Shown: positions 1 to 64,000 of the stretch, in pieces | Position numbering within the stretch: the first letter of the stretch is position 1 | How the letters are laid out: the number at the start of each line of letters is the position of its first letter | DNA from: Coptis chinensis | Lineage: Eukaryota > Streptophyta > Magnoliopsida > Ranunculales > Ranunculaceae | DNA: 64,000 nucleotides | Direction of reading: 5' to 3' | Assembly (NCBI GenBank): GCA_015680905.1 | Contig: CM027385.1 | Span: 18,854,501-18,918,500, forward strand | The notes under the pieces: generated by a model | Told to the model about the DNA's origin: nothing | The model's input: only the letters and a program-made list of their open reading frames with translations | Database searches by the model: none | Translations under genes and position numbers: made by a program

Positions 1-84
1 CAGTAATTGGTGGCTGATTTTAAGGTGCATCATATGATACATGTCACTTGGTGATCTAGGATAATTTGTGGATGGCACTTGACA

Positions 85-600
85 TGTAGAGTATATTGTA
101 TAGGATAGAATCTTTGAGGATCTACCAATTGAGGTATGGTCATTGGCGAGGCCTTCAAGCAGGAAGTGATTCAAAGCCAACATACTTGCCTATAGAGGTT
201 CTCTCTTTTTACTCAAGTCCTTTATGTTTGGGATGCTTGCACTTTTATCAAGGTTCATGTATTATTTTATTTTAAATCTAGGTTTGCAAGATTGTCAAGG
301 GGCAGAGATATTTTTAAATGTTGAATGAGAGGCAGGTGACTGCCATGTTAAGAGCATCTTGTCAGCGTCCCAAGCTAAGGGAGGACAATATCGAAACGGT
401 ATGCACCACACTAAGTTTGATACCAGTAAATCTTTTTGTTGGTACTCATCTCTTCTTTGATAATTGACATGTATAATTTACATGACTTTCATACGAGAAT
501 TGTTGTTTGAAATCTGTCTTTTCTTAATCAGGCACTGTAGTTGAGTCAATGATATGTCATCCTTCGGAATTTGATTTTTACCTGTGCAGTCATGCTCTAT
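85..600 (+). pseudogene. ARGONAUTE-like gene fragment (PAZ exons joined to a PIWI exon)
   Basis: Three short blocks read like a plant ARGONAUTE of the AGO1/5/10 group, which binds small RNAs and silences target RNAs. About 129-197 encodes LQAGSDSKPTYLPIE and ends at a GT donor. An 84-bp GT-AG intron follows. Exon 282-398 encodes KIVKGQRY, a TAA stop, then LNERQVTAMLRASCQRP, again ending at a GT. After another intron, 532-594 encodes [21 protein letters not shown], which belongs to the late PIWI domain. The whole MID region and most of PIWI are missing, so an intron-to-intron deletion has joined PAZ to PIWI. The retained introns show a DNA-level copy, not a retrogene. It is cut off at about 660 by gypsy element A. 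Family assignment is firm; the exact paralogue is not. Confidence 0.75.
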
Positions 601-2061
601 GTTTACCAATTTCAGGGTGTCAAGTTTATAACAATTTATTATTTTCTTTGTGTAGCTTGTAGTCATTTTAGTAGGTTGCATTTCTTGTAGACCTATTTGT
701 TTATACAAATAAAATGGGAGTAAGTTAATACTCGCCCCCAGGTCTAATAAAGCGGTCGTCGTGTAGGATTCTCCTAAGGTGCATTTTACAGTAGGACGAC
801 CAGGGTCCTTATACTTAACAATTCCATTATTTTCTGATAAAGTTGGGAATTGTTCAGTTAGAAAGGCGTCTTTAGGTATGTTAGTCTTACGCCTAGTAGT
901 GCACAACTCCTTAAGAAACTTAGCGTGGTTAGGTAGCTTTTTAATAGCTTCGAGAAAAGGAAGGTTTATCGTTAGATTTTTGAAAACGTTCCTAATCTCC
1001 TCAAAGTTTGTATCCCTGGTGAGCATGGCTAATTTCTGGGGAAACGGTGGTTTCGCTCTATATTTAGCGTATGGCTCAACTGGATGTCTAACCTTGGGTA
1101 TCTGTTTCTTAGGTTGTGGTTTAACTGGTACCTCTACAATGGTAGGCTCTTCAGTTTCTATTTCGGTATCTAGTTCTATATCCGGTGTAGGGACTACTGG
1201 TGGGGTAACTATAGGAATAGTTACTTTGTTATCAACCACTTTACCAGAACGGAGAGTGGTGATGGCATTTAGCTCACCTACGGTTGTAGTTTCCGTACTA
1301 CTACTACCGTTTACCTCAAAGGCTGTGTTTGCTGTTTTAAGGTTTGATATCGCTTGGCCTGGAAACACGCCTTTTGGTTGGGCTTTCTCTTGGGCTAACT
1401 GTTGTATGCCCTGATTTATGGATTGTAAGATTTGTTGGTTCGATTGAGTCATTGATTGGAAAAGTTGTTGGGTAACCTGTATAAAGGTGTCGAAACGATC
1501 CGGTTGTGTAGGTGTAGTAGTCACAGGTGGTGCGACTGGAACTACCTCACGTTGATTATTTATGGGCGGGTTGTGATAGTTATTATTGTTAACCGGAACG
1601 ATACCTCTATTGGTATTATAACTATTATAATTACCCTGACCTTGTGTTTGACCTTGTCGTGGTTGCGCTTGGTAGTTATAATTATTATAATTCCCCTGAC
1701 CTTGTCCTTGTCTAGGTGGAGCTTGGTTATAATTGTTTGCTTGCCTAACATTTTGGTTATTAAACCCTGGAGGTGTAACTTGTTGATTGTTTCGCCAACT
1801 GAAGTTGGGATTTTGTCTGCATGGGGCATTAGGAATAGGATAGCTATTAATGGAGCAAACATTATCTTGCTCTGATTGTTGGTGTTCATAGGCGTGAGGA
1901 CAATAGGGGTCAGGGTGCTCAGAACTCAAACAGAAATTACATGGGTTGGAGTTAACATTTATGACGGGGATTGGCTTTTGTTGAACAGAAATAGCCTCTA
2001 CCTTTTTAGTTAGAGATTCGATTAAATTTTTAAGTTCTAGATCGGGTTTCATCTCAAACAT
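478..2061 (-). pseudogene. gypsy A gag C-terminus and aspartic protease, with foreign tail
   Basis: This 527-codon frame is the longest uninterrupted gypsy ORF in the window. Residues about 41-54 form a CX2CX4HX4C zinc-knuckle-like motif (CNFCLSSEHPDPYC). About residues 85-165 are a low-complexity N/Q/G-rich stretch with repeated RQGQ and YNNYN units. A conserved block follows (LTRDTNFEEIRNVFKNLTIN), then the retroviral-type protease motif LLDLGASINLLP near residue 440. Gypsy homology stops near base 664, so roughly the last 60 residues come from antisense ARGONAUTE-like sequence and mean nothing for the family. The natural start is upstream in gag; the methionine at 2061 is only the first one in this frame. 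Gag packages the element RNA and the protease matures the polyprotein. Confidence 0.8.
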
Positions 2062-2179
2062 ACCGGCGGCCTTAACTGTTGAAGAAGAACTAGCAGAGCG
2101 GGGGATATCATCACTACCCCCCCAATTATTATTGCGCTTAGTTTGATCTTCTAAAAATTTGTAAGCCTCCGAGGCTCCT

Positions 2180-3129
2180 TGATAACCGTAAAATCAATAG
2201 AATCCTAAATATTAATGCTACAAGAACACTAATACGTAATCCTACCGTTCTTACGTTTAAATCAATATTTCTTACTCTCAAAACATATTCATGCAATATA
2301 ATGAGTAAGGAATTCGTTCCACTCTTAAACCTTCAAGACTTAAATAGAATTCAATTGATCCAACACAAGGAACAATGGTGAGAGTGATGTGTTTGGTGTG
2401 AAATTTCTATACTACCATTCTCAACACAAGAACAATAATAACAATAAGACATAATTAAATTAAACTGAATTTAAAACTAAGATTGTGAATAAAGATAATT
2501 AACTTTATTGATCTAATAAAAAATAACAATGATATTCAATGATTTAAATAACTAAGCTAAAACAAAGAATGAAACTAATTAATGGGATGAAAACTAAGTA
2601 ATTAACTAATATAGATCTAACTTTTCCTAACCCTAAACTCCATTAACATTAGCTTCCTAACCTAACTGCCATTAACAAAGAGTCAAGCTTTTGTTTTTAT
2701 ACTTCTAGATCCAAAAATCGTGCATGGGCTTGGAGCCATGTTTTGGGCCGGAAAATCGGGCCCAAAACCCAATTTCTTTAGTCCAAAATGGGCTCTTCAG
2801 CTGCAGTTGGCTTCGATAGATGTTTCGTCCACTTCTGCTCCTCTGATTGGGCCAAGGCTTGGACCATTGGAAAGCTCTTTTCGAGCCGGTCGTTTTGACA
2901 TAAGGTAGGCCCAATTCCGAGGTCTGAGTCCAAAGATATGGCATTCGGAAGTTCTGCTGACTTTTGCTCCTTTATCTCGCTAAAGTGGCACATTTCTCAC
3001 ATAAATGGACTTTGAAGCCTGAAATGTATAAAAACACGTAATCAGTATTAACTCTTACTTATTATTCACATAATTGGTCTAACAGTATGATTATTAAGGG
3101 GTTAAAACTACAGTTTTGGGCTCTTATCA
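2180..3129 (-). mobile_element. Solo LTR of an Athila/Tat-like gypsy subfamily
   Basis: The segment starts TGATAACC and ends CTCTTATCA. It is flanked by perfect 5-bp duplications CTCCT (2175-2179 and 3130-3134). Removing it restores the gag sequence seen in elements B and D. Its last ~430 bp match the promoter half of the other LTRs; the rest is divergent and shorter (950 bp against about 1475 bp). There is no internal region, so it is the product of LTR-LTR recombination. Because it interrupts element A, it is younger than A. Confidence 0.88.
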
Positions 3130-3290
3130 CTCCTTTACTTAGGAAACTACCCCCATTCATTATGTCAAGGACTTCTTTATGGTGGTGTAGAAGTCCTTTG
3201 AAAAAGGCACGAACTAACTTGTCTTTCGCTAGGTTATGATGTGGACACTCTATAAGGAGATCGGTGAAACGATTCAATCTCATGCAAGTC
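3130..3290 (-). pseudogene. gypsy A gag fragment, internally deleted
   Basis: The minus frame encodes RFTDLLIECPHHNLAKDKLV and HHHKEVLDIMNG, matching the gag core of element B at about 25472-25600. In B this block follows several hundred bases of gag. Here it joins directly at about 3272 to the extreme 5' gag sequence (TCTCATGCAAGTC), so about 550 bp are deleted. On the other side it is separated from the rest of gag by the solo LTR. Confidence 0.75.
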
Positions 3291-3780
3291 TAAGTCTAAA
3301 CACGACAACACTCCAAACAATCTTAATATACTAGTATAAACCTCTAACTAGAGATGCGAGGTGTGGAAGAAAAGAGTACCTGAATGCCTCCTTGCTTCGC
3401 TTACGAATAGCGTCTTGTTTACGCGTGATCAGTGTGTATAACAAGTTATAACACTGAAAACTTGAAGAAATGGAAAGTTTGAAACAAACCTGAGGAAATC
3501 GGGCAATTTCAGCAGGGCGAAGGTGTGCTCAGTGTAACTTCAAGTTACAAGAGTTTGAGTCTGCTGGTCGCTTTCGGTTTGGGCAATGTGTCGCTCGGGG
3601 TTCCAGCATTTGAAGCGAGTGCGCCCGTTTGGTCGCAAAAAGCTCCGTGTAATTTTTCGAGGAACTTTTCAATGTTTGAAGCGGACAACCACAGTATGAA
3701 TCAAACAAGGGTGGGTGGGTTTAATGGGACTTAAAAATGACTAACTATACTATGAAACCAAAGCTAAAGGGAACTAAGAT

Positions 3781-3793
3781 GGCAGCGGCGCCA
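3781..3793 (-). other. Primer binding site of gypsy A (tRNA-Asp type)
   Basis: Read on the minus strand this is TGGCGCCGCTGCC, two bases inside the LTR end. It resembles the tRNA-Asp complement used by Athila/Tat elements. The same site occurs at 26704-26716 (B) and 60250-60262 (D). Confidence 0.8.
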
Positions 3794-3795
3794 TT

Positions 3796-5274
3796 TGATA
3801 AATGTAAAAATGATAGTTTACCTACGAAATGAAGGATAAAACTCAAAACGTAAGTAAAACTAAACGAGATTACGAGCCTAGTTTATTAAAGATTGTTCTA
3901 CTCTCAATCAAATTAAGATATAGTGGAGTAGGAAGTTCGTTTCCCTCCTAGTTCTTTAGCATGCGATGGTTTCGTGTCAATTAATCAATCATAAGTCTAG
4001 TGAAAGATTTACGAGGGGAATTCTATACTACGAGGTGAATTCAATTAACAAGTAACGAAATGATAGAATGCTAAGGGGTTGAATCTAGATAAAGAATTAA
4101 AGGGAATTGAATCCACCTTAACTCGACTTAATCCTACTAACAAAGACTCATCGTGATCCAAATTGAATGCTTCGCATATCAAAATAGTAATTCTAATCCC
4201 TAACTATACATGGCATTTCTACCAATTCATAACTAGCATGTGAGCGATTAAACCCATTCTCATGGTGAATTAATCGTTTCTAGAGTGGAATAACTATCAC
4301 GACGATTTCTAAGTTTAACAAAGATCAAGCTTCATCAAGGCTTCTTCAACCCCTCTAATGGAGGTTTAGCCTTGATTCATACAACTATCACTTCTCATTG
4401 AATTAAAACTAGACATCATATAAAAAAGTCTATCTTTATGCAATTTGTCTAAAACAATAATTGAAATCTTAGGTAATAACTGGGAAATGAATAACAAGTA
4501 ATAAAGGAATTTAGATCTAAACAATTGTAAATGACAAAATCGAAATGAACAAGAATCTACTATTTTATTTATCTAATCGATGAAGAACAATGATTTAAGA
4601 GTTTAATCTAAAACAAGAATTGAATTGAAACTATACTTAATTTAAAACAATTAAAACTAGATCTAGAATTATCTATAGTTTAGGTCTAATTAGCTACCAT
4701 TAACAAAGAGCTAAGCTTTTGTTTTTATATGCTTCAGATCCAAAAATCGTGCATGGGCTTGGAGCCATGTTTTGGGCCGGAAAATCGGGCCCAAAACCTA
4801 ATTCTTTTAGTCCGAAAAGGGCTCTTCAACTGGATTTGTCTTCAACAGACTTTTCGTCCACTTCTGCTCCTCTGATTGGGTTAAGACTTAGACCATTAGA
4901 AAGCTCTTCCCGAGCCAGTCGTTTTGACATAAGGTAGACCCAATTCCGAGGTCTGAGTCCAAAGATACGGCCTTTGGAAGTTCTGCTGACTTTGTGTGCT
5001 GTTTCTGCCCGCGTTGACTTTGACTTCTTAGCTTTTACCGAGCTTTTAGAAAGGCTTTGTCTCCTTGAATCTTGGCCTTTATCACAGAACTTCTTAGCAA
5101 CCAATCCTTGCTCCTTTATCTCGCCAAAGTAGCACATTTCTGCACATAATTGACTTTACTGCCTGAAATACATAAAAAACACGTAATCAGTGTTAACTCT
5201 TATTTATTACTCACATAATTGGTCTAAAAGTATGATTATTAAGGGGTTAAAACTACAGTTTTGGGCTCTTATCA
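3796..5274 (-). repeat. 5' LTR of gypsy element A
   Basis: About 1479 bp. On the plus strand it begins TGATAAATG, next to the PBS, and ends GGGCTCTTATCA. It is collinear with the LTRs of B, C and D. The promoter block at about 4740-4975 is highly conserved, with CCCATGC/GGGCCC-type motifs and a TATA-like stretch read on the minus strand near 4720-4730. Confidence 0.87.
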
Positions 5275-5688
5275 AAGTGTATTGGAAGATAACCTATATA
5301 TCAGAGCCATAACCGGAGCTTTCCAGAGATTAATGGGTGGTCGTTCAAGCGGGATTAACCCCCTTTACTCCGGCCTGGGGCCTGCAACAAGAGCAAGAGC
5401 ATAGTCTCAGACACATAACCAGGGTTAGTTCTCAGTCTAGTTGTCAACAATCGATCTCAAAATAAGGGTGGTAATAAACCCAAAGGGTCTGGTAACAAAA
5501 AGAAAAGAAATTATAGATGATTATATAAATTATGTAGCTGGCATATAAGAGGAGTAAATGAGAAAAATAAACATGAACATGTGAATGAATATATAAGTTC
5601 AAAAAAGAGAATAAACTGGCTTTTAATTTGGGGCTGCTAGAAACTAAGGCAAAGATAGGTAAGTTTGATGCCATTTCTAAGGTGTGAT
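5275..5688 (+). pseudogene. LINE ORF2 fragment, N-terminus of the endonuclease
   Basis: Plus-strand reading gives KPKGSGNKKKRN at about 5475-5510, like the linker before the endonuclease of the LINE at 39.9 kb. Then come WHIRGVNEKNKHEHVNEY at about 5535-5590 and, after frame changes, a LLETKAKIGKFDAIS-like stretch ending at about 5685. These are the opening motifs (WNxRG, GLLETK) of the APE-type endonuclease of plant L1 elements. The fragment is cut by the CACTA-type terminus at 5689 and on the left by element A. Confidence 0.6.
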
Positions 5689-5850
5689 CACTACACCATA
5701 TTTGTTGAAAAAAGACATGACAGATGCGTCATTTTTCCAAAAAAAATATACACTTTTGGGTGTCGTATGGTGACCCGCTTTTTTTTGTAGTCGTTTGTTT
5801 TCTACAACACCACACTTGACAAGTGTCATTTTTTTTAAAGAAAATGCCGA
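5689..5850 (+). mobile_element. Probable CACTA-type transposon terminus, left end only
   Basis: The sequence starts CACTACACCATATTTGTTG immediately after LINE coding sequence. It is followed by subterminal sequence with repeated GACATGACAG / GCGTCAT / TGGTGTCGTA-like words and a CTACAACACCAC inversion. This is the look of an En/Spm (CACTA) end. The three bases before it are GAT. I could not find the opposite end (TGTAGTG followed by GAT) before the copia remnant at 7626, so the extent is unknown. Confidence 0.4.
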
Positions 5851-5911
5851 ATCAGGGCCAAAAAAAGCCCCTAGCCCAAAATCTACTAAATCATGGCCTA
5901 ACAAAGTCTAA

Positions 5912-6180
5912 TACATACAGACAAAGCCCAGTCTAAGTCGATTAAGCCCAATTCTGCTTTAACCCAAAATCTCTGTAGAAACGCAAATCAGAACAAAACC
6001 TACTACATACAAAGCCCAGTTCATGTCAATTGAGCCCAATTCTTCCTTAGCCCAAAATCTCTGTAGAAGCCCAAATAAGAACAAAGCCTACTACAAAGAA
6101 TGCCCAGTACAAGCCCATTCAATTGGATCAATTTATATCCTAACACAAAATCTCCTGTAGAAGCCCAAACTATACCTAGC
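5912..6180. repeat. About 90-bp tandem repeat, three degenerate copies
   Basis: Three head-to-tail copies start near 5912, 6005 and 6093. They share AAAGCCCAGT, TTGAGCCCAATTCT and AAATCTCTGTAGAAGCCCAAA. No coding potential is seen. They lie inside the possible CACTA-type element that begins at 5689. Confidence 0.6.
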
Positions 6181-6373
6181 ACATAGAACTACCAAGTACC
6201 AACCAACAAAAGGATTTATTATCTTTCAGATAGTATACTTAATTCTCATAAAAGATAAGAAAACTCAACCAAAACATTTAGTCATTAAATGGTACTAAGT
6301 TCCTAAAAAGTTGAGGATATTCCATCCATAGAAACAAAACAGAAAATAGTGACACTCCTCCAATAGGTGAATC

Positions 6374-6439
6374 TTACTGTTGTCCAACTTCGAGTTTCTT
6401 TTTATGCGAAAGCCTATCAACTGCACTATCAGCATCTCC
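6374..6439 (-). pseudogene. Possible captured terminal exon, protein unknown
   Basis: On the minus strand a pyrimidine-rich tract and an AG acceptor (GTTCCAG) precede an open stretch encoding GDADSAVDRLSHKKKLEVG, two glutamines and a TAA stop. This has the form of a last exon of a plant gene, followed by non-coding sequence. I do not recognise the protein. It sits inside the region that may be a CACTA element, so capture is a plausible origin. Confidence 0.35.
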
Positions 6440-7104
6440 CTGGAACAAAATCAAAATCAATCATTTCATAAACAAATGTAAACATAGATACAAGATAAGG
6501 TACACACAAGTATTATTGATCAACAAAATCGGCATAAATATTTATTATGCTCTGTTATGTCCTAGTATTATTGATTAATGTGAGATGTCATACCCCAAAA
6601 TTACATACATAATCCGTAAGCTAACTCAAGGTTTGAGACAAACAGATATGACCAAAGGCCCACTAGAACACTTGGATGGGATGCTAAAGTTCTGTGCAAC
6701 AAGCTAAGTAGGAATGATCCCATTCTTACTGCACTTCTCTTACTCTCCCAACATACATTTTTATGCTTTCCATCTTATAGAATAGAACTAATAATTAAAG
6801 TCGCTGACTTACATATAAGGAGAAGAGGGCTTCCCTATAAACTCACTGCCCAGTTCTATTACAAATAAATTAGAAAGTCTTAAAACCCCAGCTGTCCGTC
6901 CATAGTGCATTTTGTACCGATTTGCTTCATTTCATTCAATTTAATAAGCTTATCCTTCAGTTTCATAGAGACAAACAAGTACAAAAACACATGCATTTTG
7001 GGACAATGACGATTCATACTTATGTTCTTTTCTTGGTTGTTGCACTAGGCTTGTGTTCTTTTATAGTCATTACTCATGTAGGTCCATCAGATATGTATAC
7101 GACA
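6440..7104. other. No recognisable gene
   Basis: AT-rich sequence between two possible exon fragments. On the minus strand near 6800-6870 there is a short open stretch ending at a GTAAGT-type donor, which could belong with the exon at 6374-6439. Nothing else can be supported. Confidence 0.4.
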
Positions 7105-7233
7105 ATTCTCACAAGAGTTGATCCAGTCGGGTAAAGGCAATTTTAAGAAGGTACAACAAGACGCCATTGATTATGTCCCTTCTAACAATACAGAGCTAAT
7201 CTTATTTGCATGGGTTAAGCCAGGAGTTTACAG
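7105..7233 (+). pseudogene. Possible exon fragment, protein unknown
   Basis: An open stretch encodes LIQSGKGNFKKVQQDAIDYV, PSNNTELILFAWVKPGVYR and then meets a GT dinucleotide (TTACAG|GTCAC). The composition is protein-like and unlike the surrounding AT-rich DNA, but I do not recognise the family. The upstream boundary is uncertain; an AG lies at about 7111. Confidence 0.3.
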
Positions 7234-7309
7234 GTCACTCTTAAGTCTTGTTATAATTTTAGTTGTTTACATAACTTTGAATTGGTTTAGGTTAATGTAC
7301 ATCACACTT

Positions 7310-7508
7310 AGAGCATTCCCAATGCAAATGATTTCCCTCTTTTCACCTCCATGGTAGGTAGTATTTCCCCTCTTTTCCACCATTTTGGCGAAAAGCAAGG
7401 TGAAGTTGCCCAATGCAAAGGTGAATATTAATCTCGGACGGGATGTTAGATTCTGTCTGGATGTAAAAATCGAAAAAACGCTCCGGACGGAATGAAACAT
7501 CTCGTCTG

Positions 7509-7545
<37 letters not shown>

Positions 7546-7625
7546 GAAAAATCACGCGAGATGGAATGAAACATTCCGTCCGAAAAAAAAACCCCCATTT
7601 TTTAAAAAAAAAACACACGAGACGG
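7310..7625. repeat. MITE-like and homopolymer-rich stretch
   Basis: Starts with AGAGCATTCCCAATGCAAAT, a form common at the ends of plant miniature elements. A 29-base A run lies at 7514-7542. Two copies of a short unit containing GGAATGAAACAT flank it (about 7476-7500 and 7555-7585). No target duplication or partner terminus could be shown. Confidence 0.35.
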
Positions 7626-9959
7626 AAATCAATAATTAAACGTAAATAGACATGATTTGGATACTTCATCATGTCTATTTACTTCATCATTGGACAATTA
7701 TTCTAATTTCTCATAAAAATTGGACTATAATTGGAAACAACTTCTAATTGCCAAAATATTCATATGGATTTGGATACTTCATCATGTAAGCCCATGTTTT
7801 GTAAACCAATAATTATACATGACATGTGTCCATCATGTGGGACATCTTTAGGGATTAAATAAAATCCAACAGTCTCCCACTTGACCCACATGACAAGTGT
7901 TATCGAAAATATATACTTTATAATAGTTTTGTAAAACGACTCATCATGGGTTTAACTTAAAATAACTGACAACATGTGTCCATCATGTGGGACATCTTTA
8001 GGGATTAAATAAAATCCAACAGTCTCCCACTTGACCCACATGACAAGTGTTATCGAAAATATATACTTTATAATAGTTTTGTAAAACGACTCATCATGGG
8101 TTTAACTTAAAATAACTGACATGCGTATGCGATTTTAGAAAATGTATCCAATCCAATTTTCTCATTAATTTGGCCATCATAATGTCATTATCAACCAATC
8201 TACTAATGCGAGTCATAGTGGTCGTGTGTCATTTATGTATGTGTGCGACACCATTCCTTCCATATACTACGTCAATAGTAACTTGTTTAATATAACGCAT
8301 AAGTAAGAAGTTTAGGTCAATGTATAATTGCCTAAAATGTCCAGCAGTAATAACTCGTTTCATTCATAATATATACAAACTCCCACTAATAAAACAGAGT
8401 TGGCAAAAACACAAAATTAAGCTCTTAAAATGTCTAATAGAAGAAGCATAAATCATCAATGTATCCGTATAACCATAATGTCATTGGTTGTATCAAAAGC
8501 TTGTATTGTCGACATAATCCATAATCGTCTTTGATAGTAACCTGCAAATGGTTAAGGACACGTTAGTTCATAAGTTGGCGCTATTATAATTCATAGACAC
8601 TTATTGTTTTTGCATTCCATAAGTTCTCTCCAAGTTCACCAGTTTAGCACCTCAATAACTATGGTTTGTCATTCTTAGAGAAATAGGTGCAACTTAAGTT
8701 CTCAACAAGTTGGAAATAAAGTTAACAACTCCAAATTCTAAGATAATATACACGCTATACATCGTAAATTGTGGCCTCAAAGCGAACCACGAACTCAACT
8801 TTATTAGTGGAAGTAACAAGATAATTTGCCTCACATTATTCCACAAACTTGCTCATTCATAAATATAGTAACAAAACTCAAATTTACTATAAAAGGGAAT
8901 CAACATAATCTGAGTTTGAACATTCAATCACGAGTAAGTGATTCATCATAATAAATGTGAGCTAATTACTTTAAAATGCATCAGTAGCTAAAAAACTTAA
9001 TATAGATAATATCTCTAGAACTTTATTAAGATGTGCTTTATGAGATAACGCTAAGAATCATTGCTATTGATCTCGAAAAATTTTGATTTCAATCACACAA
9101 GTTGCCTTATCAATATCTTTCATTTCAAAGTTCATTAAGAGAGAATTGTTTATTTTTGTGCAATAAACCAAGATTACTACTAGTTAGCGAAACGTCATAG
9201 CATACAAGACCAACCAAAAATATGCTCCCACTGGCCTTCAGGTATACACACTAATCAATAGTGCTTTCGTTAAAGCTGAAAAGACTAATGATATTGTTCA
9301 ACTTAAAATATCATCATTGGAAAGTTCATTTAAGTCCATAATATGACTCTTAAGTTTGCAAACTATGTGTTCTTTTCATCATGAAGTTACATATAGAAAA
9401 GCGATTTTGACATTCATTTAGTGAAGCTCTAAATCGTAATGAGTCACTAAAGCTATAATGATTCTAAGTGATACCTACTGGGACACAAAATAGTGTATCA
9501 CATTATATTGCTAACACCTTTGACGGTGGAATCTTTGGAACAAGTCTGGCTATGTCTTTTATTATTGTATTTATAGTCACGCTCTATCTTCAAGACACAT
9601 TTAAAGCTGACTTTCTTTTATCCTTTGGGCAATGTGACAATATCTTTAACTTCATTATGTTCCATTGATTTTAACTTTTTATGGTGTCAATATAATTAGT
9701 AGAATCAATACTTATCTTGGCTTATAGAAATGAAACCGAGTCTTCATAGACCTTAAATCATAATCAGATTCTTGTAGATATTCCACAAAGTCAATCGGAA
9801 TTGTATATTTCTATGTTATATATGATTTTCCAAATACCATTACTTGTGGTTTTTCTACGAACGCTTCATTAATGAGAATCCCATTATGGAGTGTTTGATC
9901 ATACAATCATTGTTCATTCATATTGAATAAATCAATATCATAAGGAAACAACAACTATT
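7626..9959 (-). mobile_element. Old copia element, 3' part (LTR remnant, RNase H/RT region)
   Basis: The minus-strand 3' end of a degenerate Ty1/copia element. The LTR remnant at 7626-7871 shares AATTAAACGTAAATAGACAT and CTATAATTGGAAACAA blocks with the LTR at 44797-45137. Its start on the minus strand, TGTTGGATTTT, follows a polypurine tract CAAGTGGGAGAC (7872-7883). Minus-strand coding traces include MEHNEVKDIVTLPKG (about 9625-9668), which is the start of the copia reverse transcriptase region, and EYLQESDYDL-like residues near 9760-9790. The element continues on the far side of the CACTA insertion at 30191. Confidence 0.75.
7822..8121. repeat. Perfect tandem duplication, 2 x 150 bp
   Basis: 7822-7971 and 7972-8121 appear identical. 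The unit spans the start of the copia 3' LTR, the polypurine tract and adjoining 3' sequence, so the LTR boundary is present twice. The lack of differences suggests it is recent compared with the degenerate element that holds it. Confidence 0.9.
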
Positions 9960-10290
9960 CACTACAACAAATATGACATATGACATCACTAATTTTAGAT
10001 CACTTTCAGCGAAGTGATGTCATATGAAAACTATGACATCACTTTTCTCAGCATGTGATGTAATAATTATTACAATCTTTTTTTAACATCACTTATTTGG
10101 AAGGCTGATGTAGTAGAGTTGTACAACATCATTTTAATAAGTGATGTTGTGATAGTGATATAGTAACACCTTTTTACGTCACTCACCATGTCACTTATAA
10201 AGTAATGTAATATCTATGTATTCAACATCACTTTAAGAGTGACTTTGCCAAGTTTTCGGAATCACTTGTGATGTGATTTCCAGAAGTGTT
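9960..10290. repeat. CACTA left terminus and subterminal repeats
   Basis: Terminal CACTACAACA is followed by about ten copies, in both orientations, of GACATCAC/GTGATGT words (for example ATGACATCACTTTT and AAGTGATGT). Confidence 0.8.
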
Positions 10291-10299
10291 ATTATTGAT

Positions 10300-10900
10300 A
10301 TACCTATTAATTATTAAGTTAATTAGTTATAAAAAATCATCTAAAAAAAATTAGGTTAAATAGAAATGAAACAGGCGCGTGATTGGTTTGCTAGACTAGC
10401 CGCTCTTAAATGAGAAATAAAAAATAAAAGACTGCAATTTTTTCTACTGAATATATTTTGGTTTCCCTAGTTAGAATCTAAAGACCATCGAAAAATTAGT
10501 TTAAATAGAAATTAACCAGCCATTTGCTCTACTAGCCTTAAACGAAAATTAGAAATAAAAACCGCGAATTTGATGTTTTAATGGTGAGGCTCATGATCTA
10601 GCTAAATGGGCTTATAACTTGTCTGACATGAGTACTCTACCAAAATGTTGCACAGACTTTCAGTGTATCCCTTTAATTTTATAATATATATATGTGTATG
10701 TGTTGTAGTGAAAAAAAAACATTTAGGAATTTTTTCTTGGAATTTCTGAAATTTCAAGAAATGTTAACCGAAAAATCCTAAATTCTGGTATTTGACGAAA
10801 TTGTTGTTGTACTAGTTCAAGTTCAACAAAGGAGGAAAAACCCTTCTAAAGCCCTAAACCACTACTCTTCACTCTCGCTTCCAAACCCAACCCTGTTTGT
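10300..10900. other. CACTA internal non-coding sequence
   Basis: AT-rich, with no clear gene. About 10580-10680 encodes GEAHDLAKWAYNLSDMSTLP on the plus strand, which loosely resembles the C-terminus of LINE-type RNase H. TGTTGTAGTG at 10701-10710 looks like an internal CACTA terminus, but its flanking triplet does not match. Confidence 0.4.
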
Positions 10901-10913
10901 TTTGCAAATCACC

Positions 10914-11210
10914 ATGACTGTTTACCGTCTCCAATCCCTACTTCGAAGATCATCACCTCTCTCCAAACCCACACAAAATACCACCCTAGCCTCCATCACT
11001 GCCACTTTTACGCATTCATTTGCATACTCTTCCGCGGAAGAAGCCGCCAATAGAGTCGTAAAACCCTCCACCACGCTCTTAGCGACCCCATCTGCCCCAA
11101 GCCCATGCCCAGATCCAAATGCCCCTCGTTTACCCGATCCACTTCTTTACTCACTGGTCCTCGTCTTAGTCTTCACAATAGAGTCCAGTCTTTAATACGT
11201 GCTGGTGACA
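10914..11210 (+). pseudogene. Captured PPR gene fragment 1 (N-terminus)
   Basis: ATG at 10914 opens TVYRLQSLLRRSSPLSKPTQ, then an S/T/A/R-rich stretch typical of a mitochondrial targeting peptide. After a frame change the text reads STSLLTGPRLSLHNRVQSLI, RAGDML, and homology ends at about 11210. It looks like the 5' exon of a mitochondrial pentatricopeptide-repeat protein, probably the same gene as the fragment at 11822-12307. The plant protein GRP23 is a possible relative, from memory only. The upstream sequence may be captured 5'UTR. The frame is broken, so no complete targeting domain is encoded. Confidence 0.7.
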
Positions 11211-11485
11211 TGCTGTGAATTCCCTTTTGCCTACTATTTGTTACCACTAGATAACTTGAGAAGTTGAGAGAAGATCAAATGAAGAGAAGATATTACTACA
11301 AGACAAGTATGAAACTCTTTCGATGTAATCTTTATTCTTAGTAGTATGGTATTTTGGGTAAAATGTTTTTCTAGTAGTATATGTGATTGGTACTTTTACA
11401 AGGTGATACATAAGAGGCGCAGAATCTGAGAGTAAGAAACAACACCGACTTTATAAGATACAAAACTATAATGGTGCTTCTCATT

Positions 11486-11793
11486 TCACAAGAACTTGCT
11501 ATTTATACCATTTCTATACAACCGTAGGTCGATATACAAGCTATGGTTATCACGGGTGTCGTGGGGAACAAAGATAACACTGCCCTTTTTAATTCTTCGT
11601 TCTTTGGATGATTCCATTTGCATTGTCCCTTGTCCGGATGTTACAATGAAAATGGAAGGTCCTGAAATTGCAGGAAATCTTGTTGTTGCGTTGAGGTAGA
11701 ACACAACAAATCGACCTCAAACTCGTCAAAAGGTGGTGAGTATCTTTTTGTGTATGGATCCAATGGAATTCCTTGCAGAATCTCTGGAAACCC
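11486..11793 (-). pseudogene. Captured mannose-6-phosphate isomerase last exon (antisense)
   Basis: Mannose-6-phosphate isomerase (type I, cupin fold) interconverts mannose-6-phosphate and fructose-6-phosphate for GDP-mannose and ascorbate synthesis in the cytosol. After an AG acceptor (TTTGCAG) the minus strand encodes GFPEILQGIPLDPYTKRYSP and PFDEFEVDLL. After a one-base frame change near 11700 it encodes FPAISGPSIFIVTSGQGTMQ, KKGSVIFVPHDT, RLYRNGINSKFL and a TGA stop at 11486-11488. This is the C-terminal end of the plant enzyme. Only this exon is present, inverted relative to the PPR pieces on both sides. 11215-11485 may be its 3'UTR. Confidence 0.72.
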
Positions 11794-11821
11794 CTGCAAA
11801 ATATGTGCTAGACATGCTGTT

Positions 11822-12307
11822 TTTTCCAACAATCGCCCTACTGTATTCACTTGTAATGCTATCATGGCTTCAATGTATCGCGCTACTTGGTATAAAGAGG
11901 TAATTAGTCTATTTCAATTTTTCTTTAATCAGTCCAATATAGTTCCTAATATTGTTTCTTATAATGTTCTAATTAATACCCATTGTGATGCTGGTCGAGT
12001 CGATGTTGTTCTCGATGTCTATGCTCATATTCTTGCTAATGCCCCCTTTGGTCCTCCGTCTGCTACTTATCGCCATTTGACAAAAGGGCTTGTTGAGGCA
12101 GATAGGATTTCTGATGCTATGAACCTTTTTAGAGAAATGCTCAATAAGGGTCATGGAACTGACTCCCTTGTTTATAATAATCTCATTTCTGGGTTCCTTG
12201 AGTTGGGTAATTTGGAGAGAGCGAATGAGCTCTTTGACGAGCTTCGTGAACGCTGTCTTGATGGAACGGTTAATGCGACTTATATGGAGTGGTTCTTTAA
12301 GAAAGGA
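11822..12307 (+). pseudogene. Captured PPR gene fragment 2 (repeat region)
   Basis: An open frame of about 160 codons encodes successive pentatricopeptide repeats of about 35 residues: PTVFTCNAIMASMYRATWYK, NIVSYNVLINTHCDAGRVDV, SATYRHLTKGLVEADRISDA, DSLVYNNLISGFLELGNLER. These helical-hairpin repeats bind organellar RNA. The frame runs unbroken from 11750 to 12352, but bases before about 11822 are antisense isomerase and bases after about 12307 are DXS in another frame. The match ends at MEWFFKKGM. It joins DXS directly, with no intron or spacer. Confidence 0.82.
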
Positions 12308-12308
12308 A

Positions 12309-12489
12309 TGAGGCAACGAGCAATGCTGAATACTTGGATTTCAATATGGTAGTGATCTTAAATGACAGCCGACACTCTTTACACCCAAAGCTAGAAGAGG
12401 GCTCCAAGATAACAATCAGTGCTTTATCTACTACTCTTAGCAAGCTCCAATCCAGTAAATCCTTTTGAAAGTTTAGAGAGGCTGCTAAG
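12309..12489 (+). pseudogene. DXS: Captured DXS exon A
   Basis: DXS condenses pyruvate and glyceraldehyde-3-phosphate to 1-deoxy-D-xylulose 5-phosphate, the first step of the plastid MEP isoprenoid pathway, using thiamine diphosphate. This exon encodes NAEYLDFNMVVILNDSRHSL, then ALSTTLSKLQSSKSF, a TGA where CGA would give arginine, and KFREAAK, ending at a GT donor (12490). It is fused on its left to PPR fragment 2. The N-terminal thiamine-diphosphate domain upstream of this point is absent. Confidence 0.8.
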
Positions 12490-12587
12490 GTACTCTTCTC
12501 AGTTTTCCTTAGAGCATATTGGAGTGGTTTTTCATCACGAATTTACTAGATTGGAGCTGGTTCAATCTCATGCCATTTCTGTTGTGC

Positions 12588-12791
12588 AAGAGGGACAAAG
12601 AACTTGTGGTTGTTCATGCGGGCATGGAAATGGATCCATCACTTCAATTATTTCATGCAAGCTTCCCAGATAGGTTTTTGATGTGGGGATGGTTGAGCAA
12701 CATGCAATGACTTTTGTTGCTGGTTTGTCTTGTGGGGGACTGAAGCCGTTCTGTGTTGTTCCATCCACATTTCTACAGAGCTTATGATCGG
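12588..12791 (+). pseudogene. DXS: Captured DXS exon B (start of pyrimidine-binding domain)
   Basis: Encodes KELVVVHAGMEMDPSLQLFH and ASFPDRF. A single T missing from a T-run shifts the frame, then come [20 protein letters not shown] and [13 protein letters not shown]. The glutamate of the VEQHA motif is the one that activates thiamine diphosphate in this family. The exon ends near GATCGGGT, where two bases are missing compared with the expected QRAYD codons. An intron starts here, and element B lies inside it. Confidence 0.8.
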
Positions 12792-13214
12792 GTTATCCTT
12801 CTTATTATTCTAAACTTGAGCATGTGTTTGATTAATTAGAGACTTCGATGACATCTGCAATGTTATATCTATGCTAAACTACTGGTTCTACTTAATCTAC
12901 TTGGAACAACAGGAATATTTTCGAGCTTGTAGGCAAGAAAATATAACTTTGCCTTCTCTATGAAATTTTTTTCTCATTAAATACTTATGGTGAGGGATAA
13001 AGAAGTCATGATTAGGGATAAAGTAACTTCTGTCGTGAAATAAATCAAATATTCTAAAAGTAATAATGTGATATTTCTATGCCAACAAAAAACAGCCAAA
13101 TTCCACTTTCCTTTTTATATGCAAGTAGAATATGTACCATACTGATCGAACAATTCCATGCACAAATATTGGATAGTTTCACATATTGGATCCACTACAT
13201 CAATATCATGATGC
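12792..13214 (+). other. Left part of captured DXS intron
   Basis: Non-coding AT-rich sequence from the DXS donor to the target site of element B. With 28200-28377 it makes an intron of about 600 bp once B is removed. Confidence 0.6.
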
Positions 13215-13219
13215 CTCAT

Positions 13220-14692
13220 TGATAAAAGTTAAAATGAATAGTCTACCTACGAAATGAACGATGAAACTCAAAACGTAAGTAAACTAAAACTATCTTAAGA
13301 TGCTTATATTTATCAAAGTTTCCTACTCTCAAGTCTATCGAAATAGAGTGGAGTAACGAATTCGTTCCACTCCTAGTGCTCTAGCATGTAATTGTTTTCT
13401 AATCTAATTAGTCGGTCTTAAGTCAATGAGAGCTTTACGAAGGTGATATACTACGATACTTACTGAATTTGATTAGTTGAATTTAACTACGAATTCTATG
13501 GAAATATGATTGTGCTTGAATCTAGATAAAGGATTAGAGGGGAATTGAATCCACCTTGAATCCAACTTAATAGCCTAACATAGATTCTTGTATCTCGATT
13601 CTTACGTTCTTCGGCAAGAAAAATTTGAGTTCTAATCCCTAGTGTTCATGGCATTTCTACCGAGTACTAACTAGCATGTGAGGTCGTCCACCCATTCTCA
13701 TGGCGAATCACGACCTTCTAGATTGGAATAGATTCTACAATGTTTCTACACTATACCACTAAGTTTTCATCAAGGCTTCATCAACCCCTCTAATGGAGGT
13801 TTTAGCCTTGAGTCATCAAACCATCATTTCCCATTTCATTATAACTACCCATCATATTAAAATTCTAACTTAACTAAATTAACTAACAATGGTTTAATCT
13901 ATTTAAACTACGGAATGATAATCAACAAGAATTAAAATCAGATCTATAAATTGAAATAACACAATTCAAAATTGCGAAAACAACTATTTTATTTATCTAA
14001 TCAATCAAGAACAATGATTCAAAGACTTAATCTAAAACAAGAATTTAAAATGGAACTAAAGCTTAATTTAATTAATGAAAACAGATCTAGAATTATCTAT
14101 ATTATTTTAGGTCTAACTAGCTACCATTAACAAAGAGCTAAACTTTGGTTTTTATACTTTCAGATCCAAAAATCGTGCATGGGCTTGGAGCCATGTTTTG
14201 GGCCAGAGAATCAGGCCCAAAACCCAATTCTTTCAGTCTAAAAAGGCCTCTTCAGCTGCAGTTGGTTTCCACAGACTTTTCGTCCACTTCTGCTCCTCTG
14301 ATTGGGTCAAGGCTTAGACCATTGGAAAGCTCTTTCTGAGCCGGTCCTTTTGACATAAGGTAGGCCCAATTCCGAGGTTTGAGTCTAAAGATACGGCTTT
14401 CGGAAGTTCTGCTGACTTGTGTGTTGTTTCACCCCGTCGACTTTTTCAGCTTTTGACCGGTCTTTAGGAAGGCTTTATCTTCTTGAATCTTGGCCTTTAA
14501 TCACGGAACTCCTTAGTAACCGACCTTTTCTCCTTTATCTCACTAAAGTGGCACATTTATGTACATAATGGACTTTGAAGCCTGAAATGCATAAAAACAC
14601 GTAATCAGTGTTAACTCTTAATTATTACTCACATAATTGGTCCAAAAGTATGACTGTTAAAGGGTTAAAACTACAGTTTTGGGCTCTTATCA
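13220..14692 (-). repeat. 3' LTR of gypsy B
   Basis: 1473 bp, TGATAAAAG to CTCTTATCA on the plus strand. It differs from the partner LTR by scattered substitutions and small indels. The promoter block is at about 14160-14405. Confidence 0.92.
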
Positions 14693-14706
14693 AACCACCC
14701 CCAAAC
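14693..14706 (-). other. Polypurine tract of gypsy B
   Basis: On the minus strand TTTGGGGGTGGTT, directly before the 3' LTR. This is the plus-strand primer site for reverse transcription. The same tract is at 51272-51283 in element C. Confidence 0.85.
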
Positions 14707-16500
14707 AGCATTTTGCTTGTCCTCAAGCAAAGATGAGAAATTAGAATAAGTGACCAAAAATGGAGTTCTATCTACTCTCGTTTCGCTGAGTGTGATTGCA
14801 TTGACCATATGCAACAAGACCTTAAACCACTATGAATTCCCTAGTGGACGAGTTATAGCCTCGTGAGAGTTTTCCAGTGAAGGTACTCACAAACTTCAAC
14901 TATACTACAACGACTAAGAAATAAAACTATTGTTTTTCTCATTCATGTCCCAACTATCTATACATCTCACTAGCAATTGAATAAGAATAACCAAGTCAAA
15001 AACCTAAACTAATATATGCATAATAATCAATCATCTATGATACAAATATATATACTATGAGTAATACTATGAAATGCCTAGCAGGTTAAGTTTCTGAAAA
15101 CTTCGAATAAGCGTCCTTAAGTAGGTCCTCACATAAATGTCAAGACAAAACCACTCTGATTTTTCCACTCAAGTTTATTTTGCTCCGCAGTGCAAGGGCA
15201 CACTTTACCTTACAATCTCAATGACAACAAGGAAGCCGGGTCGATCAAACACATCTGCCACTTACTATCACACTAACCTATTCCTAATTGAGCTAGAGGT
15301 CTTTATTAGGTGTTGCGGGGATTAGGAGATGGTTTAAGAAGGAAGGAAATGGATATTCAAAAGGACAAGTCTGAGATAATAAAGTCTTCATATTATGTAA
15401 CTTAGAGAAAACCTTGTTATTTTCTTTTGCTTCTATACTTTGTTTCCATCCTTAGCCATATTTTTCTTTTTCTTTGGCTTTTGACTCCCTTTTATTGGAG
15501 TTTTTATTTATTTCTATATTATTTTTTTTCTTTTCCTTGGATGGAAACTTCTTTTCTTTTTCTGAAGCAACTAACTAATTTTTGTTTACACAGGTTTTTC
15601 TCTTCTTCTTTCTTCACTCATTCTATTCTCAGACTTATTCTAAATTGGGTAGGTTGATTTATTTTTTTTTTTTTTTGTTTTTGTTTTTGTAACAGGGTAA
15701 AGGAATTGTGGTTTATGGAAGGCTAAAGAAAGGCTCGAGGGGCTTACTAGCGGAAAATAATTCATAGGTTTGAATTTCTGGCTATATCGATCCAAAAAGG
15801 GCCTAAATTCTTACTTAGGATATGGCATAGTGATCAAGCAAGTGGACGTGTGATATCTCTATCCGGATTTTACTTCTCCCTTGTGTCATTTCTCAAATGT
15901 TTCGCTCATATAAGGCTTTAGGCTATATTCTCACAGGATTTGTAGAATAAGTACTCTAGCCTAGATTTCAAAAACTTACTGCTAACAATCATAGATACTC
16001 ATGTAATATATTTATAGATAGACGCAAAGATTATTACCTATATATTAACCTAAGTTTCTAACAATTATTCTGATGCAAAAGCTACGTGAGACTTCTAGAT
16101 TGTTAAGAGCATGGAGAAAGAAAACAATACCAATATTCCTAAGTTTATAGCATAACTTGTTTATTTATATTTTTGAATTTTTTTTTTAAATTTTTAACTA
16201 GAAATAAAATGCATATTATACATATTTATATCCTAATAGATGCCTCAATTATACGTGTTTCTATGCCCCCCCAACAAGAATCATGCTTTATCCTCAAAGT
16301 ATTGTAAATAAAGAGGGTAGGAAAAATACCATTGAAACGTGTGAAATTCAGGAACATCTACAAAACAAAGTTAGAACGTACTACTATAGGAAATAAACTG
16401 ACGCAACTCTATACGAGTTCCACCCATTATGGGGTTAACAAAATGAAATTGCTTGGGACATAAGCGGACACTAAAAACTAAAACTTACCTTATCTCCCCG
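14707..16500 (-). other. Long 3' untranslated region of gypsy B
   Basis: About 1.8 kb without a conserved reading frame, including a T-rich tract at 15660-15690. It is collinear and well conserved with 49480-51270 in element C, so it is a family feature, not random insertion. Confidence 0.7.
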
Positions 16501-17418
16501 CTTAAGCATCCTCCTCCTCATTAAAGATATGAGGTTCCTTCAAGATCCCGCCAAATCCATTATAACTTGCCAAGCTTGCCGCCATTTATCATCTACTAAT
16601 GCTAACCTGTTAAGTGTTATTATGTCTGATGGGATGTACGGGGCGACCAAATGAGGCTGCACCTGCCATCCCAACCAAGTCATTATTCGCAATGAGTGAA
16701 CCACCCTATTGGTGGGTCTCATGACTTCAACCCTTTTCCAATCTGTGAATTGTGCACAGAATACAGGTAAACAACTACGCATGATGCGGCTTACCAACAC
16801 AGGCATAAGAAGATACTTACGCCTCATGGTTTGGGCTCTCTTAAGACTAGTGACCAAAACTCGGGGAATGTCATAATGGCGACGTCCCTCAGCTAAAGCG
16901 AGGAAAATGTCACCAGCAGTACTGTTTGCAGAAATGAACTGCCATTCCCCCAAAATATTCATCAGGATGAATAACATAGTGGTGCCTACGTTTAAGGAAA
17001 GGCTACCAAGGGCAATGCTATATCACCCCTGGTCCATTACTCGAAATACCCCTCCCCCATAATAATCATGGAAATATGTATAATCATAAAGATATGCATT
17101 ATCAGTCATATATGCCCATGTGTGAACAGGATCAGGTATTGGTATTCCTAAAACTAAGGCGACCAAATTTTTATTGAATTCATGTGTCGTGTCATCGACT
17201 ACAACGAAGAATTCTTGATCTCCATCCTTATTACAATAGAATTTAACATGGTCATAGAAATAAGCAGTAAGTTGTGGTGAATATGACTCGTCATCACTTA
17301 CCAGTAGATGACGCCATCCTAACTGCAGGATCCTGTGTTGGAACCAGTGTCCATAGGTCTCGGTGCCCAACACATCTTTGAAAGACTGTTCAGGTATGAC
17401 TATAGGAGATGTCATCAC
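16500..17418 (-). pseudogene. Additional ORF y of gypsy B (env-like position)
   Basis: A nearly intact frame of about 293 codons downstream of integrase, in sense orientation. It starts MMTSPIVIPEQSFKDVLGTE at 17418 and includes GTETYGHWFQHRILQLGWRH, DDTTHEFNKNLVALVLGIPI, DYYGGGVFRVMDQG and RRHYDIPRVLVTSLKRAQ. One TGA at 17023-17025 (CGA in element C) is its only in-frame stop. A frameshift near 16545 removes the acidic end (LFDEEEDA in C). I see no signal peptide or clear membrane span. It has the position of the env-like ORF of Athila elements, but its function is unknown. C carries a homologue at 48574-49474. Confidence 0.65.
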
Positions 17419-17489
17419 AATAACTCTTTGAACAGTTCCACAAAAATCCTGGAATGACCGTCTGAAAATTGGAAATTTCCGTTCACGAA

Positions 17490-17720
17490 AACTGAAAAGG
17501 CGTAGGGCGCTGGTCGCTCGTGTAGGGCGGTCGTCTTGTGTAAATGCGATTATAGTGTTATGTTATGGCTGTCACGCTTTGGTATGAGGGGGGTGGTCGC
17601 TTTCCATGAGCGGGCTGGTCGGGTCTAGGTCGATAGGTCGGTCGAGAGATGAGGGCGGTCGCGCTCGATTATGAGGGCGGTCGCTTCTAACAAAATTCTT
17701 CAAAAAAAAGTAAAAGCAGC
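17490..17720. repeat. GC-rich GGTCGC/GGGCG repeat tract before ORF y
   Basis: Short imperfect repeats of GAGGGCGGTCGC and GGTCGCTCG lie just upstream of the ORF y start, in otherwise AT-rich DNA. A matching tract lies in the leader before gag (26385-26580) and in C at 48390-48500. Confidence 0.6.
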
Positions 17721-18315
17721 GCTCCGACACAAAGCGCGCGCCGTAACCGAAACCGGAGTTTAGATGAAAAAGAAAGTAAAACTTGGAGTGGATGGTGCGG
17801 GATGATGGTGGAATGTATTGTGGTTTGTTAGTGTAGAAAGAAGGAGTTTAAATAGGTTATGAGCTTCCAAAATGAATCGGGAAGTTCCCTATTTGTTTGA
17901 AGGCAATTTCCGGAAATAGGAAAATTCCCAAAACCGAAAACGGAAACAAGCCATTTTCATGATTTCCTAAAAATCCTGGTATCTTTCATACTGGATTTAG
18001 AATAGTAACTTCTAAACTTTCCTAGATTTCATGCCACCACCACACAAGTCATAGATATGCCGATATCGCCAAATTATCAACCTTTCCTCCAAGACAACGT
18101 AACATATATATGATCATATAACCGACTTATGCTCGGTCTAAATATTTCCACCCCCAACCAAGTCGGAAGGTGGGATAAATGATAAAACAAGCAAGACTTT
18201 CGAAAATAACCCATTATATTAAAAATAAAATAAAATATAAATCCAAACAACATTAAATAAACACATTACTATTTAAATTTAACTCTTGAATTAAAATCCT
18301 TCTAATAAAACGAAA
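17721..18315 (-). other. Spacer between ORF x and ORF y of gypsy B
   Basis: AT-rich, no reading frame. It is collinear with 47800-48390 in element C. Confidence 0.5.
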
Positions 18316-19500
18316 TTATGAAATAACAAATAACTCCAACCGGGGTGAACACCTAGTTTTGTGATGATGATGGACCCGAGATGGAGATTGGCTTGAACCC
18401 TCTGTCCTTTGGCGACGACGCTCATGCCTGTCGGACTCGGCTGAAACAGAGTCCTCTACGGGTGGCATGCGTCGTAGCATCTCTATTCGGAACAAGCGTT
18501 GGGCTTCCATCTCAGCATCGAAAATACGCATAATCGGGTTTGTTGTTCTGGTGGATAGTCTCTATGTTATACAAGATATCGTCCCGTAACCCCTTCGAGC
18601 ATTTCAAATCTCCTCGAAGGTTCCCTTGCTTCTTTTGAACTACTATCCGCCTATTTCGATATCACCACAAATACCATAAACGCACCGCAAAGGCGGTTTG
18701 CAACACTTGCATCGTTCTACATTAGAATTACACTTCTCTAATGTATCTTCATCCATCCATGTCATATCTTCCCTTTCATCCTCCGACTCATCCATTTTTT
18801 CTTCGCATAATGGCCAAAAGTCTCTTGGATGCAATCCAGATAGATACTTGCATTAGAATGCAATTTGATCTTAATAGGAGCAGATCTTGTGACAAATCTA
18901 AAGGAGAGCATGATCTTAGTGATCAATACGGAAGAGGCGCTAAACTCTTCCCCACTCCTCGAATCACATTAAACATTAAATCAAGGATGCAGAAATTATA
19001 CTTCTTTGTTTGCAAAATCCAGAGAACGTCGCGCACATTGCGGGCCGATATCATCGACTTTGTCTTTCCCGAGGGGCGTTCCTACCAATCCACGGAGCTA
19101 CACCCGGTTGATTGGTTCTCGGGGTGGTCGGGCAGACGAATGGGATGTCGGATTGTATTCACCCTCCACGACAGTATCCTTCATCAAAGCAGAACTCCAA
19201 GATATCGGGGGTTCTTGAATTGTCGTTACTAGGTTGCTTTCAAAGCGTAATTCCTAATAGTTCAAATAACAACCGTCCGCTAAGCACTTCTCTCCGTTCC
19301 TCCTAACTTTATGAAAAATCCTATCCCCTTCCAATTCTCGCTTTTTATAAAACTGTTCTACCAAATCATAGTGATAGAACTCCTCAGTTGAGTACCACAG
19401 TCCGTTCCAATGTCTCTTGAACATCTCCGCGTCATAAAATGGCGCCGAAATCGGAAGCAAAACGCTTTTTCCGCAAAATTCTACGTCGTAAGCGCCATTG
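18316..19500 (-). pseudogene. Additional ORF x of gypsy B
   Basis: A broken minus-strand coding region between integrase and ORF y. Pieces include HWNGLWYSTEEFYHYDLVEQ and FYKKRELEGDRIF at about 19460-19254, the acidic stretch DESEDEREDMTWMDEDTLEK near 18790, and a charged, arginine- and serine-rich tail near 18450 with HERRRQR and QSPSRVHHHHK. Element C has the same order at 46552-47760. The second copy shows that this was a real ORF. I do not recognise a domain. Several frameshifts and stops make it non-functional here. Confidence 0.55.
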
Positions 19501-20650
19501 AAATTTCTTAGACTACTAACGGTTTGTAGACGTGGGGAGGCGAAGTTTGAAGAAAACTACTAAAACGGCGTTGGTGGCGTTGGTGGTGGTGGTGGAAACT
19601 GTAATTGGTGGGTGTTTTTCGAAGTTGGGTTGGTGGTGATGATTGTTTAGAGAAGATTTAAGGTGGATTTGATTTCCTTGTTGTAGGTGTAGTTAGGTTT
19701 TCTTCCCTCTCTCTATATTTATTTATTTATTATTTTTTTTATTATTTTGGTTTCCAAAACTTGTAACCGGCGGTTTGGGATTGAAGTGGAAACACTATGC
19801 GTGTGGGTTGGGAAGGAAGGAGACGCACAACGTGAGTGCGGTTTGGGCCCAAGCCCAGTTTGAATTTCGAAATTTTCCAATTTTTCGCGCAATTTCAAAC
19901 TCAATTTGCCGCTTTGTTACTGGCCCGATTTTGGCGAATGAGTTATGGAAATGATCAGTAGAGAATTTCCAATCCAATGATCCATAAAACACTCAATTCC
20001 AACCATGGGTGACGTATAAGAGGGTGGAAGAACGCCTCGAAGTGCGTGTGTGACGTAAGTTATCGCGACGAAGGAAATCTAAGTTTAGATTACGTCAACC
20101 CAATTGAACTAATGGGCCTAAACAAAACCAATGGAAAGTTCGAGCAATCCCGATGGAAAGATCGACTGCCCACCCCAAAACAAATTTTTAAACACAAAAT
20201 TTGTTTACAACGGGTCGCTTTTAAAGTCGATTCCCAAGACTTGTTGGATTGCTATTTCTATGATTTAAAGAATTTTAATTTTATTTTTATATGTTTATTA
20301 TAAGAAACACGAAAAACAATAAATACATAATTCACTCCACGAGGAACATGACTCAAAACCGAAAACATGCAAAAGTGGAAAACGTGAATTATGTAAACCG
20401 TGGACTTAGGATCCGGTACTTACAGCCACACACTCCATAGGGAGGGCCCGGTTACCTGAATGGTGTACTTATCGGATATGGAAATGAAAGTAAGTACACC
20501 AAATGACAAGGGTCATCCTCATCATAGTGGTCCTGTAAAAGGACTTCCTCTACATCGTGGGGGACGTAAGTTCGTGAAAATGTTTTAACCGTTGACCATT
20601 AACTTGGAAGGTACTGTTGTCATTTGGATTTACCAAGGTGATTGCCCCGT
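19501..20650 (-). other. Spacer between integrase and ORF x of gypsy B
   Basis: No convincing reading frame. It matches the layout at 45560-46550 in element C. Confidence 0.5.
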
Positions 20651-20659
20651 AAGGGGTGA

Positions 20660-21640
20660 CTTCATAACTAGAAAAGGGCCGACCAACGGGTTTTAGTTTG
20701 CCCTAGGAAAAACATGTAGACGGAGTTGTAAAGCAAAACCTTTTGACCGACCACAAACTCTTTGCGCAAGATATGCTTATCATGAACACGCTTCATGTTA
20801 GCTTTATAATCCTTCATGAGATCGCATTTAATCGCTACGGATTTCTTCAAGCTCATTCAATTGCAACTTGCGTTTGACACCTGCCTCATCAATATTGAAG
20901 TTAAGGCTTTTATAGCCCACGAGCACGGTGCTCTAATTCAACGGGCAAATGACATGGTTTCCCAAATACAAGTCTAAAGGGGAGACATACCTATAGGAGT
21001 TTTGAAAGCAGTTCTATACCATAAGGCATCCGATAGACGCTTTGACCAGTCTTTCCTATCAGGGTTTACAGTTGTTTCTAAAATCTTTTTGATTTCCCTA
21101 TTAGAAACTTCTACATGTCCGCTAGTTTGTGGATGATAAGGAGTTGCTACTTTGTGTGTAACTCCATACTTTTTCACTAGAGATGCAACAACTCTGTTGC
21201 AAAAAATGTGTTCCACCATCACTAATGATGGCTTTAGGAATGCCAAACCGATTTAAAAATATATTCTTTAATAAAAAATACAACGGTCTTATGGTCATTG
21301 CTACGGCAAGCTAGGGCCTCTATCCATTTAGACACGTAGTCCACGGCAAACTAGAATATAAATGAAACCGTGGGAAACCGGAAAGGACCCATGAAATCAA
21401 TGCCCCAAACGTCCGAAAATTTCTACGATCAAGATTGGATTTAATGGCATCATATTACGTTTAAATGATTAAGCCCAAGTTGTTGGCAACGAATACACGC
21501 CTTGCAATGCACTTGGGCATCCTTAAAAAGGGTAGGCCAATAAAATCCACATTGAAGAACTTTAGCGGCTGTTTTCATCCCACTAAAATGGCCACCACAC
21601 TTTTGTCATGGCAGAACGATAGAACTTCATTGTATTCCCA
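20660..21640 (-). pseudogene. gypsy B integrase, frameshifted
   Basis: Integrase inserts the cDNA into the genome. Minus-strand pieces, in protein order, are a zinc-finger region near 21600-21480 (HCKACI, CQQLGL in shifted frames), a core with SKWIEALACRSNDHKTVVFF near 21330, and [20 protein letters not shown] (21246-20974). The C-terminal module (20856-20668) has HDKHILRKEFVVGQKVLLYN and then a frameshift in the GPF region. There is no chromodomain. The protein is split by at least four frameshifts or stops. Confidence 0.75.
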
Positions 21641-22029
21641 CCGGGAATACAACGACGAATAATCTGATCCGCACAATACTTAAAAAGGTAGGGCTCATCC
21701 CAAAGTAGTATAACTTCGCCAAAAACTTCTTACGCTCATTTCTTGACCAATTATAAGGCATAACATCAGCCGCTAGATAATTTACAATGTCAAAGATACC
21801 ATGGTGCTGAAAAATGGCATACGATGCTCATCGGGAAAAGAGTCCGGTATGGACTCGAAATCACCGATCGTCGTTTGTGAGTCTAGATAAGTGGTCGGCA
21901 ACTACGTTTTCGACCCTCTTTTTTGTCCTTTATTTATAATGTGAACTCTTGCGGAGAAGGATCCATCGGATTAATCTCGCTAGCATCCTTCTCTGCAAGA
22001 AGGTACTTTTAAGGGTCTGCATGGTCCGT

Positions 22030-22260
22030 GTAAACTAAAGTTTTAGAACCAACCAAATAAGGATCTAAACTTATCTAAAGCATAAATGACGGCTAAGAAT
22101 TCTTTTTCTGTAGTTGAATAATTTCGTTGAGCATCGTTTAATGTTTTACTAGCATAATAAATGACAGTGGACTTATTATCTAGTTTTTGTCCCAAAGATC
22201 GCACCAACCGCATAATCACTAGCATCACACATGAGTTCGAAAGGTTTAGACCAATCGGAG
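22030..22260 (-). pseudogene. gypsy B RNase H region
   Basis: The minus frame encodes VIYYASKTLNDAQRNYSTTE and KEFLAVIYALDKFR, the hallmark RNase H connection motif of Ty3/gypsy polymerases (YASKTLN...NYSTTEKE). RNase H degrades the RNA strand during reverse transcription. It follows the reverse transcriptase in frame-disrupted form. Confidence 0.8.
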
Positions 22261-22299
22261 GTCAGTATAATTGGTGCAGAGGTTAGGGCGGCTTTTAAA

Positions 22300-23040
22300 G
22301 TTTCAAAAGCCTTCTTACAGGTTAAAATTAAAATCAAAGATTGCATCTTTCAAAAGCAGATTAGTTAAAGGCCTAGCTATTTTCGAAAGTCTTTAATAAA
22401 TCGCCTATAAAACCTGCATGGCCCTAGAAAGGCTCTAATATCACGGACAGTCCGTGATTTAGGTAAAGTCGCTATCTTATCTAGTTTGGCCTTATCCACT
22501 TCGATGCCATCACTAGATACAATGTGACCTAGTACTATGCCCTTTTTCACCATGAAATGACACTTTTCCCCTCTTTAAAAAGCGAGGCTCTTTTCTTCAC
22601 ACCTTGTCAAAACCTTAGACAGGTTAGACAAACAGTCTGTGAAGGAGTCTCCATAGATAGAAAAATCATCCATGAAAAATTCCATAAAGCACTCTACCAT
22701 GTCACTAAATATATGAAGCATACACCACCGAAGGTTCCAGAGCATTACAAAGGCCAAAAGGCATTCGCTTATAGGCATACGCTCCAAAGGGACATGTGAA
22801 GGTAGTCTTTTCTTGGTCATCAAGATCAATAATAATCTGAAAATAGCCCGAGTAGCCATCCGTAAAACAATAAAAGCATGACCAGCTAGGCGCTCGAGCA
22901 TTTGATCTATAAAAGGTAAAGGAAAGTGATCCTTTCGTGTCATAGCATTTAAACGTCTGTAATCAATACAGATCCTCCATTTCATAGGACCTTGTGTGAC
23001 AACATAGTCACCCTTTCCGCTTCTTAACCATGGTAACTCC
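22300..23040 (-). pseudogene. gypsy B reverse transcriptase, frameshifted
   Basis: Contains WRICIDYRRLNAMTRKDHFP and LPFIDQMLERLAGH near 22980-22880, and the catalytic FMDDFSIYG near 22680-22650. Between them the frame is lost and regained: the palm motif with the first catalytic aspartate reads in other frames (KRMPFGLCNAP-like near 22750). Frameshifts follow toward RNase H. Domain order protease-RT-RNase H-integrase is that of Ty3/gypsy. Confidence 0.82.
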
Positions 23041-23397
23041 CGATTTCTTAGGAACTACATGAATGGGGCTTACCCATTCGCTATCGAGATGGGGTATATG
23101 ATACCGCGATCGAAAGTAATCGTAAAGACTTCTTCCCTCACCACCTCTTTCATGGCGGGGTTCGCTTGACGAGGTTCGCGAGAAGTCTTCGCGTTATCCT
23201 CCAAATGGATACGATGAGTGCAAACATTAGGGTCAATTCCTTAATGTCAGCTAGGGACCAACCAATCACGAGACCGATGTTCCCTAATCACCCGGATTAA
23301 ACGCGTGTCTCTTCATCAATAGATAACAGAAGATATAATTACCGGATGACTACCATCCGGATCGAGTTGAATATATTTTAACTCTGGGGGAAGGGGT

Positions 23398-24345
23398 TTA
23401 AGACCGGGTGGGAGGAAAATCAATAGATGTTTCGTCGGGGTCCTCATTTTGCATAATGAATACTTGCTTAGGTAGCAAGTCTTCATACTCAATATGTGGA
23501 GCAACCAAAGTGTCTACAATTGGTGTGGACTCAAGGATGGTGTTGACTTCCTCTAAGTAGGAGTCATTTACAAAATCTGACTTTCCAAAAGAAAGGAATT
23601 TGTACATATTGTTTTCAGGAAACGTGTTGTTAAAATAATCTTGAGCTAAGCTCTCGATCATGCTAACCTCCCCATCTATAGATGAATCTGATAACTGTTT
23701 CATCATTTTAAAAACATTTACCTCAACTGTGAGATGGCCAAAAGATAAGGACATCTTACCATCGCGGCAATTAATAAGTGCGTTGGCAGTTGCTAAAAAG
23801 GGGCGCCCTAAGATGATCGGTACAGAGTCATTAGCAACTTCTGTATCGAGGATAACAAAATCCGCAGGATAGTAGAAATCCTGAACCTTAACAAGCACGT
23901 TTTCCACTACACCCTTAGGATACTTAATAGACCTGTTCGCTAATTGCAACGTTATTTTTGTAGGTTGCATTTCCTGTAGACCTATTTGTTTATACAAGTA
24001 ATACGGGAGTAAGTTAACACTCGCCCCCAGGTCTAATAAACTGGTCGTCATGTGGGAATCTCCTAAGGTGCATTTTACAGTAGGACGACCGGGGTCCTTG
24101 TACTTACCAATTCCATTATTTTCGGATAAAGTTGGGAATTGTTCAGTTAAAAAGGCGTCTTTCGGTATGTTGGCCTTACGCCTAGTAGTGCACAACTCTT
24201 TAAGAAACTTAGCGTGATTAGGTAGCTTTTTAATAGCTTCGAGAAAAGGAAGGTTTATCGTTAGATTTTTGAAAACATTCCTAATCTCCTCGAAGTTGGT
24301 ATCCCTGGTTAGCATGGCTAATTTTTGAGGGAATGGTGGTTTCAC
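23398..24345 (-). pseudogene. gypsy B gag C-terminal conserved block and aspartic protease
   Basis: An open 315-codon frame. The first part (LTRDTNFEEIRNVFKNLTIN, KELCTTRRKANIPKDAFLTE) is the conserved Athila/Tat-type block before the protease. The catalytic motif LLDLGASVNLLP lies near 24040-24010, followed by LQLANRSIKYPKGVVENVLV, the flap-like region, and ILGRPFLATANALINCRDG. The aspartate is present; the usual DTG reads DLG, as in many plant elements of this group. The acidic tail runs to 23398. It is the only uninterrupted pol domain in B. Confidence 0.85.
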
Positions 24346-24349
24346 TCTA

Positions 24350-26161
24350 TATTTAGCGTATGGCTCGACTTGATGTGTAACCTTGGCTTTCTGTTTCTTA
24401 GGTTGTGGTTTAACCGGTACCTCTACAAAGGTAGGTTCTTCGGTTTCTATTTCAAAGATCTAGTTCGATATCCGGTGTAGGGAGGATCACGGGGTAACTA
24501 TAGGCATAGTTACTTTGTTATCAACCACTTTTCCGAGGCGAGAGTGGTGATGGCATTTAGGTCACCTACTATTGTCGCTTCGTACTAGTATTACCGTTTA
24601 CCTCAAAGGTCGTGTTTGTTGTTTTAGGGTTTGGTATCGCTTTGTCCCGAAACACGCCTTTTGGTTGGGCTTTCTCTTGGGCTAACCGTTGTATGCCCCG
24701 ATTTATGGATTGTAATATCTGTTGGTTTGATTGAGTCATTGATTGGAAAAGTTGTTGGGTAACCTCGTATAAAAGGCGCGTTGATACGGTCCGTTTGTGT
24801 AGGTGTAGTAGTCACGGTGGTGCGACCGAACTATCTCACGCTGATTATTTATGGGTGGGTTTTGATAGTTACTATTGTTAACCTAACGATACCTCTATTG
24901 GTATTATAATTATTATAATTATTCTGACCTTGTGCTACACCTTGTCGGGTTTACGCTTTGGTTGTTATAATTATTATAATTTCCGACCTTGTCCTTGTCC
25001 TTGCCTAGGTGGAGCTTGATTATAGTTGTTTGTTTGCCTAACATTTTGGTTATTAAACCCTGGAGTTGTAACTTGTTGATTGTTTCACCAACTAAAGTTG
25101 GGATGTTGTCTCCATGGGGCATTAGGAATAGGATAGTTATTAATGGAGCAAATATTATCTTCCTCTAATTGTTGTTGTTCATAGGCGAGAGGACAATAGG
25201 AGTCAGGGTGCTCAGGACTCAAACAGAAATTACATGGGTTGGAGTTGACATTCATGAAGGGAATAGGATTTTGTTGAATAGAAATAGCCTCTACTTTTTT
25301 AGTTAGAGATTCGATTAAATTTTTAAGTTCTGGGTCGGGTTTCATCTCAAACATACCGGGCGCCTTAACTCGCTGAAGAAGAACTAGTAGAGCGGGGGAT
25401 ATCATCACTCCCCAATTGTTATTAGCGTTTAGTTTGTTCTTCTAAAATTTATAAGCCTCCTCGAGGCCTTTTTACTTAGGAAACCCATTCATTATGTTAA
25501 GGACTTCTTTATGGTGATGTTGAAGTCCTTTGCAAAAGGCACGAACTAACGTGTCTTTTCCTAGGTTATGGTGTGGACACTCTATTAGCAGATCGGTGAA
25601 ACGATTCCAAGCCTCAGAAAATGATTCATGAGGGTTCTGTCGGAAGAAATGAATCTTGGAAAGCATTTCATCCATCTTTAGGGGTGGGTAAAAATGTTCC
25701 ATAAATAGCTGAACAAGTTTAGCCCACGAGTCCACAGAGTTAGGCGCTTGGGCAGTTAACCAAGACGCTACCTTATCGGCTAAGGTGAAGGGAAATACCC
25801 TCAGTTTAATTTGTTCCGCACTAACCGTAGGATGATGGAATGTTGTAAGGACTTGTTCAATCCGACGCATGTGTTGGTAAGGTTTTTCATGGCCTAAACC
25901 ATGAAAAACGGGTAACAAATTAAATATGTTTGGGGGGATTCAAAAATCCCCCACTGGGTCTGCTAGAATGATGCAAGATTTAGGGCTATCGCTCAAAGCT
26001 TTGTAGAAGTCGGAGAGAGGAGTCTCTCTTTCTTCACCCATTATGTCAGGTATGGTTGGTGGAATAGTAGTTAGAGGTGTTATGATTGGTATACTCGATA
26101 TGTTTGTTTGTTGACGGTTAATTACGTTCGGTGTTTTTCTCCGACCAGACCTTAATCTCAT
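24350..26161 (-). pseudogene. gypsy B gag
   Basis: The start at 26161 encodes MRLRSGRRKTPNVINRQQ. One in-frame TGA at about 25938-25940 separates this from the capsid-type core (25918-25472) with LRVFPFTLADKVASWLTAQA, the signature of the plant retrotransposon gag domain, and FFRQNPHESFSEAWNRFTDL. Further on are a CX2CX4HX4C knuckle (CNFCLSPEHPDSYC, near 25220) and an N/Q-rich repeat region with frameshifts. Gag forms the virus-like particle that holds the RNA. Confidence 0.82.
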
Positions 26162-26384
26162 GCAAGTCTAAGTCTAAATACGAAAACAACCCAAACAATC
26201 TTGATATATTAGTATGAACCTCTAACTGGAGATGCGAGGTATGGAAGAAAGGAATACCTGAAAGCGTCCTTGCTTCGCTTATGAATAGCGTCTTGTTTAC
26301 GCGTGTTCAGTGTAAATAACAAGTTAGAACACTAAAAACTTACAAAATTGAAGTTCGAAACAAACCTGTAGAAATCCGCAAAAT

Positions 26385-26580
26385 TTTGCTTAGGGCGCAG
26401 GTGCGCTCGGAGAGGGCGCGGTCGCGCTCCTAGTCCAGCACGTGAGCGTGGGTCGCGCTTGGTAAGAGGGCGGGTCGCGCTCGAAGTCTAGTAAGTGAGG
26501 GGTCGGTCTCGGGAAGAAAGTCGCTACTCAAAGTCCGAACTATAGAGCGCAGCGCTCCTTATAAGCCGGCGATGGCGGCC
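26385..26580. repeat. GC-rich GGGCGC/GGTCGCGCTC tract in gypsy B leader
   Basis: Imperfect repeats of GGGCGCGGTCGCGCTC and GTGGGTCGCGCTTGG lie between PBS and gag. They stand out from the AT-rich leader and resemble the tract at 17490-17720. Confidence 0.6.
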
Positions 26581-26703
26581 CGTGTAATTTTTCCCCGAAT
26601 TTTTTCAACGAAAACGAATAACCAAAACATGGGTGGGTGGGTTTAATGGGACTTAAAAATGACTAATTCTACTATGAAAACAATGCTAAAGTGCAACTAA
26701 GAT

Positions 26704-26716
26704 GGCAGCGGCGCCA
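26704..26716 (-). other. Primer binding site of gypsy B
   Basis: TGGCGCCGCTGCC on the minus strand, two bases from the 5' LTR. It is the tRNA-Asp type. Confidence 0.85.
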
Positions 26717-26718
26717 TT

Positions 26719-28194
26719 TGATAAAAGTTAAAATGAATAGTCTACCTACGAAATGAACGATGAAACTCAAAATGTAAGTAAACTAAAACTATCTTAAGAT
26801 GCTTATATTTATCAAAGTTTCCTACTCTCAAGTCTATCGAAATAGAGTGGAGTAACGAATTCGTTCCACTCCTAGTGCTCTAGCATGTAATTTTTTTCTA
26901 ATCTAATTAGTCGGTCTTAAGTCAATGAGAGCTTTACTGGTGATATACTACGATATACTTACTGAATTTGATTACTTGAATTTAACTACTAATGCTATGG
27001 AAATATGATTGTGCTTGAATCTAGATAAAGGATTAGAGGGAATTGAATCCACCTCGAATCCAACTTAATAGCCTAACATAGATTCTTGTATCTCGATTCT
27101 TACGCGTTCTTACGGCAAGAAATTTGAGTTCTAATCCCTAGTGTTCATGGCATTTCTACCGAAGTACTAACTAGCATGTGAGGTCGCCCACCCATTCTCA
27201 TGGCTTAATCACGACCTTCTAGATTGGAATAGATTCTACAATGTTTCTACACTATACCACTAAGTTTTCATCAAGGCTTCATCAACCCCTCTAATGGAGG
27301 TTTTAGCCTTGAGTCATCAAACCATCATTTCCCATTTCATTATAACTACCCATCATATTAAAATTCTAACTTAACTAAATTAACTAACAATGGTTTAATC
27401 TATTTAAACTACGGAATGATAATCAACAAGAATTAAAATCAGATCTATAAATTGAAATAACACAATTCGAAATTGCGAAAACAACTATTTTATTTATCTA
27501 ATCAATCAAGAACAATGATTCAAAGACTTAATCTAAAACAAGAATTTAAAATGGAACTAAAGCTTAATTTAATTAATAAAAACAGATCTAGAATTATCTA
27601 TATTATTTTAGGTCTAACTAGCTACCATTAACAAAGAGCTAAACTTTGGTTTTTATACATTCAGATCCAAAAATCGTGCATGGGCTTGGAGCCATGTTTT
27701 GGGCCAGAGAATCAGGCCCAAAACCCAATTCTTTTAGTCCAAAAAGGCCTCTTCAGCTGCAGTTGGTTTCCACCGACTTGTCGTCCACTTCTGCTTCTCT
27801 GATTGGGTCAAGGCTTAGACCATTGGAAAGCTCTTTCCGAGCCGGTCGTTTTGACATAAGGTAGGCCCAATTCTGAGGTCTGAGTCCAAAGATACGGCTT
27901 TCGGAAGTTCTGCTGACTTGTGTGCTGTTTCAGCCCGTGTCGACTTTTCAGCTTTTGACCGGTCTTTAGGAAGGCTTTATCTTCTTGAATCTTGGCCTTT
28001 AATCACGGAACTCCTTAGTAACCGACCTTTTCTCCTTTATCTCACTAAAGTGGCACATTTCTACACATAATGGACTTTGAAGCCTGAAATGCATAAAAAC
28101 ACGTAATTAGTGTTAACTTTTAATTATTACTCACATAATTGGTCCAAAAGTATGACTGTTAAAGGGTTAAAACTACAGTTTTGGGCTCTTATCA
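26719..28194 (-). repeat. 5' LTR of gypsy B
   Basis: 1476 bp, TGATAAAAG to CTCTTATCA on the plus strand. The minus-strand promoter has a TATA-like TATAAAAACC near 27645-27655, preceded by GGCCCAAAA and TGGGCC motifs at about 27690-27720. Confidence 0.92.
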
Positions 28195-28199
28195 CTCAT

Positions 28200-28377
28200 A
28201 TTCTAGTGCTTTAACATACTTGCTTTAATATCCCAAATGGATACACAAGTATTTCTTGCATAGAATATATATAAAATGCATGGTTACTTCTTGATTTCCT
28301 CCGTTCTATATTTTTAAAATCTTCTAGTTGGAAGTAACACTCTATCTCCCTCCCTCAATGTTTTGTTGTGGTCTTAG
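28200..28377 (+). other. Right part of captured DXS intron
   Basis: Ends in a pyrimidine-rich tract and AG (GGTCTTAG) directly before DXS exon C. It continues the intron interrupted by element B. Confidence 0.65.
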
Positions 28378-28656
28378 GTTGTCCATGACATGGAACAACA
28401 AAAGGTACCAGTGCGGTTTGCAATTTCAAGTGTTGGACTGGTTGGATCTGATGGTCCCATGCTTGGTGGGGCATTTGATATCACATTCATGTCATGCTTG
28501 CCAAACATGATTGTCATGGCTCCAGCGGATGAGGTTGAGCTTGTAAACATGGTGGTGACTGCTGCCCATGTAGATGATAGACCCATTTGCTTCCGCTATC
28601 CAAGAGGTGTCGTTGGTGGGATGAACAGCTTTTAATGCAATGGAATACCCCTGGAG
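28378..28656 (+). pseudogene. DXS: Captured DXS exon C
   Basis: Encodes [60 protein letters not shown] and [12 protein letters not shown], collinear with plant DXS after exon B. A TAA stop follows at about 28633, then GIPLE and a GT donor at 28657. The residues GSDGPMLGG replace the usual GxDGPTHxG, so a histidine conserved in active DXS enzymes is not present. This may be a feature of a divergent DXS clade or a mutation. Confidence 0.85.
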
Positions 28657-28791
28657 GTAATTACTGTACAATGTCTTTCATGTATGGACTTCCAGAACAC
28701 ACGCCCGCTTGTGTGGGCGTGTCGAAGCATGTGAACTTACAGCTGATATATCTTTGGCATAGCTCATGACACTGGTTCTATTGGTTGCCAG

Positions 28792-29076
28792 ATTGGAAAA
28801 GGCAGGGTTCTTGTAGAGGGTAAAGATGTTGCTCTGCTTGGGTACGGGGTGATGGTTCAAAATTGCCTTAGGGCTCGATCTCTTCTTGCCAACCTTGACA
28901 TTCATGTAACTATTGCAGATGCAAGATTTTGCAAGCCCCTTGATATCAAGCTTGTGAGGGAGCTATGCAAAGAACACACCTTCTTGATAACAGTAGAGGA
29001 AGGATCCGTGGGAGGATTTGTGTCCCACATTGTGCAGTTTATTGTACTTGATGGACAGCTTGATGGCAAAATCAAG
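28792..29076 (+). pseudogene. DXS: Captured DXS exon D (C-terminal domain)
   Basis: After an AG acceptor it encodes [60 protein letters not shown] and [13 protein letters not shown], ending at KIK|GT. This is the transketolase C-terminal domain of DXS, with no stop inside the exon. 29130-29210 may hold remnants of the last exon. The sequence resembles the non-photosynthetic, third-clade plant DXS, but I cannot confirm the clade here. Confidence 0.85.
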
Positions 29077-29210
29077 GTAATGGTTATCCCGCTTTGTATT
29101 CAAGGACTTGTATAAGATTTTAGATGCCGCCTTTGAGCATGTTGATAGGTAATGAAGAGGTGCTCTCTTACACTTCCCGGAAGCACCGTGCAAATTACAT
29201 GCTATTGGTG

Positions 29211-29817
29211 TTACTGCCCAAATCATTAACAACTATTTAAAAAAAAATTCTGGGCAGACACAAGTTTTAGATTACTCCGCTAGTGATGCAGAAAAATAGA
29301 CGACAACGTTTTTATTGTAAGTCAACCTCAACCAACTTTTGGCACAGGGTTGGACTGATCTTCAGAACTTCCTTTGTCATTCAGGTACTCTATTATGCGG
29401 ATGTTCCGTCTGTTTATTTTAGGGTTTAGGGTTTAGGGTTTATTTTCCTTTTATAAAATTTGCATTGATTTTCTAGTACAATGTTTCATACTGCAGAAAA
29501 AAGAAAACAGAGTGATTTGTTAGTCTGCGATAGGTTCTTGGATTAAATTGATTACATCAAGCCAGGCTGTGATAGGTTCTTGGTTGGGTGACTGTGGTTC
29601 TCTTTTGCTTATTTCGGTACTGCAAATTAGATTTTGTTGGTATATGTTGGCTCGTTACAATTTTTTGTATATAGTGTAATATTTGTAATTGGAGATGATA
29701 TTTGTGTGATGAATGTGATTTTAAGATACGTTTTATCTTTATTTGATGATAAATGACCTGGAAAATGGTATTATATTGGGATGATATTGACAATTTTTTT
29801 TATTATTATTTTGATAA
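29211..29817. other. CACTA internal non-coding sequence with three TTTAGGG units
   Basis: AT-rich. About 29418-29440 has three TTTAGGG units, the plant telomere repeat, but this is too short to call a telomere insertion. GATAGGTTCTTGG is repeated at about 29530 and 29570. No gene is seen. Confidence 0.5.
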
Positions 29818-30187
29818 ATGGGACATCACTTTTAAAGTGATTTATAGAGTTATTTCACATCACTTTACAAGTAATTTGGAATCTGAATGAAACGTCACTT
29901 CTTAAGTGATGTTAATCGGCCTTATTGATTTCATTTAAAAAGTGATGTTAAACGTTATAACATCACTTGTGGACATCGATTAAAAAGTGATGCAAAGTTA
30001 TAACATCACTTGTGGACATCAATTAAAAAGTGATGTAAAGTAACATCACTTGTGGACATCGTTTAAAAAGTGATGTGGAAAACCCTTACTTTTCACGTCG
30101 CCACCAGTTACATCACTTGCAAAAGTGACGTCGTATATTTTTGACATCACTTATGGAGTGATTTTAAATGTTTTTTATGTTGTAGTG
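29818..30187. repeat. CACTA right terminus and subterminal repeats
   Basis: A dense array of AAGTGATGT and ACATCACTT words, including three near-repeats of AACATCACTTGTGGACATC (about 29955-30065). It ends in TGTTGTAGTG. It mirrors the left array. Confidence 0.8.
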
Positions 30188-30190
30188 ATT

Positions 30191-33035
30191 GTAGAGGCTA
30201 CAAGTATCAGGACTTGTATTCAAACTTCTTTACTTTCTACATTTCATGATTGTGTCCCAGTTTTTCTTTAATAGACACATATCATGATATGTCACTCTCA
30301 CTGATTTCACCATTGTCAAAGAATCCAACGTTATCGGTTTCTACTGTTCTCGTCCTTTGGTTAGGTAAGTCAAATCTATATACCCTTTGGATTTTTCAAG
30401 ATAACCAATAATGTTACCAGTAACTTTTCTCAAATCCAATATATTTTTATGTGGATAATTTATGAGCACAAACCCTGTTGGTATCCCCAAAAAGGCAGGT
30501 AACTTGAACTAGGTTAAGTTCCTCTTATTCCATAACTACTCAAAAGAGTCTCTGGAACTATCTTACTGGAAAGCAAGTTTAATATAATACACAACAGTCT
30601 TTATAACTTTAAATATCCTTAGCTTAACAACTAGGGTAATTAGACTAACTTAACATAATCCTAACCACGTCCTATAAAGTATGATTATGCCTTTCAACCA
30701 TATCATTATATTGCGGTGCCGGCGCGTTCTAAGTATTGTGTATTTATCACAAATACGGCTAACGCTGTTCTAAAACTCCAACAATTATTAGTCTATGACA
30801 TTGACTTTTATCTTAATTTTCACCACTTCAATTTGGTTTGACAGTTTTCATTTGTTTGTCTAATTGCTTACAATCTCAATAATGTAAATTTTAACGACTC
30901 ACACTGGTAGAGATTTATTATGTAAGATAGAAAGATAATCTTAATGTGAATTGTCATCTTTATGTGAGGTGTATCTCACAACGAAATACAAAGTGGAAAA
31001 ATGTATATAAATGTCGATACTTATTGTGGCTTTCATTTCTTGTGTGTTGGTTTGTTTCCTATAATACACTCCACACACACATATGAGATTAGCAAATTTA
31101 GATTCGAATGAATCACATCATATGCTAATCTTTCTACAAACTTTTTCTCTGAAGATTTATACATTCTTCATGCCACAACTAAGAAGACATGATAGTCATT
31201 TAGCTACGTTCAACTCTAACTTTAAGATGCATAATAATAAAGTCCCCATTCGATAATCAAACAAGCTATATGTGGATATCCTATACTTATTTAACCAAAG
31301 AATGCATATTACCCCTTAATGTTTATTCAACCTTATATGGTTGGTCTACCTGTGGGTAACTCAAAACAATCGAATAAACAAACAACAATTATTGTCACAA
31401 TTATAACATTCAAGAATATAGTTGGTTCACTGTGGTGAATACCAAACTATACCTAAAGTGAATATTTTAAGTCAATATTCATGGACAAAGTTGAAATTAC
31501 TATGGTTAACACCAACTTATACGTAATATGAATATTCGACACTTTAGGTTTCGACAAGTAACACTTTATGGTATATGAATTGGGACTTTAATAAACAAAA
31601 TAATGCTCACTACATTAAAACTTTGATTATTAACACAAATATCCATAATTTAGATTAAAATCTAATGATGAACATAATAGTGTCATTGCAATACCACCTG
31701 TGGGTGAGTATTACAACACACGAGGTGTTCACTCCATAATATTATGATGATGAACGTACATTATAATTATGAAACCACCTGTGGGTGTGTATCACAACAT
31801 ACAAAAAGTTAACTTACATTTAGGGCTAAATCATTAAGTATGTCAAAATTAGATAGGTATGCTACATGTGGGTAGTCAATTCCATATCTAACTCTTTAGT
31901 ACACATTATCACCCTAAATTAATTAGAACTATAACGTTAATGATATTTACAACTTCTCAATGTTGGGTCACTGTGGTGACTACCAAATGATCAGCTTTAT
32001 ATCAATTATTTTAACTTTATTATAATCCCAATGGATCCTTAATCATCATCATAAATAACATTATACAATGTCACTAACAATAATACGATGAAGTATTCAC
32101 AATATCTTACTATTGGGCCACTGTGGCAGCTACCAATGCAGCCTAATTTGTGAGTACCAAATCGTTAAATGACATTGATTAACATACATATATAATCATA
32201 GGGAAAACTAAACATGCAGCAGAATAACGTGTGTATTTTCATAATGTACATGATCAAAAGTCCACTATGCAATAAGCTTTATAGTGGAAATTAATAGACA
32301 TCAATAATATTAATAAACCAAAAGAAATATTCATTCTATCATATTGCATGCTTTGAACGTAATAAAACAAATAATCAACGCAAGTTTATAAATCAAAACC
32401 CAACTTAGCAAGCTATAAAGATTTAATATCAGAATTCTTAAATCTTCAAAATCACTTTCAAGATTGTTCAATACGTAGGGTTTGAAAAAGCTTCAGAATG
32501 GTTATTCATATCGTCAAAAAACGGACTTAGAACGAGTGATCCGTGGTCCAAAAGAAGATTAATGGGCCTAAAAAACAATTAGGCCTACTTAAAAAGCCAC
32601 TTTAATGGGCCAAAATTAGGACCAGTCCTTATGGGTCAAATTAGACCACCAAGTCATAAAGAGTCGATCCGCACCCGAGTAGTCCAAGGGCTAAAGGAGA
32701 GGACTTAAAACGAAATGGGTACATAAAATGTTACATAAGTGGACCTGTTATTATGGGCCAGATCTAGCCTTGTCATTACAGATCGAACTGGACCCGGTCC
32801 AAACTAGTCAGAACCAAGTCAGGTTGGTCTAGACCCTAGAAAGATTAGGCTCATGGGCTGGTCTTGTAAATAGAAATAAATAAGGCCCAAAAGGGAACAA
32901 TGTTGGTTGGAAAATAAGACAAAACGTAAGAGTTTAAGCACAAATCAGATTAGGTTCATGGGCTAGAAACCTATATAAGTTGAGTTATATAAGAAGTTAG
33001 GCCCGAAACAAAAGGCCTACAAGCCCAAAGCAGAA
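30191..33035 (-). mobile_element. Old copia element, middle part (integrase and upstream)
   Basis: Minus-strand coding traces continue those left of the CACTA element. 30676-30720 encodes APQYNDMVERHNHTL, a decayed form of the copia integrase motif PQxNGVxERxNRT. 30376-30425 encodes TGNIIGYLEKSKGY, the integrase C-terminal GYxxxSKGYR motif. Upstream, 30740-33035 is badly decayed. About 31320-32160 holds seven spaced copies of a CTGTGGGTA/CACTGTGGTGA-containing word. No complete domain remains. Confidence 0.7.
31320..32160. repeat. Spaced CTGTGGG-type motif repeats
   Basis: Copies such as CACCTGTGGGTGAGTATTACAA, CACTGTGGTGACTACCAAA and CACTGTGGCAGCTACCAA recur about every 60-150 bp. They are separated by AT-rich sequence that is itself only weakly similar, and lie within the old copia element. 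Confidence 0.5.
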
Positions 33036-33689
33036 TCTTTAGATATATATTATAGTTGTACCCTCTTAGCTCTATTTTTTGAGCATTCACAGAGTTTCCA
33101 ATATTTGTAAAACTCTTTGACTAATTATGAAAAAGTAGGAGACTAATATGGAAAAATCAGACAATTGGAGCACTCACTAGACTCCACTTTTTTCTAAACT
33201 CTATTACTAATTACTAAAAAAAATATGATATAAAAAAGGAAACAATCCCATCTAGAGTTTCATAGATTCTCCAACTTTTCGTAAACACTATAGCTAATTA
33301 TGAAAAAATAGGAGACAAAAAACTAAATTGCTAAAAACAATAGTTTCCACCGAAAACGATTTTTCTAAAACCTTTACGCCACGAAGAATAGTTTCTACAC
33401 TAATCTTAGGTGAAGTTTAACATAACAAAGTTTCTTTTTAGAAAAAGACAATGAAATAACGAAGGAAAAAATAAATTGAGTTGCCTAAACATTTACTTTC
33501 TATATTTGTTAACCACACATGTGACTAGGACAAAAAAGGAAAAATAAAAGTCAAATAATCATAAAATAACTAACGGTGTACAATCAAAACTAAGCGGATA
33601 ACAAATAAAATTGAATTGTATGCACTATATGTCTATATGGGCCTAAACAAATAAAGTTGGATAGATTTAATGCATCATCCACTTTGGAT

Positions 33690-34025
33690 GCAAATTCATT
33701 GAACTAACCTCAAACAATAATTAACGGGAAATCGGAAACTAAATGCAAATGCAACCTTATCGAATAATAAACGAGAAATCAAAAATTGGATGCAAATGCA
33801 TTAAAATAATCTCAAAGAATAATTAACGAAAAATCGGAAATTGGATACAAATGCATTGAACTAACCTCAAAGAACAATTAATAGGAAATTAAATACAAAT
33901 GCATTGAACTAACCTCAAAAAATAAATAACGGGAAATCAGAAACTAGATACAACTGCATTGAACTAACATCAAAAAATAAATAATGGAATTGAAAATCAG
34001 AAACTGGATGCAAATGCAATAAACT
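33690..34025. repeat. 55-bp minisatellite array 1
   Basis: Degenerate head-to-tail copies of a unit with AATAATTAACGGGAAATCGG, AAACTGGATGCAAATGCATT and GAACTAACCTCAAA. It is interrupted on the right by a LINE fragment. Confidence 0.8.
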
Positions 34026-34612
34026 AACCTTTTTTTTTGCTCAGTAAGTGTAAATTGAATTAAGGAAAGAAACGAAATAAAAGCACTGTATAGGAGTGGT
34101 AGAACCTACATGTTATACGATGTAGGCTCAAGATATTCTAAAATAGCAACCATATGGAACCTCCCATTCATATAGCCATGGGGGTCTGCCATTTGATACA
34201 AAAGCCTCATTCTCAGCTAAGAAAGATCCAAATTTTGTCACCGGTCCGCAGCTAGGTTAGCCTCTCTCCGGTTGCGACACTTTCAAGCTTTGCACCTTCG
34301 TCCGTGCAAATTTTCCATCTGCATCGGAGTTGCCAAGGGATGCCCCCGAGTTAAAAGTTGTGACAACTACTGCCAAATCTAATTCCACCTAAAGATTGCT
34401 CCATCCTTTTGAAAGGGCAAGCTCCACACTCTCCAATATAGCCATGCACTCGGCTGTATAGTTGTCTGCAATTCCGATACCCTTGCTCAAGAGTAAGACA
34501 AAATCACCATGAACATTTCTAAAGGATCCACCCAACCCAGTTGGACCTGGGTTTCCTCTAGAAGCCCCATCTGTGTTGACCTTAATTTGATCACCAATTG
34601 GATGAAGCATTA
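34026..34612 (-). mobile_element. 5'-truncated LINE fragment with RNase H
   Basis: The minus frame 34610-34389 encodes VNTDGASRGNPGPTGLGGSF, the plant LINE RNase H signature, then NYTAECMAILESVELALSKG. A 3'UTR and a poly(A) tail follow (T run at 34030-34038 on the plus strand). Flanks GCAATAAACTAA and GCATTAAACTAA could be a 12-bp target duplication, but they also match the minisatellite unit. It inserted into the minisatellite. Confidence 0.7.
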
Positions 34613-34985
34613 AACTAATGTCAAAATATAGTTGTGTTATATATTATGGGAATGTCCCAATAAGTATAGTTTTGCATTTAAAATAGTGTTTATCTTATCT
34701 CTTTTCGTATGATTGGGAACGCTTTGCTATTCAAGTAGTGTCAATATGAACTTCTCCTTATTAGGCAATCTCACAAAACTTTAATCAAACTTATATTATT
34801 AAACAACAAAATGAAGTTGAAGGGTTTTATCAAGGGTGAGTTTTTTTTTTTAATGGATAATGAGGTTTTACGTTATAAGAAATTTAGATGAGTGATCAAT
34901 ATAATATTCATATATAATAGTTATGTATATATAGTTGCAAATATTTTTCAGAATAATTAATATAACATCACACGTTCGTAGATAA
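34613..34985 (+). repeat. Internal copy of the Helitron 3' region
   Basis: Matches 36565-36905 at many points, for example AAGTATAGTTTTGCATTT and AATAGTGTTTATC, and ends near CACGTTCGTAG. The hairpin arm and CTAG are lost. It marks a second, decayed Helitron end inside the element. Confidence 0.6.
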
Positions 34986-35019
34986 TCTTTGAAAATCCCA
35001 CATAGTGGGTCATGTATAA

Positions 35020-36564
35020 TTTAAAGAATAATTAACGGGAAATCGGGAACTAGATAATTTTTTGTGATCCCACATAGTAAATCAAACATAATTTATTTTT
35101 ATGCCCTGTTTGAAGTTGATATTACACACCACATTGGATAATTAAAAGGAAATCGGAAACTGACTTCAAATACATTGAACTAAGCTCAAAGAGTAATTAA
35201 CAGGAAATCGAAAACTTTATGTAAATACAATAAACCAGACTCAAAAAGCAATTAACTAAAAATAAAAAACTGGATGTTTAACTGCATTAAACTAAAGTTA
35301 AAGAATAACTAACGAGAAATTAGAAATTGCATGCAAATCTTTGAAAAATATTTAACGGGAAATTGGAAACGGTATGCAAATACATCAAACAAACTTCAAA
35401 TAATAATTAATGGGAAATCGAAAATTGGATGCAAATACATTGAACTAATCTCAAAAAATAATTAACATAAAATCAAAAACATAATGCAACTGCGTTGAAC
35501 TAACCTCATAGAATAATTGGCGGAAAATCATAAACTAGATGTAATTGCATCGAACTAACCTCAAAGCATAAATAATAAAAAACTAAATGCACATATATAC
35601 ATTTTTTGATGGTTGATGCATATATATTGAACTAACCTCAGAGTTATTAATGGGAAATCAGAAACTGTATGCAAATACAATGAACTAATCTCAAAGACTA
35701 ATTAACTAAAACATCAAAAATGGATGCAACTGTCTTCAACTAATCTCAATGAATAATTAACAGAAATCATAAATTTGATGCAACTACATTGAACTAACCT
35801 AAAAAATAATTAACGGAAATCAAAAACTTGATATTGAACTAACCTCAAAGAACAATTAACTAGAAATCGAAAATTAGATGCAACTACATTGAGCTAACCT
35901 CAAAGAATAATTAACGGAAAATCGAAACTAGATGCAATTGCATAAAACTAAAATCGAGATTAACTAATGGTAAATCAGAAATTAGATGCAATATCTTGAG
36001 GAATATTTAACGGAAATCAGAAACTTGATACAAATGCAATGGAATAACCTCAAATAATAGTTAACTAGAAATCAGAAATCGAATGTAACTGGTCGAACTA
36101 ACTTCAAAGCATAAATAACTAGAAATTTGAAACTAGATGCAAATGCATTGAACATCAAACTAACCTCTAAAAATAATTAACTGGAAATCAGAAACTGGAT
36201 GCAGATGTATTGAACTAATCTTAAAGAGTAATTAATGAGAAATTAGAACCTGGATGGAAATGCAATTAACTAATCTCAAAAACTAATTAACGAAATATTG
36301 AAAACTGGATGCAACTGCACTAAATTAACCTTAATGAATAACTAACGAGAAATCATAAACTTGATACAACTACACTGAATTAACCTCAAAGAATAATTAA
36401 CGGAAAATCGAAAACTTGATGCAACTGCATTGAACTAACCTCAAAGAATAATTAATGGGAAATCATAAACTAGATGCAATAACTATATTGAACTAGCCTC
36501 AATGAATAATTAACAGAAAATCATAAACTTGATGCAAATGCATTGAACTAACCTCGAAACATAA
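35020..36564. repeat. 55-bp minisatellite array 2
   Basis: Over twenty degenerate copies of the same unit as array 1. Copies vary in length through small indels. There is no coding potential and no spacer structure, so it is not CRISPR-like. Confidence 0.82.
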
Positions 36565-36921
36565 TTGTATTATTTATAAGGGGAATATAATGTCTCAACA
36601 AGTATAGTTTTGCATTTTAAATAGTGTTTATCATAATTCTTTTATTATGATTGAGAGTGTCTTGCTATTCAAGTAGTTTCAATATCATCTTCGCCACATT
36701 GAACATTCTCATAAAACTTCAATTATTAAACCTAACAACTAAAAGAAGTCAATAGGTTTTATCAAGGTTTGGTGTTTTCTTTTTATTGAGAGTGGTGCAA
36801 GAAATTTCAATGAGTGATTAATATAATTATCATATATATCTCATAGTTCTGTATAATTGCTAATATTTTTAAAATAATTTAATATAACGATACCCGTTCG
36901 TAGGACGGGTTCGAAAACTAG

Positions 36922-37199
36922 TTCAGATCTTAAAGCCCAAAAAAGAATCTTAATGAGTGATGACGTCACATCATCTTCCTCTCATCAGAATGATACGCAC
37001 AGAACCTTTAACGGGTTTTTAAACCCTTAATACTATCAACCACAATCATTCTTAATTGATTATTAAAACTTAAGATCACATCAAGTAAACCTTCATTTTA
37101 TGAAGATTGAACCGACACAATTCCAGCAACGTTCTTGACCGAGTGACCATGATCCAGTGTTCCAAATTAATCTTCATAAAACCCAAACCAAAGTCATAA
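36922..37199 (-). repeat. 278-bp direct repeat, left copy (old copia sequence)
   Basis: Nearly identical to 44148-44425, sharing GAGTGATGACGTCACATCAT and CTTTAACGGGTTTTTAAACCC. It is attributed to the copia 5' region because the right copy lies next to the copia PBS and LTR. Confidence 0.75.
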
Positions 37200-38082
37200 T
37201 CCCATCCGTTGTTGTTTCTCTCCTATGATCGTGATCTCCACAATGGTTAAACATGATGGCTCCCATTATATCCTGATCAGATTCTGGTTATGCCTCTATT
37301 TTAACAGTTCAACATTTTAGGGTTACCAATATTGTTCCAAATAAACTTTGGGGGCATCAAAGGTAGAATATGCATATTAGTCCATGTTATGTCGTATAAT
37401 AACGAAATTATTTAAATGCATGCATAAATAAGAGCAGAAGTTAAGTGAGCTACAAAGTTCCAAAATTACAAAATCACTAACTATTAGTCTCTTATCTTAT
37501 TTGATGTACTAATATTCTAAAAAGTGTTGTGCGTACAAATTCCTTTGGTTTAAACACTGGTTTTGTGATGACACTTAACTCTATGGTTAGTATAATTGGT
37601 GGTCAAATCAGTTCATGAGACACACCTACATTACTAAGATAGATTACTTTTGCCTATAGTTAGTCTCTTTTGATGATCTACCGGACTCATGAACTAATTT
37701 GAACACATTATTTCTTTTACACTTCACTAACTCCTAGTTATTCCAAATAAGCTATAGATCAGAGGCATTTGGACTCAAGGGTTTGAAGTTGGTAAAGTTT
37801 TTTGGTTTCGGTCCATGTATATATAGACATGAACTGAAGAGCAAGATAAAGTGAACTTAAGTACTCAATTCGGTATATCCGATTGAAATGTGAAGTCACG
37901 AGTGCATCCTAGAATAAGCTATTTAACAGTTTAGTCTGAGCATATACACTAAGTTGTAGGCAACTTCAGAGAACTTCTCGCTCAAAGAGTTTGAGCTCAG
38001 TCCACGAGTGGATTGGAGTTCACCTCATATGAGCACTAGAGGTTTTAGTAACACTTATTCACTCAGAATTTAGACTAGTTAT
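37200..38082. other. No recognisable gene
   Basis: AT-rich, stop-rich in all frames. It could be internal or 3' sequence of the LTR element whose LTR remnant begins at 38083. Confidence 0.4.
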
Positions 38083-38996
38083 TGTTGGAGATCAAGATAT
38101 GCTAAATATGGATCTAAGCCAATCAAAGTAAAGTTCTAAGGTGAAATATAAAATTCACATGAGATCTCCTACTAAGAGTCACACCTCAGTGGTGTCAGCT
38201 GACTTTTAACATGAGAGGGGGTATCTATAGGGGTAATATTCCGTCACTGTCCTAAAGACACGTGGTAGAGTGAGATTACACCGAAGGATCATTATTAGAA
38301 AGGGAATATATCCTAAGATAATAGCTTTAGAACTGATTTGGTCAGTTCTGGTCAATTCCTATGAGTTCAGGATAGTTCCTTTAGTTTAACTAGTCAGTTC
38401 TACGAAGTAGATCAGAAACTAGGTAGGTCAGTTCCGGAATTGGTCCAGAACTGGATGACGACCTTGTACAATTGTACTTTAGTATTAGAAGGACTCTTGG
38501 ACGTGTTTAGAAGAGGTGTTCCATTTAGGGCAGACTTCTAGGTCTAAAGGCTTATTATGGAAACCTAGTCCAACTATGTCTCCTTCTATGTGATACCTTA
38601 GATTCTGATATTGATCCTATCTTGACAAGAAAAGAGGAAACCCTAGCAAGAGGATGGTTTTCTTAGTAGCCAAGGAAACCTTATTCTAGGGCCTTCCATA
38701 AGTCACTATATATAGGAAGCAGCAGTATGGGAATAGGGGACGGATCCCTAATAGCCAAGATATAGAGGCGGCTCTCTAGAGGCAAACTTCTGGTCATCTC
38801 CTCTCAGTATGCTATTCAGCCCCATAAAGATCTATGACAAACTTGATTCCTGAAAGAGGATACGTAGGCAACCACTTTTGAACGATTCAGTCCATATTAT
38901 CAAATACTCCTATTGGTTTAGGTAGATACGCTTTGAACTATAACACGGTGTGAAGACATCAGCAGAGGATTGTAGGAACTCAGAAAATCCCCTACA
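38083..38996 (+). repeat. Candidate LTR remnant, copia-like
   Basis: Starts TGTTGGAGATCAAGATATGC and ends CCCCTACA. A TATA-like CTATATATAGG lies near 38706-38716. Right after the end, ATCTATATGGTA looks like the start of a decayed tRNA-Met primer site. No partner LTR or target duplication is found. Confidence 0.42.
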
Positions 38997-39029
38997 ATCT
39001 ATATGGTAGGGAAGTGCTTCATAGTTACC

Positions 39030-39870
39030 CAATGGACTCAAGATATTGAGAAGAGGAAAAATACAAATGAAAGCTATTCCGATATGGGTGAATCTATATA
39101 ATGTGCCAAAAGATTTATGGACTGGTGAAGACTTGGGGTTTTAGCAAGCGTATAGGTGAACCTTAGAGGATGGATGAAGCCACTACCACAAGGAAAAGAT
39201 TGGCTTATGCTATAGATTAATTTAAACTACCTAACACCTTTGATATAGACATGGGTGGTGAGGATATTAGAAAGATTTATGTGGAATATGGTTGGATACC
39301 AAAGTTGTGTGATCATTGCAAGAAATTTGGATATAAGATTGGCGGGTTTTGCTGAAAAAGACAAAACAAGAGGAACCGAGAGAAAAAAGGAGGTGATGGC
39401 GGATAATTCAATCACCATACCCGAGAGCAATAGTTTTAGAAATGAAGCAGGGAAGAAATTACAAGCTTTGTTGAGGCCACATAGAAGGCATGCCCCCGTG
39501 ATATACCACTAGATAGAGAGGAATTTGTATGACCAATTATATAGACAATAACATCAATGAGGAAATGGTAGCAGGGAACCCGAGAGTGTAGTAGATACAT
39601 AAAATAGAGTGACATCTTTGTCAATTTTTGGATATATAGGTAGTGGTTAGTACAGAGTTAGTGATAGTAATAATAGAAGCCAAAAATGACATTGTGGTGA
39701 TCGAGCAAAGTAGAGTTCCTGAACAGTGAAAATAGGGATGGGAATTGTGAGATGAATCGGGGTGATCGACAAGGCCGAAAAGGGTAAATGAGCAAAATAT
39801 AGTGGTATCGGCTTTATACAAGTGGTTCAAGAACCGAGAATGAGCGATATAGAATTTAGTAGGGTGGGCA
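39030..39870 (+). pseudogene. LINE ORF1 remnant (DUF4283/zinc-knuckle type)
   Basis: Decayed plus-strand frames encode IPIWVNLYNVPKDLWTGEDL, then MDEATTTRKRLAYA and a CCHC-like knuckle, KLCDHCKKFGYKIGGFC, near 39302-39355, where the histidine is a tyrosine. This is the N-terminal RNA-binding protein of plant L1 elements. There are many stops. It is truncated on the left at about 39030 by the LTR remnant. Confidence 0.65.
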
Positions 39871-39887
39871 ATTGTGTATTTTAAAAG

Positions 39888-42710
39888 GTGAGTAACTCAG
39901 TGGTGGAATTGGGAGAGAATGCTAATGCTATAGTGCCTTACGTGGAGATCACACAAGGCCTTGAACATGCTATAAGGTTCACTCCTTTGATGCACTACGA
40001 TGTGGAGCAAAATGAGTACAACAACAACAATGAAAGCACAAGACTTGGGGATTTGTCAGAAGAGGAAACCATTTATTTCAAAGACAAAAACCTTCTACCT
40101 TTGTCTGAAGAGCCTCTATCTCCAGCAACTAAAGGTGGAGTAGTAACTCGAAGTCAAGGCAAACAGACTCAAGCATCCAGTGGAAAAAGAAAACAAGGTA
40201 GTAGGAACAAAGGGAGACCCAAGGGATCAAAGAATAAAAAAATATCATCATTAATGATAGGTCCTAAATGTATATGGAATGTGAGAGGAGCAAATGACTT
40301 TTGGAAAGCTAAGGAAATTAATAAGGTGATAATAGACAAGAAATTATGCTTGTTTGGGTTACTTGAAACAAAAGTGAAGAAGGAAAAGTATGATGGAATT
40401 CGTTGTGTTTGCTGCCTTACATGGGAGCATGTGAATAACTATGAGAAATCCTTGTCAGGTAGAATATGGATATGTTGGGACCCTTTTGTTGTGAAGATAC
40501 AAAAACTTGCTATGACTAAACAATTCATTCATTGTAGAGTTGAATACCTTCCTGAGGCAGAAGAATTTTTCTTACGATGGTGTATGGTGTATGCAAGTAA
40601 TTCTTTTCAAGAAAGGCTAGTATTGTGGAAAGATTTGATAAGGCTGCATGGCTCAATTCATAAATCGTGGTGTGTAGTGGGAGATTTCAACAATATCAGG
40701 ACTGCTAATGAAAGAATAGGTGGTGATCCTATGCATCCAAGAGAAGCCCATGACTTTATACTCTGTCTCTAGAATTCTGGGTTAACGGATATCAATTCTA
40801 GCGGATTTTTCTATACATGGTGGAAAAAATCTATTGGAACTGCAAGCATTATGTCAAGAATAGATAGATGTTTAGTGAATAGTTTGTGGTTAACAACATA
40901 TCCAAACTCAGGTGCTGAACTCCTACCTCAGGGAGTTTCAAATCATTCCCCCATGCTACTCACATGGAATGATTTTTGTTAGTCTCCAATTCCATTTAGA
41001 TTTTGCAACTTTTGGGTTTATCAATCGGAATTCAAAATCATTTTAGAGGAAGTTTGGAATACAAGGATATATGCTAATCCTATGTATGTTCTTAAAACTC
41101 AAGATGCTTAAGGAAAGGATCGACATTTGGGCTAGAAAAAAAAAATTCCAACTTACATGATAGAGTTATATCGCGACAAAGGCAAAGAACTACAAGATGC
41201 ACATATTCTCCTCCAAAATAATTCTTCCGATGTGGGTTTGGGATAATGTGAAAAGGATGCTATGAAAAAATATATTGATCTAGCCAGAAAATGAAGCCAT
41301 AGATTTGGCCCGTAAGTCCGAGGCATAGTGGATGACGAAGGGGATAGATGTTCAAACTTTTTCTTCAACTCCTTGAAGGAAAAGGTAGCTAGGAAGGGTA
41401 TATGGGCTATAGCTAATGATACTGGAAGTACAGTTCATGGACAAGCACAAGTAACATAGAGTATTGTGAAATACTTCACTCAGATGTTGGGTGTTACAAC
41501 TCCACCAGTTAGTGATAGGGATTTTTTCATGGAGTTGGATGTCATAAATACTATTGATCTAGGTATGAGTGATGTATTAGAAGCTGATGTGACTGACATA
41601 GAAATCAGGGAAGCTTTTTTTGAGATGGAAAATAACAAGGCGCCAAGACTTGATGGATATAACCTTTTCTTATTTAAATATTGCTGGGATACAGTAGGGG
41701 TGGATGTTACAAACGCCATCAAGAATGTGTTTAGAACTAACAAGATGCCTCGGGGTACTAATGCAACATTCCTCTGTTTAATCCTAAAAGTGGTTTCCCC
41801 TTCCAAAGTAGAAGAATTCAGACCTATTGCTTTGTGCAACACTATTTACAAGTGTATTTCCAAAGTTATTACCAATCGACTGAAGATGGTGATGCCAGAG
41901 CTAGTACATGAAAATTAGTCGGCTTTTATTCCAGATAGATCTATATAGGAAAATATCCTTATGTCCCATGAAGTTCTAAGAGGATATGAAAGAAGACATG
42001 ACACCCCCAGATGCTCGGTGAAACTGGATATCAAAAGGCCTATGATATGGTGAGCTGGCAGTCTATCATATACATGCTGGATAGATTTTAGTTCCCACTG
42101 AAGATGAAAATGTGGATTCAGATGCGCATTAGCTCCCCTTCTTATTCTATCCTCATAAACGGCTCTCCTGAAGGTTTTTTTCCCAAAGACAGAGGTTTAA
42201 GGCAGGGGGACACCATGTCTCCCTATTTGTTTGTGCTCATCGTGGAAGTTTTGGGTTGTCTAATTAGAGAGAGTATTAAAAACAAGCTTATACAATATCA
42301 CTCTAAATGTAGGAGGAATTAACTCACACACCTGACATTTGCTGATGATGTCCTCATTTTCTGCAAAGGTGGAGTGAATTCTATATACGCTCTCAGAAAT
42401 TGTTTGGTGGAATTCAGTGCAGCTACTGGTCTACAGATAAATTTGAACAAGACCACTATTATGACTGGTGCCATGGGACAACAATATTCTTTGGATTTGG
42501 CTCAGATTCTAGGTATTGAACTTGTTACTCCTCCAGTAAGATACCTAGGACTTCCTCTTTTCTCTACTCGACTTGGTGTCAAAGAATGTCAACCACTGAT
42601 AGATAAGGTAACAAGCAGAATCAAGGACTGGAAAGCTAAGCTACTCTCTCATGCAGGTAGATTGCAACTGATCTTATCAGTGCTTATTTCTCTACACATT
42701 TATTGGGCTA
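39888..42710 (+). pseudogene. LINE ORF2: endonuclease and reverse transcriptase
   Basis: The endonuclease occupies an open frame 39888-40772 and continues past a stop to about 40980: WNVRG, GLLETKVKKEKYDG, GDFNNIR, SRIDRCLVNSLW and SNHSPML are the APE-type catalytic blocks. The reverse transcriptase runs 41466-42710 with stops at 41916-41918 and later: NNKAPRLDGYNLFLFK, EEFRPIALCNTIYKCISKVI, GLRQGDTMSPYLFVLIVEVL, FADDVLIF (42335-42360) and RYLGLPLFSTRLG. The element is cut at 42710 by an LTR, so RNase H and poly(A) are missing. At least five stops or frameshifts make it inactive. Confidence 0.85.
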
Positions 42711-43670
42711 TGATAAGCACCCAAAACTGTAATATTAAACCCCATATAAACATAACAATTTGGTTAATTATGTGTTTAATAATCATGAAATAATTATATT
42801 CTCATACTTTTACAAGTTTTCGCAGTAGACGTAAAAATATTGGTTAAACCTGCATTAAAGCACAGGAACAGTGTATATCTGAAGTCTTCCAAATTAGTCG
42901 TGTGAAGCTCAACAAAGACGGAGAAGAAAAGCGTAAACTTACGGAGCTCATATCTCTTGAACTTGGACTCCAGTTTCGGCAAGTAAGTTGTCCAGATGAT
43001 CAGTACGACTAGCTTTACCTCAAGCCAGAATTTGCAGAAATCAACGTCTGGGCCCACCAATGGACATAGCACATGGACTCACCTTTCGGGCCTATAAGAA
43101 GAGATGAGTCATCAATCATGGAGTATGTCAAGACAAAAGTTCCAAATTATTGGCACAAATGGACACCTTGCATGTGGTTAAATGCATAGTTATCCAAAAT
43201 AGTGTAATTTTGGCATGATTTGGTTTGAGAAGATAGGTTTGTAATAAATGTAATAAATGTGGGAAGTGATTTCACGAGGGAGAAAAGGAGAGAAAGCTTA
43301 AGTGTAGGCAAATTAGGGAGTTAAGTCCTTAGCCACATTTTTTATTTTACATTCATTCTCTCATTTTTGTAATTCTCTCACTTTTTCATATTTTTTTCTT
43401 TTCATGTGCTCAAGCTTGTATAACATTTTAATGGTCGAACCTTTCACTAGTTATTGAAATAAAATTACATTCCTTTAGGTAAAGATTGAGTATTCTTCTT
43501 CTTCTACTTTTTTCCCCTCTCTCATTAGCATATATAACTTGTAGTCTTTCATTAATCTAAGGATCATGAACTAAAACCTCCAAAGTGGAGGGTTAATGAT
43601 GCTCATGTGAGGATTCTTATATGTTTTTTTAGAAGTAGGATTCACTGCTTAGAACTTAGGACCCATGTAG
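42711..43670 (+). repeat. Divergent gypsy-type LTR start, solo or truncated
   Basis: Begins TGATAAGCACCCAAAACTGT, which matches the start TGATAAGAGCCCAAAACTGT of the B/C/D LTRs, then diverges. Weak matches to the LTR persist (ACCTCCAAAGTGGAGGG near 43577). The 3' boundary is not clear, and no duplication of the preceding GGCTA was found. The insertion truncates the LINE. Confidence 0.5.
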
Positions 43671-44147
43671 CACCCTACCCCAAAATGGTAGTGTCCGACC
43701 AAACTTGAGGCCTGGAAGTTGAGAATGACTCGCGTGCGCCACCCAATTCACGCCTGGGATAGTCGCGCTCGCGAGTCACATTTAACCTCATATTCCTCTA
43801 ATTGACAGGAGTCTATTTCATGAGTTCAAGAGTTGAGATGGTATTTCAAAGATGAAATATCAGTTCAACTCCTCATGCTAGTAAGATGGACTTAGAGATG
43901 AGTTCATCTCGCTAGGGATCGATTCTCAATCCGTTTGGGGTTTGATAATGAAGCCAAAATGGATTAGAGATGGTAGTAATCTGATTCTAAGAGAATATAG
44001 TGAGACCTTGCATGAGTAGCATAATCCTCTACCCCTTCTCTCTCTCTAAGTACCTCGTTAAATATCAAAGTTAATCTGTTTTCGTGTCTTACATAATAAG
44101 TGTCCATAGGAAGTAAAACAAATCAATATTTAGCATAAAAAGCAGAA
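43671..44147. other. No recognisable gene
   Basis: Contains a GC-rich patch near 43725-43795 (ACTCGCGTGCGCC, AGTCGCGCTCGCGAGTC), like the tracts in the gypsy leaders. It may be leader sequence after the LTR at 42711. Confidence 0.4.
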
Positions 44148-45137
44148 TTCAAATCTTAAAGCCCAAAAAAGAATCTTAAGGAGTGATGACGTCACATCAT
44201 CTTCCTCTCATCAGAATGATACGCACAGAACCTTTAACGGGTTTTTAAACCCTTAATACTATCAACCACAATCATTCTTAATTGATTATTAAAACTTAAG
44301 ATCACATCAAGTAAACCTTCATTTTATGAAGATTGAACTGACACAATTCCAGCAACGTTCTTCACCGATTGACCATGATCTAGTGGTACAAATTAATCTT
44401 CATAAAACCCAAACCAAAGTCATAAACAATTTGCACTTTTCCGACGAGTTTTCACCATTATTCGCCTTATTGATCGAATTAATAGGTTAGAACGACCACT
44501 CTTTGAATTTGGGTTTCAAAAACTCAAACTTTGGATGAAAAAACAGATCTGGAATGCTGTAATTGAATGCTTTAATTGGATCTAACACAATTACACGACC
44601 AACCAGCAAATAATCAACTGACCACCCTTTTACGTATATGGTTAGGTCAAACTTTCTTACGCTGGTTGACTTCAAGTCATACATTAGTAATAGGAATGCA
44701 TTCAAAAACAAAATTATAATCCAACACACATCATAAATTCAATAAAAGTTTTCTTCATAGTAGAAACATATGATTCACAAAGCGACTGATACCAACTGCA
44801 AACCAATTCTTAAATTTAAACTAAGGATCTTGAATAGCATGAACTCACCAACATCATAATAATCATAAATCAATAATTAAACGTAAATAGACATACCTTA
44901 ATCCATAGCTTTAGATGAATGAAACGTGTAGAACGGGGAAGAAGAACTTGTTTCTCACCCAAAGCCTTTTCTCTAATCCTAATGTGTTTTATTTACCTAA
45001 CATACACAACTATGAGGCATGTGTATATATAAAGAAAAGGGAGGAGATGACAGTTTCCTTAATTAGACAATTATTCTAATTTCCCATAAAAATTAGACTA
45101 TAATTGGAAACAATTTTTAATTGCCAAAATATTCAAT
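44148..45137 (-). mobile_element. Old copia element, 5' end (leader, PBS, 5' LTR remnant)
   Basis: In element order on the minus strand: LTR remnant 45137-44797, PBS TGGTATCAG at 44794-44786 (tRNA-Met type), leader, then the 278-bp repeat (44425-44148). The LTR shares AAACGTAAATAGACAT and AATTGCCAAAATATTCA blocks with the left LTR at 7626-7800. The outer end is cut at 45137 where gypsy C begins. Confidence 0.75.
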
Positions 45138-45555
45138 ATTGATGAGGCGGGCATAAAACGCAAATTGCAATTGAATGAGATTGAAGAAATCCGTAGCAAT
45201 TCTTACGATCTCGCGAAAGGATTATAAAGCTAACATGAAACGTGTTCATGATAAGAAAATCTTGCGCAAAGAGTTTGTGGTTGGTCAAAAGGTTTTGCTT
45301 TATAACTCCCGTCTACATATTTTCCTGTGGAAACTAAAACCCGTTGGTCCGGTCCTTTTTTCTTATCAAGTCACCCCTTACGGGGCAATCACCTTGGTAA
45401 ATCCCAAGGAAAACAATACCTTTCAAGTCAATGGCCAACGGTTAAAACATTTTCACAAGCTTCTGTCCCCTAATATAGAGGAAGTCCTTTTACAGGACCC
45501 TGTAAATGAGGACTGCCATTTGTCTTTTGGTGTACTTCCTTTCACTTCTATATAG
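45138..45555 (+). pseudogene. gypsy C integrase C-terminus (GPF module)
   Basis: DEAGIKRKLQLNEIEEIRSN is followed by a frameshift near 45220. Then come HDKKILRKEFVVGQKVLLYN, TPYGAITLVN and FQVNGQRLKHFHK. The last motifs are the GPF/Y module found after the integrase core in gypsy elements without a chromodomain. It ends at a TAG at 45553. Confidence 0.8.
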
Positions 45556-45730
45556 TGGTAAGTGCACCATTCAGGTAACCGGGCCCTCCCTATGGAGTGT
45601 GTGGCTATAAGTACCTAATCCTAAGTCCACGTTTCACATAATTCACGTCTCCAACTTTTGCATGTGTTCTCGGTTTTTGAGTCATGTTCCTCTATGGGGT
45701 GAATTATGTATTTATTGTTTTTTGTTTTTC

Positions 45731-45800
45731 TTATAATAAACTAATAATAAAAAATAATAAAATAATAATAATAATAATAATAAAAATAAAAATAAAAATT
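45731..45800. repeat. ATA/ATAAAA microsatellite
   Basis: A run of ATA triplets followed by TAAAAA units, in the spacer after the gypsy C integrase. Confidence 0.85.
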
Positions 45801-46551
45801 CTAAAACCATAGAAATAGCAATCCAACAAGTCTTGGGAATCTGACTTTAAAACGACCCCACGTTAAAACAAATTTTGTGTTTAAAATTTTTTGGCGGTGG
45901 CAACGATCGATTTTCCATCCGGATTGCTCGAACTTTCCATTGTGTTGCTTAGGCCCGTTAGTCGTAGTTCATTCGGGTTGACATTATCTATAACATAGAT
46001 TCCCTTCATTCGCCTAACTTACGTCACTCACGGACTTCGAGGTATTTTCCACCTTCTTATACATCACCCATGGTTGGAATTGAGTGTTTTAGGGATCATT
46101 GGATTGGAAATTCTCTACTGATCATTTCCATAACTCATTGGCCAAAATAGGACCAGTAACAAAGCGGAAAATTGAATTTGAAATTGCGAAAATATCGAAA
46201 AAAGTTCGAATTTGAATCGGGTGGGCTTAAACCCAAGACGCACGCGCCCAAGGCGTCTCCTTCCTTCCCAAAATGCACGGTTTTGTTTCCTTCTCCATCC
46301 CGCCCGGTTACCAAAAGTTAAAACAAAACTTAAACACCAAAATAAAAAAAAAATAACACAAAACACACCTATCTACACCACGCCCATTGTAACCAACAAC
46401 CCGAGTCCTCTCAAACAAAATTTCCACACCACCGAAAAAACAGCCACCAATTCAAGCTTCCAACCTTGCCACCGCACCCACCACCATCGCCACCACCCGT
46501 GTTTTAGGTTGTTTTACATCAAACTCGCCTCCTCCACCGCCTACAAAACCA
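45801..46551 (+). other. Spacer before ORF x in gypsy C
   Basis: A plus frame at 46212-46610 is open, but proline- and threonine-rich with no support from element B. I treat it as leader to ORF x. Confidence 0.45.
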
Positions 46552-47760
46552 TTGGTTGTTTCAAAAAACTTCAATGGCGCTTTGAAGAATTTTGCGGAAC
46601 AAGCATTTAGGCCCGACCGTTTCGCGCCATTCTACGCGGCGGTGATGATTAGAAGGGATTGGAATGGACTCTGGTACTCGACTGAGGAGTTCTACCACTT
46701 TGATTTGGTAGAACAGTTTTATAAGAAGCGAGAATTGGAGGGGGATAGAATTTTCATTAAGGTAGCAGGAACGAAAAAGAAGTAACGCCGACAAGCGATT
46801 CGGGTAAGCTGTTAGGCGTTACGCCTGAAAGCAACCTAGAAACGACCATTTAGGAATCCCAGTATACTTGAGTTCCTGCTTTGATGAAAGATACTGTCGG
46901 AGGGTGAATACAATACGAGTTCTCATTACGTCCGCCAGGCAACCCTGAGAACCAATCAACTGGCTGTAGCTTAGTGGATTGGTAGGAACGTCCTCGGGAA
47001 AGAAAAAGTCAGCGACATCGGTCTGTAATGTCTTCACGTTCTCTGGATTTTGCAAACGAATAAGTATAATTTCTGCATCCTCGATTTAATTTTTAAGGTG
47101 ATTAGAGGAGTGGGAAAGAGCATTGCGCCTCTTCCCGTATTGATCACTAAGATCATGCTCTCATTTAGAGTTGTCACAAAATCTGCCCCTATTATGATCA
47201 AGTTGCATTCAAATGCAACTATTTATGCTGAGTTCATCCAAAAGACTTGGCAGTTGTCAGAAGATGATATGGTTGAGTCAGAGGATGAAAGGGAGGATAT
47301 GACATGTCTGGATGACGATGTATTAGATAGTTGTAGTTCTAATTTAGAACGAATGCAAGTGCTGCAAACTGGCTTGTGTTGCGTTTATGGTAATTGTGAA
47401 GATATCCGAGATAGATAGATTGTACTTCGAAATAAACAAACGAACCTTCAGACGAGAGTTGAAATGCTCGTAGGGGTCAGGAAGATATCTTGTCTAACAT
47501 GGAGACTATCCACCAAAGATCACCAAGCCCAAGATTATCGATTAGAGATCGAGATGGAAGCACGTAGCTTATTCTGAATAGAGAGATGCTTTCTGACGAC
47601 ATGCCACCCGTGGAGGATTTTGTTTCAGCCGAGTCTGAGAGGCATGAGCGTCATCGCAGAAGGACAGATGGCTCAAGCCATTCTTCATCCCAGGACCAAT
47701 CTCCACCTCAGGGTCCATCTTCATCACATGGCTAGGTGTTCACCATCAGTTTGTGTTCGC
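46552..47760 (+). pseudogene. Additional ORF x of gypsy C
   Basis: Pieces in order: FRPDRFAPFYAAVMIRRDWN and GLWYSTEEFYHFDLVEQFYK (46600-46770), a frame-broken middle, VIRGVGKSIAPLPVLITKIM (47095-47155), TIYAEFIQKTWQLSEDDM, and the acidic ESEDEREDMTCLDDDVLDSC (47275-47335). The tail near 47590-47730 is charged. The same order in B shows a conserved gene between integrase and ORF y. Function unknown. Confidence 0.55.
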
Positions 47761-48389
47761 TGTTATGTCATTATTTTTATTGTTTTATTAGTTGGATTTT
47801 AATTCAGTTGTTAAATTTAAATATTAATGTGTTTGTTTTATGTTGTTTGGATTTAAATTTTTTTTAATATAATTGGTTATTTTCGAATTGTGCTTGTCTT
47901 TATCATTAATCCCACCTTCCCGAATTGTTTGCGGGTGGTAATATTTATACCGAGCATAATTCGTTATATGATCATCTTCTGTAAAGTTGTCTTGGAGTAA
48001 AGGTTGAGAATTTGGCCAATATCGGCATATCTATGATTATGTGTGGTGGTAGCATGAAATCTAGGAGAGTTTAGAAGGTACTATTCTAAATCCAGTATAA
48101 AAGATACCAGGGTTAATATAAAATCAAAAATATGATTTGTTTCCGTTTTCGGGTTTGGAAATTTTCTATTTCCGGAAATTGCCTTAAACAATTTGGCAAC
48201 TTGCTTAAACAATTCGTTTTGGAAGTTCAGAACATATTTAAACTTCCTTCATTCTACACTCACAACCCACACTACACCCCACCATCATCTCTCACCTTTC
48301 ACTCCAAGCTTTTCCTTCTTTTTCCTTGTAAATTTCTGTTTTCAAAGACTTACGAAAGACTTCCCCTGCAGACCCTATCAGAAATTTTA

Positions 48390-48500
48390 CTCAGAGCGCA
48401 CCTGCGCCCAAGTTGAGCGCGACTCGCGCCTAAACACTATAAATCCAAAAACACCCGACTGCACCTGCGCCCAAGTGGAGCGCACCTACGCCCTGCCCTC
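48390..48500. repeat. GC-rich GAGCGCACCTGCGCCC tract before ORF y in gypsy C
   Basis: Repeats of GCGCACCTGCGCCCAAGT and GAGCGC lie about 75-185 bases before the ORF y start at 48574. This is the counterpart of 17490-17720 in B. Confidence 0.6.
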
Positions 48501-48573
48501 CGTAAACACGAAAATTTCCAATTTTCTGAGGGTTGTTCTAGGATTTTTGGAGCTGTTCAAAAAAGTAGTTGAG

Positions 48574-49474
48574 ATGACATCTCCTATAGTCATACCTGAA
48601 CAGTCTTTTCGAAGACGGTTGGGAACCGAGACCTATGGACATTGGTTTCAAACAGATCCCGCAGCTTAGGATGGCTTCATCTATCGGTAAGTGATGACGA
48701 TTCATATTCAGCGACTTCATCGCTTATTTCTATGACCACGTTAGATTCTATTGTAATTAGGATGGAGAACAAGAATTCTCCGTTGTAGTTGATGACACGA
48801 CACTAGAATTCAATAAATATGTGGTAGCTTTAGTTTCAGGATTACCAATACCTGATCCTGTTCACACATGGGGATATATGACCGATAATGCATACCTTTA
48901 TGATTATACATATTTCCATGAGTATTATGGGGAAGGGGTATTTCGAGTAATGGACCAGGGGCGATATAGGATTGCCCTTGGTAGCCTGTCCCTAAACGTA
49001 AGCACCACCATGTTATTCATCCTGATGAATATTTTGGGGGAATGGCAGTTCACTTCTGCAAATAGTACTACTGGTGACATTTTCCTCGCTTTAGCTGAGG
49101 GACGTCGCCGATATGACATTCCCCGAGTTTTAGTCACTAGTCTTAAGAGAGCCCAAAGCATGAGGCGTAAGTATCTTCCTATGCCTGTTTTGGTAAGCCG
49201 CATCATGCATAGTTGTTTACCTGTATTTTGTGCCCAATTCACAGATTGGAAAAGGGTTGAAGTCATGAGACCCACCAATTAGGTGGTTCACTCATTCAAT
49301 TATGACTTGGCGAATGGCGTGCGACCTCATTTGGTCGCCCGACATCCCATCGGACATAATAACACTTAACAGGTTAGCATTAGTAGATGATAAATGGCGG
49401 CAAGCTTGGCAAGTTATAATGGCTTGGCAGGATGCGAAGGAACCTCATCTCTTTGATGAGGAGGAGGATGCTTA
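48574..49474 (+). pseudogene. Additional ORF y of gypsy C (env-like position)
   Basis: Starts MTSPIVIPEQSF at 48574. A frameshift and stops occupy 48660-48820, then an open frame runs 48821-49282 (IPDPVHTWGYMTDNAYLYDY, MLFILMNILGEWQF, RRRYDIPRVLVTSLKRAQ). A TAG at 49280 interrupts it, and the reading resumes to FDEEEDA before the TAA at about 49472. It matches B ORF y closely, so the protein was under constraint in the family. Function unknown. Confidence 0.65.
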
Positions 49475-51270
49475 AGCGGGAGATAAGGTAAGTTTTCATT
49501 CTAGTTTGTGTCTGCTTATGTCCCAAGCAATTTGATTCTTGTTAACCCCATAATGGGAGGAACTCTTATAAAGTTGCGTCAGTTTTTATATTAGTATGTT
49601 TTAACCTTGTTTTGCAGATGTTCCAGAATTTCACGCGTTTCTATGGTATTTTTCTACCCTCTTTATTTAAATGCTTTGAGGACAAAGCATGCTTCTTGTT
49701 TGGGGGGGGGGCATAGAAACACGTGTAATTAAGGCATCTGTTAGGATATAGATATGTATAATATGCATTTGTTTTCAAGTTAAAAATTTCAAAAATATAA
49801 ATAAATAAGTTTATGCTATACACTTAGGAATATGGGTATTGTTTTTTTTCTATATGCTCTTAACAATCTAGAAGTCTCACGTAGCTTTTGCATCAGAATA
49901 ATTGTTAGAAACTTAGGTTAATATGTGGGTAATAATCTTTGCATCTATTTATAAATATATTACATGAGTATCTATGATTGTTAGCAGTAAGTTTCTGAAA
50001 TCTAGGCTAGAGTACTTATTCTACAAATCCTGTGAGAATATAGCCTAAAGCCTTATATGAGCGAAACATTTGAGAAATGACACAAGGGAGAAGTAAAATC
50101 CGGATAGAGAAATCACACGTCCACTTGTTTGATCACTATGCCATATCCTAAGCGAGAATTTAGGCCCTCTTCGGATCGATATAGCCAGAAATTTAAACCT
50201 ATGAATTATTTTCCGCTAGTCGCCCCTCCTCTGAGCCTTTCTTTAGCCTTCCATAAACCACAATTCCTTTACCCTATTACAAAAACAAAAAAAAATAAAA
50301 AATTCAACTTACCCAATCTAGAATAAGTCTGAGAATAGAATGAGTGAAGAAAGAAGAAGAGAAAAACCTGTGTAAACAAAAATTAGTTAGTTGCTTTAGA
50401 AAAAAAAAAAAAAAGTTTCCATCCAAGGAAAAGAAAAAGAAAAATATAAATAAATAAAAACTCCAAAAATATAATAAAAGAGAGTCAAAAGCCAAAGAAA
50501 AGAAAAAGAAAAATATGGCTAAGAATAAAAACAAAGTATAGAAGCAAAAGAAAATAACAAGGTTTTCTCTAAGTTACATAATGTGAAGACTCTATTATCT
50601 CAGACTTGTCCTTTTGAATATCCATTTCCTTCCTTCTTAAACCATCTCCTAATCCCCACAACACCTAATAAAGACCTCTAGCTTAATTAGGAATAGGTTA
50701 GTGTGATAGTAAGTGGCAGATGTGTTTGATCGACTCCGCTTCCTTGTTTGTCATTGAGATTGTAAGGTAAAAGTGTGCCCACTACACAATCGGAGCAAAT
50801 GAAACTTGAGCGGAAAAATCAGAGTGGTTTTTGTCTTAATATTTATGTGAGGACCTACTTAAGGACGTTATTCCGAGTTTTCAGAAACGAACCTGCTAGG
50901 TATTTCATAGTATTACTCATAGTATATATATTTGTATCATAGATGATTGATTATTATGCATATATTAGTTTAGGTTTTTGACTTGGTTATTCTTATTCAT
51001 TTGCTAGTGAGATGTATAGATAGTTGAGACATGAATGAGGAAACAATAGTTTTATTTCTTAATCGTTGTAGTATAGATGAAGTTTATGAGTACCTTCACT
51101 GGAAAACTCTCACGAGGCTATAACTCGTCCACTAGGGAATTCCTAGTGGTTTAAGGCCTTGTTGCATATGGTCAATGCAATCACACTCAGCGAAACGAGA
51201 GTAGTTAGAACTCTATTTTTTGGTCACTTATTCTAATTTCTCATATTTGCTTGAGGACAAGCAAAATGCT
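49475..51270 (+). other. Long 3' untranslated region of gypsy C
   Basis: AT-rich, without reading frames, including a G run near 49701-49709 and an A run near 50400-50414. It is collinear with 14707-16500 in B. Confidence 0.65.
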
Positions 51271-51271
51271 G

Positions 51272-51283
51272 TTTGGGGGTGGT
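51272..51283 (+). other. Polypurine tract of gypsy C
   Basis: TTTGGGGGTGGT, directly before the LTR. Confidence 0.85.
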
Positions 51284-51284
51284 T

Positions 51285-52750
51285 TGATAAGAGCCCAAAA
51301 CTGTAGTTTTAACCCTCAAATGTCATACTTTAAGACCAATTATGTGAGTAATAATTAAGAGTTAATACTGATTACGTGTTTTTATGCGTTTCAGGCTTCA
51401 AAGTCAATTATGTGTAGAAATGTGCCACTTTGATGAGATAAAGGAGAAATGGTTGGTTGCTAAGGAGTTCTGTGATTAAAGGCCAAGATTCAAGAAGACA
51501 AAGCCTTTCTAAAGCCCGGTCAAAGCTGAAAAGTCAAAGTCAACGAGGGCAGAAATAGCACACAAAGTCAGCAGAACTTCCGAAGGCCATATCTTTGGAC
51601 TTAGACCACGGAATTGGGTCTACCTTATGTCAAAACGACCGGCTCGGAAAGAGCTTTCCAATGGTCCAAGCCTTGGCCCAATCAGAGGAGCAAAAGTGGA
51701 CGAAAAGTCTGTCGAAGCCAACTGCAGCTGAAGAGGCCTTTTGAAAGAATTGGGTTTTGGGCCTGATTCTCTGGCCCAAAACATGGCTCCAAGCCCATGC
51801 ACGATTTTTGGATCTGAAACATATAAAAACAAAAGCTTAGCTCTTGGTTAATGGTAGCTAGTTAGACCTAAAACTATAGATAATTCTAGATCTAGTTTTC
51901 ATTAAATAAAATTAAGTTTAGTTCATTTCAATTCTTGTTTTAGAATAATCTTTAGAATCATTGTTCTTCATTAGTTTGATAAATAAAATGGCTAGTTTGT
52001 CAATTTCGATTTTGTCATTTCAATTTATAGATCTAATTTTAATTCTTGTTGAGTATCATTTCTGAGTGGTTAAATTAGATTGAAGTATTGTTAGTTAAAT
52101 TAGCCCAGTTAGAATTTTGGTATGATGTTTAGTTATAATTCAATGAGAAATAATGGTTTGATGAATCAAGGCTAAAACCTTCATTAGAGGGGTTGATGAA
52201 GCCTTGATGAAAACTTAGTTGTATAGTATAGAGTCGTTGTAGAGTCTATTCCATTCTAGGAGGTCGTGTTTCGCCATGAGAATGGGTGAATGACCTCACA
52301 TGCTAGTTATAATTGGCAGAAATGCCATGCTAATTAGGGATTAGAACGAGCAATTCTTACTGTAAGAACGTAAGAATTGGATTACAACAGTCTATGCTAG
52401 GTGATTAAGTTGGATTTGAGGTGGATTCACTTCCCCTCTAATTCTTTATCTAGATTCACATTTCAGTATTCCGTAGCATTCCGTTATTCGTAACTTGTCA
52501 ATTGAATCCACCCCGTAGTATAGAATTCCCCTCGTAAATCTCTCACTAGACTTATGATTGATTAGTTGACGCGAAACCATCGCATGCTAAAGAACTAGGA
52601 GTGGAACGAATTTGTTACTCCACTCTATTTCGATAGAATTGAGAGTAGAAAACTTGATAGCAATTAGTAAAAATAAAGTTTTAGTTTACTTACGTTTTGA
52701 GTTTCATCGTTCATTTCGTAGGTAAACTATATATCTGTTTATATCTATCA
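51285..52750 (+). repeat. 3' LTR of gypsy C
   Basis: 1466 bp, TGATAAGAGCCC to ATATCTATCA. It is collinear with the LTRs of B and D. Confidence 0.9.
51590..51833 (+). promoter_or_regulatory. Conserved LTR promoter block of the gypsy family
   Basis: ATATAAAAAC at 51821-51830 is a TATA box. Upstream within about 100 bp are TGGGCC/GGCCCA-type words (TTTTGGGCCTGATT, TGGCCCAAAAC, AAGCCCATGC) and CCAATCAG near 51680. TGGGCC words are known binding sites of TCP-class plant factors. The block is the best-conserved part of all six LTR copies in the window. Confidence 0.5.
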
Positions 52751-52998
52751 TGAGGGCAGGTCCGATTGACAATCAAGTTTAGTACAAGAAAAACTTACTC
52801 TTTCTTTATCACACAGTGAGACATAAACCTTCTCGCTCCCTTTCGAATGAATCTATAGAGGGGGAAATTCAGCCATGTTCAAGTAATTATAAATTAGAGA
52901 TCATGGAGAAGATGATGGTAAGCTCATATACCCTAAATTTGTGGCCGTTTGATTATTATCACTTAAGAAGAAGAAATTATATGCAAATCGGTTCTGGA
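52751..52998. other. No recognisable gene
   Basis: Short AT-rich interval between gypsy C and copia E. Its end (GCAAATCGGTTCTGGA) continues at 57784 once copia E is removed. Confidence 0.4.
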
Positions 52999-53281
52999 TG
53001 TTAACTAATGTAATGTTAGTGTTAGAGATATGTAACTTAAGTTTTCATATGCAGAAATGGTACTGTTCGGCTCTATGTCTCCTCCGAACAGAAGGTTTTG
53101 AGTAGTCTGCAGATGTATGTTGTAAGAAGTGACATACCATGAAAGTATGACAGTTATAGTGACATATCTACTTGTAAGTTGTACCCAATATATAAGGAAC
53201 TATTTTGAGAGTGAATAGATACGAGATAGAGTGTTTTTAGAGTGAAAAACCTATCTCTTTGTCTCTACCATTAACCTAACA
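52999..53281 (+). repeat. 5' LTR of copia E
   Basis: 283 bp, TGTTAACTAATG to ACCTAACA. A TATA-like AATATATAAGG lies near 53188-53198. Confidence 0.94.
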
Positions 53282-53283
53282 AT

Positions 53284-53295
53284 TGGTATCAGAGC
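53284..53295 (+). other. Primer binding site of copia E (tRNA-Met)
   Basis: TGGTATCAGAGC, two bases after the LTR. It is the standard plant copia primer site, complementary to initiator tRNA-Met. Confidence 0.93.
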
Positions 53296-53451
53296 TAAGA
53301 TCAAAAGGAGCTAAGATCAAAGTGAGATTAAAAATCAAAGTGAGGTAGTGAAGAAAAGAGAGAAGAAATCTAAAATTTCTAAAAATTAGCAAGGAGAAAG
53401 TAGATCTGGAAATTTTAAGAAGAAAGGTGAAAGCTTTGTGAAAGATTCTTA

Positions 53452-54255
53452 ATGGCGGGCTCAAGTAACTCAAGTTTGAACATTCAATAACCTTCTATTC
53501 CATTATTTGAAGGTGATAACTATGATTTTTGGTGTATAAAGATGAGAACTTTATTCATTTCTGAAGATATTTGGGATTTGGTAGAAAATGGGTATGTAGA
53601 ACCAGCAACAATGGAACGGTTAACCAATACTCAAAATGAGCAATTGAAAGATGCAAAGAACAAGGATGTTAAAGCTTTTCTCTTTATTCAACAAGGTGTA
53701 GGAGACACCATCTTTCCAAAGATTATGGGAGCAACAAAATCCAAAGATGCATGGAGTATTCTTCAAACTTTAAGAAGAGAGTTTGAAAATATGAAAATGA
53801 AAGAAAATGAATCCTTAAATGATTATTCCTCTAAATTCACTGAACTTGTGAACCAAATGAAAGCTTATGGTGAAGAAGTTAGTGATAGAAAAATTGTGCA
53901 AAAGATTTTGATGACTTTACCTCAAAAGTTTGATCCTATTATAGCTGTAATTGAGGAAACAAAAGACATTTCTGAGTTAAGTTTAAAAGAATTGTTAGGC
54001 TCTTTGAAATCTTTTGAACAAAGACTTATGAGACACTCCAAAAAATCAGTTGAGAGTGCATTTCAGTCCAAGCTGAATTTCAATTCAAGGCATGAAGAAA
54101 AGAGACCGTTGAAAAGTGAAAACAAGCCGGAATCATCAAGAGGTGGTGGTAGGCACTGGAGAGGAAGAAGTAGAGGTCAAGGTCGAGGAAGATTTGATCA
54201 TGAAAGAAGGCCTAGAAGTGAAGATTCTTCATTTAACGAAGTGTTACCATTGTAA
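53452..54255 (+). pseudogene. copia E gag
   Basis: ATG at 53452 is followed by a TAA at codon 13 (53488-53490), one change from a glutamine codon. The same frame then runs to 54255: IPLFEGDNYDFWCIKMRTLF, GATKSKDAWSILQTLRREFE, LNDYSSKFTELVNQMKAYGE and ISELSLKELLGSLKSFEQRL, the copia gag (UBN2-type) domain, ending in a basic GGRHWRGRSRGQGRGR region. A one-base shift near 54230 breaks the link to the zinc knuckles. Confidence 0.88.
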
Positions 54256-55570
54256 TAGAAGTGGCCATATTGAGAAAGATTGTTGGTTCAAGGGGCAACC
54301 ACAATGTTACAATTGCAAGAAGTTTGGGCATGTGAAAAGAGATTGTCAATCTCAACAAGCAAGTATTGTGGAAGAAAAAGAAGGTGAAGGTAACTTATTT
54401 TTTACTTGTCAAAGTGTTGCCGAGCATAAGAATGATGTATGGTTTCTTGATAGCGGTTGTAGTAATCATATGACCGGTGACAAAAATCTATTTTTGGACA
54501 TGGATTCAAGCTTTAATTCACAAGTGAAGATGGGAAATGGTGTTTTGGTGGCTGTGCAAGGCAAGGGTACAATTGGTGTTCACACTAATGAGGGCACCAA
54601 GCGTATTCATGATGTTTTTCTTGTTCCGGACTTAGACCAAAATTTGCTAAGTGTTGACCAGCTTGTAGAACATGGTTATGGAGTCCATTTTGAGAATGAT
54701 GGGTGTGTTATCTATGATAAGAAGCATGGGCAGCAGCAACTCATCAAGAAGTTCCAGATGGAGAAAAATAGAAGTTTTCCATTGGTGTTCAATTATGAAA
54801 GAAATGTGGCTTTGAAAGTGCAATGTACTAATGAGTCTTGGTTATGGCATCGTAGATTTGGGCATTTGAACTTTGTTGGTCTCAATTTGCTTTGTCAAAA
54901 AGTCATGGTACAAGGATTGCCGAAGAGTATTGAAGATAAAAATGAAGTTTGTGAAGGGTGTACACTTGGGAAGCATCACAGAAAACCTTTTCCAAAAGGT
55001 GTAGAATGGCGAGCAAATGAAATGTTTGGTCTTGTTCATACCGATGTTTGTGGTCCAATGAGGACACTGTCTTACTCAAACAATATGTATTTTATTCTCT
55101 TTATTGATGATTACACAAGGATGACATGGGTTTATTTTATGAGGGAGAAATCCGAAGTATTTTCTGTTTTCAAGAAGTTCAAAAGCTATGTCGAGAAGCA
55201 AAGTGGTCGGTGTTATATCAAGAAGTTGCGAAGTGGCAATGGGAAGGAGTATAATTCTCATGAGTTTGATAAGTTTTGTAAAGATGAAGGCATGGAAAGA
55301 CAGCTCACAGTTGGGTATACACCGCAGCAAAATGGAGTATCCGAAAGAAAGAACCAAACCATGATGGAAATGGCAAGAAGTATGCTACATGAGAAGGGTT
55401 TTCCTAAGGTTTTTTGGGCCGAAGCTGTAAATACAGCAGTGTACTTGCTGAATAGATGTTCTACAAAGGCAGTATGGGGACAAACTCCGGTTGAAGCTTG
55501 GAGTGGCAGAAAACCATCCGTAAGGCATCTCAAGGTGTTTGGAAGTGTATGTTATACGCAAGTTCCATAG
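54233..55570 (+). pseudogene. copia E zinc knuckles, protease and integrase
   Basis: Two CCHC knuckles, CYHCNRSGHIEKDC (54241) and CYNCKKFGHVKRDC (54304), bind the element RNA. The protease motif is WFLDSGCSNHMTG near 54440. The integrase zinc-binding HHCC region is near 54847-54965 (WHRRFGHLNF, CEGCTLGKHH). The core has HTDVCGPM with its first catalytic aspartate. In the second block, RSGNGKEY, a glycine (GGC, 55235-55237) replaces the expected catalytic aspartate. GYTPQQNGVSERKNQT keeps the glutamate. A TAG at 55568-55570 and a TGA at 55577-55579 follow. Confidence 0.9.
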
Positions 55571-55579
55571 GAGAAATGA

Positions 55580-57508
55580 AGCAAGCTAGATGAGACAAGT
55601 GAGAAGTGTATCTTTGTGGGTTATAGCTCGCAATCAAAAGGCTATAGATTGTATAGTCTCAATAGCAAGAAGATGGTTACAAGCCGAGATGTGATATTTG
55701 ATGAGAAAGCTAGTTGGAATTGGGATGAAGGCAATGTTGAAAGGAAATATGTCTTAGTCAAGGAGGAAGCAAAAAAATCAGCACATGAAGGTGAAAGTGA
55801 TGAAGACGCACCTCAATCCTCACCAAGGTCAGGTTCGTCAACACCATCACAGAGTTCTCCAAGTTCATCATCGTCATCTCCACCCTCCACTCCTAAAAGG
55901 ATAGGAAGTTTGAAAGAAGTAATTAAGAGAATTGAAAGGTGTAACTTTTGTGTCATGGTACCAGAAAATTTTGAAGAAGCAGTGAAAGATGAAGCATGGG
56001 TAAAGGCTATGGAAGAAGAAGTTCAAGTCATTGAGAATAACAAGACATGGGTGTTAGTTGAAAGGACGATGCATAAAGACGTTATTGATGTGAAATGGGT
56101 TTTTAGGGTGAAGTATAATCCCAATGGTACCGTGCAAAGAAACAAAGCAAGATTGGTTGCCAAGGGTTATTCTCAAAAGCTCGGTGTGGATTATGATGAA
56201 ACATTTGCTCCGGTTTCACGTCTTGACACTATTAGAGCTATTATAGCTATGGCGGCACAAAAAGGTTGGTTGTTATACCAACTTGATGTAAAATCAGCAT
56301 TCTTGAATGGGGAATTGAAAGAAGAGGTGTATGTTGAACAACCTCAAGGCTTTATGGTGAAAGGAGAAGAAGACAAAGTGTACAAGTTGAAGAAAGCTTT
56401 GTATGGCTTGAAGCAATCACCAAGGACATGGTATAGTCAAATTAATGGCTATTTCATTAAAAGCGGGTTCAAGAAAAGCAAGAGTGAGCCTACCTTGTAC
56501 GTAAAATGCAAAGGTACATCTATTTTGGTTGTTGCATTGTATGTAGATGACCTGATTTTTACTGGTAATGATGCTAGAATGATTGATGAATTTAAGATTG
56601 ATATGATGAAGAAGTATGAGATAAATGATAAGGGTTTGCTACATCACTTTCTTGGAATTGAGATATACCAAGAAGATGATGGTGTGTTCATTTGTCAAAA
56701 GAAGTATGCTAAAAATATTGTGAAGAAGTTTGGTATGGTGGGTTGCAAGCCAACGCCAACACCACTTGTTGTCAATGAGAGACTCATGAAGGAAGACGAG
56801 GCGAAGAAGGTAGATGAGACTTTCTATAGAAGTTTGGTTGGAAACTTGTTGTACCTTGCAGTGACAAGGCCGGATATTGCATATGCTTCGAGTTTGTTGT
56901 CAAGATTTATGAGTTCTCCTAGTCACTTTCATCTTGGGGCAGCAAAGAGAGTGTTACGATACATACAAGGAAGTCTGAATTTTGGCATCAAGTATGATAG
57001 AGATGTAGATGTCAAGTTGATTGGCTATTGTGATAGTGATTGGGGAGGTTGCAGTGGTGATATGAGGAGTACTTTTGGTAATGCATTTTCTCTTGGTTCG
57101 GGTATATTTTCATGGTGTTCAAAGAAGCAAGAAACGGTGCCTCAATCATCAGCTGAAGCGGAGTACATTTCAGCAGCAATGGCGACTTCTATAGTCACTT
57201 GGTTGAGAAGAATAATGGAGGATCTCAAGGAGAAGCAAGAGGAAGGCACGAAGTTGTTTTGTTATTACAAATCAGCCATAGCAATGGCAAAGAACTCAGT
57301 CTATCACAACAGGACAAGGCATATAGTGATCAAGTATCACTTCATAAGGGAAGTCATGGAGAAAGGTGAAATCCAGCTTGAGTATTGCAAGTTCGAAGAG
57401 CAAATTGCGGACATCTTTACAAAGGATTTGTCGAGGGATAAATTCCAGCAGCTAAGGGAACTCTTAGGAGTCCATGAACATTCCATTAAGGGGGAGAATG
57501 TTAACTAA
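55580..57508 (+). pseudogene. copia E reverse transcriptase and RNase H
   Basis: The frame is open from 55580 for about 640 codons and is the same frame as the integrase part. It begins [20 protein letters not shown] (integrase C-terminus), then a serine-rich linker. The RT has [40 protein letters not shown] and the catalytic YVDDLIFTG near 56540. RNase H has [10 protein letters not shown] near 57020 and [11 protein letters not shown] near 57150. It ends at [20 protein letters not shown] and the TAA inside the LTR start. RT and RNase H catalytic residues look intact. Confidence 0.92.
57488..57497 (+). other. Polypurine tract of copia E
   Basis: AAGGGGGAGA, directly before the 3' LTR. Confidence 0.9.
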
Positions 57509-57778
57509 TATAATGTTAGTGTTAGAGATATGTAACTTAATTTGTCATATGCAGAAATAGTACTTTTCAACTTTATGTCTCCGAATAGAAGGTTTTGAGT
57601 AGTCTGCAGATGTATGTTGTAAAAAGTGACATAACATGTAAGTAAGACAGTTATAGTGTCATATCTACTCGTAAGTTGTACCCAATATATAAGGGACTAT
57701 TTTGAGAGTGAATAGATATGAGAGAGAGTCTCTTTAGAGTGAAAAACCTATCTCTTTGTCTCTACCATTAACCTAACA
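57499..57778 (+). repeat. 3' LTR of copia E
   Basis: 280 bp, TGTTAACTAATA to ACCTAACA. It differs from the 5' LTR at scattered positions, most in the stretch after ATATGCAGAAAT. Confidence 0.94.
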
Positions 57779-57783
57779 CTGGA

Positions 57784-58867
57784 GCAGATTTGGCACCTTT
57801 GACCAAAACAGTTGTATCTTTCTCAATAGTGGTTGGTTTTTGATGCCGTTTGGACCATTGGAAAATAGATTCAAAGAGCTTTCTAAAGGTATATAGGTCA
57901 GTGGGTGATTTTACTAGGATTTCTTATGAATTTCAGTTCTTTTTGGGTAAACTTTTGCCACCTTCTTGTGATAAAAAGAGATGAAATTGGCGATTTGTGA
58001 CCAGGTTGTTGGATGCTTAATTGTGATGTGTTCTTACTCAATTCAGTGTGTATATTGCTGATATGGAGTTACTAGTTAAGGTGGAGGAAGAACCAATCAT
58101 CACAATTGGGTCAATGAAACCTAATACCAAGTACCCAGAGGTTTACACTAAATTGGCGAGAAGGCAAATACATCTACATGCTTTTCTTTTTATTTGAAAT
58201 AAATTGATAATAAGTATAAGTATGGTGGGTTGAAGTCACTTCGGAATATTGTGTTTGATTATTTTTATTATCTTGTTAGTGATTGATGTTTTGAATTAGA
58301 AGTTGATACTATTAATATTCGAATCGTAATAGGTTGAACGTATGACTAAGTTAATTATTATGTGATGCTTCATTGTTGAGTTTGAGCTGTCGAGTGGTTA
58401 TTTTGGATTCCGACTTTGATTATTCTGTCGTGTTTGTGGCTATGTTATCTGTTGTTATTGATGGCTGGATTATTATGTTTAATGCGAGTATATTTACACG
58501 ATAGTAATTACCTGCTAAATATTTGCTAATTAATATCATGTCTAAGAATATGGAATATGGTTGGCTTGTTGATTTGTTTTAACTGGATGTTAGGCTCGTC
58601 TGTTATGTGAAGTGCTATGAAATATAAAGTTTTTGCTATACTATGTTGTGTAACTCTTTTTATTTGGATGTAAAAGATTAGTTTGTTGGTGATACTTGTT
58701 GGGCGCGTCGCTTTTACGCCCTTACAGATTTTTGTAGGTGTTTGATTCTTGATCATGCAGACAGACGAGTTGAGACATTATTTGGTTAGAGCTTGAACTG
58801 TTTGTTTTTATTTATTTGTTAGTTATCACCCATATTTGACTTATTGTAATGGTTTCATTTTGTAAAC
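57784..58867. other. No recognisable gene; possible old LTR sequence
   Basis: TTTGGACCATTGGAAAATAG near 57857 is like words in plant gypsy LTRs. 58060-58160 encodes ADMELLVKVEEEPIITIGSM on the plus strand, then KPNTKYPEVYTKLA. It is protein-like, but not recognised. Confidence 0.4.
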
Positions 58868-60247
58868 TGATAAGAGCCCAAAACTGTAGTTTTAACCCCT
58901 TAATAATCATACTGTTAGACCAATTATGTGAATAATAAGTAAGAGTTAATACTGATTAAGTGTTTTTATGCATTTCAGGCTTCAAAGTCCATTATGTGCA
59001 GAAATGTGCCACTTTAGCGAGATAAAGGAGCAAAAGTCAGCAGAACTTCCGAATGCCATATCTTTAGACTCAGACCTCGGATTGAGGCCTACCTTATGTC
59101 AAAACGACCGGCTCGGAAAGAGCTTTGCAATGGTCCAAGGCTTGACCCAATCAGAGGAGCAGAAGTGGACGAAAAGTCTGTGGAAGCCAACTGCAGCTGA
59201 AGAGGCCTTTTTGGACTGAAAGAATTGGGTTTTGGGCCTGATTCTCTGGCCCAAACCATGGCTCCAAGCCCATGCACGATTTTTGGATCTGAATGTATAA
59301 GAACAAAAGCTTAAGTCTTTGTTAATGGTAGATTAAATAGGGGAGAATTAGGGTAGATAGCTTATATAGAAAGTAGCCATTAAAATAGCTTCTAGATCTA
59401 GATTTAATTGTTTTCTTTAATTAGTTTCAAATCCCTTTATTAGATTAAACCTTTGAATCTTGTTCTTCATTTGATTAGATCAATAAAGTAGTATTCTTTA
59501 TCCATTTCGATTTTGTCAATTCCAATTCTAGATCTAATTTCAATTCATGTCCTTAGTTCAATTTAGTCATTAAATTAGATTTCATTATTGTTTAATTAAA
59601 TAAATTTCAATGCTTTATATTATGTTTAGTTTTAATATAAATGGAAATGATTATGAATGATTCAAGGCTAAACCTCCATTAGAGGGGGTTGTGAAGCCTT
59701 GATGAAAGCTTGATTCGATTATCGTAGAATCGCCATTATTTTCTATTCCACTCTAGAAATGATTAGTTCACCATGAGAATGGGTTTAATTGTTCACATGC
59801 TAGTTATAATTGGTAGAAATGCCATGTATAATTAGGGATTAGAAATAACCCATTGTTCTCGGGCGATTCAATTCGATTACTGACGATTCGTCGTTAGTGG
59901 ATTAAGTTGAGTTATGGTGGAATCAATCCCCCTCTAACTCCTTATCAAGAATCAACGTAGCATTCCCGTAGTATTCTGATAACCGACTAGTTGCATCTTG
60001 TGGGTAGTTGCATCGTAGTATAATTCCCTTCGTAAAACTCTCATAGACTTAAAAACGACTAGCTAGATTAGAAAACATCCATGCTAGAGCACTAGGAGTG
60101 GAACGAACTTATCTACTCCACTATATCTCATAGGATTGAGAGTAGAATTCTTTGATAACTCAAGATAGCATCAAAATAGTTATAGTTTACTTACGTTTGG
60201 ATTCATAGTTCATTTCGTAGGTAGACTATTCATTTTATAGTTATCAA
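58868..60247 (+). repeat. 5' LTR of gypsy D
   Basis: 1380 bp, TGATAAGAGCCC to TAGTTATCA, next to the PBS. It is shorter than the LTRs of A-C. A TATA-like GTATAAGAAC lies near 59295. Confidence 0.9.
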
Positions 60248-60249
60248 AT

Positions 60250-60262
60250 GGCGCCGCTGCCA
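60250..60262 (+). other. Primer binding site of gypsy D
   Basis: TGGCGCCGCTGCC, tRNA-Asp type, two bases after the LTR. Confidence 0.87.
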
Positions 60263-60786
60263 TCTTAGTTGCACTTTAGCATTGTTTTCATAATAGAATT
60301 AGTAATTTTTAAGTCCCATTTCACCCACCCACCCTTGTTTGATTCATACTGTGGTTGCCGTTTCAGTTTTGGAAAAATTCAGCGAGAAAATAATCGAAAT
60401 GCCGCTTCAAAGAGAGCGACCATGTTTCTTGAATTCTCGTTTACAACAGAAGCGCCAGCAAAGAGAGAGCCGACCAGCGCTAAGTTATCGAATCTCGACT
60501 TTGCAATCGAGCCAGCACAGCCTAATACAAAGCGCCAGCCTTTATCTGAAAATTCGGATTTCCACGGGGGTGATTCAAACTTCGAAGTTGTCAAGTTTTT
60601 CAGTGTTCTATTCTCTTATAAACACTGAACACGCGCATTACACAAGACGCTATTCATAAGCGAAGCAAGGGCCTTGTCAGGTATTCCGCTCTTCCACACC
60701 TCGCGATCTCCTCGTTAGAGGTTTATACTAGTACATCGAAATTGTTTGGAGTGTTGCATGTGTAGTTAAGCTCGACTTAGTCTTGC
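60263..60786 (+). other. Leader of gypsy D
   Basis: Untranslated leader with weakly GC-rich words (AGCGCCAGC, GAGAGCGACC) where B has its GC-rich tract. Plus frames open here are not supported by the other copies. Confidence 0.55.
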
Positions 60787-63250
60787 ATGAGATTAAGGTC
60801 TGGCCGAACAAAAACACCGAACGTAAATACACAACAACATCAACAATCAAGTCTATCTAGTATACCACAATACTACACCTCTAGCTACTATTCCACACAC
60901 ACCACCTGATATAATGGGGGAAGAAAGAGAGACTCCTCTCTCGGACTTCTACAAAGCCTTGAGCGATAGCCCCAAATCTTGCATTGTTCTAGCAAACCCA
61001 AATGGGATTTCGATCCTCCAAATATTTTAATTTGTTACCCGCTTTTCATGGTTTAGACCATGAAAACCTTACCAAAGACACGTAGGATTGAACAAGTCCT
61101 AACAACATTCCACCATCCTCCTACGGTTGTACCGGAACAAATTAAATTAAGGGTATTCCCTTTCACCTTAGCCGATAAGGCGTCTTGGTTAACCGCCCAG
61201 GCGCCTAATTCATTGGACTCATGGGCTAAACTTGTTCAAATGTTTATGGAACATTTTACCCACCCCTAAAGACGGATGAGATGCTTTCCAAGATTCATTT
61301 CTTTCGACAAAATCCTCATGAATCATTTTCGAGGGCTGGAATCGCTTTCACCGATCTGCTTATAGAGTGTCCACACCATAACTTAGCAAAAGACACGTTA
61401 GTTCGTGCCTTTTTCAAAGGACTTCAACATCACCATAAGGAAGTCCTTGACATAATGAATGGGGTAGTTTCTTAAGTAAAGGAGCCTCGAGGCTTATAAA
61501 TTTTAGAGGATCAAACTAAGCGAAAATAACAACCGGGGGTAATGATGATATCCCGCTCCGCTAGTTCTTCTTCCACGCTTAAGACTACCAAGATGTTTGA
61601 GGTTAAATCGATCCCGAGCTTAAAACTCTAATTGAATCCCTCACTAAAAAGGTAGATGCCATATCTGTACAACAAAAGCCAATCCCGTTATGAATGTAAA
61701 TTCAAATCCATGTAGTTTCTGTTGGAGTCCCGAGCATCCCGATTCCCAATGTCCTATAGCCTATGAACGTGGCTTGTTCCATTAATAGTGAACCTAACGC
61801 CCGCGGAGACAAAATCCCAACTTCGGTTGGCGGAATAACCAAAACGCGTCACACCTCAAGGGTACAATCATCAATATGTTAGGCCAACGCAGAGCTGTAA
61901 CCAAGCTCCACTACGACAAGGGCGAGTGGTCGGGTAATTTTAATAATTATAACAACCAAGTGCAACCTCGACAAGGTCAAGCACAAGGTCAAGGTAATTA
62001 TAATAATTATAATGCTAATAGAGGTATCGCTCCGGTAAATAATAACTATCAAAATCCACCAATAAATAATTCACGGAAATAGTTCCAAAGAATAACACCC
62101 GTGAACACTACACCCACCCAACCGGATCGCCTTGACACCTTCATACAAGTGAGCCAAAAACTTTTCCAAACCATGACTCAATCTAACCAACAAACTTCTA
62201 CAATCCGTTAATAATTTAACCCAATAGTTGGCTCAAGATAAAGCCCAACCCAAAGGTGTGTTTCCAGTGTAACGCAATACCTAATCCTAAAACAACAAAC
62301 ACGACCTTTGAGGTAACCGATAATACTAGTAATGAATATGAAAATGTAGGTGAGATAAATGCCATCACCACTCTCCGCTCGGGCAGAGTGGTTGATAACA
62401 AAGTAACTATGCCTATAGTTACCCCCACCAAGAGTCCCCTACACCCGCTATATTACTAGATACCCCAAATAGAAACTGAAGAGCCTACCACCGTAGAGGT
62501 CCCAGTTAAACACAACCTAAAAACAAAGCCATGGTTAAACATCCAAGTGATACCATTGCTAAATATCGACGAAACCACCGCTTTCCACAAAAATTAGCCA
62601 TGTTAACTAGAGATACAAATTACGAGGAGATTAGGGACGCTTTCAAGAATCTAACTATAAACCTTCCCTTCCTCGGCTATTTAAAAGCTACCACATCATG
62701 CTAAGTTTCTTAAGGAATTGTGTACTACTAGGCGAAGACAAATATACCGAAGACGCTTTTTAACGCAACAATTCCCAACCTTATCCGAACATAATGGAAT
62801 TGTTAAGTACAAGGACCCCGGTCGCCCCATCTTGCATAATGCACCTTAGGAGATTCCTATCTGACGATTTCCATCGTTATTAGACACGGGGGGGCTAGTG
62901 TTAACTTACTCCCATTTTATTTGTATAGACAAATAGGTCTAGACAAAATGCAACCCACTAAAATGACGTTGCAATTAGTCGATCGGTCTATTAAGTACCC
63001 TAAGGGTGTAGTCGAAAATGTGCTTGTAAAAGTGCGTGGATTTCTACTATCCGGCTGATTTTGTAGTCCTTGATACGTAAGTCGCTAACGACTCTGTCCG
63101 ATTATTTTAGGGCGCCCTTTCCTCGGCAACCGCCAATGCGCTCATTAATTGCCGTGATGGTTGAATGTCCATGTCTTTTGGCCATCTTGTTGTTGAAGTC
63201 AATGTTTTAAAACAAGGACACAGCCACCCGATTCGCCTATGGATGGAGAG
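60787..63250 (+). pseudogene. gypsy D gag and protease, heavily frameshifted
   Basis: ATG at 60787 (MRLRSGRTKTPNV) matches the B gag start. Pieces: LRVFPFTLADKASWLTAQAP near 61150, FTDLLIECPHHNLAKDTLVR near 61350, a knuckle-like CSFCWSPEHPDSQC near 61707, N/Q-rich repeats near 61940-62030, NAITTLRSGRVVDNKVTMPI near 62360, LTRDTNYEEIRD near 62605, and the protease ASVNLLPFYLYRQIG near 62895 preceded by LDTG with an extra G. More than ten frameshifts or stops are present. Confidence 0.82.
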
Positions 63251-63361
63251 GTTAGCATGATCGAGCTTTGCTCGAGATTATTTCAACAACACGCTCCCGA
63301 TAGTCATATGCCCAAAATTCTTTCCTTTGGAAAGTCGGACTCAATATTTCCATTCCTACAC

Positions 63362-64000
63362 TAGTCGATACACATATTATTGATGAGGACGGGATAGATG
63401 ACTTTCTCAAAGATGTAGAGGACTACCATAGTAATGTGGATATGACCAATCTAGATGAGGAATTTGATGAGTTTTTTCGAGTAGGTGAAATTTCACCCTA
63501 TCAAGAACTAACTTGCACAACATCCACCTCGATTCCCCTCCTTCCACCCTTTCAAAGGAATCTCGAGTTTGCACTCGATCCTTTTGTTTCTCCCCGTGCT
63601 TCATAATTTTTAAATCCTCCTAGCAAACAGATACTTCAGAAGGACAAACTATTTGACACCTTCATTTTCAGAATTGAGACAGTCCCTACACACACAATGA
63701 ATGAGTTCAGTGCCAAAACCACATCCTCATTGTGCACAGGCTGTCTTTCTAAAACTTATCCATATCCACCATATCCTCCACAACCATTCACTTTTCCACA
63801 CTTATTTACTAAAACACCCACGCATTCAAAAATGAAAAAGAAGGTGCATGATAGGTTATACAATAGGGTTATCCGACTTCGTTTGGATTCCACTAGGCTG
63901 TGTCGTAGGAAATCTTGGTGTTTCATTGTGTTTGGATATGTTTCCTCTGATATTTATTTATGGAATGATCCACAACTATTTCGGTTGTTGATATATGATC
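63362..64000 (+). pseudogene. Open region after the gypsy D protease, acidic then proline-rich
   Basis: One frame stays open from 63362 to the window end except for a TAA at about 63602. The first part is acidic (DEDGIDDFLKDVEDYHSNVD, NLDEEFDEFFRVGE); the later part has PYPPYPPQPFTFPHLF and then a basic stretch. B has nothing obviously like it between protease and RT. It may be a linker of the polyprotein in this subfamily or a captured fragment. No domain is recognised. Confidence 0.4.

Follow-up and report, generated by a model that had tools for sequence, protein, structure and literature searches.

Capture of several host genes by CACTA transposons has already been described (Tgm-Express1, Tpn1, and maize Pack-CACTA; PMC1947982, PMC5105172, and PMC8903248), in keeping with the initial annotation of the present locus, which named such capture as known for a few CACTA elements. 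As described in PMC5105172, the Tpn1 family of Ipomoea nil comprises non-autonomous CACTA elements with 3-bp duplications and conserved terminal regions, in which captured host genes replace the internal part and which have a few transposase-bearing relatives. Tgm-Express1 from soybean is a 5.7-kb CACTA element containing fragments of five unrelated host genes with exons and introns kept, and is reported as one insertion, in the F3H gene, with transcripts (PMC1947982). Pack-CACTA or Pack-TYPE elements, known from Arabidopsis, maize, and rice, have CACTACAA ends and carry host coding DNA that frequently derives from two or more loci; within a cluster, additions are described as stepwise, and capture is ascribed to tandem insertions (PMC8903248; the content of Catoni et al. 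2019 is given as relayed by PMC8903248 and PMC13317346). In Chenopodium, CACTA-like elements have a coding part of their own and carry, next to it, short fragments of host genes (Neprosin, AP2; PMC8978399). For animal Pack-TIR elements, gap-filling or FoSTeST is proposed, in which repair proceeds by template switching and the break points have a few bases in common, and the applicability of these models to plant Pack-MULEs is left open there (PMC8277862). Gene capture by cut-and-paste transposons is still argued, with tandem insertions favored for plants versus gap-filling with template switches for animals.

The window considered here (the whole analyzed stretch, 64,000 nucleotides of Coptis chinensis contig CM027385.1) contains an element that we regard, with good confidence, as a non-autonomous, multi-copy Pack-CACTA whose cargo was built stepwise, in its later steps most likely by template-switch repair, and spread afterwards. 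All the Tpn1 traits given above are found in it as well (the likeness being one of description); unlike in the account of PMC5105172, capture order and junction scars are readable. In comparison with the Tgm-Express1 report, the cargo occupies nine loci, accompanied by partial intermediates, and is known from DNA alone. The CACTACAA ends, host DNA from several loci, and stepwise additions are common to the Pack-TYPE elements of PMC8903248, whereas the join of the mannose-6-phosphate isomerase (PMI) piece shows local filler without remnants of an arm. Like the Chenopodium elements of PMC8978399, it is a CACTA with host gene pieces, but it lacks the coding part and combines fragments of several genes. 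Template-switch repair and shared bases at joins are proposed here as for the animal elements of PMC8277862, the host being a plant.

Boundaries and classification of the element

The CACTA element is bounded at 9960 and 30187 by 10-bp termini, CACTACAACA (9960..9969, forward strand; terminus comparison) and TGTTGTAGTG, with the target site duplication ATT on either side (9957..9959 and 30188..30190, no strand; terminus and joined-flank comparison). Its 5' arm (9960..10724, forward strand) was delimited by matches to relatives and its 3' arm (29179..30187, forward strand), containing 43-bp subterminal repeats and the right terminus, by repeat and terminus comparison. The 43-bp repeats lie close to the 3' end, and a similar motif within the 5' arm was recognized by visual inspection alone. 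A query of joined flanks (300 bp ending in ATT plus 250 bp) returned empty sites: 23 of the 40 places listed match positions 1-550 in 540-587 bp, without the 20-kb insert, and the window's own halves match at 1-300 and 298-550. The host site is thus a repeat with uninterrupted copies elsewhere in the genome, and the termini and ATT duplications of the initial annotation are upheld as an insertion boundary. Empty sites were also found for a second insertion, L027 (10 listed places). The 3-bp target duplications match in nine out of ten elements with both ends read, in nine different triplets, the exception being L028 with unmatched flanking triplets.

Inverted termini beginning with CACTA, a 3-bp duplication, and subterminal repeats place the element in the CACTA (CMC/EnSpm) superfamily, together with a TNP2-type transposase in relatives that have the 5' arm in common (their 3' arm lies outside the stretches fetched). 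Pack-MULEs have long inverted ends and a 9-bp duplication, an identity ruled out for the whole element by its 10-bp ends and 3-bp duplication; Helitrons, which lack a target duplication and have TC...CTRR ends, are ruled out by the ATT duplication and CACTA ends. The portion of the 5' arm from 9960 to ~10574 is common, in pieces, to the transposase-bearing relatives L047 and L048, where Transposase_21 and Transpos_assoc lie behind it (the stretches fetched reach the 5' arm only). No transposase appeared at L046, the third 5'-arm locus fetched for it (two of three positive), or at L038-L041 (L038-L040 by eye; L041 by eye and, for four frames, by Pfam), which gives two out of seven other 5'-arm loci (L038-L041 and L046-L048). 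A synaptotagmin-like cargo of L041, read by eye, was rejected, four of its frames having no Pfam match at 0.01. The element itself has the features of a Pack-CACTA: it is devoid of its own transposase, carries host coding DNA whose parents lie outside transposon ends (no CACTA arms in the 5.5-9.9 kb fetched around each of L034, L036, and L045), and has moved as a unit to several loci.

A nested LTR retrotransposon on the reverse strand (13220..28194; LTR and duplication comparison) accounts for 15 of the 20 kb, splits the DXS piece, and lies outside the CACTA element proper. Its LTRs occupy 13220-14692 and 26719-28194, and the 5-bp duplication CTCAT is located at 13215-13219 and 28195-28199. 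A 20-kb CACTA element is therefore rejected; its proper length is ~5.2 kb once the retrotransposon is removed. The nested retrotransposon had been overlooked initially, as had the antisense position of PMI inside PPR and the multi-copy cargo.

Captured gene pieces and their parents

The PPR, PMI, and DXS fragments named in the initial annotation are borne out by profile matches and by their parents in the host genome (L034, L036, and L045, respectively), found on three separate chromosomes; the pieces are 88-97% identical to them. The description as three unrelated host genes holds for the window copy and fails for relatives, some of which carry MACPF or Hsp70 pieces.

The PPR gene, with a Pfam PPR_2 match (1.6e-20), is represented on the forward strand by a piece comprising the N-terminal part of the L034 open frame and ~120 bp preceding that frame (10725..11209; L034 comparison) and by a second piece (11806..12310; L034 comparison and Pfam). 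Between them, antisense and replacing 20 bp of PPR, lies the PMI piece (11216..11805, reverse strand; L036 comparison), consisting of the 3' coding part and adjoining non-coding sequence. On its own, it has no Pfam match at 0.001 and scores 0.0047 against TIGR00218, below a different cupin model (0.00089), so its name rests on the match to L036 (92% over 588 bp). The L036 frame matches TIGR00218 at 8.8e-30 (104.1 bits, under the cut-off of 116.2) and lies above the Pfam cut-off for PMI_typeI_C.

The DXS piece, on the forward strand, begins at 12308-12310, where the bases ATG are common to PPR and DXS. By L045 comparison, its first part (12308..12531) is followed by a 56-bp filler (12532..12587) replacing 1.3 kb of parental DXS, and by a second part (12588..13219); the third part (28195..29178; also profile searches) contains an intron and meets the CACTA arm at its 3' border. 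Two DXS pieces match TIGR00204 at 1e-26 and 3.9e-18, under the whole-protein cut-off, as expected of pieces. L045 has the upstream DXS exons and a clean reading in the pieces looked at; L042 was rejected as the parent (upstream exons absent in the 3.8 kb fetched, and a stop inside an exon). Intron retention, as annotated initially, is confirmed for DXS: 28195-29178 aligns with L045 without a break (95%), including the interval that separates two exon frames. It is less certain for PMI, whose non-coding part could be an intron or 3' UTR. A protein product from the cargo is unlikely, given the truncation of the pieces and their disrupted reading frames.

Copies and intermediates

The PPR, PMI, and DXS cargo is present at nine loci (one in two pieces), corresponding to eight separate insertions, and none of the places listed shows this order outside CACTA ends. 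Together with the parents, empty sites, and transposase-bearing relatives, these copies substantiate gene capture at the DNA level by a CACTA element. Another locus, L033, contains PPR and DXS, lacks PMI, and has retained the PPR bases of the parent at the position that PMI occupies in the other elements; its K2P distances to the others are 0.063-0.078 in the left half and 0.049-0.076 in the right half.

In L043, MACPF is combined with DXS, which extends 107 bp beyond the point where the PPR join cuts DXS in PPR elements. The MACPF piece lies upstream of DXS and is flanked on each side by a short repeat stretch; no 3' arm occurs in the interval. At 10 other places, the two stretches are separated by 230-267 bp, and they are interpreted as internal portions of a single 5' arm. 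Two further MACPF places (C1:54.5 Mb and C8:47.2 Mb) are absent among the 40 DXS matches listed. Given these two places and the MACPF placement in L043, a linear series from MACPF to PPR was rejected, and the two may represent separate captures. The PPR-gene tree is poorly resolved (one starred branch of eight), so the capture order rests on junctions, from which it appears partly readable.

Assembly of the cargo

The cargo was evidently built in more than one step. A single DXS capture from the L045 gene, with its internal deletion, is suggested by the identical deletion and filler in L043 and the window. PPR was captured from the L034 gene, cutting into the DXS piece, and then PMI from the L036 gene, antisense inside the PPR piece; that PMI came later than PPR and DXS is indicated by the parental PPR sequence kept in L033. 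The later captures are most likely explained by breaks within the element whose repair copied in sequence from other sites through template switching, as local filler and short replaced stretches suggest. The finished patchwork evidently then spread to eight sites on many chromosomes, probably by cut-and-paste with the transposase of relatives, whose genes lie behind the common 5' arm, and the retrotransposon landed later in the DXS piece of the window copy. Gene conversion between elements and parents is possible.

Tandem insertion, in which two nearby CACTA copies trap the intervening DNA and lose their inner ends, is an unlikely source of the whole cargo. It was proposed for Arabidopsis Pack-CACTA and is backed by maize and rice clusters (PMC8903248), and the first DXS capture, which abuts the CACTA arm at its 3' border, could have arisen in this way. 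However, PMI borders PPR at either end without intervening arm sequence, only 20 bp having been lost, and MACPF in L043 has no 3' arm between its two repeat stretches. The sequence GACATGCTGT (11207..11216, forward strand; junction comparison) lies at the PPR/PMI join, and its final 6-7 bases resemble filler copied from the PPR sequence immediately downstream: a random 3+7-mer did likewise in 13 of 200000 trials, and the 7-mer alone in 625 of 200000. The 56-bp DXS filler contains an 18-nt inverted copy (17/18) of 12443-12460 (E 0.018) and also looks copied from nearby bases. Both seem to fit templated break repair better than tandem insertion, a reading based on two junctions chosen after inspection.

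An effect of the cargo on the parent genes via antisense or small RNAs, as conjectured in the initial annotation, is improbable. PMI has the opposite orientation to the PPR and DXS pieces, and the identity to the parents could let small RNAs pair, but the pieces are broken and drifting apart. Even less probable is that L033 arose by loss of PMI from a PMI-bearing ancestor. L033 is a single locus and only moderately more diverged; against this, it has the parental 20 bp absent from PMI elements, the precise regain of which would require conversion by the PPR gene. MULEs make 9-bp duplications, and GACATGCTG stands on both sides of the PMI piece, yet an origin of PMI as a second small transposon (e.g., a Pack-MULE) inserted in PPR with this 9-10 bp flanking repeat as target duplication is hardly credible, as the PPR sequence has lost 20 bp between the repeats, unlike in a clean duplication, and the PMI ends have no inverted repeats (by eye).

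Implications

What sets the present case apart is that capture scars and at least part of the capture order are legible in one element family. A single genome here offers a pre-capture intermediate, a parent for each of the three principal pieces, and legible joins, so that template-switch repair and tandem insertion become separable join by join. Tentatively, the family might operate as a cargo-assembly line, in which internal breaks are mended by copying genes in and cargo is replaced or nested without tandem insertions (e.g., a DXS core receiving PPR and then PMI, with MACPF or Hsp70 elsewhere). If so, intermediates within one genome would reveal that a plant CACTA family acquires genes mainly through template-switch repair.

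Gene pieces and their parents

The CACTA transposon at window positions 9960-30187 starts with CACTACAACA, ends with TGTTGTAGTG and has ATT at either side. Between its arms the cargo follows in the order 5′ arm, PPR a (+), mannose-6-phosphate isomerase (PMI, antisense), PPR b (+), DXS (+, in three parts) and 3′ arm. The three parent genes, for which the initial annotation had proposed a search, were located in the same genome: the PPR parent (L034, C5:5.19 Mb) is an open frame of 940 codons, the PMI parent (L036, C8:4.89 Mb) matches TIGR00218 (8.8e-30), and in the DXS parent (L045, C3:66.45 Mb) five of five exon pieces match TIGR00204. Neither a 5′ nor a 3′ arm was found within the 5.5-9.9 kb examined at these loci. 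The window pieces cover 995 of 1015 bp of the PPR parent (88% identity), 588 of 588 bp of the PMI parent (92%) and 1832 of 3247 bp of the DXS parent (95%); second relatives were present for PPR (L035) and PMI (L037). The PMI piece owes its identification to L036, as family evidence from the piece alone is weak: another cupin family (0.00089) comes ahead of TIGR00218 (0.0047), and in the PDB a hypothetical protein (0.0005) comes ahead of phosphomannose isomerase (0.039).

The DXS piece is interrupted by a nested LTR retrotransposon. Direct repeats at 13220-14692 and 26719-28194 (TGATAA...TTATCA), CTCAT at both outer sides, and two minus-strand frames between the repeats, one resembling aspartyl protease (5.7e-05) and the other reverse transcriptase (1.6e-05), each falling slightly or moderately short of the Pfam cut-off, assign 14,975 of the 20,228 bases to this later insertion. 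Subtracting this insertion and one CTCAT leaves an element of about 5.2 kb, comparable to the copy at L024 (499-5765 of that locus). The K2P distance between the repeats is 0.031 (29 transitions and 16 transversions over 1469 sites). LTRs in rice diverge at 1.3e-8 substitutions per site and year; at this rate, uncalibrated for the present genome, the insertion would date back about 1.2 million years, a figure that is only indicative. LTR relatives of the same family lie at 51140-51804 and 4747-5276, and pieces resembling its frames were seen by eye at 478-2193 and 48136-49282. Also recognized by eye were LINE-type endonuclease/reverse transcriptase-like frames (39885-42793) and long frames of a copia-type polyprotein (53491-57508).

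Borders, copies and transposase-bearing relatives

The window represents 64 kb of a 936-Mb genome whose genes are of plant type. This genome was searched with the flanks of the element joined by a single ATT (550 bp). The full query was matched within 540-587 bp in 23 of the 40 matches listed, at 81-92% identity in 21 and 70-71% in two; because the joined query is matched uninterrupted, these are element-free copies of the surrounding repeat. They bear out the earlier proposal that the CACTA termini and ATT bound an insertion. The window's own halves align as 1-300 and 298-550, the overlap being ATT. A like comparison for the copy at L027 gave 10 alignments across the joined site from uninterrupted relatives of the LTR around it; among these, the L026 match duplicates that at window position 14173, and one shows a single-base gap roughly ten bases away from the joined site. 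Elsewhere in the window, a 150-bp unit is perfectly duplicated in tandem (7822-8121), and degenerate tandem repeats of 55 bp form arrays at 33762-36566.

The suggested search for further copies with the same termini revealed the PPR-PMI-DXS patchwork at nine loci: the window, L024, L025, L026, L027, L028, L029, L030 and L031/L032, the last a single copy whose two parts are separated by about 37 kb. Because L026 occupies the insertion site of the window copy, the nine loci represent eight insertions; both counts are lower bounds because the genome search scores best candidates only. The window insertion with its flanks (C9:18.864-18.885 Mb) recurs 135 kb away as L026 (C9:18.999-19.020 Mb), about 97-100% alike by part, and L026 is a recent duplicate, whether segmental or from the assembly, rather than the product of a second transposition; the stretch examined there stops within the nested retrotransposon, its DXS end being listed at C9:19.017 Mb. 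Distances among copies are 0.021-0.078 (K2P). At L029, the 3′ arm was recovered for just 139 of its 937 bp.

Both ends were read in 10 elements (window, L024, L025, L027, L028, L030, L031/L032, L033, L041 and L043), nine of which have matching flanking triplets (ATT, GTC, TAT, AAT, AAA, TCA, TCT, TTT and TTA); those of L028 are unmatched (TGC/ATG). For this comparison the end in L030 and L032 was set one base off the initial border, and the right terminus of L043 is decayed. L041 (504-4000), 3.5 kb long, shares these arms and is flanked by TTT duplications.

Three further 5′-arm loci were examined for transposase. Behind the 5′ arm, L047 and L048 contain, spread over several frames, Transpos_assoc (4e-17, 2.6e-18) and Transposase_21 (2e-26, 8.1e-32, 3.4e-46); L046 has the arm with other content. 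By eye, no transposase was apparent among the listed frames of four more 5′-arm loci (L038-L041). L047 and L048 identify the superfamily.

Order of capture

L033 (C5:12.04 Mb) carries PPR and DXS without PMI, and its PPR is uninterrupted at the PMI position as in the parent (1015/1015 bp, 92%); PMI was therefore added later, its capture replacing 20 bp of PPR. Both CACTA arms are present in L043 (C9:24.57 Mb), together with TTA duplications and a MACPF piece (Pfam 2.2e-06); its DXS reaches 107 bp further upstream in the parental sequence than that of the window (L045 reverse-strand 1555 vs 1662). A 1.3-kb internal DXS deletion with a 56-bp filler is common to L043 and the window (96.5% for a query of 57 letters). 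DXS capture was therefore a single event, and the PPR join is the derived state. MACPF probably came from C4:107.42 Mb, judging from three blocks of 92-95%; it also occurs at two more places, on C1 and C8, and its capture may have come before or after that of DXS. Two loci known from their inner parts also carry DXS: L044, where it follows an Hsp70 piece (2.8e-07) and ends at the same 3′ border, and L042, with a shorter piece. A 266-bp stretch common to both (L044 87-352, L042 1853-2118) is unmatched in the window element.

Joins and capture mechanism

The joins and their order can be read directly from the copies. The left PMI join reads GGTGACATGCTGTGAA in eight of the nine PMI loci, one with a substitution; in L025 the search anchor for this join was not found. 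Since GACATGCTGT is present in the PPR parent directly downstream of the lost 20 bp, this join appears to carry a few bases copied from nearby, with PMI after them. Among simulated joins, such a combination (3+7-mer) arose in 13 of 200000, the 7-mer alone in 625 of 200000. The right PMI join was located with an exact pattern in five of the nine loci, and these five agree there apart from point differences. Within the filler of the DXS deletion, 18 nt repeat in inverted orientation (17/18) a stretch about 70-90 nt upstream (E-value 0.018 over the loci compared); a source for the remaining filler was sought and none found.

Under the tandem-insertion model (PMC8903248, section 9, and PMC13317346), two nearby CACTA copies trap the DNA between them. 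Such a route could account for the first capture. In L043, MACPF sits between two short stretches, which lie 230-267 bp apart at 10 other places. They are read as inner 5′-arm segments, since C2:48.334 Mb, a site of the first, is 0.5 kb inside a listed terminus. At the PMI/PPR and PPR/DXS joins no arm relics were seen, and tandem insertion fits these joins less well than template-switch repair, in which breaks within the element would have been mended by copying in sequence from other loci. Gap-filling with template switches is described for animals in PMC8277862, where testing it for plant Pack-MULEs is called worth exploring.

A literature search for gene capture by CACTA transposons involving pentatricopeptide or 1-deoxy-D-xylulose found no paper. 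The element itself belongs to an already known kind of transposon, and its value lies in its intermediates and joins.
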